Below, piece after piece: positions 1 through 64,000 of a DNA stretch of 64,000 nt. The notes below the pieces were generated by a model. It had not been told where the DNA came from. It did not search any database and saw nothing but the letters and a program-made list of their open reading frames with translations. Each line of letters starts with the position of its first letter. Position 1 is the first letter of the stretch. Source of the stretch: Branchiostoma floridae (lineage: Eukaryota; Chordata; Leptocardii; Amphioxiformes; Branchiostomatidae); NCBI RefSeq assembly GCF_000003815.2, contig NC_049989.1, positions 20,074,168 to 20,138,167 of the forward strand. Reading direction: 5' to 3'. The translations under genes and the position numbers were made by a program.

Positions 1-124
1 ACCAATATTTTCAACCTCCATAACAATACCGGCGGGACAAGCGACCCAGTACAAGAAGACCCCCCCCCCCGCCCCTCCCCCATAAAAAAAAACATGAAAA
101 GGCCCAAAGAGCCTGCTATGGAGG
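1..124. mobile_element. partial foldback MITE (arm of the 43.7-44.2 kb family)
   Basis: The segment contains CCCAGTACAAGAAGA and ends in GAGCCTGCTATGGAGG. Both match the right arm of the long-armed foldback element at 43698-44173. The rest is a poly-C tract (61-78) and A-rich sequence. The other arm would lie outside the window. Confidence 0.55.
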
Positions 125-260
125 CAATCCACTGCTTCCGCGACGTTATTCCAAGAATGTTTTAACAAATGCGGTTAAGTGTGGATTCAATTGGAGATAA
201 GTCGTTCAGATTAAAGTCTATGATATCAATCATGTCGTATATCTTGGTGTTGCTGCCTAG

Positions 261-3200
261 GGTGGCCCCGTCCGCTGAAACAGGGACAGTACCTACCCAG
301 AATCCCTGGCGAACCGTTCCACATCCTGACCAACCACGTGGTGTACAACAGAGAGGCTCTTCATGACGTCATGCCGAACCACACTGTTTATATGGCCATT
401 TTACGGGAACCTTTCAGGTGAAATTCGTCTTAAATCTCATGAATTAAGTTACTAGGGACAATACACGCTTGGAACCATGTAACACTCTTTTTGTCTATGC
501 AATATCTAATTTTGCTCTGTTCCGTCGTTCTCTTTAATCATCGAAGTAAGTGCTATTACGGTTTCTCCACTTTCTGATCCGTTAAAAGTTACGTTGTTGT
601 TGGCAGTGCCTTTAAAGATATTGATTAGCAAACGGCAAGTTGGATATGCAGTCAAACCTGTACAAGTGACCCCCTCAGATCTAGGTAAGAACCACCTGGC
701 CAATTCTAACGTATAATTTTTATGGTCCCTTATATAACTTTCTTATTGACACAAACATTAAGAAGCCTGTCTATATATATATAATGACCACCTGTTCAGA
801 CACATAGACTGATGGTCACAACAGACAGTAGATTTTATCGGTCCTCTGGGTGGTCATCTTAAGCAGTTTTAGCTAGCTGCGCTCTCTTATGGTTTAAAAG
901 CGCACAGCTAAGGTATACATATATATATATATATTTCCCCATGTAGCCATCTGAAGTCAGTTATGAACTTTTACGACCTGCCATCGCTGTACAAGCTGCC
1001 TAAGAAGAATACCATGAAGTCGTTTCTGAGCCGCCCCAAATTCTACGAGAAACGCTGGAGACGTCACCGGAAGGACCAGCCGTTTTCTTACACCAACCTG
1101 ATGTCATTCGATATGGGGATAGATCCGTCGTCTCGACTCGACACTGAGGTAAAGGTGCTCTCTCACCGCACTTGCGTCAAGCTTGTGTCACTGCGGGGTT
1201 CGTTCACTGCGTCACTGCTTTGTTATTTTCTCCGATTTTTCATAATTTAGATATTGCGTAATACGTAAAAGTACGGCAAAATAAAAAAAAAGTAAGAAAA
1301 TTCCTTATATCTATCTCTAAAATTCGTTGAGTATATTTTCGAACCCCGCAGTGACGCAAGCTTGACGCAAGTGCAGTGAGAGTGTATCTTAAGGGAGGTC
1401 CCGTGTTTGAGGAGAGCAACACCTCGAGCACGTTAAAGAACCCACGGCACTTATCGAAAAGAGTAGAGACCCTTCTTGGTGTGAGTGGGTCAAAATCTAC
1501 AGTCCTGTGGCCGCACATGGGACAATTTCGGTCGTATTGAAGTCAAATGAGTTAGCGCCAAATGGCAGCCGCTCCAGGCCCTTGCGATTTAGCCCTGCCT
1601 ATTGTAAGCTCCTCACAATTAAGGCCTTGGCTGCGAAGAGAGAGAAGTCGGCCCAACCAGTAAGAATCACATTGTGAATTGATTCTAACGTCACATTCCA
1701 CCCAAAGGTATACTTATCTTACTGGATCCGGATCTCTCTCCACCATCGAATGTTAACTTTCATCATGTAGGGTAGAGTAGAGTATGTGGGGAAGGACAAC
1801 CTCAAGCCAACCGTTCACAGTCACACTTACACCACATTTTAAGAAAAGACGCTGGGGCTGCATGTTCCCCGTTTAGGAACTTTCATCGAAAGACAGTGAC
1901 AACAAACATGTTTCGCCGTGTGGCTTTCTCCGTGTTATGGACCCTTTCATCATCGCTAGTCTTTACAACATGTTGTTGACGACGTCGCATGTTGTTTTTG
2001 TTTTCCAGTATGTCCGCGGGCACATCAAGCACCTGGATGCAGAGTTTTTCCTGGTGCTGATTCTGGAGTATTTAGACGAGTCGCTGGTGCTACTGAAGAG
2101 GTACATGTGCTGGGACATCAGCGATATCTTCTACACAACCATGAACCTCATGAGGTAAGGAATCTCATGATCTGACAAGTAGTTGTTAGTTAGCATAGTA
2201 CAAAGCTTAACTTTCATTCAACACAAAAGTACACACGGATCAAATTTTCAACGACCACTGTTGCCTTCTTCAGATTAATACTGATGACCAATAACTTCAG
2301 ACAGAACGTTAACTCTCGAGTTCAGTATTGATCCCGAAGAAGGCGACAGTGATCGTTGAAAATTTGATCCGTGTGTACCATTGTGTTGGAAGACATTTTA
2401 TATGATGAGCTTTAGTGTTAATTGGCTGTTATTGTACTTTTACGCTGTACTTGAAGCATGTTTTCGCATTGATTGCTTTAATCACATGTACAAGTACGTT
2501 TAGACAAGTCAGATGCCGGGAGATAACTTGCTATAAAACGTTCCCCTGCACACAATCTGCATGCAGGGCCGCGTAGCACAGTGGTAGTGTATTCGGCCCG
2601 TGACCGAGAGGTCGCCGGTTCGAATCCGCCTGCCGTGTGGCCGATCTTGTGCCCTTGGGAAAGGCACTTTACACGACTTTCCTCACTTTACTCAAGTGAA
2701 AAACGAGTCGTCCCTCGGATAGGACGTTAAATGGAGGTCCCCGTGTATGGGGAGAGCCATACCCCATGCACGTTAAAGAACCCCCACACGTGCGATGGTG
2801 CGGTGTACGTTGGTGCAAATCCTCCTGTCGGAAGTTTGATTCACTTCAAATCACCCGGATGGAGGCCTGGCGACCTCTGTCTCGTATCAGTCACATGGTG
2901 ATCTACATCATTCACCCGGACGGGTATGTCACCCCGTAAGGGGCGGTATAACCCGTCGTTGTGCGAACATGTATATAGGGCTCCCTTGGAAATCAGTTAC
3001 TACGTTTAACTGAAGGGACTACCCTAAAGATCAATAAATAGATAAAAAAATCTCATCTTGTGGTCATTGTTCATGAGTGACATGGAACCATAGAACCAAA
3101 TTGTAATATGTTAAACATCAAATCTTTGTATTAGAAATGTTGTTACTATCTTATCCCAATTACGATTCACATTAGCAAAAGTGTATGAATCCATTACATA

Positions 3201-4149
3201 AAAGTACCCAGCAAATTGAAGTACAAATATATTTTCACATACGAATTTCGCATTTTCCTCTTTAGCTATGACCAGAAAATTGCCGATGCTTCAGAGAAGA
3301 TGAGAGACCAGCACAGAGCCTGGAGCGTGGCTGACTACATGCTGTACGAGCACTTCAACAGGACGCTGTGGAGAAAAATCAGACAAGAAGGAGAGGACTT
3401 TTGGCGAGAGGTTCGCGTTTCTTTTCTTTCTTCGCACATATCATTGCGTGGCAAATTTAGAAGAAATTGATCTATAGAAAACTTGACTGATACATGCAGG
3501 GGGAGGGTGGAGACCTAAGTGGCTTTTCGCTCCCCCCCCCTCCTTCTGAAACTAGATCGCCGCATGATGAAATGTTGAATTATACATAATCCAATTGAAC
3601 GAATTAACACAAAGGATGAATTTTTTTAAAACATGAAGTATCATAACGAAACAGAAGCTATATTACAAATGATCAATAATAACTACAAAGCATAATTTAC
3701 AAATCATACAGAAATTTTACCCCCCCCCCCCCCACAAGGATGTCAATATATACATAACGTTATGTCTTTTGACTTATTGTGGAACATAAAGAAGTACGCC
3801 ATGCAACTTGTACTTTAATCGTTTCAGTTTTTTGGGCTCTGCATTTGGTGTTAAGCCTACATCTATATCAAGTCTAGATATTACAGGCAATATCATCTTG
3901 TAGGTTTTATTCTTTTCTTTACAGCTAAACACGTTTAGAGACATGAAGACACGAGTTCAGGAATTTTGCGAAACTTCTGGTCGCTCAAAATCTGCACGGA
4001 CGACTTTCGAAGGATCACCCTGGAGCAAACCGTTTGTTGTCGACTTCGCATTCTGCAGACTTCTCAGTAAACCTTTGCCATTGTTACGGAATGGAGTGAG
4101 AGATGCACACTTGGAGAAACTACACCAACACAAAATACGAGTACAATAA
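261..4149 (+). CDS. Gal3ST-type sulfotransferase, copy 1 (3' part; 5' exons outside window)
   Basis: Five exons are visible: 261-417, 947-1148, 2009-2154, 3266-3410 and 3925-4149 (stop TAA). Each has AG/GT borders and phases that keep one frame, giving about 291 residues. The protein matches the C-terminal two thirds of the galactose-3-O-sulfotransferase family, Golgi type II membrane enzymes that move sulfate from PAPS to the 3-OH of galactose on glycolipids or glycans. AILREPFSHLKS across exons 1-2 fits the 3'-phosphate-binding segment. The PAPS 5'-phosphosulfate loop must lie upstream of the window. Exon lengths 157/202/146/145 equal or nearly equal those of the two reverse copies (157/202 or 199/149/145), so all three are paralogues. 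It is convergent with copy 2, whose stop codon lies about 0.8 kb away. The second exon's donor is occupied by a MITE (see 1152-1390). Acceptor substrate is unknown. Confidence 0.85.
1152..1390 (+). mobile_element. TA-flanked MITE (family A) inside a 5' splice site
   Basis: About 239 bp with terminal inverted repeats of about 35 bp. The left end reads AAGGTGCTCTCTC and the right arm carries GACGCAAGTGCAGTGAGAG. It matches the copy at 8556-8788 along its length. The left end sits on the TA of the GT-A donor after the Gal3ST copy 1 exon ending at 1148. Family by TA duplication: Tc1/mariner-like (inference). Confidence 0.75.
1391..1690 (+). mobile_element. degenerate SINE-tail fragment
   Basis: The sequence GAGCACGTTAAAGAACCCAC and the surrounding GGAGGTCCCGTGT match the body of the SINE at 2566-3050. 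No tRNA-like head is present. It directly abuts the MITE at 1152-1390 inside a Gal3ST intron. Confidence 0.5.
2219..2391. repeat. foldback repeat, arms about 65 bp
   Basis: Left arm 2219-2284 and right arm 2325-2391 are near-perfect inverted repeats that share CACACGGATCAAATTTTCAA. A related fragment lies at 27010-27050. The right arm carries a GAAGAAGGCGACAGTG...TTGAAAA pattern similar in layout to the 34958-35103 foldback. Confidence 0.75.
2566..3050 (+). mobile_element. tRNA-derived SINE
   Basis: Positions 2566-2641 look like a tRNA head, with A box TAGCACAGTGGTAGTG and B box GGTTCGAATCC. A unique body follows (CCCTTGGGAAAGGCACTTTA and onward). The 3' end is A-rich (AATAAATAGATAAAAAAA). 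The body continues seamlessly past the tRNA head, so this is a SINE and not a tRNA gene. It lies in an intron of Gal3ST copy 1. Confidence 0.8.
3411..3924 (+). other. last intron of Gal3ST copy 1
   Basis: AT-rich intron with two poly-C runs (about 3530-3540 and 3721-3733). No gene or repeat recognised. Confidence 0.7.
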
Positions 4150-4239
4150 GTGCAATAAACATTGTATCTAGCTGCTAAACTGTTTTCTTTTTCAATGTAC
4201 AAATTAACCGCTGTCCCACATATAGTTCAAATACCTTAT

Positions 4240-5010
4240 GACACTGCCAAAAACTCTTCTGCCTTTAAGCCTACTCATGTGTGTATTATAGGGCACAACC
4301 CGCTATACGTGCAATCACGTGCTGTCTACGTGCCAAAACGTGGGCAATCTTTTGGGATCCGTAAGTATGTAAGTACCGCCTCCGTACGAACTCGCAGGGA
4401 ATCCGACGGATTTTGAAGTAGGCAGACACGCCGTGGAACTTTACGTGCAGGCAAAACATTTTGTGCCGTACGTTGACTCTCTCCCTGCTTTTGCCAGTCT
4501 TTCCCCACGTTTTCAGAAAAACGTGGCGGACGTGGCCTCCAAAAAAAAACGTACGGACAAATTACATGTACGTCGGGTTGTGCCCTTAGCTTAACGAAAG
4601 CCTTGCGTCTCATCGGTGCATATTATTCAGAACGAAGAATCTACAACACGTAGTCGATTTGGATCCGCTTGAACCAGTTTTACAAATCCCTGTTCGGATT
4701 CAGCAGGACCCGACATCTTTCCTTCAAGAGTGTTCAGTACGTTACGTTTTGTGGCATTCCTCTGCTTTTTAGTCTACTCATGTGTATAAGAATAGCCTTG
4801 TGTCTCATTGGTGCATATCTAGAGCGTAGGAGTTTATAACACGCAGTCAATGCGGATCCGCTTGTATCCTCTACAATGATACATAAATATCCCTGTTCGG
4901 ATTCTCCAGGACCCAAAATCTTTCGGCCTAGTGTTTACCGGTTACATTTTGTGGCACTCCTCTGCCTTCTAGTTTACTCATGTGTATATGGAAAGCCTCC
5001 CATCTCATTG
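4240..5010 (-). repeat. tandem copies of the Gal3ST copy 2 terminal exon end (period about 196 bp)
   Basis: The coding end of the terminal exon (4928-5173) is repeated towards lower coordinates. The marker CTCATTGGTGCATAT or a close variant occurs near 5003, 4806 and 4610, about 196 bp apart. Each unit also has TCCCTGTTCGGATTC and TACTCATGTGTAT. Units beyond 4928 are downstream of the stop. The unit near 4250-4620 is split by the MITE at 4291-4585. Confidence 0.75.
4291..4585. mobile_element. MITE with TIR GGGCACAACCCG
   Basis: Terminal inverted repeats are GGGCACAACCCG at 4291 and CGGGTTGTGCCC ending at 4585, with ATA and TTA flanks. It lies inside one unit of the terminal-exon repeat: TACTCATGTGTGTA is just left of it and GCGTCTCATCGGTGCATA just right. 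It therefore arrived after that unit was made. Confidence 0.75.
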
Positions 5011-8000
5011 GTGCATATCTAGAGCGGAGGCGTTCACAGAACTCGTAGTCGATGTGGACCGGCCGGCTCCAGGAAGTATTCGGGAACACCAGGCGGGCGG
5101 TTTTGTTCTTCCTCCCCTCCCCGGTGTAACAGAATTGTGTCGTCCGATTGTGTATGTCACGGAATGTACGTACCTGGCGAGGGGGAATGAAGGATTAGAA
5201 TTAGTAAATTAGAATTATTGTACATTTATGATCAAACAAGCTAAGTACGCACAGGTCGTAGCGATACTTGAAGCACAATTTGATAGAATACACGTAACTT
5301 TATTGCGCACCAATTGTGCAAGGCATCAAGCATGGCATCCACTGATATATAAATTACTACAGTTCTATAAGGCTGATCTGATATACGAGAAGTGGTATCT
5401 TAAGTTTCTACATCTACAGAGTCTACTACATTCTAGTATGTACCGGTCCAACTTCTTCTCGCGTCTTGTATAGTTGAAAACATAAGGACAGATGTTATAA
5501 TAATACATGGTTAATCGAGTTGCACAAGGAACATGGATAAATGAAGACCTTTATTGTACATAAATGCCCACTGACTGGATTAAAGTGCTGGCTGCAAGAG
5601 ACTAATAGTTTACCGATACATGATGTAATGTGAACCTAACACGAATTATATTATGCAATATAAGCTCTACTTCTTTTCGCTTCTTTGAGATGAACATGTT
5701 GGAAAAGATATGTTTTATAATCAAAGGTTCATATTCCTTACTCATGGACATATCACCATTCAGAAAGACAGATTTAAATCATGAAGTAATCCATACTTCT
5801 GCCCAGAAGTCTTTTCCTTCTCGGTGAATTTTCTTCCAGAGCGACCTGTTGAAGTGGTGATACAGAATGTAGTCTGCTCTACTCCACTCCTGGTGCTTCT
5901 GTCTCAGTTCAGGGGTAGCAGTCACGCTTTTTAGGTTATAGCTGCGGCACAAGAAGTCAAAAGCTTTGTTTGATTTTATTTGAACCTTTGTCTATTCATG
6001 GAATCTAAAATCGGCCTGCAGGTCGCTTTTTATTGAGGTCATGAGGGAAGAGGTAAGGGTCAGACAAAATATACAATAGAGATACAGTTTACATCATAGA
6101 TTGCCTGTCCCAAAGGCACAACATCGGGGCATCCTGGGGCTTCGAACCCAGAACCTCTTGATTCTGGGCCAAACACATCCCTTAAAAAATGGAAACAATG
6201 CCATAATTTCCCGAAACAACATACTGTTATTAACAAAATATTCCAGAATATGTTGTTTATACTATTACCTTTCATGGATTAGACTAGTTCCTTAGAATCG
6301 TTAGATATTAGCAACACATGTTGGTCAACTGTTTTGTATGTACAAGTTGCCACACATCGTATCATTTACAACTGTCGTGCAAAAATGTTATTACATGTAT
6401 CTTTATAGGAATCTTATCTTTATCCTTGTACTGACCTTCCCGGGTGGATTTTCGGCTTGTAGAGGATGTCCTCAATGTCCCAGCACATGTACCTCTTCAG
6501 CAGGACTAGCGACTCGTCAAGGTACTCCAGGATCAGCACCAGCCGGAACTCCCGCTCCAGTCGGGTGACGTAGGATTTCACGTACTGGGCAAACGGTAAA
6601 TAAATAAATAGATAAAACGGTCCATCTTCTTAACATTCAACGACATATTTCTTATATTCCAGATCATGGGTTCACTTTTGAACACTTTTCTGTGGCAATC
6701 GCTCGAGCCTCGCTTATGATAATAACTTTATTGCACAACAAGTGTACAAGGTACAAAGTATGGCTCATATGTGACAGGGACGGTTTTCAGGTGAAAAATA
6801 CGCGCAACCCTCTGTCGATCTTAAATATGGCCAATCTTCCATCGATACGCCCGAAGATCGTGGACAATGTGACAGGGGTATAAACAGTACCTCGGTATCC
6901 AGGCGTGCAGAAAATTTGATTCCCATGTCAAAGGACATCAGGTTGGTGTAGGAATACGGGTGCGTTCTTCTTCCGCCTGTCCCGTGTTTGTCGTAGAGAC
7001 TCGGCTGTTGCAGAAACGCCGGGATGGTGTTGTTCTTAGGCAGATGGAATTTCCTCCGTAAACGATAAAAGTTCATCGCCGACTTCAGATGGCTGGATGG
7101 ATGATAAAAGTAAAACAAATAGCCTGATTTATGTTGGTTAAAATGCTTAAATCAATGTTTAAAAATCTCTAACCAGAAGGGACTCCGAAATCGCGTTGAT
7201 GATGAAAAGAAGCTTAAACGTTATTTTTTTAAAGTTATCGTGCTTTCAGATAAAGTATCTACTACATCAGATAAACTATCAACTACAATATAGAAAGCTA
7301 CCCAATGTTTCCACATAACTTGTGTCTAACTCCGACGACTGCGTTTTTGATTAAGCATGTGAGACTTGAGGGAAACAGCGGACGAGTGGAAAACCCCGTC
7401 GACCATAAATAAAATTACCATGCAAATTTGCAAATTAAGATAAGATAAGAACTGAGCATATTAGTCTAGTCTCTATCAGACTGACTAATTTGCCTGGGGA
7501 GTTTTCCTACTAGAGTGTTTGGCCGGCAGCGCAGTCGGAGGGGAAACATTAACTTAAGCGTCCCCTGGCTAATTTCCCGGGTTTTTTTTTTTCCGAATTC
7601 TACAATTCCGGTACCCCGCAAGAGGGCCTGGTGTAGGCTAATATGAGGCTATTACAAGAGACTTGGGGGGTCTCACCTGAAGGGTTCCCGTAAGATAGCC
7701 AGGTAAGCGGTGTCGTTCGGCATGATGTTCCTGAAGACGTCCCGTCTGTACACGGCGTGGTTCGTCAGGATGTTGAAGGGCTCTCCGTCTATCCGCCTCA
7801 GGTACTGCCGTTTCTTCAGCGGACGTGGCCAGCCTGGAGTAAGATTACACTGGCTTAATCTTATGGATAACATCTTCTGGAGACCCCACGACTAATGTGC
7901 GTGGGTGACAGAAGTAAAAATCCAACAAAAAACAAATGCAACTTAACCACAGGACTAAACATCCAGACCATTCTTTGCCAGGCGCGGTTTGCTATGATAT

Positions 8001-9357
8001 TGGATGACATCCTCATCCTGGGTACAATCCTATTCCTACTGGGGCCCCTTACACTCGCTGTCCTTTTTTAGGGCAGCGAGTGTAAAGAGCCACGGTAAAA
8101 AAGGATGGCACCCAGGCTATGACATCCTATGAAGACTCCATAATTGTTTTGTTTTGTCTTATGTTCACCTCTACTAGGCTCTAGTAAGACTACCGTTTCA
8201 ATGTCTTTTACTGCCGCTCTTTTTTAAAGACGATGATCAGGGTTGCTATTGGTTGACATGTGATCACAGTTTTCTTTCTTTGAAGAACAGGTAAAAATCT
8301 ATGCGCGCGCGGATGCCATCCAATAATTAAGCCGAAGTGTGGCCGAAGTAAGTGTAGGAAAGGTACAAGTCTGGATAGTAAAGAACGTTGACTTCTTAGA
8401 TCGCGACAGTTTCACGTCCACACCTGTTTCATGTCTTCTTTTGTTGTCCGTCTAGATCTGTCGAGCTCTCAACCCTCCTAAACCCACTGCAACGGACCTG
8501 AACTTCGGGGAATCGAACCACCACCCTACATTCCCTACATAAGCAGCAAACATTAAAGGTGCACTCTCACTGTACTTGCGTCAAGCTTGCGTCACTGCGT
8601 CACTGTTTTGTTATTTTCTCCTTTTTTTATAGTTTAGATAGTGCGTAATACGTAAAACAATGACTTAGAAGACAATAAAATACACACAAAGTAAGAAAAT
8701 TCGTTCTTTATCTCTGAAATTCGTTGAGTATCTTTCCGGAACGCCGCAGTGCCGCAAGCTTGACGTAAGTGCAGTGATAGGGCACCTTTAGAGTGTCAAG
8801 TTACGTTGAGACTATGACCACTTTACCTAGATTAAACGCTGTAGTATGACTGCTGGCGTTTGGCAGGACGAAGTTGAGGCGATGGTGCAGCCCGAACCTG
8901 AAGAACAGCTGACACATGGTCGTACCGCCCGCCTTGTGCACTTTGATGAATGCCAGGTTCGTCTTTTTCCTACACGTCCTTCTCAGACCGTCGTCTCGAG
9001 TTTGAGCCGATTTCGATTCCAAATGTTGGCCAGCAAATTGAGATTTCGATTCAAACGATTGGCCAGCAAACGGCGGTCTCCACCGGCAGAAGTGTGGCAT
9101 CCCGCTGGATAATAGTAAGATACAATTTGAATTTAAACTTCAGTTCAGCTGCTTTAATTTGCCATATCTATCTAATAGTATGTATTATATTAGCGTCAAT
9201 CCATCTGGTTAACAATTTGCTACCTGGTATTCACATGGCTATGCAGTGAAGCAAGCAGGAGGTATATTTACCTTCGCCAAGAAGGTTATCTCTTTGGCGT
9301 GTTTGTGTGTGTGTTTGTGTGTTTGTTTGTGTGTGTGTGTGTGTCTGTGTGTTTGTT

Positions 9358-9389
<32 letters not shown>

Positions 9390-9748
9390 CTTGTGTGTTT
9401 GTTTGTGTGTGTGTGTGTTTGTGAAATAGATAACCCGAGAAGCCTTGAATGGATCCTAATGATTTGGTAGGTGGCTAGGAAAATGAAGGTCAGGTTTGAT
9501 AATGAGCCTCCTAGCGGCTTTCTAAGGTACCGCAGCTGAACTTTCATTTTTGATAATTTGAGTATGTAAGGCAAAAAAAATAAAGAAAACTATACTTACG
9601 TGTTAGTCAAGGTGGATGAAATCTCTGCCCTTTTCACGCGGATTGACAGGTCCACACACGAGAAGAGATAATAGGCGTAAATGACGACAGATGTTGCCAC
9701 GGCGACGGTCAGTCCGCGCCACAGGTACAGGTAGGGTGGGGGTCTCAT
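4928..9748 (-). CDS. Gal3ST-type sulfotransferase, copy 2 (complete)
   Basis: Seven exons in transcript order: 9748-9600, 9104-8827, 7833-7677, 7092-6891, 6584-6436, 5941-5797, 5173-4928, predicting 441 aa. This is within the usual Gal3ST size of about 420-490. Start ATG at 9748. Residues about 10-32 form one hydrophobic segment (LTVAVATSVVIYAYYLFSCV), a type II signal anchor for the Golgi. FIKVHKAGGTT at residues 102-112 is the PAPS 5'-phosphosulfate loop. AILREPFSHLKSAMNFY across the exon 3-4 junction fits the 3'-phosphate site. N-glycosylation sequons include FNRSL, HNRTT and KNKTA. The family transfers sulfate from PAPS to 3-OH of galactose; the acceptor cannot be told. Exon 2 is 33 bp longer than in copy 3 because of an in-frame duplication in the stem. 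Ends at TAG 4930-4928, inside a tandem repeat of the terminal exon. Confidence 0.92.
6100..6185 (-). mobile_element. tRNA-derived SINE head
   Basis: On the reverse strand a tRNA-like stretch has B box GGTTCGAAGCCC and is followed by TTTGGGACAGGCAAT, a SINE-like linker. A related copy lies at 12725-12825. It is in an intron of Gal3ST copy 2. Confidence 0.5.
7466..7640. mobile_element. nonautonomous repeat, family B (copy 1)
   Basis: The segment runs from CTAGTCTCTATCAGACTGAC to GCCTGGTGTAGGCT. It shares TTTGCCTGGGGAGTTT and the terminal inverted AGCCTNTACCAG signal with 12840-13030 and with 34186-34548. It looks like a short DNA element with inverted ends. Confidence 0.55.
7990..8135. repeat. 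imperfect foldback repeat
   Basis: TTACACTCGCTGTCC (about 8050) is inverted by GGCAGCGAGTGTAA (about 8073). The outer parts also pair: ATGACATCCTCATCCTGGGT against CACCCAGGCTATGACATCC. It lies in an intron of Gal3ST copy 2. The remaining 8136-8555 holds nothing recognised. Confidence 0.55.
8556..8788. mobile_element. TA-flanked MITE (family A), second copy
   Basis: 233 bp, beginning AAGGTGCACTCTCACTG and ending CAGTGATAGGGCACCTT, with TA on both sides. It shares length and sequence with 1152-1390. It ends 32 bp from the donor of Gal3ST copy 2 exon 2. Confidence 0.8.
9300..9424. repeat. TG-rich microsatellite
   Basis: Interrupted (TG)n with GTTTGTTTG variants, between exons 1 and 2 of Gal3ST copy 2. 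Long open frames across it are a repeat artefact. Confidence 0.9.
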
Positions 9749-11290
9749 CTTGCAGTTATCGGTTCGCAAAATAAAGTTGTGATAAACTTTTTTTTCTTCA
9801 TCTAAAAGCGTACTTGGCGTAACGTCACCATTACCTTATATAACATCCTTGGTCGGCTCGGTCTGGCACGGTCCTCATGTTTATGCCCCACGGCAGTTTA
9901 AATTAAGGTCGTTAATCGTCGACAGCAGGGCGTCAACCCCGGGCCAGAAAAATATGTACACGAACATCCTTATTAAAATCTTCCACGAAGGGGTTCGAAT
10001 TCTGTTCACCGTTGGGGCTGTAGCCTGGACGTATTAGCATGAGTTTCGGCGTTCGACTGTGTTAAAAGTGTTCTAATATGAAGCCTTGATCGAACTTGAC
10101 ACACTTGACGGAAAGGGCGGCAAAGTATAGTTCTTAAATGGTAACAGGCAAGTCACATGCATTGTAGTCATATGCAAATACAGACGAATGGGTGTTGCTA
10201 CAACATACGGCTTTTACCGGTTGAGCGCTCAAACATGCAGATAATAGTTTAAAAACAACAATAGTTATTAAAAAAAAACGATACAGATATATATCCTGGT
10301 GTACCGGTCTTCTGTGTCCTTTCTGCTCGAAATCTGTGACTGTTGCGACTGTCGCGTTTGTCAGCCTACTGAACTTTAATTAATGTTAAACACCCTGGAT
10401 GACATTTGAGTTCACTGTGTTCTGAAGTCGTCTGACGACCCTAGCTAGGGCTGACGTCAGGGTCAAAGGACGTCGTCTAAATGTTATATGAAAGAAAATT
10501 CAAAATATTTTCGTTCAGTATAATCTTAAAATGTTGCATATTGGTGTCTAAAACATGGCAATCTGCACTGATAGAATAAAGTGTACCCGCTGATTTCACC
10601 AATTGAAGTCCTGTGTATTATGTATATATTATGTATTGACCGTTCCTTTCTATGCATTTTTGCAGTGGATGTCACTTTAAGACAGAAGGAAAATGTCCAG
10701 ACTTTCCATGATGTACAAAATGACCAATAAACTGGTGGACGTACCAACTGATAAGTATCTAATACCAGCTCAAAAAAGAACAAGAAACAGTCATGCCTTC
10801 AAGTACCAACCTAGGATTGATGTGTTCAAAAATTCGTACTTTCCCAGAACTATCTTAGGGTGGAATTTGATATCACCAAGTACAGTAGGGGCATCTTCTC
10901 TGGATAGTTTTAAAGAACGCTTGCCAATAGATGTGCAAAAGTTAGGGGTAACGAGTCGTTCGGTGTAATATAACCAGCTGCTCTCTACCGTTCTCGGTTA
11001 TCTTCTTTTCTTAGTGTTTTGCTTAGTGTTATGTCTGTCCATTTTCTAATCCTCCCATCTTTTCCGTGGCATGCCCACCTTTTTTCTTCTGTTCCTTACA
11101 TAGTACTTTTAGCTAGGCTTCATTGGAACATTTGCATCCGCGGCCCGGGCAGTTTCGTGCCAGGGTTGGACTCGTCAGTCATGCCGGGAAACACAAAAGT
11201 GACTAAAAGTCAAGGTCTTCATCGAGCCAGGATGGACGAACAACATCCACTTTCGGTTTTTTAGTTTTCCTGTCGTAGGGGCCGTACGAC
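9749..11290. other. intergenic region between Gal3ST copies 2 and 3
   Basis: Holds the upstream region of copy 2, where I see no clear TATA box, and a LINE fragment at 10690-10968. No other gene is supported. Confidence 0.6.
10690..10968 (+). mobile_element. LINE reverse-transcriptase C-terminal fragment
   Basis: An open frame of 91 residues reads RLSMMYKMTNKLVDV, then PAQKRTRNSHAFKY, then FPRTILGWNL. This order (short helix, RTRNSH, PRT..WN) is typical of the C-terminus of CR1/jockey-group LINE ORF2 proteins. The catalytic RT domain is absent. The assignment is from family memory, not a search. Confidence 0.65.
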
Positions 11291-11720
11291 GAGCATCTAG
11301 TTTTCTCCTCTGTATAACGAAAGCCTTGTATTTCACTCGGTGGATATTAAGAACGGAGAAGTCTAGAAATGTGGATCTGGCGCCTGTATCGGCTTGTATC
11401 TGCTACAAATACAGAAATATCCCTGTTCGGATTCTGTCGGACCCAAGGTCTGTCCATCCAGTGTAACGTCACGTTTTGTGGTACTACTCTTCTCATGTGT
11501 ATATGGTGATCCTTGCGTCTCATTGGTGCATATTCAGAACAACACGTAGACGATGTAGATCCGCCTGTATCCGCTTGTATCCGATTGTCAAAAATATCCC
11601 AATCGGATTCTGCTGGATCCGAGATCTTTCCGTTCAAAGTCTTCCTTACGTCTTGTGACATTCCTGCCTTTCAGTCTACTCATGTGTACCAGGAGAGCCT
11701 CGCGTCTCATTGGTGCATAT
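11290..11720 (-). repeat. tandem copies of the Gal3ST copy 3 terminal exon end (period about 188 bp)
   Basis: The marker CTCATTGGTGCATAT or variants occurs near 11707, 11519 and 11332, spaced about 188 bp. TCCCTGTTCGGATTC-type and CATGTGTA sequences repeat with it. The copy 3 stop codon (11588) lies inside the second unit. This parallels the array at 4240-5010. Confidence 0.75.
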
Positions 11721-14700
11721 CCAGAGCGGAGGCGCTCACAGAAGGCGTAGTCTATGTGGACCGGCCGGCTCCATGGCGTTTGTTCGAACACCAAGTGAGC
11801 AGACTCATTCTTCATCCGCTCCCCGGTGTAACAAAATTGTGTCGTTCGCTTGTGTATGTCCCGGAAAGTCCGTACCTGGCGAGGAATAAATGAATAGAAT
11901 AAATGAATGAACTTGAGACCTTTATTGTACATTTATGCACAGGCTGTAGGCCAAGGAATTGTTGTCGGATCTCCGATGCTTCTATACTCCCTGGATGATG
12001 TTACGAGTATGGCTCTAAATGAAGTACAATGACAATGACAATAATAATCGCCTGAATGCCAGTTTCGTTGAGTGTGGCACCATTGTACTGTATTTTCTCT
12101 TTGTTGCAAAACAACAACAACAATTCCGAGGTCTATTGCCCATGATTTATGCACAAACAAGCTAAGTACGTACAGGTCGTAGCGATAAAAAAAACACAAT
12201 TTTAGATAAGAAAAGTGGTGTCTGTTTTACTTCTTCTCGCTTCTCTGTCACGAAAATATAGAAAAAGATATGTATTACAATTAAAAGTTTACATAATGCA
12301 AAAGTCCTTACCCACGAGGTACAACCTACGTTAACCGACATCTTTAGAACGTGAAAAAAAAAAAACCCACAGATTTAAACCATCGACGAAATCCATACCT
12401 CTGCCCAGAAGTCTTTTCCTTCTCGGCTAATTTTCTGCCAGAGCGACCTGTTGAAGTGGTGATACAGAATGTAGTCTGCTCTACTCCAGGCCTGGTGTTT
12501 CCGTCTCAGTTCAGGGGTAGCAGTTACGCTTTTTAGGTCATAGCTGTGCATGTGGCAAAAGAAATCGAAAGCTTCTAAGGATGATTTCAGTATCTTTGAC
12601 TTATATCTGTCTTTTTTTTTTTATTTCTAAATCATTTTCAACAAGGACTACAACACTTCATATTTACTCTGTATGTCGATCTTCACATGACCCGAAAAGA
12701 GAAAATGTTTAAAGTAAAGTCGTAAATTGCCTTTCCCAAAAGTACAATATCGGGGCATGCCGGGGGTTCGAATCCAGAGCCTCTTGGTTCTGCACCAAAC
12801 ACTAAACCGTTATGCCACAAGATGCCACACACATCGTTATCCTAGCCTCTACCAGACTGACTACGCTGTCTATCATATGGGGAATAATTTGCCCGGGGAG
12901 TTTGGCTACTAGAGGGTTTAGCCGGCACACTAATTAACCTTAACGTAAACTGACTCCCCTTGCCATTTTCCCGACTTTTTTTGCCGATTCTACTATCCTC
13001 GTACCCTCGTAGGTGAGCCTGGTATAGGTTCTCTCCAAGGAGAGGTTAGGCTTCGGCTGTTTTTTTAAACGGTTTTTTTAAAAGTCGTTTTTATCGGGCT
13101 TTCCATTTTGTATTTTAGCTTGCTGTGTCAAAACCTTTGCTTGGAGAGTATAGTGGAGGCTATTTCATCATTGCCCTCACCTTTCTGGATATAATTTCGG
13201 CTTGTATAGGATGTCCTCCATGTCCCAGCACATGTACCTCTTCAGCAGGACTAGCGACTCGTCAAGGTACTCCAGGATCAGCACCAGACGGAAATCCCGC
13301 TCCAGTTGTGTGACGTAGGATTTCACGTACTGGGCAAACGGTACAATAAATGAATAGATAAAACGGTCCATCTTCTTAAAATTCAACGACATATTTCTTA
13401 AATTCCACACTAAGATTTAAGATTTAATGGTACACTTTTGAATTCAATGATACATCTTTATAGTCAGCGATACACTTAATTCACATAAAACAGACGGAGA
13501 CGTAGATCAAACATTTTAAGTCAATGCGCCTCAATTGACATAAATTCATGTGATTTAAATGACAGCATACAGTACGCTGTGTCTAGTTCTTACCACCCGT
13601 CTAGAGACGATCCAGAACAACACAATTGGTTTGAGGACTCATCAGAACACTAAACTACATACAACACTAACTGTGCATAGGGCTCTTACAAAAGTGTTTC
13701 TTATCAAACAAATAAACAAACAAACAAGTAAATAAACAAATCACAAATGATTAGACTATCAGCAGTATGAAGCATAAGTGTGTAATTGTAACTTCTAAAA
13801 CAATACCTCAGTATTAAGGCGTGCAGAAAAGTTGATCCCCATGTCAAACGACATCAGGTTCGTGTAAGAAAATGGCTGCTTTATCCTACTTCTCCAATAG
13901 TCCTCGTAGAAACTCGGCTGCTGTAGTAACGCCGGGATGGTGTTGTTCTTAGGCAGATGGAATTTCCTCCGTAAATGATAGAAGTTCATAGCCGACTTCA
14001 GATGGCTGGATGGATGATGAAATTAAAACAAATAGCTAGATCAATGTTTAATAGTTTAAATCAAAGTTAAAAAAATGTCTGATCATAAGGGAACCTGGTA
14101 TCGCGCTGATTATAAAAATCAAGTTTTGGGTTATAGCGTTTTCAAATAAAAGCTAGCTACTGAAAGAAAGCTACACAACGTTTCCCCAAAGCTTATGCTT
14201 CTAAGACGACTGTGCGTGGTTAAGCATGGGAGGCTTGAGGGAAATAAGAGGCAGGTAGACAACGAAACGAATCATTATGGAAGACCCCGTGGACAATGCA
14301 GCCATGTTTGTTTATTTGTACAAGATGATGAAATGACATAATACGAAAAACATTAAAAAGGGAAAAACCTGATAATGGTATGTTGCTTATACCAGGCCCT
14401 CCTCCTCTGTTATACAAGTAATACATGGAAAGATATAACTATACAATAAGGATAATGAAATATTCAATTATGCAAATCAACATAAGATAAGAACTGAATA
14501 AATGAGGCTATCGAAGGGGACTGGGTGGCTTCTCACCTGAAGGGTTCCCGTAAGATAGCCAGGTAAGCGGTGTCGTTCGGCATGATGTTCCTGAAGACGT
14601 CCCGTCTGTACACGGCGTGGTTCGTCAGGATGTTGAAGGGCTCTCCGTCTATCCGCCTCAGGTACTGCCGTTTCTTCAACGGACGTGGCCAGCCTGGATG

Positions 14701-15909
14701 GAGACGTAAACGTTTATAAAGGAAACATGGCATCGGTCTATCGGCATTAACGTGCGTTCTGCGCAATACACAGTTGATGTTATGCGGCAGACATCACGAA
14801 ATCGCCAGCGAATGCCACTCTTTAAGGAGAGGTGAGGCTTCGGCTCAGGTTTTTTCCCCCACTTTTTTTAGACCTTTTTATCGGGTTATCTATTTTTTTA
14901 CTGTTTCTTTATGTCTCGCGGGATAAAGAAAATGATACAAAATAGACAGCCCGATAAAAACTGCTTGGAGGGTAGGCGAACGCAGTCAGGCACGGTGTCC
15001 AAGCTTTGCAGGCACAACACGGCACAACGTACAACTTGTCGCAGGTAAAACCATTTAGATATAACTATAACTAGTTAACAGTTGTTGCCATTGGAAGCTC
15101 TTTACCAGCGCCATGTTGAGATTGTGACCACCTTACCTAGGTTAAAGGCCTTGGTATCACTGCTGCTGTTTGGCAGGACGAAGTTGAGGCGATGGCGCAG
15201 CCCGAACCTGAAGAAGAGCTGACACATGGTCGTCCCGCCCGCCTTGTGCACTTTGATGAACGCCAAGTTTGTCTTTTTCCTACAATTCCTCCTCGGAGCG
15301 TCGTCTCGAGTTTGAGCCGATTTCGGTTCCAAGGATTGGCCAGCAAACGGCGGTCTCCACCGGCAGAAGTGTGGCATCCCGCTTGATATCAGTAAGATAC
15401 AAATTCATGTGTTAAAGTTCAGCGGTTTAATCTGACATATATCTATTACCATGAAATATTAATGAATGTTATCTTTTTTGTTTGTCTCTCTGTCTGTGCA
15501 TCTGTCTGTCTGTATTACCTTCAAACCATCTGGATAGTCCCTGTTACAGCTTCCTATCTGTTATCTACGTGGCTATGCAATGAATTTATCATCATCATCG
15601 GTCGAGGATGAGGGGGCAAACCCTTTCGTTGGCCGATGTTAGACGGGGATGCGCTAGGTATGCCGTTCAATTACTTACAGCAATGAATTAGTGTTATAAA
15701 AGACAATAATTCAAGCAGGGGATAGACTTGTATTTTGCAAACGTGTTGAAGAAAAGTTAGGAAAATCACACGCACGTGTTTGTAACATTCGACGATAGCT
15801 CTGACTTCCTGACGGTGTTTGACAGGTCCACACACGAGAAGAGATAATACGCGTAAATGACGACAGATGTCGCCACGGCGACGGTCAGTCCGCGCCACAG
15901 GTACAGGTA
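11588..15909 (-). CDS. Gal3ST-type sulfotransferase, copy 3 (start codon not found)
   Basis: Seven blocks match copy 2 exon by exon: 15909-15776 (first, incomplete), 15381-15137, 14693-14537, 14005-13807, 13329-13181, 12543-12399, 11875-11588 (TGA). The membrane anchor from YLYLWRGLTV onward, the PAPS loop FIKVHKAGGTT and AILREPF are intact, with no internal stop or frameshift. Homology to copy 2 stops exactly at the codon for the first Tyr of YLYLW. Upstream there is no ATG, and an in-frame TAG lies 9 bases before it. Either an unseen 5' exon supplies the start (a weak AG is at about 15916) or this copy is 5'-truncated by the duplication. Translation from the next Met (exon 2) would lose the anchor. 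Exon 2 has an AAG rather than CAG acceptor. The C-terminus differs from copy 2 because it reads on into a repeat unit. Confidence 0.75.
12725..12825 (-). mobile_element. tRNA-derived SINE head
   Basis: The reverse strand has an A-box-like GTGGCATAACGGTTTAGTG and B box GGATTCGAACCCC, followed by TTTTGGGAAAGGCAATTTA. It resembles 6100-6185. Acceptor-stem pairing and continuation into a SINE body argue against a real tRNA gene. Confidence 0.55.
12840..13030. mobile_element. nonautonomous repeat, family B (copy 2)
   Basis: From TAGCCTCTACCAGACTGACT to GAGCCTGGTATAGG; it shares AATTTGCCCGGGGAGTTT with 7466-7640 and the inverted 34186-34548 copy. A Mutator-like MITE directly follows at 13031. Confidence 0.6.
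13031..13148. mobile_element. Mutator-like MITE (family C), degenerate copy
   Basis: Begins CTCTCCAAGGAGAGGTTAGG, contains TTTTTATCGGGCTTTC, and ends GCTTGGAGAG. It matches 34224-34375. No exact 9-bp duplication is left. Confidence 0.6.
14822..14970. mobile_element. Mutator-like MITE (family C), degenerate copy
   Basis: AAGGAGAGGTGAGGCTTCGG at the left and CTGCTTGGAG at the right, with paired ATCGGG / CCCGAT internal arms. It lies in an intron of Gal3ST copy 3. Confidence 0.6.
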
Positions 15910-16477
15910 TGTTAGCTATCTTCCCACTGAAACTCAGACTGTTCTTTGATTAAATCGCAGAGCTTTTTATAGTGTCCACTGCTTCAAAAGAAGTGACCCC
16001 GTATCATTTAAGCATAACGTTACGTAGATATAGAACATTATTATAGACTAGCAATGTAGTGTCATCTTCGTTATTCCGGATTTCTTAGCACCTGTTACTG
16101 TTATTAGTACCAGTACTTTATTTCTGCACGATTTTAATGTCGGCTTTGAGCGGTGGTTCTTGGCGGTAAATAAATTAAAGCAGAGGTGCGGGGACCAAGC
16201 AGACTTGTAGCGCGACGCGACGAGGAGTAGTTAGTGGGCAGATCATTTTTTTAATGGGGGAAGAAGTAATGTCGAATGTTAAATGTACATGTATTGAATA
16301 CAAAATCCAGTGCTAGAGTCATTAGCGTTACTCGTAGATATCGGCAGGTGTCGTTGCTGCAATCTACCACTGTGACCTTTGAACCTTACAGCGATATCGG
16401 CATTCTCACGTCTTGTCAGACACCGCTAGATTTCTTCAGTTTTCTGTTGCTAGAACTAGTAGAAGAATAAAGTCACG
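15910..16477. promoter_or_regulatory. divergent intergenic region (Gal3ST copy 3 / MIF copy 1)
   Basis: 568 bp separate the two divergent genes, so it probably holds the MIF promoter. The sequence TGACCTTTGAACC at 16373-16385 is a DR1-type nuclear-receptor half-site pair. The same 13 bases, 13-20 bp after GGCAGGTG, occur at 46134-46146 near MIF copy 3. No TATA box is obvious. Function is inference. Confidence 0.4.
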
Positions 16478-19038
16478 ATGCCTTCCTTCGTTCTGAAGAC
16501 AAACCTGGCTCGTAGCGCCATCCCAAAGGACTTTGTGACGGAGACGTCCAAGCTTATCGCTGATATTTTAGGAAAACCTGAAGGGGTGAGTGCATGTAAA
16601 AGGGGGAGGGGCAATTTGTTACATGCATGTGCACGTTGTGTGCATGCACGTTGCATGTGCATCTTGGATGACGATGCGCTTGTCATGAACCGAAACGCAT
16701 AAGAGGCAAGTAGAAACGCAAAACTACCGAAGTCACGGGTAAATTTCTCATCACTCGGTATCCAGTGATGAAGTCGCGTCGTCTCTGGCTTACCAGTGGG
16801 GTAAATTTATCGTCACTAGTTTTCCAGTGATGAGGAAACTTCAGCTGGTAAACCAGTGACGACAAATATTCAGTTTACTGAAGGAAAAGGAATCATCGTT
16901 TCAGTTGAGGGGATTTGAAAGTTAGCACTTAAAGTTATACTAGCGTCACCTCTGCAAGTCCCCACACTCCCGGACCAAATCTAACAGTAACACGCCGCTA
17001 TGGTGACATGTGAATTAGGGTGTTTTTGTTGCATATCGAAGTCAGCATTGGAACGTTCTGGTGCAAATAGAACGTGGTCACTGGAAGCCCAGTGCCGAAA
17101 TAATTTCATCACTCGGTGTCCAGTGCCGAAGAGTCACCCATCACTGGAAAACCCAGTGAGGAACCGGTGACCTCGGTGGTTCCGCACTCGGTTCCCAGTG
17201 ACGAATGACGTTCATCACTGGGCCCCGAGTGACGAGCGGAGTTCATCACTGGGTCCTGAGTGACGAGCGGAGTTCATCACTGGAAACCGAGTGACGAGTC
17301 AAGGTTCATCACTAGAATTCCAGTGCCGAGAGAGCTTCATCACTGGAACAAAGCAATTCATCACTGGTAAACCAGTGACGAACTTTCTTCGTCACTGGGC
17401 ATCCAGTGACGACGCCATTTTGAATATACGTTCGTCACTGGACGCCCAGTGAGGAACCCGTGACTTTCGTAGCCTTGCAGTAGAAACAGTCCTTTGGTGC
17501 CCGCCAACCCAACACCATAACCGTTAGGCCAAAAGGTCCGGACCGGTTAGAATGGTCACGTCAGTTGGTGATGCATGGTGTGATGAAAGTGACATTTAGT
17601 AAACCTACGAATGTGAAAGTGTGATATGTTGAGCGCCGTGCAGCCTGATCGACTTGAAGAGCATCCAGAAGCTGTTTTTTTTACCATGAACTGTCACATG
17701 TATAAAAATTAAGATGGTCTTTGAAGGTTAGGTTTTAATAATTTAAGTTTGAAATGTCCCCCCTCCCCAGTACGTGTGTGTGTGTGCGTGGAAGCAGACC
17801 TGCTGATGACATACGAAGGAACAAATGCGCAGTGCTGTATCATCCACCAGATGAGCATTGGGAACCCCTTTTCTTTTACCATGAACAAAAAGCGTATAAG
17901 ATCCTCTTCTGTCTTCAGCTTAAGTCTTGATTTGAAGTTTGCCATGTTTCCTCTCCCCAGTACGTGTGTGCATAGAAGCAGACCTGATGACATACGGAGG
18001 AACGGACGCACTGTGCTGTATCATCGACATCGGGAAGCTGTTATTTTTATTCTTACCTTGAACCGTCACATGTAATCCTTTTCAGCTTAAGTTTTTATCT
18101 AAAGTTTGAAATGTTACACCCCTCCCCAGTACGTCTGTGTGTGCGTGGAAGCGGAACTCCTGATGTCGTACGGAGGGACGGATGCACCGTGCTGTATCGT
18201 TAACTTGTTGAGCATCGGGAAACTGGGGCTGGAGGAGAACAAGAGCCACACGGCGGCGATCTGCGAACACGTCAAGAAACACCTCAACATACCTGGCGAC
18301 AGGTGAGGCACTGCACTGATGTACGTTTTGTATCTAGCCTAAAATTCTGTACTGAAACACTTTGGGGTGCATATCATAAAGTACCGGTATAATCATACTG
18401 CTAGGTTGTTACTACTAGTAGCAAAACCTGATGGCAAACCTTATGTCTCTCTTCAGAACTTGATCTAGCTTGGAATTATATAGATTACTTCATGGTTCAT
18501 GCACAAGTAATACATACAACAACAAAGGTTTTGTTATTTTTCTGCCATTTAGTGCCTATAATATACCAGTGTCTAGTTGTACCATTGTAAGTGTCATTGG
18601 TTGTCATGTTAAGAGTTGTTATGGGCCAATGTGTAGAAAAAAGTCTGTCGCTGGAACCTCTTGAAGGTATGACATCATGCCATTGGGTTCATGAATAGGT
18701 TAGTTCACCATTTAAACTGTGCATGCACAAGGTCAAAGGTGAAGGTCCCTAAGTTTAAACAGTTCTTGTCTACTCAGACCATGCGTGATACCATGTTCAG
18801 ATGTGTTTTATTAAATATCAAATTTTATGTCTCAGGGGCCTTTAACTTTGACATATTATCTACAATGCATCACACCAGGCATGAGCATTTCAAACTGTGA
18901 ACTGGCTTAATTACTGGAACAAAAGTAAGGTCAAAGGTCACCATGATTGTTACCGTTCACCCCTGCAGGCTCTACGTCAACTTCCACGACATGGCAAGGC
19001 AGGATGTCGGCAGGGACGGCACGACCTTCGCACGCTAG
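16478..19038 (+). CDS. MIF-type tautomerase, copy 1
   Basis: Three exons: 16478-16585, 18130-18302, 18969-19038 (TAG), giving 116 aa. Exon phases (0, then 2) and the 173-nt exon 2 match vertebrate MIF. The mature protein would begin with Pro (MPSF...), the catalytic base of the tautomerase superfamily. LGKPEG keeps the Lys at the MIF Lys32 position. The end DVGRDGTTFAR matches MIF NVGWNNSTFA. The CXXC redox motif of MIF is not kept (here PCCIV). MIF family members are small secreted or cytosolic trimers with keto-enol tautomerase and, in vertebrates, cytokine activity; cytokine function here is unknown. Intron 1 contains a palindrome array and two decayed exon 2 copies. Confidence 0.9.
16748..17455. 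repeat. array of short palindromes (CATCACTGG...CCAGTGACGA)
   Basis: About 13 units of 20-24 bp, each a palindrome with CRTCACTSG and CSAGTGAYG arms and a variable centre of 2-5 bp (GAAAC, GTAAA, GGCAT, GGCCC). They are densest at 17067-17452, where centres are about 30-45 bp apart. Three outlying units lie at 16750-16865. Linkers vary, so the palindrome itself is the conserved part. It lies in MIF intron 1. Confidence 0.85.
17771..18129 (+). pseudogene. two decayed tandem copies of MIF exon 2 (3' splice-site repeat)
   Basis: CTCCCCAG followed by TACGTGTGTG occurs at 17771, 17961 and (true exon) 18130. Copy 17771 is open through YVCVCVEADLLMTYEG and diverges after MSIG. Copy 17961 has an in-frame stop after four codons. 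Intron sequence between copies also repeats (TGAACCGTCACATGTA, TTCAGCTTAAGT). Periods are 190 and 169 bp. Each copy keeps an acceptor and lacks the exon 2 donor. Confidence 0.8.
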
Positions 19039-19863
19039 AGGTCACGGCAGACTTACCGACAAGAGTAGGGGTTTGCCACGGTGTGTGCTGAGCAGAGTTG
19101 TATAAGACATCACAGCAGGCTCATGACTAAGATGTTGTACACATTACAAGTAGTGTCAGTAACTTCTGATTTTCTTGTGCCAAATAAATACCATAATCAT
19201 TGACAACTGTTGGATGGACTAGCATGTTTAAGAAGAGGCTCTTTTGAACCAAAATCAGGGAACAGATGCATTGTGATCATTTTGGATTGATGTTTTTGTT
19301 GTTGTTAGTAAACATGTCTTGTTTGTGCTGATCAGATGTTGTGTTTTGTGTTGACATCACAATAAACAATGTTTCTGGTCATTGTTTCTCCCTGTTAGGG
19401 TGGCATTTTGCCTCCACATGTATTTCTTACAACCCCTTAAATTTCCACTGGAGGCTGGTGTCACTGGTGTGTAATAATTTGACAGGTCACTCTATGAATT
19501 TCATAAACAAAGAACAAATCCTTTTTTGCTCAGTCATCACCATCTATTGAAATGGGGTGTACCGGTAACAGAATTAGGCAGTAAATCCAGACTATATAGG
19601 ATATTTCAAAAGGGCACTTACAGAATTTCCCTCCCCCCTCTTGTAGGGGCATAACAACTTTTAACAGTTATGGATGAGTGAAAATCCTCTTGGTGCCCAT
19701 CTTGGCACTTGGGCTACTAGAGTCAAGTATGTTTACAGTGCCCTATGTAGCAGAGACTGTCATTCTCGTGTAGAATTACTACAGCCACAGCCAACGCTGT
19801 AGGGCTGATATCAATTAGGATTTCACCATGGTCAATATTGACCAAAGGTCATATATATATATA

Positions 19864-19998
19864 GAATACAACACGGTGTATTCCGTATCACCCGAGGTAT
19901 TAGCCCGACCGCGGGTCGGATCGCCTGAAGGCCGGAGGGTGATCCGACCCGTGGGAGGGCCGAGACCGAGGGTGATGCGGAATACACCATGTTGTATT
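19864..19998. repeat. GC-rich foldback element
   Basis: GAATACAACACGGTGTATTC at 19864 is inverted by GCGGAATACACCATGTTGTA at the right end. The inner arms continue through ATCACCC/GGGTGAT and GGGTCGGATC/GATCCGACCC, so nearly the whole 135 bp can form one hairpin. It follows a (TA)n run. Confidence 0.75.
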
Positions 19999-20682
19999 TT
20001 TTCTGTCATACCCACCTGAGAAAACCCATGTTTCGATGCGAAATGCACCATTAGTTGAACAAATTTGGTGCCCTCGAACAAAATGTGTTGCAACAGCAAT
20101 GTTCAACGTCCGAATCAGGTATTCGAATTGCCAACCGTGCCGCAATCGGCCCGCTCGAAACAGTTCGATTTATTCGAATGGAGCCTGTGTGATACGCCTT
20201 TCGAACCGGTCTGATACAGAAGTTACGGCCCGGTCCGGAACACCCGTATCGAACGTTTTCGCGTCACAGGTATGACATAAATAAACATACTTGACTGACA
20301 CTGTTTCTCATGTGTATATTGTACGCCAAACGTGGGAACAATTTTAAAAACACAATTTCTAAGCTCAACACTTATGAGAAGCAGTATGGTAGTAAAGCAT
20401 GTTTTAACACTTAAACATACTTGACTCTATAGCCCTTGGTATTAACACTGGGCTGCTACAGGGGCTAGTTCACCCGGTGTGTTCATCTCCCATACCAAGT
20501 CTTTCTCAGAAGTGCTGTGCATTTAAGAAAGCAGCAGTGCATTATGTACTATATTTTCCATAAGTCTTTGGTAAAGACATACCTGCAGCTGCAGTATATA
20601 ACCATGTAGACTATGATCAATGAAGGATGTTTTATTTCGTATTCATCCAAGACAATAGCAGCAGCTACAGCTACATCGTACA

Positions 20683-21036
20683 TGTACATTTGTGTGTTCT
20701 AGTTAATCTACTCTTCCACCCCGGAGAGAACACTGCAGAGGAAATATGACTCTCCAACATCAAATACAACATTCAAGCAGTTCTTTTCCCTTCTGAAACA
20801 TGTACATTTTGTGTGCTCTAGTTTATCCACTCTTCAAACTCCGAGAAAACGTTGCAGAGGAAATATGACTCTCCAACATCAAATACAACATTCAAGCAGT
20901 TCTTTTCTCTTCTGAAACATGTACATTTTGTGTGCTCTAGTTTATCCACTCTTCCACCCCGAGAGAAAGTTGCAGAGGAAATATGACTCTCCAACATCAA
21001 ATACAACATTCAAGCAGTTCTTTTACCTTCTGAAAC
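20683..21036. repeat. 118-bp minisatellite, three copies
   Basis: Units start at 20683, 20801 and 20920, each with ATATGACTCTCCAACATC and ATTCAAGCAGTTCTTTT. Identity between units is high. It lies downstream of the distal aldolase terminal exon. Confidence 0.9.
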
Positions 21037-21965
21037 ATGTACAGTACACGCATCACCAAGAACGTGTTGCAGTTAAGTCAAGCATCGACAAAGCAGGCAG
21101 AGCTGTCTTGCATATATTCCAACACTGTGAAACTCCTTGTTGTCACGTTTTGAGCATATTTATAGACTTCTTACAGTTGTTCATCTTCAAACTATTAACA
21201 GCTTCTTCCAATCAACTTGATGTCATATACATTGTACATTCACAAGTCAAAATACTGCTTTTTGTGCCGTTTCTTGTTTCAACGTTCACATTTTAACATT
21301 ATTGATCAATTTTCCTTTTATCATTTCTCTCAGTATGCAGTTATTCTGAGGGCTTGCAAAATACTGTCAAACATTTTTTCAACAAATACTTCATTTTCTT
21401 TAGAAATATACCATTCTTCTGAACTGCATTCTTCAAGAATTAGTCCCTATTTTATAGACACCATCTCTACTTTAAATCTTAGACTATTATTTCAACAGGT
21501 TTACATGACATATTCTATACCATAAAGCGTGTGACAAGCAACAACAAATACATGCTTCTGAATCAGACATTGCTTTTATGCCGCGCATTTTACTTTTCAG
21601 TCAGGATTTTTCAACTGCCCAGTACAGCTTCTAAAATCTCAAAGTTACCATCACTTTCTTGTTGCAGAAATTGGATCTGATTGCGTGAAAAACGTAGAGA
21701 CGAATACTTCAGAAATAAGTATAACCCAGTTGTAAATTAACTCAATTCATAATCACAGTAAAGCAAACAACTAAGTTCAGTTAAGAATTCATTCTCTTTT
21801 AATAGTTACACTTTCAAACATACATTCCATAATTACGCAAGAGGAGGGAAAGGGGAATTTTAACAATACACCATTCTCTATTACCTTACCCAAACCTTAA
21901 TTTTATCGTAGCCAAAGTCTATGTGTAGATGTGAAGCAGTTTGCTATGATGTATATGTTCATGCT

Positions 21966-22058
21966 CTAGTACTTGTGGTCTGCAACAAACAAAGACTCGG
22001 ATGCAGCTGAGTCGCCTGCGCCAGCCGTGTACTTGGCTTCACAGGCCAACCCGTTCGC
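21966..22058 (-). CDS. alternative last coding exon of aldolase (distal, exon 7B)
   Basis: Acceptor TGCAG ends at 22059. The 93-nt frame reads ANGLACEAKYTAGAGDSAA, then SESLFVADHKY and stop TAG (21968-21966). Length and phase equal those of exon 7A at 23874-23966. It resembles the vertebrate C-terminus (ANSLAC...SESLFVSNHAY) more closely than 7A does and keeps the C-terminal Tyr needed for full aldolase activity. Joining exon 6 to this exon gives a second 360-aa isoform. Confidence 0.85.
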   Translation of the reverse strand, partial: ANGLACEAKYTAGAGDSAASESLFVADHKY

Positions 22059-22091
22059 CTGCAATAAAACAATAAAGAAATGATTTAGTCC

Positions 22092-22489
22092 TGATTATGG
22101 GTGAGTATACCGGTACAGAAAATTCAGGTCCGGACCTGAACCTGGACCTGATTCAGTATGTGAGAACTTGTGAATGGACGATACTCAAAACAATTGTCCA
22201 TTTTGCTACAAAGGAATCTGTATTGTGTTGTATTTGACTCCCAAGGCACTGGCGTTTTAAAAACCCTACAAGGCTAACTACCTCTGTACGATTTACTATA
22301 GAGTCTACTCTGCTTCTCTCTATTTTCCTCGACCGATAACCCCGAAAACGTGTGAATGCCTGACAATATAATCAGTTCATTTTCCAATCGGTCCAACATC
22401 TGGTCCACCGATTTTTTTCAGGTCCGTTTTTTCCGGTCCGGTCCAATGAGAAAAACCAGTTTTGTACCGGTACCCAGCTCTAGTCCTAA
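22092..22489. mobile_element. nonautonomous element, family D (GGTCC-rich), copy 1
   Basis: Ends are inverted: GTATACCGGTACA at the left and GTACCGGTACCCAGCTCTAG at the right. The interior is rich in CAGGTCCGG. Partial copies lie at 41740-42003 and, inverted, at 49055-49420. Confidence 0.6.
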
Positions 22490-23873
22490 TAGTAATAGAC
22501 CCCATTGAACCACACAAACTGCTTTCATCATAGGGGGGATTTTACGTCATCACGATCATACTTAAACAAAGAACGCGATCGAAAAAGTGTTTGCCATACC
22601 CGGAAGAAGCAGGTGTTCGATTACAATCTCTGCTCTGATTTACGACGATTTACGAAGTACTAATTAACTTAAGTCACTGAAACATCTCAATTTCAAATAT
22701 GATTTAACAAACAAGCAAATTTGTATATGTACAGGTCACATCACAGTCATCAACAACAAACTAGAAAATTGGTTTGACTGAAAACATGTATACACATCAT
22801 ACATATTCAACAATGAATATCTAAAATGAAAACATCTCCAAAACTGAAGTAAAGCAAGTTCCATAAGCACAAGCAGCAGCAAAGCAGAACCACGCAAAAA
22901 GCAACTGCAAACGTGAAGATACATGTATAAAACACTGCATCAAAGTGCAATAAAGCAGTAAGGCCTGGAAAAAAACGTTGCATTTTTTTGGCTAATTAGC
23001 CAACCTAAGCAGAAGCCTGCTGATGTCCCCAGTTGTTGAATGATGAAAACATTGCAAAATCATTTTCAACATGTTCTCTTTTCTCTTTCTTTAGAAAAAG
23101 GCTAGTATGAACAGACCTACCAAACTTAGGTCCCCTTTATGTTGGCAAATTGCACAGTACATGTATATGATCATTGTTTGGAGCCCATGCTGTCGATTTT
23201 TGTTAAATCTGTCATTTTATGCTGATAAAAATACATTTTAAAAGTTTTTTAGGGGAAGGACGGGGTGACATTTTTCCGTCCCAACAAGGAAATTTCTGTC
23301 CCAGGACGTAATGAGGGGTCTCAAAACACTGCATCAAAGTGCAATAAAGCAGTAAGGCCTGGAAAAAAACGTTGCATTTTTTTGGCTAATTAGCCGACCT
23401 GAAGAGCCTGCTGCTGTCCCAACAGTTTGTCTGACATCTGAATGATGAAAACATTGCAAAATCATTTTCCAACATGTCCTCTTTTCACTTGCTTTAGGTG
23501 GTTTTCTGTCCCAGGACGGAATGACAAGTCTTAGAGACAGCATTGGTTGAATATGATGATGAAAATTTCCGTGTTGTGCATTCTGGTTTAAATTGATTCA
23601 CCTTGTTGAGCTGTATTTGCTTGACACTGATGTTTCTCAGGACCATAATTAGAAAGAAAGCATCAATTTTCCTAGGCCTTACCCAAGAACAGAAAAATTT
23701 AAAAAGCTGCCGTGAAACAGAACTCTGCGCACGTGACAAACCAACAGCCTGCAACAAATAAACAAGGTTAAAGAAAAACAAACAAACTGAACCAAATGTT
23801 AGTACGGAAAAACAACAGAAACTTCGCGTGATTGGACGAGAAAGCGACAATCGGTACCAATCGTGGTGTGGGT
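22490..23873. repeat. region between aldolase terminal exons, with a direct repeat
   Basis: About 170 bp at 22930-23095 is repeated at 23333-23510, sharing ACTGCATCAAAGTGCAATAA and ATGATGAAAACATTGCAAAA. Short CTGTCCCAGGACG motifs recur nearby at 23298 and 23508. No other gene is supported here. Confidence 0.65.
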
Positions 23874-26800
23874 TTAGTAGGCGTGGTCTTTGATGAAGAG
23901 CGATTCTGCCGCTGCGTCTCCAGCAACACCACCGCCGTACTTTCCTGAGGCGGCTTCTCCGGCAGCCTGGTGTAGGGTAACCACACAGAGGGGAGGGGGG
24001 AGAGTTTGTCAAGATACTGTCAAGATACTGTCAAGATACTGTCAAGATACTTTAAAAAAAGTTTAATTCTTGATTTGCTAACCAGGGCTCAAAATACTTT
24101 TTTCTGCATACCTGCACTGGTACAGGTAACATTGAGAATTACCTGCACCAGACAAATTTTACCTGCACCACTCTGAATTTAGTACGGATCATTCTAAAAT
24201 TGTTAAGAAACCATTGCTATTTTTCCTTAAAATTTATACTTTATAGGTGGAAACAGTCGATGCAGCTAAAAACAATCCAAATACATCTACGTATAGGACT
24301 TTTATGTGTAAAACCCAGTACATGGACCAGTGCAGGTTAAGTGCAGGTGGACACCAGAAATACCTGCACAGCTCTAATTTTGCCTGCGCTGACCTGCATA
24401 TGCAGGTAGTATTTCGAGCCCTGCTAACTGTAACTTGTTTAAGAGATACTTTCGCAGGCATTATTTAACCACTGAACTTTGATCATTGCAATTGTTTTTG
24501 ATCACTCAAATTTGAGACAGCATGCTAGGAATTTTTGTTTTCACTGCTAAAGTTAAACAATGTGAACTACTCCCTTATTATTATAATTACCCTCAACTGC
24601 TAGAATTATCAACTGTAAATTATGGTATTATATAATTATTTGTGCAAGTTAACAGTTAAAGCAATGGATAGATTTGTAAATGTAAAAAGAAGCAGACTAT
24701 TTACAAACTATCCAAAAATGAAACTGTTACAAATTCATCCAGTTGCTTAAGAAACCGTTATCTTGCCTATCTAACTACCTAGACGTACTACATACTCAAG
24801 AAAAATTGTCATGTCCTGGTTTTGATTCCGCATGCTGTTTTGTAGCATGCCATAAAAATTTTTCGAGACAGGAGTTGGTGGAAGCATACTCACTGAAAGT
24901 GTACATATCAAGTTTAGTTTTGAAGTTCAGAGAAGAAGTTATGAAAGAATAAAGATTTAAAAAAAGAGTCTGACACAAAATAACTTGAGAAGCCACAATA
25001 AGCTACATACATGAGCTCAATAGTGTGGAAGGAAGAGAAGAAGCAACACTTGGAGCACGGCTCAGGACAGAAATAAAAAGTTTTCATGAAGAACGCTGTT
25101 CAATCCTAATCATTATTACCATGCAGCTATTGTAACATCATTATTAATTGGACAATCCACAGCCTTTTGCTCGGCCCTCGACTTCTCAACTTTGCTCTCC
25201 TGGGATGACAGTGTACACGGCATTTGATCCAACTGTTTTCTCTAACCAATGTAGAACCCACTGGACCTCTGGGAAGAGCAGGTTTGGCTGACATCCAGTC
25301 AAAATAAAGGTACCGTTATGTACTATGTATGAACGTATAAAACTATGGCAACAACCTAAGAACATGGCAATTTGCACCAGTGTGTATGACCCTTGACCTG
25401 TCGAAACATCCCAACTTCACCATTGACCCCTCACCTTTGCCCTTCCCAGGAAGGCGGCCTGTCGCAGGGCATGATGAATGTATAAAACGCATATTCCTAA
25501 GAATATGGCAATTCCCATCCAAGTGTATGACCCCTGACCTATCAAAGCATCCCAACTTCACCCTTGACCCCTCACCTTTGCCCTCCCCAGGAAGGCGGCC
25601 TGTCCGGCCTTGATCTGGTCGCCCTTGCCTGCCCAGGCCTTGAGCGCGGAGGCCTGCAGGGCGCGCCCGTACGAGAACGTCAGCTTCCACGGCTTCTTCC
25701 CCTGGAACTGGTTGATGGCGTTCAGGTTGACGGAGGCATCTTCCTCGGACTGTCCGCCAGACAGGAACACGATGCCTGAAAAAATATGTACGGATGGTTA
25801 AGGACTGTCCGTTGGACAGGAACACGATGCCTGAAAAAATATGAACAAATGGTTAGGGACTGTCCGCCAGACAGGAACACGATGCCTGAAAAAATATGTA
25901 CAAATGGTTAGGGACTGCCCGCCGGACAGGAACACGATGCCTGAAAACATGTGCAAATGGTTAGGGACTGTCTATCAGACTGGAACACGATGCCTGAAGA
26001 ATGTAGAGATTATCAAAAAACTGTCCACAGCAAGATGCCTAAAAGACTACAAAAGAGTGGATTTGGACAGCCGAACAGTTAAAATGACCAACATTTGTGT
26101 TGGAAATTACAATTCAACTTTGCTTTACAACTACCAAATAAAATCAACCTTTTCCCCGCTATCTGGACCCATCACCATACTTTGCCAAATAGTTACATTG
26201 AACATTTAAGTTTTTTCTGCACCAAATGGCCGGTGCATCAGGTGACACCCATCTCTGTATCTGTAGCCCTCAAGTTAATAGGGTGTGTGTTCAACTACCA
26301 TACACTTATGCAAAATGCTGAGACCTAAGCATGCAGCATGTACCATTTTTAAGCCTTTGGTTTGACTCAGCAGGGGAACTCTCAACCTATTGAACAAACA
26401 CTACCGACCCAGCTTGAGGTAACTTTGGGGTGAATACGACCTTTTTGGGTTCCTTACCCGTTTTCAACAAACCCAAGGGGGAAAATGGGGACCTGGGTTG
26501 GCATTGTTTCTATGCAGATGGAGGGGGGTGAAAACAAAATTCACACCCAGGTCATAGAAGAGTAAAACGGGGTGAAAAAGGGGTTGACAAATAGGTGTGA
26601 AACGATCTCCCGCTGCCCCGGGTACGTGTGTGTAGATCGGCTCCCAAGGTGCTGTCATTCTATAGGCCACTAGGAGTTTGATTTAATTTTGGCAAAAGGC
26701 AAACATCAGGCCGAGGCACATGTGGCTAAGCATGCTGCAGGCGTGACCTTACCAGGCACAGCAGCGGGGACGGTGCGTGACAGGGCAGTGACGGTTGCCT

Positions 26801-27052
26801 CGGCGATCTGCTGCGGGGTGTATCTCTTGGTGCAGGACTGGCCCGGGGTGCACATGTTGGGCTTCAGCAGCGTCCCCTCCAGGTAGATGTTGTGGTCCAT
26901 CAGGGCCTTGTAGGTGGCAGACAGCACCTGCAGGGGGTGGAGAAACATAGCACAATGCTAGACTCTCATCCAACACAAAGCCTCAAATGTGACTCCTTTG
27001 TGCTATTCAATTTTCAACAACCACTATCGCCTTCTTTAGTATCAATACTGAT

Positions 27053-27095
<43 letters not shown>

Positions 27096-30000
27096 TGTGA
27101 GTACATTTTGTATGAGTGTGTGTGTATGAGTTCTCTCATACGAACTGCAGAGTTTCTGTGTGTCTGTATGTGTGTGTGTGTGTGCGTGCGTGTTTCTGTG
27201 TCTGTGTTTGTGCATGTGTTTGTGTGTGTGTGCATGTTTGTGTGTGTGTGTGCATGTTTGTGTGTGTGTGTGTGTGTCCGTGTGTGTGTGTATGTGTGTT
27301 TGTGTGCGTGTGTGCACATGTGTGTATGTGTGTGCACATGTGTGTACGTGCACATGTGTGTGTGCATGTGTGCGTGTGACTCCTTGCTGACCTTCTCAGT
27401 GACGTACTGGGACCGCTCCAGATCGTGATCTCCATCAGGCAGAATCTCCGGCTCTACAATGGGCACCAGCCCGTTCGCCTGGCAGATGGTAAATAAATAA
27501 AAAACAAACAAACAACAAACAAACAAACCTTCTCGGTGACGTACTGAGACCGCTCCAGATCGTGATCTCCATCAGGCAGGATCTCTGGCTCCACAATAGG
27601 TACCAGCCCGTTCGCCTGGCAGATCGTGGCGTAGCGAGCGAGCACGTTGGCGTTCTCCAGAATGGCGAGAGGCGAGGGCGTGGTGGGGCCGATCTTCAGG
27701 ACGCAGCGCCACTTGGCGAAGCGGCAGCCGTCCTTGTAGTACTGGGCGCAGCGCTCGGCAAGACCGTCCAGACCTGGAGTAGGCGGACAGAAAGAAATTT
27801 AAATTCCTGTTGTTCATCAGGTTTCTACAGTTACTGTTACAGTACTATTTTGAGGAGAGTAGCTGTCCTGACAGGGTATCATACTGTTTTCGAGTCCTCT
27901 TAGAAAAGGGTCAAGTTTTGCTCAGTTATTTTTCAGTCTCAAGAACATATGTGCCTGTATCTTTACACCAAATTACAACTCAACCCATAAGAAAAATAAA
28001 CTTGTTATGATACAAGTTGACATTACTTTACTGTAATAATTTAAAACAAAGATTGGTCTTTCTTGTCAGGGACAAAACAAAGACTTACCCTGTGTGGTTC
28101 CCTCTCCCACAGTGCCAGCCAGGGGGACAACTCCCTTGTCAACCTACAATAACAAAAAAATACATGTACAGCTCCCTGAGTCAATACCTCCCCCCCCCCC
28201 CCCCGGAAAATTTTGAAATTGTAACCCTCTGAAATGCTATTTCCTGCATTTTGAGGTGCATATTTTGTAGAATTCAGCCAAGATTTTTTTGTGTCTGTTA
28301 CAATATGTTTGCCCTGACTGAGGCTGGGAGGAAAAATTTGGGCGTCCGTAGTGCGTCTTGCTTAAAAGTATTGCGTCCGATTTCTTATGTTTGTTAGGAC
28401 AGTGCGTCTAAATGACGCGTTGATGCATGCCTAGCTAAAAGCCTGGGTCTAAGAGATGAAAACACTGTGGAATCGTTTTACAAGACGTCCTTCTCATTTC
28501 TGTTGCAACACCGAAATCGTGTGATACAGTAAATACAAGTCACACCAAAGACAAAATGTAAAAATATTGTAGACCTACATGTTGTAGTCTAGCACAGATA
28601 TTTGGCTTCTTCTTGCTTCAAAAAATTCTGATGAAACATTTGATGGTGTATACTGTGAAGTAGTATGCATGTTTTACTTTCTAAAATTAATATCTATCAG
28701 AAAATAACTCTCATTCCTGGAGGTTAGGACTCCTTTAACTTTCCTTGTCCTTACCTTGATGCCAGGAATGATGCCCTGGTCCTGGAAAATCTTAACGAAG
28801 GGCGTTCCATCATCAGCCTTCTGGTACAGGGTCTCGTGGAACAGGATCACACCCGAGATGTAATTTAAGGGTTTAAGATGTAACTTAAGACTTTAAGAGT
28901 CCTTTAACTTTCCTTGTCCTTACCTTGATGCCAGGGATGATGCCCTGGTCCTGTAGGATCTTAACGAAGGGTGTTCCATCGTCAGCCTTCTGGTACAGAG
29001 TCTCGTGGAACAGGATCGCAACAGAGATGTAATTAAAGACTTTAAGACTTCTTTAACTTTCCTTGTCCTTACCTTGATGCCAGGGATGATGCCCTGGTCC
29101 TGGAGAATCTTGACGAAGGGTGTTCCATCGTCAACCTTCTGGTACAGAGTCTCGTGGAACAGGATCACGCCCGAGATGTAATTTAAGACTTTAAGATGTA
29201 ACTTAAGAGTTTAAGACTCCTTTAACTTTCCTTGGCCTGGCTACCTTGATGCCAGGGATGATGCCCTGGTCCTGTAGGATCTTAACAAATGGCGTTCCAT
29301 CGTCAGCCTTCTGGTACAGAGTCTCGTGGAACAGGATCACACCCGAGATGTAATTTAAGAGTTTAAGGTGTAACTTAAGAGTTTAAGACTCCTTTAACTT
29401 TCCTTGTCCTTACCTTGATGCCAGGGATGATACCCTGGTCCTGGAGAATCTTAACGAAGGGTGTTCCATCGTCAGCCTTCTGGTACAGAGTCTCGTGGAA
29501 CAGGATCACGCCCGAGATGTAGTTCTGCATGTCAGCGCCTGACGTGAAGAGCAGCTGGCGGTACGTGCGGCGGTTATCCTCCGAGTTCTCCACGTTGATG
29601 TTAGCCAGGCGCTTGCCCATGGTTCCTGGGGAAAGAGATTCAAATGTTTGCTTGTTTACTTTTGCTCATCTATCCCTTAGTCTAACTATTTGAACACTGA
29701 GGCACTACTGAAGACCTGGCACCAGTTTTCTCCACCCCTCTCCGTTTTCTGTAGTTCTCCTTAGAGTTCTCTCATAGATGTTATCCAGGCGCTTGCCCAT
29801 GGTTCCTGGGGAGGTAGGTTTTAAATGTGTCCTCATCCAACTTGATTAGATGAACTGTTAATAACTGTAAGTACAGTGGGGGAAACGTGTATTTTAACGT
29901 GTACACGATCGGAGACAACCGTGTGCACGCCGCGCACACGATCGTATACACGCCGTGCACACGTTTAGGGCGGAGTCCAGATCAGCGGGGAGTCAGCTCA

Positions 30001-33000
30001 TTATCACTGGGGATATCGATAATGAGGCACCAGTTTACACGGTAGAAAAATAATTAGACGTTTGATTTTACGACCATCCAAGTCACCCCATATCACCGCG
30101 CGATGTCCGCTGCGCCTGCCGCGACCGCTGGGACCGCATGTTATATTCTGTATACCCTCCTTGATATACCCGTAACTATCATTTCATTTGCTCATTAAAA
30201 TGTCAGCAACACCCCACATATTGTTTTTTTAAAGATAGGATTGGTTCATAAACTTCTCGCTTTCAAGCAACAATATTATTGTTACGTAACACCAAGCTTG
30301 TATAAAAGCCGGCTCCTTGGTTACACGTCAACGTGGCGCTCCGAGGTCATTGACCCCCGGGAAAAGCACGGCATACCGTCCACCCATCCAGTTGGCAAAC
30401 ATTAGAAATCGAATGCAGAACAAATAGTATCTTATTACAGCGCTCATATATTTTTCCAGCTTTCATCTGAATGCAAAGTTAAATCTTGTGCGTAAATAGA
30501 CGCCACTTTGTTTGTATATAAGCCCGGGCGTTCTCGTGCGTACACTCTTCTCAACCTCCTTGTATAACCCAAAGAGTACTGAACGGCCTTAAAAAGATTT
30601 TCGTATTTTCACAATTTTCCAGAGCATCATTTAATGAAACTTGACCGAAACGCGTATTTGATCAGGTAATTACCAAACTGCTCGCAGCTAACTTCCATAA
30701 GTTCCAACTAGGGACGTTAAAAAACCCCGATAGTGCCCCGCCTCCCAAGCGTGTCTTTGTCGGCCCAAGGTCGGTCGGGTTTGATACGATCTATCCGTCT
30801 TTATGCCTTTGATAGTAATACGGAATTTTACCGTTAAAGGAATTAATAGTAGTTCTCACTTTTGATATCTGAGCGCCTTTCCTGAACGTTGCAAGTTACT
30901 GAGTATGTCGAGAAGTCTGTTTATCTAGTTGCAAATTTAAATTTCTCGTCTGACGAACTAGCTTTCATATATTGTTACAAGTTGAACCAAGTTGAAAAGC
31001 CCACGAAGGAACGCTACAAACATCAAAGGCGCACCGCACCGGGCAGTAAACAATTGGGAGCACGACCGGTGGCTAAATTAATACGTACTATTTCCTCTCA
31101 TGGAAATAACCTCCTTGCTTCTCTTGATTAAAAAAAACTCCTTGGTTGAACAAGATAATTCCTTGAAGTTTGTTATGTTTCCCAGTAACATTGATAGCGT
31201 GGTACAAGCGACAACTGATCCGCTGATGAAGTTTATTGAGTCGCCGACACGCGACACATTGTACAACATACTAGTATAACTGCAAGGAGGTTGAATTTGT
31301 TTACCTCAGTTATCGTTGTTACTACCCAGTATTCTACATTTTATTTGGTCTGATTACGCCACAAGGCAATCTTGGGGAGGAAATTTCGGCAGCAAGCTGT
31401 ACATTTGCTTATGGGGAGGAAAGACGACGGAAACATTTACTGTGTAAAGTCAACTATTGAACAATCATCTAATGATTAATTGCCCACCGAAATTATGTCT
31501 ACTACGCGAAACAGTGGTTTTGAAGAAAATGAAGTCAAATCAGTTTTTTTCCAAAGGAATGGATAAGTTGTCCCCAACCTGAAAGTTAAACTTCGCTTCA
31601 GTCCTCCCCAGACAGAACGGAGCCAAGGCTGTCAAAACTGATTGATGGACCCCACCCAAACCCGCGAAACGGCGGTCGGAGAGTCAGATCAAAAGGCGGC
31701 GGGAAAACTTGAGTTGTTTGTTTGAAATCTGTTTCAGTGCCAACAACGTCGCGCCCTATTCGAACTTTAATACGCTACGAAACATAAGATTTTATTGCCT
31801 TTATCTTTTTCCATGGCTGTGACCAGTTTAAGCTGCATATGTGAAAAACGATTAGGGCACAAGACTAAACGTTGCTATCAATTATTCTCTCACCGCTGGG
31901 GATGACCTTTTCTATGGAAATAGTACGATGACTATGATTCACAATTTCATGTTTTTGTATAGAATATCGTAATACATATTTTTGACCGATTATTAACATT
32001 TTCCATACATTTCTATGATCACTTTTACACATACAGGTCCGTAGGATAGAAGAGCACGGGGAAAAACGCTGCAAGCCGACTTGTTCTGCGAAAGCGTTTA
32101 GCTATTCCAAGTTGGCAAGGAGGTTATACCAACTTGTCAGGACGTTGATATATAAAATAACGTCCTTTGTTATTCGCTATTCCAGTTTCTTTTGGCGGTA
32201 GTGGTGGTAGCGCTAACACTACATTTTGATCTTCTCGTTTTGTTTTTACTAACACAATTATCGCCCTGTTGGCCTGTTCATCGTTTTGTTGTTCCTTTCA
32301 AGCTTTAACAAAAGCCAATGCAAATCAGCGTGAAGTTTGTTGCCATTTGATGCGTTTTATAATGTCTTGCTTTCCATTTAGAATTATTCAGAAAGGTCCA
32401 AACACGATGTAGAACTTTATTTCAAGACCAGTGTTTGTTACATTTTTGTCAGATGGCTTCGTATCATGGTATGTTCACTTTTGAACAAAATGTTGAGGTC
32501 TTGATGTTTCTGACTTACTGGAGGCTACTCAGTTGGAGAGGACGCAGTTATCTCCTGGATCGGCACACGCCTTGCGGTACCAGACCTGACAACGTACAAA
32601 CACGTTGCCGTTCCCGAATAAGGCTATCGTCACATTTATAAACCGGAGCCCTGACGGGCTGTTTATTGAAACAAAAAATTGAAATTTATACGTTTAAATA
32701 CACGCAAATAATGCCCACAACTATTTTCTTTATGTCATGTGTAGTTTGCTGTCTTTTATTATACACGGTGCCTTAACATGAATAATTCTGAATAATCCCC
32801 GCCCTACCGCCGTCCAAAATCCCGCCCACCCCGATCGTATACACGGCGTGCGCGCGATCGTGTGCACGGCGTACGCACCATTGTGCACGCCGAAAACTTT
32901 GTTAAATTACACGTTTCCCCCACTGTATTTGTATGTGTTGTATTCATATTTTTACATGTCATATGTCCAGGAAGATCAGCTTAATACAATTTGTAAAGTT

Positions 33001-33374
33001 TGTATGTCAGATAATGGACTAATGAAGTATCCAAGTATCCAACATTGGTTTGCTTAAAGGATACTAGAATTTTGTTTTCACACCCAGTAAAAAGGACATC
33101 AAAGACTTTCAAAGTGTGCTGCCTAACCAGGCCTAGGGTGAACCCACTGGACAGAGCCGCATGGAAGCGCGGTGTGAAGACTACCCGACTGCTGCCTACC
33201 CCTGTGTCAGGGAACCCTGCAGTTAAAGACTGAGTATACTCAAATAATGGACATGACTGTTACAGACATACCTGTGCTCTCGTCAGCAGCCAGAATGCCC
33301 TTGCCCGGAGACACGATGGCGTTGGCGTTGGCTGCCAGCTCCTTCTTCAGTTCCTCGGTGAAGGTGAAGGACAT
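23874..33374 (-). CDS. class I fructose-bisphosphate aldolase
   Basis: Coding exons in order: 33374-33272, 29625-29414, 28143-28089, 27773-27529, 26927-26753, 25775-25576, 23966-23874 (7A), giving 360 aa. The enzyme splits fructose 1,6-bisphosphate into two triose phosphates in glycolysis and runs the reverse in gluconeogenesis, in the cytosol. [12 protein letters not shown] is near residue 30. [12 protein letters not shown] carries the Schiff-base lysine (Lys229 in rabbit numbering). [19 protein letters not shown] and [14 protein letters not shown] follow. 7A ends [11 protein letters not shown] with the C-terminal Tyr. Exon lengths 212, 55, 175 and 200 equal vertebrate ALDOA exons from memory; the 245-nt exon equals vertebrate 161 plus 84 joined. 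A 5' UTR acceptor lies at 33410. Five exon borders are flanked by tandem partial copies. Confidence 0.97.
24008..24052. repeat. 11-bp minisatellite, four copies
   Basis: GTCAAGATACT is repeated four times just upstream of aldolase exon 7A on the reverse strand, within the intron. Confidence 0.9.
24083..24423. mobile_element. hAT-like MITE
   Basis: 341 bp with ends CAGGGCTCAAAATAC and GTATTTCGAGCCCTG. Internal ACCTGCA motifs recur in both orientations. CAGGGCTCGAAAT ends are typical of hAT elements (family knowledge). GCTAAC occurs at both flanks but offset by a base, so the duplication is not exact. Confidence 0.7.
25435..25540 (-). pseudogene. partial copy of aldolase exon 6 donor border
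   Basis: On the reverse strand AGGCCGCCTTCCTGGGAAGG then GCAAAG|GTGAGG repeats the end of exon 6 (QAAFLGRAK) with an intact donor. About 60 bp of adjoining intron (TCAAGGGTGAAGTTGGGATG type) is repeated too. The period is about 141 bp. It is one extra copy, 3' of the true donor at 25575. Confidence 0.8.
25806..26000 (-). repeat. 55-bp tandem copies of aldolase exon 6 acceptor border
   Basis: Four extra copies of TTTTTCAG|GCATCGTGTTCCTGTC lie in the intron before exon 6. Decoy exon starts are at 25830, 25885, 25940 and 25993; the true start is 25775. Spacings are 55, 55, 55 and 53 bp. Each carries the codons for GIVFLSGGQ or a close variant after an AG. The period is not a multiple of three, so use of a decoy would usually shift frame. 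Confidence 0.88.
26001..26752. other. aldolase intron, no feature recognised
   Basis: Unique-looking intron sequence between exons 5 and 6. No repeat or gene could be supported. Confidence 0.6.
27005..27376. repeat. TG-rich microsatellite with a foldback fragment
   Basis: 27053-27376 is long interrupted (TG)n with TGCATG and CACATG variants. 27010-27050 is a fragment of the repeat at 2219-2391. Cys/Val-rich or His/Thr-rich frames over it are artefacts. Confidence 0.9.
27392..27478 (-). CDS. duplicate 87-nt exon-like segment of aldolase (cryptic or alternative exon)
   Basis: The 87 bases encode [16 protein letters not shown], then [13 protein letters not shown], identical in protein to the 3' end of exon 4 (27529-27615). 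Over the 98 aligned bases there are seven differences, all at third positions and all synonymous. It has a T-rich tract and TGCCAG acceptor just upstream and a GT donor (GTCAGC) at its end. Both ends are phase 0, so inclusion would add 29 residues in frame. The acceptor lies at the point where, from memory, vertebrate ALDOA has an intron before an 84-nt exon. It could be an unused decoy. Confidence 0.6.
28755..29352 (-). pseudogene. four tandem partial copies of aldolase exon 2 with intact donors
   Basis: 108-bp segments at 29245-29352, 29073-29180, 28924-29031 and 28755-28862 repeat the last half of exon 2, from [18 protein letters not shown] to IIPGIK. Each is followed by GTAAGG (GTAGCC in the 29245 copy). 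Only a few residues vary (Lys-Val-Asp in one, Ser-Val-Ala in one, Phe for Leu in one). None has an AG acceptor at its start. The period is about 150-172 bp and includes TTAACTTTCCTTG-type intron sequence. Confidence 0.9.
29874..32925. mobile_element. 3.05-kb nonautonomous DNA transposon in aldolase intron 1
   Basis: Starts CAGTGGGGGAAACGTGTA and ends TACACGTTTCCCCCACTG once the last bases are aligned, with TA on both sides (29872-29873 and 32926-32927). Subterminal motifs ACACGATCGTATACACG and CGTGCACACG recur near both ends in inverted order. No transposase-like frame is seen; the longest open frames are about 80 codons. It holds TATA-like TATAAAAG (30302) and TATATAAG (30514) boxes. CAGT ends with TA flanks suggest a Tc1/mariner-like group, but this is inference. 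Confidence 0.8.
33045..33233 (+). mobile_element. possible LINE ORF2 C-terminal remnant
   Basis: A short frame ends [17 protein letters not shown], which resembles the D-R-x-x-W-R tail of many LINE ORF2 proteins. There is no other support. Weak call. Confidence 0.25.
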
Positions 33375-33492
33375 GGTGGATATTTGTGTTGGTCACTCGA
33401 TGGGCACACCTGGAATTTGGTGAAAGAAGACGATGTCACACAAATGCTCGTCATATAAATACATTCAAACACGTACTAGCATTACTATAGGC

Positions 33493-33541
33493 AAGGTGAA
33501 GGACATGGTTGATATCTGTGTCGGCTACTCGATCTGAACAC
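33493..33541 (-). pseudogene. copy of the aldolase first coding exon border and start codon
   Basis: 132 bp upstream of the true border (acceptor at 33410-33412, ATG 33374), the sequence AAATTCCAG|GTGTTC and then ATGTCCTTCACCTT (ATG at 33506) repeats the acceptor, the untranslated leader and the first codons before diverging. The repeated unit includes adjoining intron sequence. Confidence 0.75.
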
Positions 33542-34185
33542 CTGGAATTTGGCAAAGAAAACGGTGTCACAGAAATGATATTGTCATATAAATTATAATT
33601 ATAAATTATTCAAAACTGTACTAGTGACCCTCTTTACGCATAAAGACCACCTGGCCATTGATATACAGTCAAACCCGTACCAGCGATCACCTCTACATGA
33701 GGACCACCTGGCCACCGTGACCACATTTTGGTGGTCCCTTATACTAGCTATAGCTAATTTTGCCCATTGGCAAAGGTATTTAGAATCTTGTCTGCGTGTA
33801 CACACTAGTAGGAGTGGACATTGTCTAATGTAACTGGTTTCTTCAAATCACTTACCGGTAGCCACCAAATACTAGTAAGTGGTCAGTTTAGGCAACTTTA
33901 TTCATTTACATTTTGTACCAAAACGACATGACTTCCTCTCTGCCACACTGACTTTAGGCACCTATCTTATATTTGTCACCACTGTAGCTAGCAGGGACAT
34001 AAATTCTGATGTGTGCATATGCACATGCACAGGACACTTGCTGACTCCCCCACATACATGTACAGTGATACTATCGGAATGCCAAACGCCCTGTACCAGA
34101 CAGACAAATGCATGCACATGTATATTTATTACCTTTGGGACAGTTGAAACACAGCCAACACTGCCCCCCTCCCACCACTAATGTG

Positions 34186-34548
34186 CAAGCCTCTACCAGG
34201 CCTCCTCATGGGGGTATGGATGGTACTCTCCAAGCAGAGGTTAGGCTTCGGCTGTTTTATCGCGCTTTCTATTTTGTATGGTTTCTTGATGTCAGCTGGC
34301 TGACATAGAAAGCCCGATGAAAATGACTAAAACAACACCAAAAAACACTGGAGCCTAACCTCTGCTTGGAGAGCATATGGATGGTAGAATTTCACAAAAA
34401 ATAGGGGGAAAACTAGCCAGGGGAGTCAGTCCATGAAAAAGGAACAATTCACCTTGGCACAGGCAATATCATTACCCTATGGTTGCCAAACTCCCCTGGC
34501 AAATTATTCTCCCTAAAAAACAACTAGCGTAGTCTGGCTGGACTAGTA
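34186..34548. mobile_element. family B repeat (copy 3, inverted) carrying a nested MITE
   Basis: GCAAGCCTCTACCAGGC at the left and AGCGTAGTCTGGCTGG at the right, with AAACTCCCCTGGCAAATTAT inside, are the reverse of 12840-13030. It is interrupted at 34224-34375 by a Mutator-like MITE with a perfect 9-bp duplication. Confidence 0.65.
34224..34375. mobile_element. Mutator-like MITE (family C) with 9-bp target duplication
   Basis: 152 bp, starting TACTCTCCAAGCAGAGG and ending CCTCTGCTTGGAGAGCA. TATGGATGG flanks it on both sides (34215-34223 and 34376-34384). The 9-bp duplication is typical of Mutator-like elements. Confidence 0.85.
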
Positions 34549-34957
34549 ATATGGGTTACGGGCATGCTAAATTTACGCTCAGTCCATGAGCTTCAAGGTC
34601 ATACTGCAGACTGTGTGACCTACAAAGTATGACAAACCAAGCGACTCAGCTATTACGTGTGTCGCAGGTCAACGACCTTCAGCAAGGTCAACGTTCTAAT
34701 TCTATTTCTACTTTTATGAGTTGCCATCAGTCAAAAGTTGTAGCACAGCCACACACCAGTACCCCCTAGTAAGTAATAAAGGGAGGTCAACGACCTGTAT
34801 ATTGTACATTGTACATTCAATCATTACCCATGGGTCCATTCTGCCTCGCTGATCATGATATGGGTTCATTGACCTTGAGCGAGTCACTCTGCTACGTAGT
34901 ACGTTTGTACAACCAACTCTTTCAGCAAGACTTTTTCTTCCAATACTTTACCAGCAT

Positions 34958-35103
34958 TGAATAGATGAAAGTTCAATCTCTTCTTCTGGATAAATCAAAT
35001 TTAGTTCTTTTTATTTCACTGAAGAAGAACGACGGATGTCGTTTGAAACGTCTGAATTAAATTTGATTTATCCAGAAGAAGAGATTGAACTTTCATCTAT
35101 TCA
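34958..35103. repeat. foldback repeat, 46-bp near-perfect arms
   Basis: TGAATAGATGAAAGTTCAAT at 34958 is inverted by ATTGAACTTTCATCTATTCA ending at 35103. The loop contains CACTGAAGAAGAACGACGG then ATGTCGTTTGAAACGTC, a small stem-loop bounded by CTGAAGA and GAAAC. This layout vaguely recalls degenerate hammerhead ribozymes of Penelope-type elements. Confidence 0.8.
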
Positions 35104-35970
35104 TTATATTCCTGGATGTATAATCTTCACAAACTTACCAGCATTGTGTGCACAATCGTCAATGGGACATATTTAGAGTTAGTCAACTATTACATGATTT
35201 GTTTGTAACAAAAATGTTGAGAATGACAGATAAAAAATAGCGCTGTGCAACCAACCATGGAAAGAAATTTGCCAGCTGCTAACCAAACTGTGGCCCACCT
35301 ACTCTGTGTAACATAAACTCTGCTGTCTGGGGCTGTAACTGGCCCCTCCCTGCAGAGGAGGCCGGCAGATGTTGGGTGGGCTGCTATTAGCAAGATTTCA
35401 TCAGGCTGTGGCCCACCATATTTCACACAAAGCTGTCTGGTATGAATTGGCCTGTGTTATTACTTCCAGCAAGGGTTCATTGGTGGGAATGAGCTGGGCC
35501 AATTGGACAGGATGTTCTTCAAGTAATTATGGCAGGTCATTTAACTTTCAGCCTGCTTAGGTAGCTGTTTGGTAACGAAGTTTCCAATAAGTCATATTGG
35601 CTCTGGAGTTAGGCAGAATGGGTAGGCTACAAAATACTGAAAGCCACATAAAAACACCTAAACCCCTGGTTGGTGTTGGTACAAAATATACTTCCTACCA
35701 CACATGTAATTCCCTACAATTCAACACTGCATGCTCCCCCATGTACAAACGCATGATGAGATATTTTTACAGGTACACGGCATGTTTTGACAGTTGAACA
35801 TACTACAGTAAATTGCGACAAAGACACAAACTGTACTGAGAACAGAAGCTTAACAATGCATTAAACAAAAATTCCTTTCCAAGGAATTCTACCCACTCTG
35901 CATAACCAAATCAACCTACAGAGACAGTTAGCCCCAAAGCCAGTACAGTAGTATATGTTTAAGATCTCAC

Positions 35971-36109
35971 CTTGCAAGAGCTCTGACAGTGAACTGCACT
36001 AACCGACAGGGCAGTAAAGAAGTGTCCTGGTAACTGGTGGACAAAATTTATATGTCTGTACCAACCGGCCTCTGGGCAAGATGGCTGCCGTTCAGGGCTA
36101 TATATAACG
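35971..36109 (-). promoter_or_regulatory. candidate proximal promoter and leader exon of aldolase
   Basis: On the reverse strand TATATATAGCCC (about 36109-36098) lies roughly 30 bp before a possible start near 36070. It is followed by an exon-like stretch ending CTTGCAAG|GTGAGA at 35971. Splicing to the leader acceptor at 33410 would give an untranslated first exon. Based on motifs only. Confidence 0.35.
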
Positions 36110-37084
36110 TATGTAAAGTCACTTTGACATTGGGATGACCTTTACTCGTGCACGGCTTAGTGACCTATAAGGCTAAACCATTCAGTTTTAGGGGGTAGAC
36201 AGGACGAAAATGGTTGTCCCTTCCATTTCTGGAAGAATCCCCCAATTATCAAGATTACTCCTGCATTAGGGTTTCAGGGTTGTTACACGTACTACCAGTA
36301 AACAAGGTACTGGTACACTTACAGTTAGTAATCCATGCTCACAACTTTACCTCTGAACTACATGTTAATAATAGGCTAAGAGTCAAGGTAACATTATACA
36401 TTTGAAGCTGTTCTATTTTGAGGGTTTCTTAATTTCAGTACATTGACAGTCCCAAACCTCTGACCATGGTGACATTTATCAATCATTGAGAATAATAAAA
36501 CATTGCTAAGTATACTATTAAGAAAATAAATTATTTATGGATTCTGTGTTTATAGAGAGAAAAGGATATAAGAGGAAGGCACATACAAGATTAAGCAAAA
36601 CTGGAAACTACAAATGCAATGAAGATAAGTTCAAACACAACTATAATTTTGATAAATGAAGTCACTGGCTCACCTTTCAGATGTACTTTAACTTGGAAGA
36701 TTTATCAAATGTTTTGACAGTGACTTTGCTTCTTTACAACATATTTAAGAACTAACGTTAGCTGTACTACAATAAGTGTGAATATGTCATTTCCTGAAGT
36801 CTATGATGCCATATCCTGTGTTCCAAGAAGACACCAAGATATTTACATCACAGAGGAAATACTTCAAATAGCTACACCATAATCTTCAGTGACACTGCAG
36901 AAATCTTTGTAACCACAAAAGCTAGTAACTTCAGCATGACTAGGCATTTTCCTCAACACATACTTTACCAAACATCAAAATTAACAGGTACTAGCAACTG
37001 ACCACATGACTGCTAATAATACATGTCTTAATAACACACCAATTCTGCAATAAGCAAGTCTTTACGCATGACTTTGCTTGCAAC
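36110..37084. other. noncoding, nothing recognised
   Basis: AT-rich sequence upstream of the candidate aldolase promoter. No gene or repeat could be supported. Confidence 0.6.
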
Positions 37085-37336
37085 TTGTGTTTACTAATTG
37101 TTTTCTTTTTGGACATCATGCTTAGATGGAGATGGAGAAACTTAAGAACAGAGAAACCAAAGACAAACAGCCTTAAGAAAGCCTTCACATATAGAGCATT
37201 ATCAGAATGGAACAAGTTATCACGAGTTGCAAACTGTGAACACATGCAAGATTTTCAGACGGCAGCTGGTGAAACATACGTGAGACTTAGCTACAGACAC
37301 ATGAGAGACTTGATGATTTTGGATATTTGGATATAA
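37085..37336 (+). mobile_element. LINE reverse-transcriptase C-terminal fragment
   Basis: An 83-codon frame contains RTEKPKTNSLKKAFTYRALS then EWNKL, a combination typical of the C-terminal tail of CR1-like LINE ORF2. No catalytic domain is present. The family call is from memory. Confidence 0.55.
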
Positions 37337-38643
37337 GGCACATGAGTTTGTTAAATGATTTTTTTTTATTGACATGTTGTATGTTGCAAACTGTGTGTAC
37401 ATGTGTCCAAGTATTATGTGTATTACTCCTGGAAGACTAGTTGTTACAATGATATGTTAACAACTAAAGGAGTCAATGAACAATAAACAAATAAACAAAA
37501 TAAACAGATGGACAGTCATCCGAAACCTTTTGATCCGGAAGAGAGATTGCCAACAACCGCGCTACCCTGTTTTAGTCTGAAGTAGCAAGAAAGGAAAACA
37601 TGCTGAGGCATAGTCATTTCAGCAGCACACTTCAAAGCCAACACCACAGCACTTGTGAAGTGTGTGTTATGGCTGCCTGCACAGATACACATACTAGTTA
37701 GACTTCAGTAGAGCACGACAATAAACAAACACTTCCTGAAGGACCGTTATGCACCACTAATTAAGTTGCAAGTAGACAATTGAGATTTCATCCTTGTTTT
37801 CCTCCTTACAGGCCCAAAACACTAACGGCTGCTAATGCATTCTTTGCTATCCCACTGCTGTCTATGGAGCTACAGATGTGAATAATTTATATTATCATGA
37901 AGAGTCATATAAATCTTTCAGACTTTAGTGCCAATGGCCGTATTTTCTCAAAAATGTCGTAGACAGCGTACATTTGCCAAAATCATTTTGGAAGAAGGGT
38001 TTCCGTAATATCCTTTCGAAGTGCCTTTTAAAGACAGGTGTTAGTGCTGGCACGTACCGCACGTCTAACATGTGTTGGCATATATCACACAACACGCCCC
38101 CCTCCCCACACGTGCTACGTGCCAACTCGCGTCAGAGCTATGGGGTCGGGCAATGCCCTTCCAAAGTCACGCAAACCGGGAGGTGTAGGGCCTTGTGTGT
38201 TCCTTCGCGATTTTGATGTTATACCGCCTTTATAACTACTCAAAACGTTTATAAATCAACCACAGGTGTGAATAACAAAATTTAGCTGTCAGCTTGACAT
38301 ACAGCCATAAATTAAGTGGAGGAAAGGACGCTATGTGTAAAAATAACTGGTGGTAACCTTATAACTTAGTTGAAACAGTTATCTTTTCAAAGCTCAAGGT
38401 GAACCGATCAGATATCAAGCCGGGGTTGTTTTGAAAGACCAAAGCTCAAAGGTCAGACTTGACAAGAAAGGCACGTCGCAGCTGTGCACGTAGTCCTGCC
38501 GCCGTTTTGTGGAGAAACGTTTTTGGTCATAACTCTTTTTCATGACAATGAATTGTCTTCATAGTTTTTCTGCTTTTTTACTAGTACCTTATGTAAATGG
38601 GGACCAAGTTTGAACTGGAAGTGTGAATGATAAATGTACTTAC
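37337..38643. other. noncoding, nothing recognised
   Basis: No supported gene. Short open frames here show no recognisable domain. Confidence 0.55.
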
Positions 38644-38760
38644 GAAGAAGAGACTTGGGAAGAAGTCGTCACACAACCTCCGAGGTTCGCGCGATGGGGA
38701 CAGAAGGTCGCACCACTTCAATGACGTCACATTCTCGCCCATTCTCGTCGTACGTGATCA
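38644..38760 (-). promoter_or_regulatory. candidate distal leader exon / CpG-rich promoter of aldolase
   Basis: Reverse strand: AAGTCTCTTCTTC|GTAAGTACA gives a consensus donor at 38643-38642, preceded by a CpG-bearing stretch (CATCGCGCGAACCTCGG). It could be the first untranslated exon for the acceptor at 33410. An alternative owner is not excluded. Confidence 0.3.
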
Positions 38761-40059
38761 CGTGACTAATATTTTATAAGTCAAAAAAGTCAGTTTTATA
38801 TATGTAATATTGATAAAAACGTCTTTGAATATGACCAAACAATGCTCTTTATTTGCTCATGTGAGGTTATATTGTCCAAATATTCCTTTGAACCCTGTGA
38901 TATTAAAGTCTCGTTGAAGTCTCGTTTGAGCGACGAATGCCTACTACAAGGACGTCTTCTGATTGGCTCAGAGGGACAACGCCCACAAGTCGGCCATCAA
39001 GAAAACATAGACAGCTTATTTTACATTCAGCGCTCTTTTATACATTCAGTTGATTTATAAACACTGTTATTTGCAAGTCGTGATTAATGACATCAATCAT
39101 CACTAAGCCCCGGGTTTGGGGTTGCTGAAGTAATGCTGAGACTGTCCTGTGAATGGCTTACAGGGACGACGCCTGTTAAGTTGTGCGTGCTTTTGTTATT
39201 CCAGGGAGAAAGAACCAAGGCGAGAGGACAATCCGGCCCTTTTGACACAAATGCTCTTCTATGATAAAGGTCTCATTGATGTATTACTCCGCTAGTGGAT
39301 ACCCTAAAAGAGATCCGAGCCAAAAGCTAAACGGCTGGATGGACGCGTGTTTTAAGCGGTGAGAAATTCCCTTTTAGCCAACGGAACTGATATCAAAAGT
39401 TAGATTGGTGAAATTTTGTTTCTAACTGAAGAAATAAGCAGGTAAAGTTTGGCAGCCGCGCGCTAGATCGGAGGTACACAGTCCTGGGTTTTGAGTGGTG
39501 TGGTTGACTGGTGGCAGCTAAAAAGTGCCTGTTGCGATGCCTGGCTAACTGCATTTTGTAATTGTCCTAATAAAAGACTGTACGCATAGAAGCTGTTGGG
39601 AATTTTTTTACATGATGACGAGTAACTGTGCTCAACAAAGAATTAAAAAAATCGATCTATTTCAGGTTGGTTTATTACGAACGCGCCCATGTAAAACACG
39701 TATTATACCATATAAGTCTATGGGAAGAAGAAACTCATCAATGAGACCTAAATCTGAATTCAACTGCCATTGCTTCTAATGCGAGAGCTCTTAACTGCGC
39801 ATGCAAATGTTGGCTTCACTTATTGGGCAAAGGGGACAGCTTCATTCCATTTTCCAAATAAAGCTAAGAAATATTACCACGCATTAGTAATATAACGCGA
39901 TGAATTTTACAGGACAAATCCTGTTTATGCTAGTGTTACTAAGCTAGCCAACCCTCCTGAATTCTACCGTGACTACAACAAAAGAGATCACCAGGTAATT
40001 CGGAAACGAGCTCGATGTTTGCAGGCTCTAAACAAACCCGTGTCCTTTCATGGCCATGA
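38761..40059. other. noncoding, part of the MIF-like duplicated module
   Basis: 39140-39290 (AATGGCTTACAGGGACGACG) matches 45190-45290 (AATGGCTTACATGGGAACGA) upstream of MIF-like copy 3. The duplicated unit therefore starts well upstream of the genes. No coding region recognised. Confidence 0.6.
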
Positions 40060-40188
40060 CATGGTCTGGTGCGTGCGTATTTGTCTACAAGGTCACGTCA
40101 GAAAGGAGGGCCAAGGGTCAAGGTCGGCTCAGTCCAGCCTGCTCGACCAGTCTTCAACACACCGTGCTGTATTACAGTGTGAGGTGAG
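40060..40188 (+). promoter_or_regulatory. predicted 5' UTR exon and promoter of MIF-like copy 2
   Basis: ACATGGTCTGGTGCGTGCGT then GTCAGAAAGGAGGG..., CTCAGTCCAGCCTGCTCG and CCAGTCTTCAACACA match 45494-45600 base for base over most of their length. Both end in a donor: GTGAG|GTGAGTCG here and AGAAAG|GTGAGTGA at about 45616. Acceptors precede the ATGs (TACAG at 42380 and at 46632). Conservation of a block with a donor in both paralogues supports an untranslated first exon. Confidence 0.5.
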
Positions 40189-40227
40189 TCGTCTAAACTT
40201 GACGCCTTGCCGTATATTTCTATATGA

Positions 40228-41135
40228 GCGAGGCCTAAACAGGCTATTGACACACTGAGTGTGTCGATAGCCTGTTTAGGCTATTGACACACCCAGTGCT
40301 AGAAACCACTAAAATGAGGAAATCTTACGATTATATTTGACAATCAACACTCTGAAAAGTACGAATGGCATCCTGTGTCCATTATCAACCCAAAATACGA
40401 TCTTTTTCACGTGTTTACGGCACAATTTTAAACATCGGAATCTGCTATCATATAGGGTGCTAGTTTTACTGTCACCGCATGTGATCATGGCAGCCATGTT
40501 GGATCGGTTTAATAGGAACACGTTTTGCTGTGTTTACCGACGAATTCCTGCCGTATTGGAGAATTTGCGGCCTCAAAACTTATATCACTAAGGAAGCGAA
40601 GTTATAGTTGTTGTTTTACCTCCATTATTTTTAATGTGAAAGAAATATTCTTCCGAGTCGCTGCCGATAGCGCCGGAACCACACGGCCGAAAATTATGAC
40701 ATGTTTTGTGGTCTGAGGTCAGTGTTATTTTTTGTATAAAATATTCTTATATCAAATGGATGTTTAAAAAGGGACAAGAAAAATTAAAAAAAAAAAAAAT
40801 TAAAAAAACTCCGGCGCGGACTCGAACCGGGTCCGAGCAATTATCATTAATTCCCGGGTGAATGAACGCTCTACCCACAACGCTACGCCAAACCTACACG
40901 ATGAAGGCTGTATTAACAGGTATCCAAATGTAGAGCATAACTTGAATACGTCCGTTCATTCCAAGATTCAAAGATTCCAATGTCTAATCTTCCGAACAAT
41001 GTCTAATCAACTATTGCTTGTGTAAAATATTGCCGGAAAGTCATGTTACAAGCTCTGATTGGCTGACTGGCATCTCGGTGTGTCAATAGCCTGTTTGGCT
41101 ATTGGCACACTGAGTGTGTCAATAGCCACAGCGTT
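40228..41135. mobile_element. nonautonomous DNA element with palindromic ends
   Basis: Ends carry ACAGGCTATTGACACACTGA, GTGTGTCAATAGCC and their inversions at 40228-40290 and 41080-41128. The paralogous MIF-like copy 3 region lacks this block, so it looks like an insertion of about 0.9 kb. It contains a tRNA-like stretch at 40812-40893. Confidence 0.65.
40812..40893 (-). mobile_element. tRNA-like sequence (SINE head or tRNA pseudogene)
   Basis: Reverse strand: A-box-like TAGCGTTGTGGGTAGAGCG and B box GGTTCGAGTCC with GGCG/CGCC end pairing. The middle is too long and lacks a clean anticodon stem, so it is not called a functional tRNA. Confidence 0.4.
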
Positions 41136-41402
41136 TCTATATTACCTGGCACTGATATGGACTCTCGTATCATATAATTGCATAGGTACATATCATGTAG
41201 CATGTTGATTTCTAAGCAGATCCTCTGTTGACAAAATCGTAAATTTGAACTAGGAGATATGTCGTAGATTCTACAGACCAGAGCTAAATGACTTACTACG
41301 GCCCTTGGCCGACCCGGGTTACGATTTGGCCACGACAATTTATCAGGCTTCTGACGATTTGTGACAGATCGCAGTAGTTAGTTACGATTTTGGATCAGGA
41401 CA

Positions 41403-41490
41403 GGCGTGGGTAACACTAGTTCACCTTTATCCGTTGGGTAACCAGTAACCCTGTTTTGAAAAACAACGGATAAAGGTTACCCCACGTATA
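41403..41490. repeat. small foldback
   Basis: CGTGGGTAAC...CCTTTATCCGTT is inverted by AACGGATAAAGGTTACCCCACG within about 85 bp, upstream of MIF-like copy 2. Confidence 0.6.
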
Positions 41491-41739
41491 AAAAAACGGT
41501 GAACAAACGTTAAAACAACTTGCTGCGAAGATGTGGAGGATCGCGGCAGTACTAGTGCTACACTTCATGCTACCTGGTTCATATCATATCAAACATTTCT
41601 TGACTGGTCTTTAAGATTATTAATCATTTAAGGTGTCTAGTGCTCAGCAATCATTGAAATCTTCTAAGTCTTTCAATTCAGCTGATCGTCAAACCACCGT
41701 GACCTTTATGTGACACAAAACGAGCATCAGGTAATTTTC

Positions 41740-42003
41740 TCAAGCCTGAACTTGAGGGTCCGGTTCAGGTCCAGGTCCGGTTCAGGTCCAGAGGATCAGG
41801 TCCAGCTCGGCTACTTCACTCTTGTTATTTCCTTCCACCTGCAAGCACCAAAACGTGTGAATGTCTAATCAAATAATCTGTTAATTTTCTATTAGGTCCA
41901 ACATCCGGTCCACCTAATTTTTTTCAGGTCCGGTTTTTCTTGACCGGTCCAATAAGAAAAACCGGTTTTGTACCGGTACGCTGTACCGATACCCAGCCCT
42001 AGC
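41740..42003. mobile_element. family D element, copy 2 (partial)
   Basis: GGTCCGGTTCAGGTCCAGG repeats and the right end GTACCGATACCCAGCCCTAG match 22092-22489. Confidence 0.6.
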
Positions 42004-42395
42004 ACATAACATGCGGGGCATCTACAAAGTGCAGCAATAATCACAGTGAAAATGGTAATTATCTGTCGGAGATGTGAGGTCATCCACGGGTCAAAGGTGG
42101 TCAGAAGTCAGTATCGTCCCACGGCCCTTCCCGCTCCACGACTGTTGCTGGTCCCTCACATGGTTTCCTTGATATGGTCTCCCTGCAAAATAAAACCATG
42201 CGTAACAGGTGCCCAACATTTTGACGTTGTGCAAGAAAAAATATATATAAACAGCATCATTGTTACACTAGAAAGGCAACATTTTCGCGAAAATGCAGAA
42301 TGTCGCTCCCGATGCATTTGGTCAAGCTACTCACAAAATTCAACTAAAACCATTTTCATATCTCGATACATATGATACAGCATAAGAACGAAAAC

Positions 42396-43440
42396 ATGCC
42401 GCTGGCTCACATCAAGACCAACCTGTCCCAGGACCAGATCAGCGATGACTTCATGAAGGAGACGTCTCAGATGATCACAGAGCTCCTTAACGCGGAGGAA
42501 GGGGTGAATGCCGCAAGCTTGTTATCTACATGAAATATTAGTCATGGCGGTTACACCTTCACTAGCGTTTGTCTGTGGAGATATGAAGTCGCCGAACTCT
42601 ATCTTTTTTTAATCAGTGTATGTTTTTTGTTCGTTAAATAATGAACACTAAAGTAAGACAAATAAATGACGTTGACTTTGAATTGGCAGGCTTTGTAAAA
42701 AATCTTTTGAGAAAATTTTGTTGAAAAAATCTGTTACAGGGGAAAAAGATAATTGGACGTAAAATTACATCAAAGAAATCATAATAGTCAATATACTACC
42801 GTCGTCAAGATGAAATTGTGTTACCTTTCGTTCGCCAGGTGCAGATCATTTATAATTTCAAAGTTTAAGACCTGAGAACTGATATTCAGCGTAGTATACT
42901 AGTAGATGTCAAAGTGTTTGCTGATATGTTTTACCAAATTTTTGTGTAGAGGGTGGTAATTCACGTGGATGCCGGGCAGAGGATGCTACGGGCGGGCTCC
43001 TTTGATCCCTACATCCAGTTCGAGATCGCAGACATCAAATCTTTCGACGACGAGGCAGACAAGGAGAAGTACTCCAAGGCTTTCTTCGATTACCTGTCCG
43101 AGAAACTACCTGTGAAGTACGACAGGTGAGGGTTTGATATATCGTCTCAAAGCTGTGAACACTACATGTAAGTCTGCCATACTTTGCAACATATTTGGGA
43201 GGCAGAAATATCACGGATGACTTAAACAGCGTAGAGGTGAAAAATTTTATTGATTTATTTTGCATATGCATGTATGTGTTTGTGTGTGTGTGTGTTTTTT
43301 TGTGTGTGTGTGCGTGCGTGTGTGTGTGCGCGTGTGTTTATAGGGAGAGATCTGATCTGTCTGCCTTCCTGTCTCTGTCTAGCTCTCTGTCTCTCTCTCT
43401 CCCTCCCCCTCCCCCCCCTCTCTCTCTTTCTCTCTCTGTC

Positions 43441-43473
<33 letters not shown>

Positions 43474-43679
43474 GTACTTAAACATCTTGTATTCTGGAGC
43501 AAGTACAAACTTATAATTTATGGTATATATAATCAAAGTAAACAAGTCGTTGCTCGAACCATCAAAAACTCGTTCTCTTCCATCTCTATGTTTCTAGGAT
43601 CGTGGTGATTTTCCACCGGTTGGAGCCAGAAGATGTCGCAATAAAGGGTACCCTAATCTCCACTCTGTTGAAACAATAG
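42396..43679 (+). CDS. MIF-like tautomerase family protein, copy 2
   Basis: Three exons: 42396-42503, 42950-43125, 43598-43679 (TAG), predicting 121 aa. Size, the MP start (Pro as residue 1 after Met removal), three-exon layout and phases match MIF. Exon 2 is 176 nt, one codon longer than in copy 1. The protein is divergent (MPLAHIKTNLS, GQRMLRAGSF, IVVIFHRLEPEDV). The Lys32 position of MIF is Ala here (LLNAEEG), so tautomerase activity is uncertain. It forms a tandem pair with copy 3, about 93% alike in exon 2. An untranslated first exon is predicted near 40.1 kb. Confidence 0.85.
43270..43480. repeat. TG, CT and TA microsatellites in MIF-like copy 2 intron
   Basis: (TG)n at 43277-43338, (CT)n with a poly-C run at 43377-43440, (TA)n at 43441-43456, then (TG)n. 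Absent from the same intron of copy 3. Confidence 0.9.
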
Positions 43680-43697
43680 TGTTGCTTAGAGAGCACT

Positions 43698-44173
43698 AGC
43701 CTCCATAGCAGGCTGTCTGTGGCCCTTTCTTAGGCTCATAATACACTATTGCTGGCCATTTCTTTTTGTACTGGGTCGCTGCTTGCCGGCCGTCGCTAAT
43801 ACCCCCTTTCCACTAGGACGGCGCTCTCACCGCTCTCTCTCTGCGCATGCGACCTAAAATTTGACATATCGCTCAACGAATTGTATAAAAAAAGAAACGA
43901 ACCTTTTACACTTTGTGTGTTTTGTTGTCTTCTTGGTCACACTTTTACGTTTTGTATGATATACCCAGTGTGAAAGCGAAGGGTACACAAAAATGGCATA
44001 TAATATTTAGGTCGCAGTGAGAGCGCATTGCGATCGCCGTCTAGTGGAAAGCGGGCATAATTACGGGGCCAGTGATCTGCGACGGCCGACAATCAACAAC
44101 CCAGTACAAAAAGAAACGGCCAGCAAGTATTATGAGCCACAAAAAGGCTACGGAGAGCCTGCAATAGAGGCTA
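43698..44173. mobile_element. long-armed foldback MITE (family E) with nested MITE
   Basis: TAGCCTCCATAGCAGGCTGT at the left is inverted by GAGAGCCTGCAATAGAGGCTA at the right (one base counted to 44173). Arms of about 100 bp pair through ACCCAGTACAAAAAGAAA and GGCCGTCGC. The loop is occupied by another element at 43797-44061. It lies 19 bp after the stop of MIF-like copy 2. A partial relative starts this window (1-124). Confidence 0.8.
43797..44061. mobile_element. nested MITE with TIR CCACTAG(G)ACGGCG
   Basis: Begins ACCCCCTTTCCACTAGGACG and ends CGTCTAGTGGAAAGCGGG. Inner arms CGCTCTCAC / GTGAGAGCG also pair. It sits inside the loop of the family E foldback. Confidence 0.8.
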
Positions 44174-44329
44174 CGTTGCTAGCTTATCGAATACATATTC
44201 ATCTCTTTATTCATATCATCTACTAAAAATGTATAACGACGTTCTTCATCATAGACTACATGTATAACACAGTCAGGTATATTCATTACACACTTTCTAT
44301 CAATATTTCTAAGTTAGATAAGGATGGAT

Positions 44330-45000
44330 AAGAGTGACAGGTCATTTGATGTAATAAGTTACAGCTAAATTGTAGCACAACAATGTATCCGTGTTGTAAC
44401 TTCCATATGAGCAACCATTGCCGCTCACGTGCTTACAAGGCTGGAGTGTTGTATGGTTAATGGTAGTCTGTGTAACACAAACTCTGCTGTCCAGGGCTGT
44501 AATTATAACTGGAGGCCGACGGATGTTGGGTGGGCTGCTATAAGTGAGGTGTAATCTGAGGCTAGGTTATTGGGTGGTTAGTAGGCAACACTTGTTCATA
44601 TATCAAAGAAAAAAGCTACAGTTGTTGCGGTTCTCGCACGCGCCAGAATAAAACACGAGATGCTGCTTTTCATACACATGAAGACAACTTGATAAAAGAT
44701 TTTAAATCCAAGCCAGAGGATCAAATGATAAGTATTTGAAGAAGGAGGTGGGTAAAATTTATAGAAAAAAGTCTAATGAAAATATTATTCTTTATTTTAT
44801 CATTCTCATGATACTGCACTTTAAAATCTTGAAATGAAAGAAACTCATATAAGAAATCTCTTGACTGCACAGTCTTTTCTTATACATGTTTTCCTGTATT
44901 ACTACATATGCCCTTTTTATGTAATCTTCACACTATCAATTACAAAGATTTAGGGGAATTCTAATAATCTGTAACAATTCCGGATATTTTCGAAGTAAAA
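44330..45000 (+). repeat. module repeat RX, copy 1
   Basis: Markers in order: AGAGTGACAGGTC, CCGTGTTGTAACTTCCATAT, GCTGGAGTGTTGTATGGTTA, CTACAG...GTT, GATAAAAGATTTTA, TTGACTGCACAGTCTTTTC. The same order recurs at 48520-49030, at 56430-56470 plus 61150-61760, and at 62460-62740. It follows MIF-like genes and precedes TauD-like genes, so it marks the edges of duplicated modules. Confidence 0.7.
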
Positions 45001-45479
45001 TGTACGTATGTATCTATATGAATATTCACCACTCAAATGATTTTCAATACTTTTTCTCTTGCAGCGAACAAACGTTCCTTTTCATTTAAACACAAAACTT
45101 CGCTATTAGCGCTACCTTAGCAAATAAATTGGAATATCTTTATCTCCATTATTATATAGTTTTACATTTACACCATTGACCGCCCTTGCCCTGGGAATGG
45201 CTTACATGGGAACGACGCCCATTAAGTTGTGTGTGCTCTTTCAATGAAAAAAAATGGGAGAGGACAAACCGGTCGTTTTTAACGACGCTTATCTGATCAA
45301 TTAGCTAAAACATGAAAACATAGACTGTACAAAAACATTACGTTACATGTAATTTGGAAACGGGAAACCTAAGGCCTTAAGGAATCATTTAGAGTAGAGT
45401 GTGATTTGATAGTAAAATCATGATCAGAAACGTGTGGCATGAACGTTAATCGATAAATGTTCCATGCGTACGTGTCGAG
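45001..45479. other. noncoding, start of the second MIF-like module
   Basis: 45185-45290 matches 39140-39290. Nothing else recognised. Confidence 0.55.
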
Positions 45480-45616
45480 TGCACGTCCAGAGCATGGTAC
45501 GGTCTGGTGCGTATTTGTCTGTGATGACGTCAGAAAGGTGGGTCAAAGGTGAGCGCCGGTTCAGTCCAGCCTGCTCGGCCAGTCTTCAACACAGCTGTAT
45601 CCTGCCTGTAGCAGAA
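45480..45616 (+). promoter_or_regulatory. predicted 5' UTR exon and promoter of MIF-like copy 3
   Basis: Matches 40060-40188 (CATGGTACGGTCTGGTGCGT, TTCAGTCCAGCCTGCTCGG, CCAGTCTTCAACACA) and ends AGAAAG|GTGAGTGA. The DR1-like TGACCTTTGAACC at 46134-46146 lies in the predicted first intron. Confidence 0.5.
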
Positions 45617-46495
45617 AGGTGAGTGACGGCTAAACGTATGTAAACGCCTCTGTAGCATTCTTCTAGGGGGTGTTTTACCCTGTTACTTTCCGTATCGCTT
45701 ACATATCATGTGGCACATTTAAACCTTCCGTTGCCAAAATCAACTACGAGCAAATTGTATGTCGCATGCCTTCCATGGACTTAAAGCCATTGACCGACCG
45801 GTTACGATTAATTTGGCCACGCCAAATCGTAAGGCTTCTGTGGCCGTGCGACAGGTGCATGTTGGCCCGCGGTGTAATATGATTTTGGATCTGCCAGAAG
45901 ATAGACGTGCATGTCGTGTAATCAATAATTGTAAAAAAGTTCCTGCATGGTTTAGCGTGCCTCTCTGCTGTAAATATCATATCGAATGCATCTCAAATTA
46001 TAAGTCTAATATTATTTATGGGTTCTAGTGCTGTCGTTAAACCTGTCACTGAAATTTCACACTCTCAAAATGGCTTTCAACTCAGCTGATCGTCAAGCCG
46101 CCAAACGAACTGCGGCAGGTGATTTCTTCAGTCTGACCTTTGAACCGCACGCTCCATGCGGAATATTTACAAAGCGCAGTGTTGGTCACCCCAAATAAAC
46201 AACGATTGAGTTCATTTGAAGTATATGTCTCACAAGGATGATATGAAAATATCAATTTTACATGATTATTGTCAGTCATATTTTGTTCTCCATAAAACCT
46301 GTATGCATTGCATAAATGACCTATGACTTGATCATGTTGTCTATGTACGTAGATGTACTTAGACTTTATGATCTTTATGGATAAAGTTGTACTTTATGGA
46401 TATTTGCATGAGATGTATTTTATATACGGAATAGCTCTGAAAAAAAGAATTAATGAAAAAAAAATCATTATTATTTTCTTGATGTTTGCAATACA

Positions 46496-46555
46496 GCTTA
46501 AAAAAAACATGCCGCTGGCTCACATCAAGACCAACCAGTGTCCCCGGACCAGATA
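46496..46555 (+). pseudogene. broken copy of MIF-like exon 1
   Basis: ACAG, an A-run, then ATGCCGCTGGCTCACATC at 46509 repeats the acceptor, leader and first codons of copy 3 exon 1 (46644). Two extra bases (AACCAGTG for AACCTG) break the frame after nine codons and homology ends at 46553. A shorter echo (GTTAGCTCACATCAAAACC) lies at 47338-47358. Confidence 0.8.
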
Positions 46556-46643
46556 TATATTTGAAAAAGTTCTGAAAAAATATTACAGAAAAAAAACATT
46601 TTTATTTATTTATTCTTTTTTTTGTGATACAGTTTAAAAAAAC

Positions 46644-47168
46644 ATGCCGCTGGCTCACATCAAAACCAACCTGTCCCCGGACCAGTTCAGCGATGACTTC
46701 ATGAAGGAGACGTCTCAGATGATCGCAGAGCTCCTCGAGAAGGAGGAATGGGTAAGGATCCGAATGTTTTGGCATTTTCTATCTTTTAGCTTGATGTGGC
46801 ATTTAGGACGATCTCTGTGATTCACAGATTATGCATGCACAACATAGAGTGGAATTCGTTAGCCTCCTTCGCAGACTTTAAGCGGCACTGGCTATTTTAT
46901 GGAGGGGGCGAACTCCCTTCCACGGCAAACTCCCTTCTTCGGCAAACTCCCTTCTTCGGCAAACTCCCTTCTTCGGCAAACTCCCTTCTTCGGCAAACTC
47001 CCTTCTTCGGCAAACTCCCTTCTTCGGCAAACTCCCTTTCCCGGTATGAGAGAACCTAGCCGACATTGAAAATCGCGAACACAGCTTCCACCTCACCGCC
47101 CATGAAATAAAATAAAAGCCAGCCCGCTCGAAGTCTGCGAAAGAGGCTAACATTTCGTTGCTACTCAA

Positions 47169-47242
<74 letters not shown>

Positions 47243-48133
47243 GTGTGACAGATCGGTCTAGTGTAATATAACCAGCTTCTGCCATTTTTGACAGCAACGG
47301 ATATAAGTTACTCACTGATTAAGGCGAATAAGCCTGCCGTTAGCTCACATCAAAACCAACATGTAAAATATTTTGTTTGATCTGCACGCAGAGGGTGACA
47401 GTTCACGTGGATGCTGGGCAGAGGATGCTGCGGGCGGGCTCCTTCGAACCCTACATCCAGTTCGAGATCGCAGCCATCAAGTCCTTCGACGACGAGGCAG
47501 ACAAGGAGAAGTACTCCAAGGCCTTCTTCGACTACCTGTCCGAGAAACTACCTGTCAAATACGACAGGTGAGGGTTGGATATTTCAGTTTTCATGTAACG
47601 AATGCGTTTTCTTGTAAATAATTAATTCTGCTTATAACGTTAGTTGACATTTATTCGATGTTAGCCTATATCCGTTTCTTTAAGAAACGGGGATACTAGT
47701 AATACCCACAGAGTTGCACTGTTGAGAGACTCAAATGTTTATATGTCCCTTAATAGATTTATTCTTTGAAAGTGACGAATTTAGGTACATAACAAACAAA
47801 GATCAATGAACGTTAATACTTAATACAATCAGGTGTTACATAATTTACAAGTTGTTAGAAGGTTTTACTTAATTTTCTTTGAGTGTGACATTGATGACTT
47901 AACTGTTTTGTGCAATTTCAAAATCTTTCGCAGAAAAATAAAATACAATCTTTTACACCAGAAGCAAGCCCAAATGTATTATATTGCCAAGCTGGACCAG
48001 TCGTTATTCGAGTCATCAAAAACTTGTTTTCTCCCCTTTCTATTTTCCCAGAATCGTGGTGATTTTCCACCGGCTGGCGTCAGAGGATGTCGGCATAAAG
48101 GGAACCCTGAACTCCATTCTGGTGAAAAAATAG
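46644..48133 (+). CDS. MIF-like tautomerase family protein, copy 3
   Basis: Three exons: 46644-46751, 47392-47567, 48052-48133 (TAG), predicting 121 aa with the same phases and lengths (108/176/82) as copy 2. It begins MPLAHIKTNLSPDQFSDD. Unlike copy 2 it has Lys in the MIF Lys32 position (LLEKEEW). Conserved blocks are VHVDAGQRMLRAGSFEPYI and VIFHRLASEDVGIKGTL. The N-terminal Pro is present, so a tautomerase site is plausible; a ligand or cytokine role is not shown. A broken exon 1 copy precedes it, and intron 1 holds a 17-bp minisatellite and a (TA)n run. Confidence 0.87.
46905..47043. repeat. 17-bp minisatellite, about eight copies
   Basis: Unit GCAAACTCCCTTCTTCG repeated with period 17; the first and last units vary. 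It lies in intron 1 of MIF-like copy 3. Open frames across it are repeat artefacts. Confidence 0.93.
47170..47241. repeat. (TA)n microsatellite
   Basis: About 36 uninterrupted TA units in intron 1 of MIF-like copy 3. Confidence 0.97.
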
Positions 48134-48357
48134 TGTTGCTGTGACAACAATGTACAAGTCTGTCGGATATCATACTTATCGCTATTGCTAGCTTAATTCT
48201 GAATAAAAAATTCGCTAAATCATCGTTGAAGAGGTTCATCAGTCACGTATGCAAACAGTTACAACAAATTTTCATCAATTAATGACTGTTTTTGAAAAGG
48301 TACAGTACATACCTCCCAAATTTTCGATGTCTACCAGTACATCATCGTCAGGGGAAT

Positions 48358-48398
48358 GACCTAATCTCAGTTCTCGCGAGAGAACACGAGACTAGGTC
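48358..48398. repeat. 41-bp palindrome
   Basis: GACCTAATCTC...GAGACTAGGTC with TTCTCGCGAGAGAA at the centre. It lies downstream of MIF-like copy 3 beside a C-rich tract. Confidence 0.75.
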
Positions 48399-48519
48399 AG
48401 GCTTGCGTGGATCATCTGCCCCCTCCCCCACCCCCCCACCCCGCTAAATCATTCCTATTAGCTACATTATGTGGATTGTCATATCCATATTCATTAAACA
48501 CATATCATCAACATTTTAA

Positions 48520-49030
48520 AGTTATAAGATCCTGATAACTAGGGTGATAGGACGTTCGATGTAACATGTTACAGCTTTGTCGCACAAATTTTTTTACAAT
48601 GTATCCGCGTGGCAGTTTCTATATTACCAGTCATTTCCTCTCACGTGTTTACAAGGCCGGAGTGCTGTATAGTTATTGGGTGGTAAGACTTGTTCATATA
48701 TTACACAAAAATGATGCTACAGATGTTACAGTTCAAAACAGGAAGGCAACACGAAGCGCTGCTTGTAAACTAGTGAATGACAATGGACGATCATACATAT
48801 GAACTCAAGATAACTTGATAAACGTTTTAGATTGAAGCCAATATTAAAAGTATTTAAGGTACAGATAGTTTGAATTTATAATGATGAAAAATATTATATT
48901 TCATGTGAAGCTTGATGCTAGTTTGTACTTGAAAATCTTGAAATTAAAGAAACTCATGATGACAATAAAAGATGCATTTTTCTTTTATTGACTGCACACT
49001 CTTTTCATGGTTGACGTTGTTTTCCCGTTA
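48520..49030 (+). repeat. module repeat RX, copy 2
   Basis: Same marker order as 44330-45000: CCGGAGTGCTGTATAGTTAT, GCTACAGATGTTACAGTTC, AACTTGATAAACGTTTTA, TTGACTGCACACTCTTTTC. It sits between MIF-like copy 3 and the convergent TauD-like copy A. Confidence 0.7.
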
Positions 49031-49054
49031 TAGTTTCAAATTGGGGGTTGTCTT

Positions 49055-49420
49055 GTTGGCCATTCATAATCAGAGGACCTGATTTTGGACTGATTGGAAA
49101 ATGAACAATTAGCGGCCCAAGAAAATAACGAGCGAAGTAGAGGAGAGTTGATAATCATTTTACCAAGTTTGTACAGTCAAACTTGGTCTAAGTTAATCAA
49201 AAGCGGCAATATTTAATAGTGTTGTTTACATGAAGATAGGATTTTAAAACGCCAGTAGAAGTCGGATACTCCATCCGAAACAGAATCCTTCATGCAAAAT
49301 GAACCAATGTTTTGAGTATCTCCCATTCGATTAACAGTGAATCAGGTTTAGGTCTGGACCGTACCTGTACCTGTACCTGATTGTATGTGAAAACTAGTGT
49401 ACCGGTACCCACCCCTAGTG
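49055..49420. mobile_element. family D element, copy 3 (degenerate)
   Basis: GGTCTGGACCGTACCTGTAC and the end GTACCGGTACCCACCCCTAG match the ends of 22092-22489; AAAACGCCAGT recalls its interior in reverse (ACTGGCGTTTT). Confidence 0.5.
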
Positions 49421-49498
49421 TTAATTCTACAGAAACTCTTTGATATGTGATCTTCACACTTCTAATATATGGCAAAATCACTTCAAATCAAGGTGCAT

Positions 49499-52400
49499 TC
49501 AGGCGTCTGACACTGCCAGATACACGAGCAGCCTCCTGTTTCCGGTGAAGCCCAGGCGGCCATGTTGGATGTACATGTTGTTCAGCACCAACACGTCACG
49601 TCTCTGCAGCTGGAACCCAACTGCAACCTGAAAGGAACATTAACGTCTCTTAATCATATATCGTTTTTTAAAAATAGAATAAAAGTTTTCCTTTGCACAA
49701 CTAGTGATGCCTCTCACCAAATGCCTATCAAGCATCTTTATCAGAGCTTCTGACTTATAATGTTAAGCCTATGTAGGTGGTTTGCAGTGGGAACAATCTA
49801 AATTGCAAGGCATTACTGGTAGTGCAAAAGTAAACTCCAATATTCTACGTTCATTCGACAATATGAAAATATTTTCAGAACGCTCATAAGAACATTTACG
49901 AGATCAAAGGTCAATGTAGAACATTACGTAGTAGATCCGTGAACAATTCCATCAGGTTTTAATGGCAAATGTGCAGATGTTGACGCACTGGCGCATCAAA
50001 TCCGCAGCTGTTTGGGCACACATTAGCCGTACGTGAGGCTCGGTGCGTCACTCCACCGTCATGGGAGCAGGGGCATGGCGAGTATCGAACTCGAACAAAT
50101 GACTCTGCTTCCAACGCACCCTAGCCGTCCCACCAGACAGACCACATCTGGTTAAAGAGTTATTGGATTTATACACAGTTCTTAATAATTCACAACCAAG
50201 ACATTCAATCACAGTCGACATTTTGGTAACTGTATGAATACTGTGCATACAGTGCAGCTAGGTGTGGCTGCTAACAATGCCAAACGTCATACATGCGACA
50301 GCGGTCCCAAACATAAAATATCACATGGATGTTATAGAATTTTGCATGAGCCAATGTCATTCTCCTTTAGAACACACAGTGACCCCACCTGCCACGTCAC
50401 ATCCCGTATGTGCTGTAGTACTTCCGGTTCGATCTCCGAGCCGTCGCCATATTGGCTGTTGAAGGGGTTCAGGTGCGGAGGGACGGGTTTGGTGCTGTCG
50501 TAGTCAGGATGGGCCGTGAGGAAGTCCGCGTTGTTCACGTGGGCCTGGTTAAACCAGAGCCACTCTCCTGCAGCAGACACACGGAAGATGTTCATAATGC
50601 ATGGGAACTCCAAATCTGCGAAACTTCCGTCGCCAAGACACAGTTAACAGTTATAGACGAGGTGGTCAGACTTACATCGGGATACTTACTGTTGACTTTT
50701 ATCCGCCGGACCCCAGGCAAAATATGCAGTTTCTAAAACAAACTTTTGAGACACACACCTTAACTACTAATTGTATAACCACCAAATTTTAGAGGATAAT
50801 AAACATGTTAACCTGAATCCTCAGAACAAATTTTGTGTTATCATCATATAATGTGACATTATGACGTCATTTAGCTAAAAAGGGCGGCCATCTTGGATTT
50901 TGACCTATGACGTCATAAAATTAACTTAAATCATAACTTTTGAATAATGAAAGTTACATTCAATTTTTTGGGATTTCATAATAGGCAGAAAATGAGTGAA
51001 CTTCGTCAGGTTGACTAGCCTGAAATAATGATGATGATATTAAAATAATGATGGTTGTAATTAAGACGAGGATGACTAGCATTCATGTCAGAGTACTGCG
51101 TTTGCAGTTTAGTTGACATGTTGGTTTGTTGGAACTTTGTTCTGCATTCATTTTGTACAAAGAACGATGAGAAAGGGTTCACCTGAAGATGGGGCGAAAA
51201 ACATCATTAATAGAACACTCTCTCCTTTCTATCTAGCCCTTTAACGAGTTTGCTCAGTGCAAGGCCAGGAGACTAATTAGTGGTAGATATACTATTAGGT
51301 AACTATATATATGTATATGCTAGGAGAAGGGGGTGAATGTTGTGTTTTGAAAGCTCGGTGTGGGTAGTACTAGTATTAGTGAGGGAGAGAGTTTCATATC
51401 TTACAGTCGATAGAAAGGGATTGTAATGCGGATGTGAGCTCGAGAAGAGCCTTGTGGTACGACACTGATGCTTCAAGCTGTCAGCTTCTGAACAATCACA
51501 AGGAACAGCGTAAAGTAGATACCTACAAACGACCTAAAAAGCAGATTAGTGCATGTACATTTACACAGTATTGGTTTACCATGATGTTTGCTATTGCCTT
51601 AATTACCTTTATATAGAGTCATGGCGGGTAGATTGTACCACCAGCTGACCGACCCGTCCTGCCCCCATTGCCACGTCACTCCCCGTGTACTCAGGTACCT
51701 CTCCACCTCATCACGGCTGTCCGTGAGNNNNNNNNNNNNNNNNNNNNNNNNNNNNNNNNNNNNNNNNNNNNNNNNNNNNNNNNNNNNNNNNNNNNNNNNN
51801 NNNNNNNNNNNNNNNNNNNNNNNNNNNNNNNNNNNNNNNNNNNNNNNNNNNNNNNNNNNNNNNNNNNNNNNNNNNNNNNNNNNNNNNNNNNNNNNNNNNN
51901 NNNNNNNNNNNNNNNNNNNNNNNNNNNNNNNNNNNNNNNNNNNNNNNNNNNNNNNNNNNNNNNNNNNNNNNNNNNNNNNNNNNNNNNNNNNNNNNNNNNN
52001 NNNNNNNNNNNNNNNNNNNNNNNNNNNNNNNNNNNNNNNNNNNNNNNNNNNNNNNNNNNNNNNNNNNNNNNNNNNNNNNNNNNNNNNNNNNNNNNNNNNN
52101 NNNNNNNNNNNNNNNNNNNNNNNNNNNNNNNNNNNNNNNNNNNNNNNNNNNNNNNNNNNNNNNNNNNNNNNNNNNNNNNNNNNNNNNNNNNNNNNNNNNN
52201 NNNNNNNNNCCCATCGCTAATAGGTTTCTGACTTGTTGTGTCTAAAGGTGCCAGTGGTTTTCAACTGTACTGTAGCAGTATAGGACTATTTCTGTGCTAG
52301 TAGCACTCTTGGCAAACTCAGAACCACCACAGACACTTCATTGTTGCCATTAATGTAGCGCATTATAACCATTATAGTGAATAGCCGCAAACTTAAATGC

Positions 52401-53398
52401 ATAGTAACATCAATATCAGAATCCACTGTTTCAAAATCTTGTGATTATCAGGTTTAATAGCCTCTCTATATCTGTTGGTTTATTGTTTACCTAGTTCAGC
52501 AAGTTTTGCATTGTTTTGATACCTAAGTACATGTACATTTTGTACATTCATGTAAGACAGCAGCAAAATCAGCTTCTTGCAAGCTACATTTTGTGTACAA
52601 AGAGATTAGAATTCAATGTGGTTTGTTGTCAGTTTTAGTTTCTGTCGCAGCAAAATTAGAATTAGTGCCCACCCTCTCGAAATTGAGAGAGGGCGGTACA
52701 AGAGGCTTAGATCCGTGTGTGAAAGAACGTACAAACGTGGTGGAAGACGAGACACATTTTATGTCAAACTGCTCGTTCTATAATCAAGAAAGAAAAGAGC
52801 TGTTCAAAGAAGCCATCAAATTCTAGCCAAACGCTACGCACATGCAACGACTTCAAGAAAGCAGCTCACCGACTCACATCACTAAACCCACACATAATAG
52901 AAAAAGTGGGATCTTTCGTCTTCCACATTCGTCGAAAAAGGAGTCGACCTCAAGCTCGCTGACACTCGGCCGAGCTAAATTCTTGATTTGTAAAGGGGGC
53001 TTAACAACATCTCTTCACCTTAGGTCAGAAACATCATGATTGAGACCAGCCCAATTATCAATGATTATTAAGGATTCACAAAACCCGCCTCTTTCCAGGA
53101 GCTGTTCAACCCATGCAAGAAGTCTCCTCTTTCCGGCATGTACCGGCAGTACCGGATTCCGAGTTTCCGGAACTTGCCGACGACAGCCGAGTCCAGTTTC
53201 CGAAAGATCTGGCGCACGTCCACCATGACGGTTTCCCCACCCTGGTCCGGCTCGGCAGGCTCGTGGCAGTAGAATATGATCTGTGGGACATGCAGCAAGA
53301 CAGCATTTATTATGGTAGAGAGAGAAAGAGAGACTCAGGGAGAGATAAAGAGAGAGACAATCACTCAATAATTCCTCTAACACTTGACTGACGTGAGT

Positions 53399-53438
<40 letters not shown>

Positions 53439-54772
53439 TACACACGCAGACTCACATACACAAACACACACACACACACACACATACACATACGCATACA
53501 CACGCATGTACACACCTGCACGCACACACACATACACACATGTATACGTTATTGACACACTTATCTATGGGACCCCACCCTAACTGCCGAGGCACCTTTT
53601 CCGGGTAGTAGTTGGTGTATGCCATCTCGTTGTGAGGTTCTATGGACATGGCGTGATGATCTTCACTCGCAGTGAGAACATTTTCCCCGACGTTGTCTCT
53701 CTTAGCGGTTCCCCCTTCGTATGACATTGGCTTCAGGGACAGATTATTCACAAACCTGAAATGAGAGATCTCAGCCCTCCGTGATGCATTTAAAGATTTT
53801 CGTATCTCTGCATGAAAAGTGAGACTTACCATAGCGGTAAATGCCGAAAAAGCAACATTACGAACCATGCCTGATATTTACTGATATATATGATATATAT
53901 ATGTATCTATAGTTGATTAGCAAAATCATGGCCGAAGGCTAAATGCACGTACAGTCTCGAAATAAGTCATTCAGTACAAAAAATTTGTTTCTAATTTGCT
54001 ATAAAGCACTATGTTTAGTTTACTATATGGTGGGGGGTTGACTTCTTCTTGGAAGAATATAATTATTATGTATCCTGAAGCAAAACATTATCATAAACAC
54101 GCACCCTGCAAAGAATGGCTTCAGGGCAACATAGCTTACAAAACCACCAACACGATGAACAAATGCAATATGTTAAAAACATATATCAAAATTTATGATT
54201 CAGAGTCGACTATCTAGTATCTACAAAACGCATGTAAACCCAGCCAGGGACTCGGTGGCGTTGTTCCTTTGCAAATTAAGGCCAACTTTATAGTGACCTA
54301 GATTACCATACAGTTATCACGCGTTTCCAGCTTACAGAATTAAAGTCTGCATAAAGTCTTGTGAAATCGTGTCTCCAAAATGTTACCTCGAAAAGTCCGT
54401 GGCTGTACGTAGTGGCAAACCCCGTAATAACACGGCACCAACGCCTGCCCCGTCCACAACCTCTCGTGACACACACCGGACCGCCGCCGCCCAGTCCTCG
54501 GGCGAGAACTCCCCGCTCCCCGCAGGGACGTACACGGGCGGGTAACCCTCCCTCGGCGGCTGGAGGAGCTCCGGTACGCCTGGGCTGTCTGAGCCGACCA
54601 GGTACCGTCTCCCCCGGAGTCTCACCGGCGGCAGGCTGCTCCAGTCCACCGGGGTCTCCTGTAGCACTGGTTTGGTCGCAGATCCCACAGAACGGTAAGA
54701 ACACGAAGGATAGATGCGTTTCAAGTGGTGAATGGACGATCTGATCATCTTGGCAGCGGAAAAAAGTCTCAA
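49499..54772 (-). CDS. TauD/clavaminate-synthase-like Fe(II)/2-oxoglutarate oxygenase, copy A (gap inside)
   Basis: Exons in order: 54772-54387, 53755-53596, 53280-53085, 51727+-51607 (upstream part in the gap), 50567-50389, 49627-49499 (TGA). Phases agree at every visible junction. The protein starts MRLFSAAKMIRSSIHHLKR, Arg/Ser-rich with no acids, like a mitochondrial presequence. IEPHNEMAYT supplies the His-X-Glu iron ligands, QGGETVMVDVR is conserved, and YIQHGRLGFTGNRR holds the distal His and the 2-oxoglutarate Arg. The family uses Fe(II), 2-oxoglutarate and oxygen to hydroxylate small molecules; the substrate is unknown. It is closer in layout to plant/bacterial clavaminate-synthase-like proteins than to carnitine-pathway BBOX/TMLHE, since no zinc-binding N-domain is seen. 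A paralogue lies at 62142-64000. Confidence 0.88.
49628..50388. other. last intron of TauD-like copy A
   Basis: Contains a possible SINE-like reverse stretch near 50080-50130 (CGAGTATCGAACTCG). Otherwise nothing recognised. Confidence 0.5.
50568..51606. other. intron of TauD-like copy A
   Basis: AT-rich with no supported gene or repeat. Confidence 0.55.
51728..52209. other. assembly gap (482 N)
   Basis: A run of N. It hides the 5' part of exon 4 of TauD-like copy A and part of the intron before it. Confidence 1.
52640..52826 (+). mobile_element. LINE ORF2 C-terminal fragment
   Basis: The frame reads KLREGGTRGLDPCVKERTN, then VVEDETHFMSNCSFYN and QERKELF. ED-E-HF-x3-C-x2-Y followed by R-x-LF is the usual LINE ORF2 tail with a zinc-knuckle-like region. 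It lies in a TauD intron. Confidence 0.65.
53401..53541. repeat. CA-rich microsatellite
   Basis: (CA)n with CATACA and CACGCA variants in the intron after TauD-like exon 2. Confidence 0.95.
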
Positions 54773-54984
54773 CCCTGTTTCTCAGTCTCCCAGAATTTTG
54801 GCCAGCCGCGTGCGTTAGACAATTACAGACAACGCACCTGTCGTTTGTCCGGTTTTTTTGCCTTGCCGCCGGCAAGGCTTTACTGCAGCTTTCTTCCTTG
54901 GATCCATGGATCAATGGACGGACCTGTTAACCCAGCCCTTCCAAAGCCCCTTCCAAAGGCCCTTCTTTCCTTGCCGAGTTTCAT

Positions 54985-55162
54985 TAATCTCCAAGCAGAT
55001 CCTACGGTAGCATAAGACAGGATCAAAAGCTGCCAGAGGAGTGAAGCCGGCTTAGGAGTGTGTTTTGCTACCGGGGTAGCAAAATACACTTCAAAGCCAG
55101 CTTCACTCCTCTGGCAGCTTTTAATACTGTCTTATGCTACCGTAGGATCTGCTTGGAGATTA
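54985..55162. mobile_element. Mutator-like MITE (family C) with 9-bp target duplication
   Basis: 178 bp, almost entirely one hairpin: TAATCTCCAAGCAGATCCTA at the left, TAGGATCTGCTTGGAGATTA at the right, AAAGCTGCCAGAGGAGTGAA inverted inside. GAGTTTCAT flanks both sides (54976-54984 and 55163-55171). Confidence 0.92.
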
Positions 55163-55171
55163 GAGTTTCAT

Positions 55172-56429
55172 GGCTTAGTTAGACAATGTTACGTTCCAGG
55201 CGAGTATTAAAACGCTCTTCTAGACGCATGTTACTGTATGTGGTCCAGCGTAATAAATCTACGCTTTAACTCACCATGTTTATATAAAGATATATCACAA
55301 ATTTCATCAGAAGGAACTTAGTTTGTAATAAAAAATAATGCATATTCATTGTGGGTCAAAAAGTTTTACAAAACCTGTTTAATGTGCCAATAATTCATCT
55401 GACATAAATTATGATAATGAGGGGGGAGGGGGGCGACACCACGTCATGGTATATGCTGTGTAATTTGATGGACGGCCACTCTCACGAGTATGGCAAGTCT
55501 ACAGGTAATTTAGTAATGCACTGTACTACAAACAGTTAATCAGAATAATTAGATAATCATAAACTGATTAGTTTATGTGGAAAATAAATGGGACGTTAAG
55601 TTTATAACAGACGTATAATAACTGCAATTGCTGCATCCTTTTTTCAGACAAAAAGCATGCAAAACATTTAGATATGCAAAACAGACTCCGTGCAAACATA
55701 CAGTCGCTAATTAGCTTTGTTCATCAATATAATGTATTAGCTGATTAACTCTTAGTATAAAAACAGAATGCGATCCTTTTTGTCTGAATACAATGTGCAT
55801 ACATTTATATGTATTTGTAATGATAATGTAATTGCAATGCAGCCATGATATCCAATTGGATTTTTTTTAAATTGCACTTCGCTAAAAACGGCTAATAAGC
55901 ATATCTTGGTAAAGAGTTAAAAGCGTAGTGCAGTTTGTTTGGAGAGGTCTGCTTGTATGAAGATTAGTTATGCTTGTGACAACCTTGAATAAGTGCAGTA
56001 ATTGCCCTTGCCTTGTGTAAATAAGCAGGAAAACTTTAATCATAACCACGCTATTGTCTGCTGTGGGTACGTAATACCAACGTTTAGGGTCGGATAACGT
56101 GTTGCATCTGTAGAAAATTTCCGTTTGTGACATTATTATTTTTTTTCTTGAAGTAAAACGGTGCTTGCTTTGTTAATGTGTGAAACATTAGCATGCTGTG
56201 TGCGTGTTGTAATAAAGAAATAAAAGTTTGATTACCGTACAGTACTCACATTGGATTTTTCAAGTTCAATTTTGGAAAAGTCCATTTTTGCATAAAGGGG
56301 AGAGCGGAGTGAAAATAGCTGAATTTGCTCCTAAGCAAATACCGGCCTTTCTAGTTCACTCTTCAATTCTTCATTTCAATAAGCTACTATTATGTAGATT
56401 GGCAGTCGTTCCTAGATAATAGCACAGGC
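55172..56429. other. intergenic, nothing recognised
   Basis: AT-rich sequence upstream of TauD-like copy A. No gene could be supported. Confidence 0.6.
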
Positions 56430-56470
56430 ATTCTTGCATAAAGATGGACAAGAGTGACAGGTCTTTTGGG
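56430..56470 (+). repeat. module repeat RX, left part of a copy split by the DIRS element
   Basis: AAGATGGACAAGAGTGACAG then GTCTTTT matches the 44330 copy up to GTGACAGGTC. The right part resumes at 61150 (GTATTCGTGTGGTAACTTTC). Confidence 0.65.
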
Positions 56471-56471
56471 C

Positions 56472-56583
56472 CGGGTTATCACCATGTTCCACGTCGAGGG
56501 ACAATTACATTTGTCCGGCACCAAGGTTTGTACCAAACTTCAATTGTCCCTCGACGCTGTCACATGGTGATAACTCAGCATGA
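56472..56583. repeat. 3' terminal inverted repeat and complementary region of the DIRS element
   Basis: GTTATCACCATGTTCCACGT then CGAGGGACAATT (56472-56503) is inverted by AATTGTCCCTCGACGCTGTC then ACATGGTGATAACT (about 56541-56574). The latter is the inverse of 61105-61141. Confidence 0.85.
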
Positions 56584-58461
56584 CTTTGAAGCGGAGGCCA
56601 GAACAGAATGACCAAAATGAGACAAATTTGAAGGTTTGTTGTAAAACTTTTCAAAGGTCGAACTACTTGACCAGTTCGCTGCTTGCATTATATCCTTCAC
56701 TGATACCCCGGATTGATGGGCAGCAGAGGTAGCAGCACTTCTGACAGAGTGGCCGGTGAAGCCTTTGGTGACTGAACTAGCTTCTGAAAGGACAGATTTG
56801 AGCCAACGAGCAATCGTAGCTGAGCACACTGCCTTGTGCGGTTTGACCAATGCGCGGGACACACGCGAATCAGAATCCGAACGAAACGATGCTGTCCTAG
56901 CTAAATACGCTTTCAAATAAACCACAGGACACACTTCCTTCTGCTCAAACTTAGCCACAAACATAGAATGAGAGGGTTTGTCTGGTCTAGAAGTCTTTGT
57001 CAGTTTGTAAACTTCAAATGACAAACCGTCCTTAGAGGAACTCATATGACAAGTGTCTAACAAAGCTAAGGATTGGCTTCTTCCTGCAGACACCAAGGCT
57101 ACTAACATGGCCACCTTGAGAGTCAACTGCTTTAAACTCAAACATTTTGCCGGTGCCCACTTACGTAGGAATTTCAGGACAACTGAAACATCCCAAATAA
57201 ACACATGTTTTGGTACGGGTGGACGCAACTCGAACACACCCTTCATGAAACGAGAAACTAAAGGGTGAGCACCTATAGGCCTACCTTCTACATTCAAGTG
57301 TGTCGAGGAGATGGCAGAACGATAAACATTGATCGTGCGGTACTGTAGACCCTTATCAAAAAGGCGATACAGAAAGTCGAGTACCTTATTCAGTGGCGCC
57401 GAAATGGGATCAAGACTTTTTCCACCACACCAGCGAGACCATCTCCGCCAGGAGGACGAGTATAACCCACTGGTTCTCGGTCTCCAGGATGCCAGGAGCA
57501 CTCTGGTAACTCCATCCGAAATTTCAGACTCTCGGTATCGAGTCCTGAGACAGTCCACACGGCTAGACGTAGCGACTCTCCTAGCGGGTGAGGTGTCCCG
57601 TCCACCGGTTGCGTGAGTAGAAACCGGCTTGTTGGCAGCCTGACTGGCTCTTGGACTAACATGTGGAGGAGCATGGGATACCAGGCCGCTGTCTCCCATA
57701 TAGGTGCCAGGAGATGTACTCTCTGCACTTTGTCTTGGCGAATTTTCGTCAACACCCTGCCGACAAGGATGAACGGGGGAAATGCATACAGAGCCTCCCA
57801 CTGGTTCCAATCCAGGGTGAACGCATCCGTTCCCACCGCCTCTGGGTCCGGCTCCCAGGACACATACAGGCGGAGCTTCCTGTTGAGACGGGATGCGAAA
57901 AGGTCCACTGCCCTCGGATTCCGGAGGGCGGGACATATCTGCAGAATGATCTCGTACACACTTGGTGACACAGACCATTCGGTGAGTCGGTTGAAGTTCC
58001 TCGACTTGAAATCTGCTCTCACGTTGTCCAGGCCAGCCACATGGACGGCCGACAACAGGAGGCCTCTCTCCACGCAGAAACTCCAAAGGTTGAGAGCAAG
58101 GTCTGCTAGGGCTGTCGACTTCGTGCCGCCCCGACGATTGATATACGCGACTACCGTCGAATTGTCGGATTTGATGCGAACCGCAGAATTGACCTTGTCC
58201 TTGCAGAAAGACTGAACCGCGAAAGTTGCTGCCATCATTTCTAACTGATTGATGTGCCGAGTCCTTTCCCTGACCGACCAACGACCACCTGTGCTTATAC
58301 CGTCGGAGAAGGCTCCCCAGCCAAGTTGCGAGGCATCGCTTTCGATCACGATGTCCCCTACGGGACAGTGAATCGGACGGTCGTTGTTTTGCGGCAGACT
58401 GTCTCTCCACCAGACTAAATCTTGCCGCGCGTCTAGTGGGAGATGAACTGGCGCGTCCCAA
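56575..58461 (-). CDS. DIRS tyrosine recombinase frame
   Basis: A 628-codon open frame whose C-terminal 320 residues are a tyrosine recombinase. Visible catalytic residues: Arg in SAGRSQSL, His-x-x-Arg in GHSVRSAA (about residues 571-574) and Tyr in FEKFYNK (about 607). The first 300 codons overlap the RT/RNase H frame and probably are not domain sequence; translation may start internally or by frameshift. In DIRS elements this enzyme integrates the circular DNA copy in place of a DDE integrase. No stop breaks the frame. Confidence 0.88.
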   Translation of the reverse strand: MGRASSSPTRRAARFSLVERQSAAKQRPSDSLSRRGHRDRKRCLATWLGSLLRRYKHRWSLVGQGKDSAHQSVRNDGSNFRGSVFLQGQGQFCGSHQIRQFDGSRVYQSSGRHEVDSPSRPCSQPLEFLRGERPPVVGRPCGWPGQRESRFQVEELQPTHRMVCVTKCVRDHSADMSRPPESEGSGPFRIPSQQEAPPVCVLGAGPRGGGNGCVHPGLEPVGGSVCISPVHPCRQGVDENSPRQSAESTSPGTYMGDSGLVSHAPPHVSPRASQAANKPVSTHATGGRDTSPARRVATSSRVDCLRTRYRESEISDGVTRVLLASWRPRTSGLYSSSWRRWSRWCGGKSLDPISAPLNKVLDFLYRLFDKGLQYRTINVYRSAISSTHLNVEGRPIGAHPLVSRFMKGVFELRPPVPKHVFIWDVSVVLKFLRKWAPAKCLSLKQLTLKVAMLVALVSAGRSQSLALLDTCHMSSSKDGLSFEVYKLTKTSRPDKPSHSMFVAKFEQKEVCPVVYLKAYLARTASFRSDSDSRVSRALVKPHKAVCSATIARWLKSVLSEASSVTKGFTGHSVRSAATSAAHQSGVSVKDIMQAANWSSSSTFEKFYNKPSNLSHFGHSVLASASKSC

Positions 58462-59711
58462 TCTCTCCCTGTCTGCCGAAGTGTTGAGATAAGGAGGAGT
58501 TGGAGTTGTCGGAAATGTAGTGGCGCCAGAAGCACCGAGACGGCGGCTGCTTGAAACTTTCCGATAACATGAGCTAACTCCCGCGCAGTGAGTCGACCTT
58601 TCTCGAGCACAGCATTGGCTAATCGACTCAGCTCGATCACCTTATCATTCGGTAGAAAGAGAGACATGGTAACAGAATCTAAACCTGAACCAAGGAAAAC
58701 AATACGCTGGGTTGGCTCTAAAATAGACTTACCCAGATTGGTCACGAAACCCACGTGGGCAATGAATTCTGTTGCTGTTTTGGCGTCTTGCCTACAGCGT
58801 TCATAATCACTGGCTATAATCAGCATGTCATCAAGGTAACAAATTAACCGAATACCTCGTCGTCTCAAATGCGAAGTAATGACCTTCAAAATCTTCGAGA
58901 AAATTCTCGGAGCCGTGGAAATTCCAAACGCCATACAAACGAAGGAATAAAAACGATTCTTCCACGCAAACGACAAGAACCTCTGATGGGTAGAATGAAT
59001 CGCAACAGAAAAATAAGCATCAGTAAGATCAATCTTACAGAAAAAATCTCCTGGACGCACCAAATCTTGAACTAAGGATAAATGCTCCATCTTGAACTTG
59101 GGTACAAACAAACATCTATTCAGAGGTCTGAGATTGATGACGGGCCGAAGGCCCCCTGATTTCTTGGGTACAGTGAACAACCGAGAAATAAAAAGATCTG
59201 AACTGAAAGGGACCTCTTTCACTGCACCTTTCTGCAACAAGGTTTCAACTTCTAAATCCAGGGCCAAATCCTCCTCTGGAGACATAGCTCGAGTCCAGGG
59301 AATACTAGTCTGTACTGGAGGCGTCCGCTTAAATGGCAACCTGTACCCCTTAATGATGTCAAGAATTACTGAATCGCTAGTTAAAGTACGCCAAACCGGC
59401 AAAAAATGCTTCAAACGGCCCCCATGAGGAAGGGCTCGAACTAAGGGGCGAGGTACAGGTTGTGATTCAGACGGACACCGGCCTAAATCTTGCATACACA
59501 AAGAAACACAACTACTTGCTAGATTTCTTCCCGAAGCTCCCGTCTCCGCCCTGACCGGAGGAACGGGAGTACTGCGCACCCCAGTAAAACTTGTTGTTAC
59601 CGCCGGACTGGCGGGGAGGGGGGCGGGATTTACGTGAATTGGAGCCGCGGCCCCGGCCGCCGTAACGCGAGGCGCCCGACTGGCCCCTCCCCCATCGGGG
59701 CCTCTGCTCAT
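57390..59711 (-). CDS. DIRS reverse transcriptase / RNase H frame
   Basis: A 773-codon frame. RT motif A is FCKIDLTDAY (about residue 226) and the active site is YLDD (about 294). RNase H residues follow in IESDASQLGWGAF (about 457), EMMAATFAV and IKSDNSTVV. The C-terminal block AVDLFASRLN then SWEPDPEA and YAFPPF is the conserved region that follows RNase H in DIRS elements (sometimes labelled methyltransferase-like). It overlaps gag at its 5' end and the recombinase at its 3' end. Confidence 0.93.
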   Translation of the reverse strand: MSRGPDGGGASRAPRVTAAGAAAPIHVNPAPLPASPAVTTSFTGVRSTPVPPVRAETGASGRNLASSCVSLCMQDLGRCPSESQPVPRPLVRALPHGGRLKHFLPVWRTLTSDSVILDIIKGYRLPFKRTPPVQTSIPWTRAMSPEEDLALDLEVETLLQKGAVKEVPFSSDLFISRLFTVPKKSGGLRPVINLRPLNRCLFVPKFKMEHLSLVQDLVRPGDFFCKIDLTDAYFSVAIHSTHQRFLSFAWKNRFYSFVCMAFGISTAPRIFSKILKVITSHLRRRGIRLICYLDDMLIIASDYERCRQDAKTATEFIAHVGFVTNLGKSILEPTQRIVFLGSGLDSVTMSLFLPNDKVIELSRLANAVLEKGRLTARELAHVIGKFQAAAVSVLLAPLHFRQLQLLLISTLRQTGRDWDAPVHLPLDARQDLVWWRDSLPQNNDRPIHCPVGDIVIESDASQLGWGAFSDGISTGGRWSVRERTRHINQLEMMAATFAVQSFCKDKVNSAVRIKSDNSTVVAYINRRGGTKSTALADLALNLWSFCVERGLLLSAVHVAGLDNVRADFKSRNFNRLTEWSVSPSVYEIILQICPALRNPRAVDLFASRLNRKLRLYVSWEPDPEAVGTDAFTLDWNQWEALYAFPPFILVGRVLTKIRQDKVQRVHLLAPIWETAAWYPMLLHMLVQEPVRLPTSRFLLTQPVDGTPHPLGESLRLAVWTVSGLDTESLKFRMELPECSWHPGDREPVGYTRPPGGDGLAGVVEKVLIPFRRH

Positions 59712-61011
59712 ATTTTGGCTTCAAAGAGTCAACTAAAGCCCTTTTGCCCGCCACTAACTCCTTAGCTTTGGACGCTAAATCCGAACGAACCAAGTGTGAC
59801 GGCTCATCGGGAATCATCCCAAACAAATCCTTGGCTGTATCTACGGTAGAAACCTCGGCTAAAGACAGACGTCTCATTTCAGCAAGGTAACGATTAGCGG
59901 AACCCAGCAGCCAAATAGCAGTCGCTGCACAATCTTTCATTACAGTCAAGTCAGACGACGAAAGATTACCATCACAATCACCAAGCATCTGCCATAGATT
60001 CAGAATCGGAGCTGGTACATACAATAACTTTTCCTGCAAAGTGAAAAGCGGCTTGTCCGCATTGATACAATGCTTACCTCTGATCGGGTCAACCGCCGGC
60101 AGTAATTTCATCGTAGCGCTATCGAGCTTCGGCACCGTGAGATTTTTAGGTGCATTTGTTGGGAGAAGGAATTTACCCTGCCAATGTTTAATATCGGCAA
60201 ATTCACGCTTCTCTAACCCGAAGTACTGCTCGGTGTAACTAACAACCGACGGGCGGGCCGTCCACACTTTATCCGGGTCGGGCGGCTCACGCTGCAGCGG
60301 CACGAAAGACTCAACGCTGACCGAGGAGAAGTCCGACTCCTCGCCGCTGTCGCCCGTACGAGCCCGTTTCGAACGAACCGACTCCGCCTCTGAGGGTGGC
60401 ACCGAAGGCCTCTTTGAGCCTACGGAAGCCGCAATGGAGCCAAGAATTTCTTTAACTCCCCGAAATTCTTCAGTCATAAGGCCGAAGGCCGCACGGAGAG
60501 AATTTTGATCTTCTTGTAGGGTGTTGACCCCTAGCATAGCACGGAACTCCGCCATATTTTCTGGAAAATTTTCCTCATGCTCATGAACATGCCCGGACGA
60601 AAGCTCCCGCTCGGAATCCCTAAGAGAAAACTCGCTGCCATGGAGCGTAGAACTCCCCTGTGCTGCCGGGAGAGCAGCCATACGGCGCTTAAACTCCGCC
60701 AGGCTTGTAACAGGGGGGACGGCAGCTGGGTCACGAACATGTGCGGGCATGTTGGATTTTGCACCACGTGGTGGCGCCGGCGGGGCAGTACTTGCCCTGA
60801 ATTCACGCGGCGTTATCTTCTTAACACGCTCGCGTTTCTTGTCCTCTTGCTGAACTTGCCGAGAACGCGACTTATGTTTGTCACTTTTGTGTGACCGCTG
60901 AGACTTACGTTTATCACGCGAACGCGAACTACGGTCACTCATTGTGACAGAGCTATTACAGATAGGACTATCCGATATGAAGCAAAAATTACAACTGAAG
61001 AAATCAAGCAA
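59512..61011 (-). CDS. DIRS gag-like frame
   Basis: A 499-codon frame at the 5' end of the element. The N-terminus is Arg/Ser/Lys-rich (SDRSSRSRDKRKSQRSHK) and the C-terminus has an RG-rich tract (RWGRGQSGASRYGGRGRG). This is like DIRS and Ngaro ORF1 proteins that bind RNA. The start may be the Met at 61011 or the MSDRSS Met about 23 codons later. No zinc knuckle is seen. Confidence 0.8.
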   Translation of the reverse strand: MLDFFSCNFCFISDSPICNSSVTMSDRSSRSRDKRKSQRSHKSDKHKSRSRQVQQEDKKRERVKKITPREFRASTAPPAPPRGAKSNMPAHVRDPAAVPPVTSLAEFKRRMAALPAAQGSSTLHGSEFSLRDSERELSSGHVHEHEENFPENMAEFRAMLGVNTLQEDQNSLRAAFGLMTEEFRGVKEILGSIAASVGSKRPSVPPSEAESVRSKRARTGDSGEESDFSSVSVESFVPLQREPPDPDKVWTARPSVVSYTEQYFGLEKREFADIKHWQGKFLLPTNAPKNLTVPKLDSATMKLLPAVDPIRGKHCINADKPLFTLQEKLLYVPAPILNLWQMLGDCDGNLSSSDLTVMKDCAATAIWLLGSANRYLAEMRRLSLAEVSTVDTAKDLFGMIPDEPSHLVRSDLASKAKELVAGKRALVDSLKPKYEQRPRWGRGQSGASRYGGRGRGSNSRKSRPPPRQSGGNNKFYWGAQYSRSSGQGGDGSFGKKSSK

Positions 61012-61149
61012 GCCGAGAGCGCATGCGTCACCGAAAGGGGAGGAGCTTCTTCTTTCGAGTGACTACGAATGAGCTTAAGATGGGCATGGAAGCGAGGATG
61101 CCATGCTGAGTTATCACCATGTGACAGCGTCGAGGGACAATTGTATAAG

Positions 61150-61760
61150 ATACAAGGTATTCGTGTGGTAACTTTCATATTGACCAGTAATTGCCGCCTA
61201 CGTGCGTAAGCGGTTGGGGTGCTGTATGTTGGTTATTGGTAGTCTCCAAGCAGACCCTACGGTGCCTTAGAAATAGTATCAAAGCTGGCAAAGGAGTATA
61301 GCCGGCCAACGGGAGATAGCCGGCTAAGGTAGTCAAACGGGCACCTGGTGCCTTGCCAGCTTTGATACTTTTTCTAAGGCACCGTAGGGTCTGCTTGGAG
61401 ACTAGGTTACTGGCCGGTTACAATGCAGTTGTTTTCATATTTAACACAATTAAAGCTACAGATGTCACCGTTCTCTAGTGTGTCTTAACAATACTAGATT
61501 AAAGCCAGAATGGTATTAAAGTACAAATAGTTTGAATTTATAGTAAAAAACTTTCAAGGCTGGATCTTGCCTAATGGGAAAATTATCTTTCATCAGAAGT
61601 CTGTTGCTAGTTACGTTTGTACTTGGAAATGTTGTAAGTAAAGTAACTCTTACAAGAAAACATGCATTTTTCACTTACTGACTGCACAAACGTTTCCTTC
61701 ACATGTTTGGTTTTGTTTTCCCTTTATTGTTTTAAACCTCCAGAAATCATTTGTTATCAT
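61150..61760 (+). repeat. module repeat RX, right part of the split copy
   Basis: TTCGTGTGGTAACTTTCATA, GGTTGGGGTGCTGTATG, AAGCTACAGATGTCAC and TTACTGACTGCACAAACG follow the same order as 44390-44900. A Mutator-like MITE interrupts it at 61240-61404. Confidence 0.65.
61240..61404. mobile_element. Mutator-like MITE (family C) with 9-bp target duplication
   Basis: 165 bp, TAGTCTCCAAGCAGACCCTA at the left and TAGGGTCTGCTTGGAGACTA at the right. Flanks GGTTATTGG (61231-61239) and GGTTACTGG (61405-61413) differ at one base. Confidence 0.9.
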
Positions 61761-61769
61761 AATGCGATC

Positions 61770-62021
61770 TTGCAATATTTGGCAAAATCACTTCAAGTTA
61801 ATAATGTGAGAAGTATAAAAACAAAAATTCCGGCTAAATGGGGTAGGAAATTTCCCGAGCTGTCTCGTAACCCCTGCTTCGCCTATAGGGTCGAGTTAGT
61901 CGAGCTTTGTGAAGATTCTGGCTGCTCGGCTGAAGATCTACCTAAGGCTATGGAGGATAGGGAAGGATGGTCATGGAGGAAGAGAGTCATGGCCATCCGT
62001 GCAACCAGCAAGCCCGGATGA
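61770..62021 (+). mobile_element. LINE ORF2 C-terminal fragment
   Basis: The frame contains RVELVELCEDSGCSAEDLPK, then AMEDREGWSWRKRVMAIRAT and a stop next to GATGATGATGATAG. An ME/DDREGW-R-R-V tail with a 3' GAT repeat is typical of a LINE end. RT domains are absent. Confidence 0.6.
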
Positions 62022-62141
62022 TGATGATAGTCGAGCTTGCTGAAGCTCGATGTTTCTGACTTAGGGAGATGAGATGCTGCTTCAGTGACTAGAAGTGATC
62101 AATGGCCTTGCACTGAGCAAACCCGCTAAAACAATGTCCAT

Positions 62142-64000
62142 TCAGGCGTCTGACTCTGCCAGATACACGAGCAGCCTCCTGTTGCCGGTGAAGCCCAGGC
62201 GGCCATGTTGGATGTACATGTTGTTCAGCACCAACACGTCACGTCTCTGCATCTGGAAACCCACTGCAGCCTGAAACAAACGAACATTTCTTAAGTATGT
62301 TTACTGCAGTTTTCTTTTGGACCATCAGTAATACCTATCTCCTGATTATTAGACATCTTCCTCCGAGCTTCTGACTACTTCTGGTCGCCATAGCTCGTAA
62401 CGTCTCTGCATCTGAAACCCAACTGCCACCTGTATAATGTACAAGGTATGCCATGTGTCAATTGTGCTTACTACAAGGCCGGAGTGTTGTATGGTTATTG
62501 ACCGGTACACTAATTCTTGTTTATACATTAAACAAACTTGAAGCTACAGATGTCACAGTTCTCTAGTGTGTCAAAACAGGAAGGTAACACAAAATGCTGC
62601 TTGTAAACTGGAATGACATTGGATAATCATTCACATGAATATAACTTTATAAATGATTTTATATTGAAGCCAGAATGATATTTAAAGTACAAACTGTTTA
62701 AATTCATAGTGAAATACTTTCAAGGCTAGATGTCGCTGCTTACAACGCAGTCACACATACAACAGCGTTCCCAAATACAAAATATTGACATACATGTATT
62801 TACATAATTGTATTTTATAAAATTCGATGAAATGATGTAGTCAATTAGCCTGGTACAGTGTATGATAAACGTCGGGGCGAACCATCCGAATGGTACCCAG
62901 GCTAATAGTCAATGCCAATTTCTCCATTAGAACAGTGACCCCACCTGCCACGTCACATCCCGTATGTGCTGTAGTACTTCCGGTTCGATCTCCGAGCCGT
63001 CGCCATATTGGGTGTTAGCGTCTGTCATGTCCGGGGGGACGGGTTTGGTGCTGTCGTAGTCGGGATGGGCCGTGAGGAAGTCCGCGTTGTTCACGTGGGC
63101 CTGGTTAAACCATAGCCACTCTCCTACAGCAGACAGAGACGATTTTCATTGTTTGTTTTTTTGGGGGTGGAAATTTTTAGATAATGTCGCCTGTGCATGC
63201 GAAATTTCCGTCAACTGGCAAAGACGAGTTGGTCGGTCTTACATCGAGATACATGCTGTGGACTTTTAAAAAAAATCACTGAAGGCAGAAAAAGAGTGGG
63301 CGTCATCCGGTTGACTCGCCCGAAATATTGATACTAATGATACTAATGATGATGATACTGATGATGATGATGTTGATGATGATGATGATACTGATGATGA
63401 TGATGATGGCATCCCTCCCCCCAAATCACCAACAGAGGACTCCCTCTTTTTAATCTTTTTTTTAACTACTTGGTGAGAGATAGTCATGTAGATGGCTAGG
63501 CTATGCTCGAGAAGGGGTTAAAACGTAACATGTTTTCTGTCGACTACCTACACCCCACACTGAACTTTCGAATCCAATGACGTTGGTTTCGGTGTAGGTA
63601 GTCGACAGGAAACATTTGTCAGGGAGTGAAATCCTGTAATAAATTAACAGTCCGGGGAAAGGGGCTGAAGCTGTAGAAGGACTTTGAGATTTGTATGTGG
63701 ACAGTGCAATGATGTGAGCTAGAGGTGAACCTTAGTTCAATCCGGGACTCTGACGTTGCAAGTTGTCAAACGAAAACTATCGTAAGGACACAATCGTACC
63801 ATAGATACCAAAGTGTGAAAAATAGATCATATACAAAACACACACGATTAGTACTGCATGTATAAGATACTGTTGAGTTTACAATATTTGCCAATGCCTC
63901 ACCTTTATATAGAGTCATGGCGGGTAGATTGTACCACCAGCTGACCGACCCGTCCTGCCCCCATTGCCATGTCATACCCCGCGCACTCAGGTACCGCTCC
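62142..64000 (-). CDS. TauD/clavaminate-synthase-like oxygenase, copy B (3' part)
   Basis: Three exons in the window: 64000+-63903 (continues past the edge), 63123-62945 and 62270-62142 (TGA). Lengths 179 and 129 and all phases equal those of copy A exons 5 and 6. The distal iron/2-oxoglutarate segment YIQHGRLGFTGNRR is intact. The clearest protein change is in exon 5, VPPDMTDANTQYGDG against VPPHLNPFNSQYGDG in copy A. No stop or frameshift is seen, so it is probably a functional tandem paralogue. Confidence 0.88.
62393..62432 (-). pseudogene. copy of TauD-like last-exon acceptor border
   Basis: Reverse strand TATACAG|GTGGCAGTTGGGT then TTCAGATGCAGAGACGTTAC repeats the true acceptor and first 12 codons of the last exon (start 62270), 159 bp further up the intron. 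The copy ends after about 38 bases. Confidence 0.75.
62460..62740 (+). repeat. module repeat RX, copy 4
   Basis: AGGCCGGAGTGTTGTATGGT, GCTACAGATGTCACAG, AAAACAGGAAGGTAACAC and AATGATTTTATATTGAAGCC follow the RX order. It lies within the last intron of TauD-like copy B, unlike the other copies. Confidence 0.7.
63340..63406. repeat. GAT microsatellite
   Basis: Interrupted (GAT)n in an intron of TauD-like copy B. Ser-rich or Asp-rich frames over it are artefacts. Confidence 0.9.
63528..63615. repeat. foldback with 25-bp arms
   Basis: ATGTTTTCTGTCGACTACCT then ACACC at the left is inverted by GGTGTAGGTAGTCGACAGGA then AACAT at the right, with a 36-bp loop. Confidence 0.85.

Follow-up and report, generated by a model that had tools for sequence, protein, structure and literature searches.

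Tandem-copied exon-intron junctions in Branchiostoma floridae and apparent selection on the protein code of their intronic copies

In the lancelet B. floridae, exon edges are copied in tandem into the adjoining introns. These arrays are the known lancelet "mirages", i.e. junction-spanning minisatellites as in Adh3, globins, troponin C and PGBD5. What is new here and was unexpected is that the intronic copies, judging from their sequences, look as if natural selection checked their protein code. As an explanation, we favour with moderate confidence a pervasive local duplication tolerated by splicing, followed by exchange of units between homologues with purging of damaged ones.

Junction arrays in the window

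Self-comparison, reading of the sequence and a repeated search with the search space kept uniform identified nine splice junctions with 16 extra tandem copies in four genes of the window, the whole analysed stretch of 64,000 nucleotides. Six belong to aldolase and one each to MIF-A, MIF-C and TauD-B. TRF lists only the stronger arrays and self-BLAST was therefore chosen; E-values in the rerun were between 5e-5 and 0 across the junctions listed. Two Gal3ST arrays are given in addition:

33361-33593, minus strand: aldolase exon 1 acceptor with ATG start codon; one copy, shift 132 bp
29573-29812, minus strand: aldolase exon 2 acceptor; one upstream copy, shift 181 bp
28720-29524, minus strand: aldolase exon 2 donor array; functional exon end and four downstream copies, unit ~169 bp, of which ~111-115 bp exonic
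27390-27627, minus strand: aldolase exon 4 donor; one copy, shift 137 bp, T-rich spacer of ~36 bp
25747-26001, minus strand: aldolase exon 6 acceptor array; four copies, 55-bp unit (26 intronic, 29 exonic)
25329-25604, minus strand: aldolase exon 6 donor; one copy, shift 145 bp
17662-18221, plus strand: MIF-A exon 2 acceptor; two extra copies, unit ~192 bp
46421-46685, plus strand: MIF-C exon 1 acceptor with start codon; one copy, shift 135 bp
62237-62432, minus strand: TauD-like B last-exon acceptor; one short copy (37 bp), shift 159 bp
4599-5058, minus strand: Gal3ST-B array; coding end copied onto the 3' side, shift 195 bp
11297-11725, minus strand: Gal3ST-C array; same arrangement as Gal3ST-B, shift 187 bp

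All MIF, aldolase and TauD-B cases listed by a previous sequence-only reading were recovered by the three approaches, and the MIF-like exon 1 that it had added corresponds to the MIF-C acceptor with its ATG. The aldolase exon 2 acceptor copy was absent from that list and is an extra junction. The Gal3ST terminal exons had to be removed from it, as their arrays copy the coding end and not an exon-intron junction; the Gal3ST-C array was probably inherited along with the paralogue. The measured shifts of 55 to 195 bp agree with the differing unit lengths claimed before (55 to about 196 bp). As units and genes differ, the events are independent as proposed, and one spreading repeat was ruled out. 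When a stretch of DNA from the exon 2 array was compared with the own genome, the three matches obtained all lay inside that array. A search of a phage collection gave nothing.

The weakest case is TauD-B with 37 bp, 84% identity and an E-value of 5e-5; the corresponding exon in TauD-like A (49500-49627) showed no local duplication. The MIF-A exon 2 copies are old and diverged (~71-73% identity). The aldolase exon 4 array consists of two units only. Four duplicated loci of the window lie without a known exon border at 17078-17348, 20680-21043, 22929-23497 and 46907-47038.

Comparison with published mirages

A tandem unit spans the exon-intron boundary at all nine junctions, and the host is a cephalochordate in which the published globin mirages BflGb6 and BflGb9 were recovered (loci L046 and L042) at the described unit sizes. 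The window arrays indeed match the junction minisatellites of an amphioxus Adh locus named in the sequence-only reading. For the Adh3 mirages, length and somatic instability were reported (Canestro et al. 2002 as cited in PMC3087553). Their units are cited there with 10-72 bp, compared to shifts of 55-195 bp in the new genes described here. According to the accessible text on the globin mirages (Ebner et al. 2010, PMC3087553), their anatomy is the same, with units of 150-160 bp for BflGb6 and 157 bp for BflGb9, on acceptor and donor sides, both of which also occur among the window junctions. In PGBD5, repeats of 60 and 108 bp overlap exons and splice sites like the window arrays, and troponin C is cited as a mirage in the same report (PMC3902484). 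In the parts of that report seen, PGBD5 and troponin C are treated as single genes and a background rate for the genome is not given.

These published cases also bear on the question of whether alleles or reads were mis-stacked in tandem during assembly. The diploid animal is highly heterozygous, the BflGb9 array is followed by a run of N, and the accessible reports mention one BflGb6 haplotype that was mis-assembled in an older draft (PMC3087553) as well as a PGBD5 copy number differing between two older versions. Nevertheless, such an artefact is highly improbable: the unit lengths of BflGb9 (157 bp) and BflGb6 (150-158 bp) and their junction sides match those in print, re-sequencing is reported to have supported the PGBD5 repeats (PMC3902484), and the units vary in length and age while the exon-intron order is coherent.

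Duplication background and exon borders

In 20 random 10-kb pieces (194 kb), 43 duplicated loci were found, and 8.2% of the bases lay in local tandem duplications. No predicted exon was overlapped by 26 of these loci. Among the curated borders outside the window, 7/176 were inside a duplication without margin and 5/176 with a 6-bp margin. Curiosities thus become a measurable background, with 3-4% of the sampled curated splice borders in a local tandem duplication, and together with the two published globin mirages this shows that the phenomenon also occurs outside the window. In this sample, border duplication was no commoner than duplication in the surrounding introns (2.8% of borders compared to 3.6% of the intron bases of the same curated genes, ratio 0.79, interval 0.24-1.93), which bears on models of intron gain from duplicated splice sites. 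The globin paper, in its accessible part, proposes intron gain and notes concerted evolution within clusters (PMC3087553).

The curation of the border set came after the duplications had been seen. It excluded loci that were never sent to Pfam (L021-L025, L029, L031-L035), L036 with no Pfam match, nine single predicted exons with a score of at least 15 in L018, L019, L020, L026, L027 and L028, two exon-like Piwi copies in L030, and L017 and shared ALDH exons due to overlaps. For L014, the copy was dropped together with one exon on the minus strand, and the exon end was set by hand. Four of ten exon peptides of L037 were compared with Pfam; the exons of L027 had weak matches only and those of L018 partly a SOUL match only. 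A search for the ALDH family yielded 14 exon loci, while searches for AMP-binding and ADH_N gave places only and were left out.

A cruder test, the placement of the 43 random loci relative to ab initio exons, showed an excess at each of the five exon-score thresholds used. It was 1.3-fold at thresholds 12 and 15 (p 0.13 and 0.23) and 1.8-2.5-fold at 18, 22 and 26 (p 0.04, 0.02 and 0.03). At threshold 18, however, three of the eight matches (L023, L029 and L036) concern exons that on visual inspection were taken for low-complexity or repeat frames; L036, the only one of the three compared with Pfam, had no match. Inside the window, six loci were counted against 2.8 expected at threshold 18 with uncurated exons. 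Enrichment at borders was absent from the curated sample and mild in the placement test. A two-fold enrichment is therefore possible, while a strong one is unlikely.

The sequence-only reading had suggested a mechanism tied to exon borders, which could act through splicing-coupled breaks, R-loops at junctions or reverse splicing. The excess in the placement test would agree with it, and so would the window, where 9/58 curated borders were duplicated, 6/14 in aldolase alone. Yet even there, 12% of the borders compare with 9.0% of the intron bases, and aldolase is a local duplication hotspot. Outside the window, the duplicated share is lower for curated borders than for the intron bases of the genes concerned, and most random loci touch no predicted exon. 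A border-tied process is thus unlikely.

The anatomy of the units also argues against it. The junction sits within the unit, whose exonic share was 22-72% at 16 of 17 junctions (lengths entered by hand), and the shares did not differ significantly from a uniform distribution (KS p = 0.14). Breakpoints therefore do not cluster on splice sites as had been claimed; a blastn match ended within 2 bp of the junction in two cases, the aldolase exon 4 donor and TauD-B. By reading of the sequence, the functional order keeps one intact junction, namely the first donor or the last acceptor. Aldolase exons 2 and 4-7, joined without exons 1 and 3, match solved aldolases from end to end. The second option of the earlier reading fits, namely that selection puts up with copies as long as one good site is left. 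According to our preferred explanation, local tandem duplications, here mostly of tens to ~200 bp, would arise in the genome at a high rate in any place that selection permits. Those spanning a junction would persist as mirages with no aiming at exon borders needed, because a normal transcript would still come from the copy beside the exon body, which is the first donor or the last acceptor.

Apparent coding constraint in intronic copies

In 28 copies from 16 of the 17 junctions, 134 changes were counted, 87 synonymous and 47 nonsynonymous, compared to 74-77 nonsynonymous changes expected (P 1e-7 to 2e-6). The null model, a conservative one, let copies drift while the functional exon accepted only silent changes, and allowed for CpG and transition bias. 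Only blastn copies at E 1e-3 were used (for example one of five in TTC21, one of two at the Piwi donor); the P450 junction had no usable copy and aldolase exon 1 zero changes. The changes were distributed over codon positions 1, 2 and 3 with 26, 19 and 89. The deficit was present in each subset with P <0.01, namely the window (25/67 nonsynonymous), the random and ALDH loci (15/41) and the published globin mirages (7/26). In the main text of the globin paper, as far as accessible, the word 'synonymous' occurs 0 times (PMC3087553), and the accessible text on Adh3 does not mention synonymous or nonsynonymous change in the copies.

The effect came mainly from five arrays with nonsynonymous shares of 0.00-0.29: aldolase exon 2 donor (13 synonymous, 4 nonsynonymous), aldolase exon 4 donor (8 and 0 in 33 codons), Piwi acceptor, BflGb6 and BflGb9. 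Without four of them (aldolase exon 4 kept), 34/72 changes were nonsynonymous, which is near the null (P 0.045-0.31). The aldolase exon 2 acceptor copy had 2 synonymous and 4 nonsynonymous changes.

Splice sites were retained as well. The dinucleotide was kept in 32/33 copies (aldolase exon 1 and TauD-B junctions left out) with an expected loss of 7.3 (P 0.002). This includes the GT of all four aldolase exon 2 donor copies, whose exonic part is without indel, and the AG of all four exon 6 acceptor copies.

The deficit could be a by-product of third-position mutation bias, of chance, or of synonymous changes in the functional exon that were caught at different copy births. It rests on five arrays, older arrays look neutral, and part of the synonymous changes are at CpG; with a 10-fold CpG bias, the window alone was not significant (P 0.11). 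CpG transitions are raised only ~2-fold according to the part of the source available (PMC12862219). The null, however, already includes silent changes of the functional exon and allows for both mutation biases, and the published globin arrays, retrieved after the effect had appeared elsewhere, show the deficit too. We consider a by-product rather improbable.

Code and splice sites might also be kept by use of the copies as alternative or poison exons or as decoy splice sites. Besides the retained dinucleotides, the aldolase exon 4 copy could be taken for an in-frame exon of 87 nt, and donor-like ends occur in two of the three Piwi copies. By reading, though, the aldolase exon 2 copies have no acceptor at their start and the frame meets a stop in the intron part past the functional exon. 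Two predicted Piwi copy exons of 101 and 104 nt are not multiples of 3, and a decoy role gives no reason for a preference of synonymous to nonsynonymous changes. As RT-PCR moreover suggests regular splicing in the globins, according to the accessible text (PMC3087553), there is little reason to expect that the copies are in use.

Proposed exchange of units between homologues

Concerted evolution of multigene families pools units across a population by unequal exchange between chromosomes. The arrays differ in that only one slot is functional and the other units are intronic. In our preferred explanation, the units of an active array would act as one small family common to the whole population. 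By unequal crossing-over and short gene conversion, homologues would keep passing units through the functional slot. Those carrying a change that damages protein or splicing would be purged upon reaching this slot, while silent changes would accumulate; intronic copies would therefore retain code and splice sites while unused. In a more far-reaching form, which we put forward only tentatively, exon ends of lancelet genes would be small pools of interchangeable units, whose intronic copies are rotated through the functional slot by homologue exchange, thereby kept under selection on code and splice sites, and available as a reservoir of working exon ends. If the copy constraint is true genome-wide, homologue exchange acts on exon ends and selection reaches sequence outside the coding path of the transcript, which is testable with existing pedigree data.

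In the simulation, the deficit was reproduced only with frequent unit exchange between homologous chromosomes. Exchange between chromosomes at 1000-3000x the mutation rate resulted in a nonsynonymous share of 0.15-0.19 and a pS of 0.14-0.18, whereas the share was 0.56-0.66 at 20-200x and 0.57-0.73 with exchange within chromosomes only. An earlier small-population simulation (0.57-0.76 between and 0.65-0.76 within chromosomes) was replaced as background selection was suspected. Conversion tracts of B. floridae are mostly <200 bp, as stated in the accessible part of the source (PMC12500494).

For the functional exon ends of arrays, the simulation predicts a raised synonymous diversity of 0.14-0.19 compared to an input of 0.07. 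For the Chinese lancelet, the accessible text gives an allelic divergence of 0.070-0.075 (PMC4284660). The synonymous divergence between units of up to 0.27 in aldolase exon 2 is higher than both this value and the simulated 0.14-0.18.

Duplicated splice junctions in the window

Junction-spanning repeats are already known as mirages; Adh3 is the founding report and troponin C another case, both as cited in PMC3087553 and PMC3902484. Judged by titles and abstract openings, neither a genome-wide border test nor a coding-constraint analysis of mirage copies is evident among the literature matches listed. The window (20074168-20138167 of the contig; genome sampled, 513 Mb) was chosen as striking by the sequence-only reading.

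Aldolase exons 2 and 4-7, joined with exons 1 and 3 omitted, gave a full-length match to solved aldolases (E 2e-136), and the placing of the exon borders drew on the DNA sequence itself. Pfam matches confirm the identity of MIF-A, MIF-B, TauD-A, Gal3ST-A and Gal3ST-C, while the TauD-B piece found no Pfam match; TauD-B, MIF-C and Gal3ST-B are putative identities assigned by resemblance to neighbouring genes. The repeated copying of junctions described from the sequence was recovered in aldolase, MIF-A, MIF-C and TauD-B, and 9/58 curated window borders are duplicated (7/58 when the match must extend 6 bp beyond the border). Aldolase (minus strand) stands out as a duplication hotspot with 6 of its 14 listed borders covered, including the exon 2 acceptor, an additional case. 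The others are the acceptors of MIF-A exon 2, MIF-C exon 1 and the last TauD-B exon. The Gal3ST arrays, formerly counted as junction cases, repeat the terminal part of the coding sequence and involve no splice junction. Nor do breakpoints cluster on splice sites as had been proposed: the junction sits inside the unit, with an exonic share of 0.22-0.72 across 16 junctions, as expected for units placed randomly around it.

Borders compared with introns

Twenty random 10-kb regions (194 kb) contained 43 duplicated loci, 26 of them without predicted-exon overlap; six regions had none. Local duplications made up 8.2% of bases there and 6.9% in the window, so that the duplication density of the window is ordinary. 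In the eight random regions with curated exons, 3/92 borders were duplicated with the 6-bp margin (5/92 without) versus 3.1% of intron bases, and at 13 ALDH loci 2/84 (with or without margin) versus 4.6%. The pooled border/intron ratio of both sets was 0.79 (bootstrap 0.24-1.93), which speaks against the suggested border-tied mechanism. In the window, 7/58 borders (12%) compare with 9.0% of intron bases.

A cruder test, in which duplicated loci were placed randomly relative to ab initio exons at five exon-score thresholds, gave the contrary sign. The border excess in the random sample was 1.3-fold at thresholds 12 and 15 (p 0.13 and 0.23) and 1.8-2.5-fold at 18, 22 and 26 (p 0.04, 0.02 and 0.03), though by eye 3/8 hits at threshold 18 depended on low-complexity or repeat frames. 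The window showed an excess as well, e.g. 6 versus 2.8 expected at threshold 18 (p 0.05). Strong border enrichment is unlikely, while mild enrichment is compatible with these values.

Probable coding constraint on intronic copies

Across the functional unit (adjoining the exon body) and the four intronic copies of the aldolase exon 2 donor array, 16/111 columns vary; the exonic part is free of indels and the unit proteins are almost identical. The aldolase exon 4 copy carries 8 synonymous and 0 nonsynonymous changes, and a Piwi acceptor array with three extra copies (3536-4146 of random region L030) 16 and 3, respectively. Over 16/17 junctions, 134 copy changes fell on codon positions 1/2/3 as 26/19/89, and 47 were nonsynonymous versus 74-77 under a null of freely drifting copies and a functional exon that takes silent changes only. 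This null is conservative, as the expected nonsynonymous share rises both with additional copies and with any nonsilent change that the functional exon does tolerate. A mutational cause is argued against by the low CpG bias of B. floridae, given as about 2-fold in PMC12862219; under 5- and 10-fold CpG settings the deficit had overall P values of 5e-5 and 4e-4 (window alone, 0.03 and 0.11). The older arrays (MIF-A, ALDH locus L013, Piwi donor, aldolase exon 2 acceptor) look neutral, as does the short aldolase exon 6 acceptor array. Of the 33 copies aligned over 8 or more bases to both sides of the junction, 32 retained the splice dinucleotide (expected losses, 7.3).

Globin arrays were fetched as a test after the deficit had appeared elsewhere. 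Two of nine globin loci matched published B. floridae mirages, and 7/26 changes in these arrays were nonsynonymous versus about 15 expected.

Globin loci matching published mirages
L042 (BflGb9): donor-side duplication, 157 bp
L046 (BflGb6): acceptor-side units, 150-158 bp

Proposed exchange of units between homologues

Use of the aldolase exon 2 and Piwi copies as exons appears unlikely from their sequence because of a stop after the copy, absent acceptors and lengths indivisible by three. Since a nonfunctional copy is also unable to preserve its code unaided, we infer that array units may swap between homologous chromosomes, whereupon swapped units would face selection in the functional slot. 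In a forward simulation with one seed and one parameter set, conversion within a chromosome never brought the nonsynonymous share below 0.57 (four rates). With conversion between chromosomes the share stood at 0.66 (20-fold the mutation rate) and 0.56 (200-fold) and dropped to 0.19 (1000-fold) and 0.15 (3000-fold); at the last two rates inter-unit synonymous divergence was about twice the input of 0.07. Together with the short conversion tracts stated for B. floridae in PMC12500494 (mostly <200 bp) and conversion at heterozygous sites exceeding mutation by orders of magnitude, as stated in PMC12862219, the between-chromosome simulation points to such an exchange.

Other features of the window and sampled loci

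16737-17348: MIF-A intron 1, dispersed 31/63-bp repeat, AGTGACGAGC...TTCATCACTGG
20680-21043: 119-bp unit in three copies, 92% alike, with an acceptor-like end and without coding evidence
21969-22094 and 23877-24008, minus strand: a pair of distinct last coding exons of aldolase, suggesting candidate alternative terminal exons; one product ends in ...ESLFVADHKY, the other differently
56575-61062, minus strand: between the TauD-like A and B genes, long open frames of 688, 776 and 516 codons accompanied by retroelement-like fragments; two pieces tried found no Pfam match
27390-27528: aldolase exon 4 copy and T-rich spacer with acceptor-like and donor-like ends, 87 nt in frame; a nascent intron from tandem duplication would look like this

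Two ALDH paralogues about 32 kb apart (L014 1037-1201 and L015 849-1013) differ in that one carries an exon-end duplication and the other a nearby intronic duplication only.
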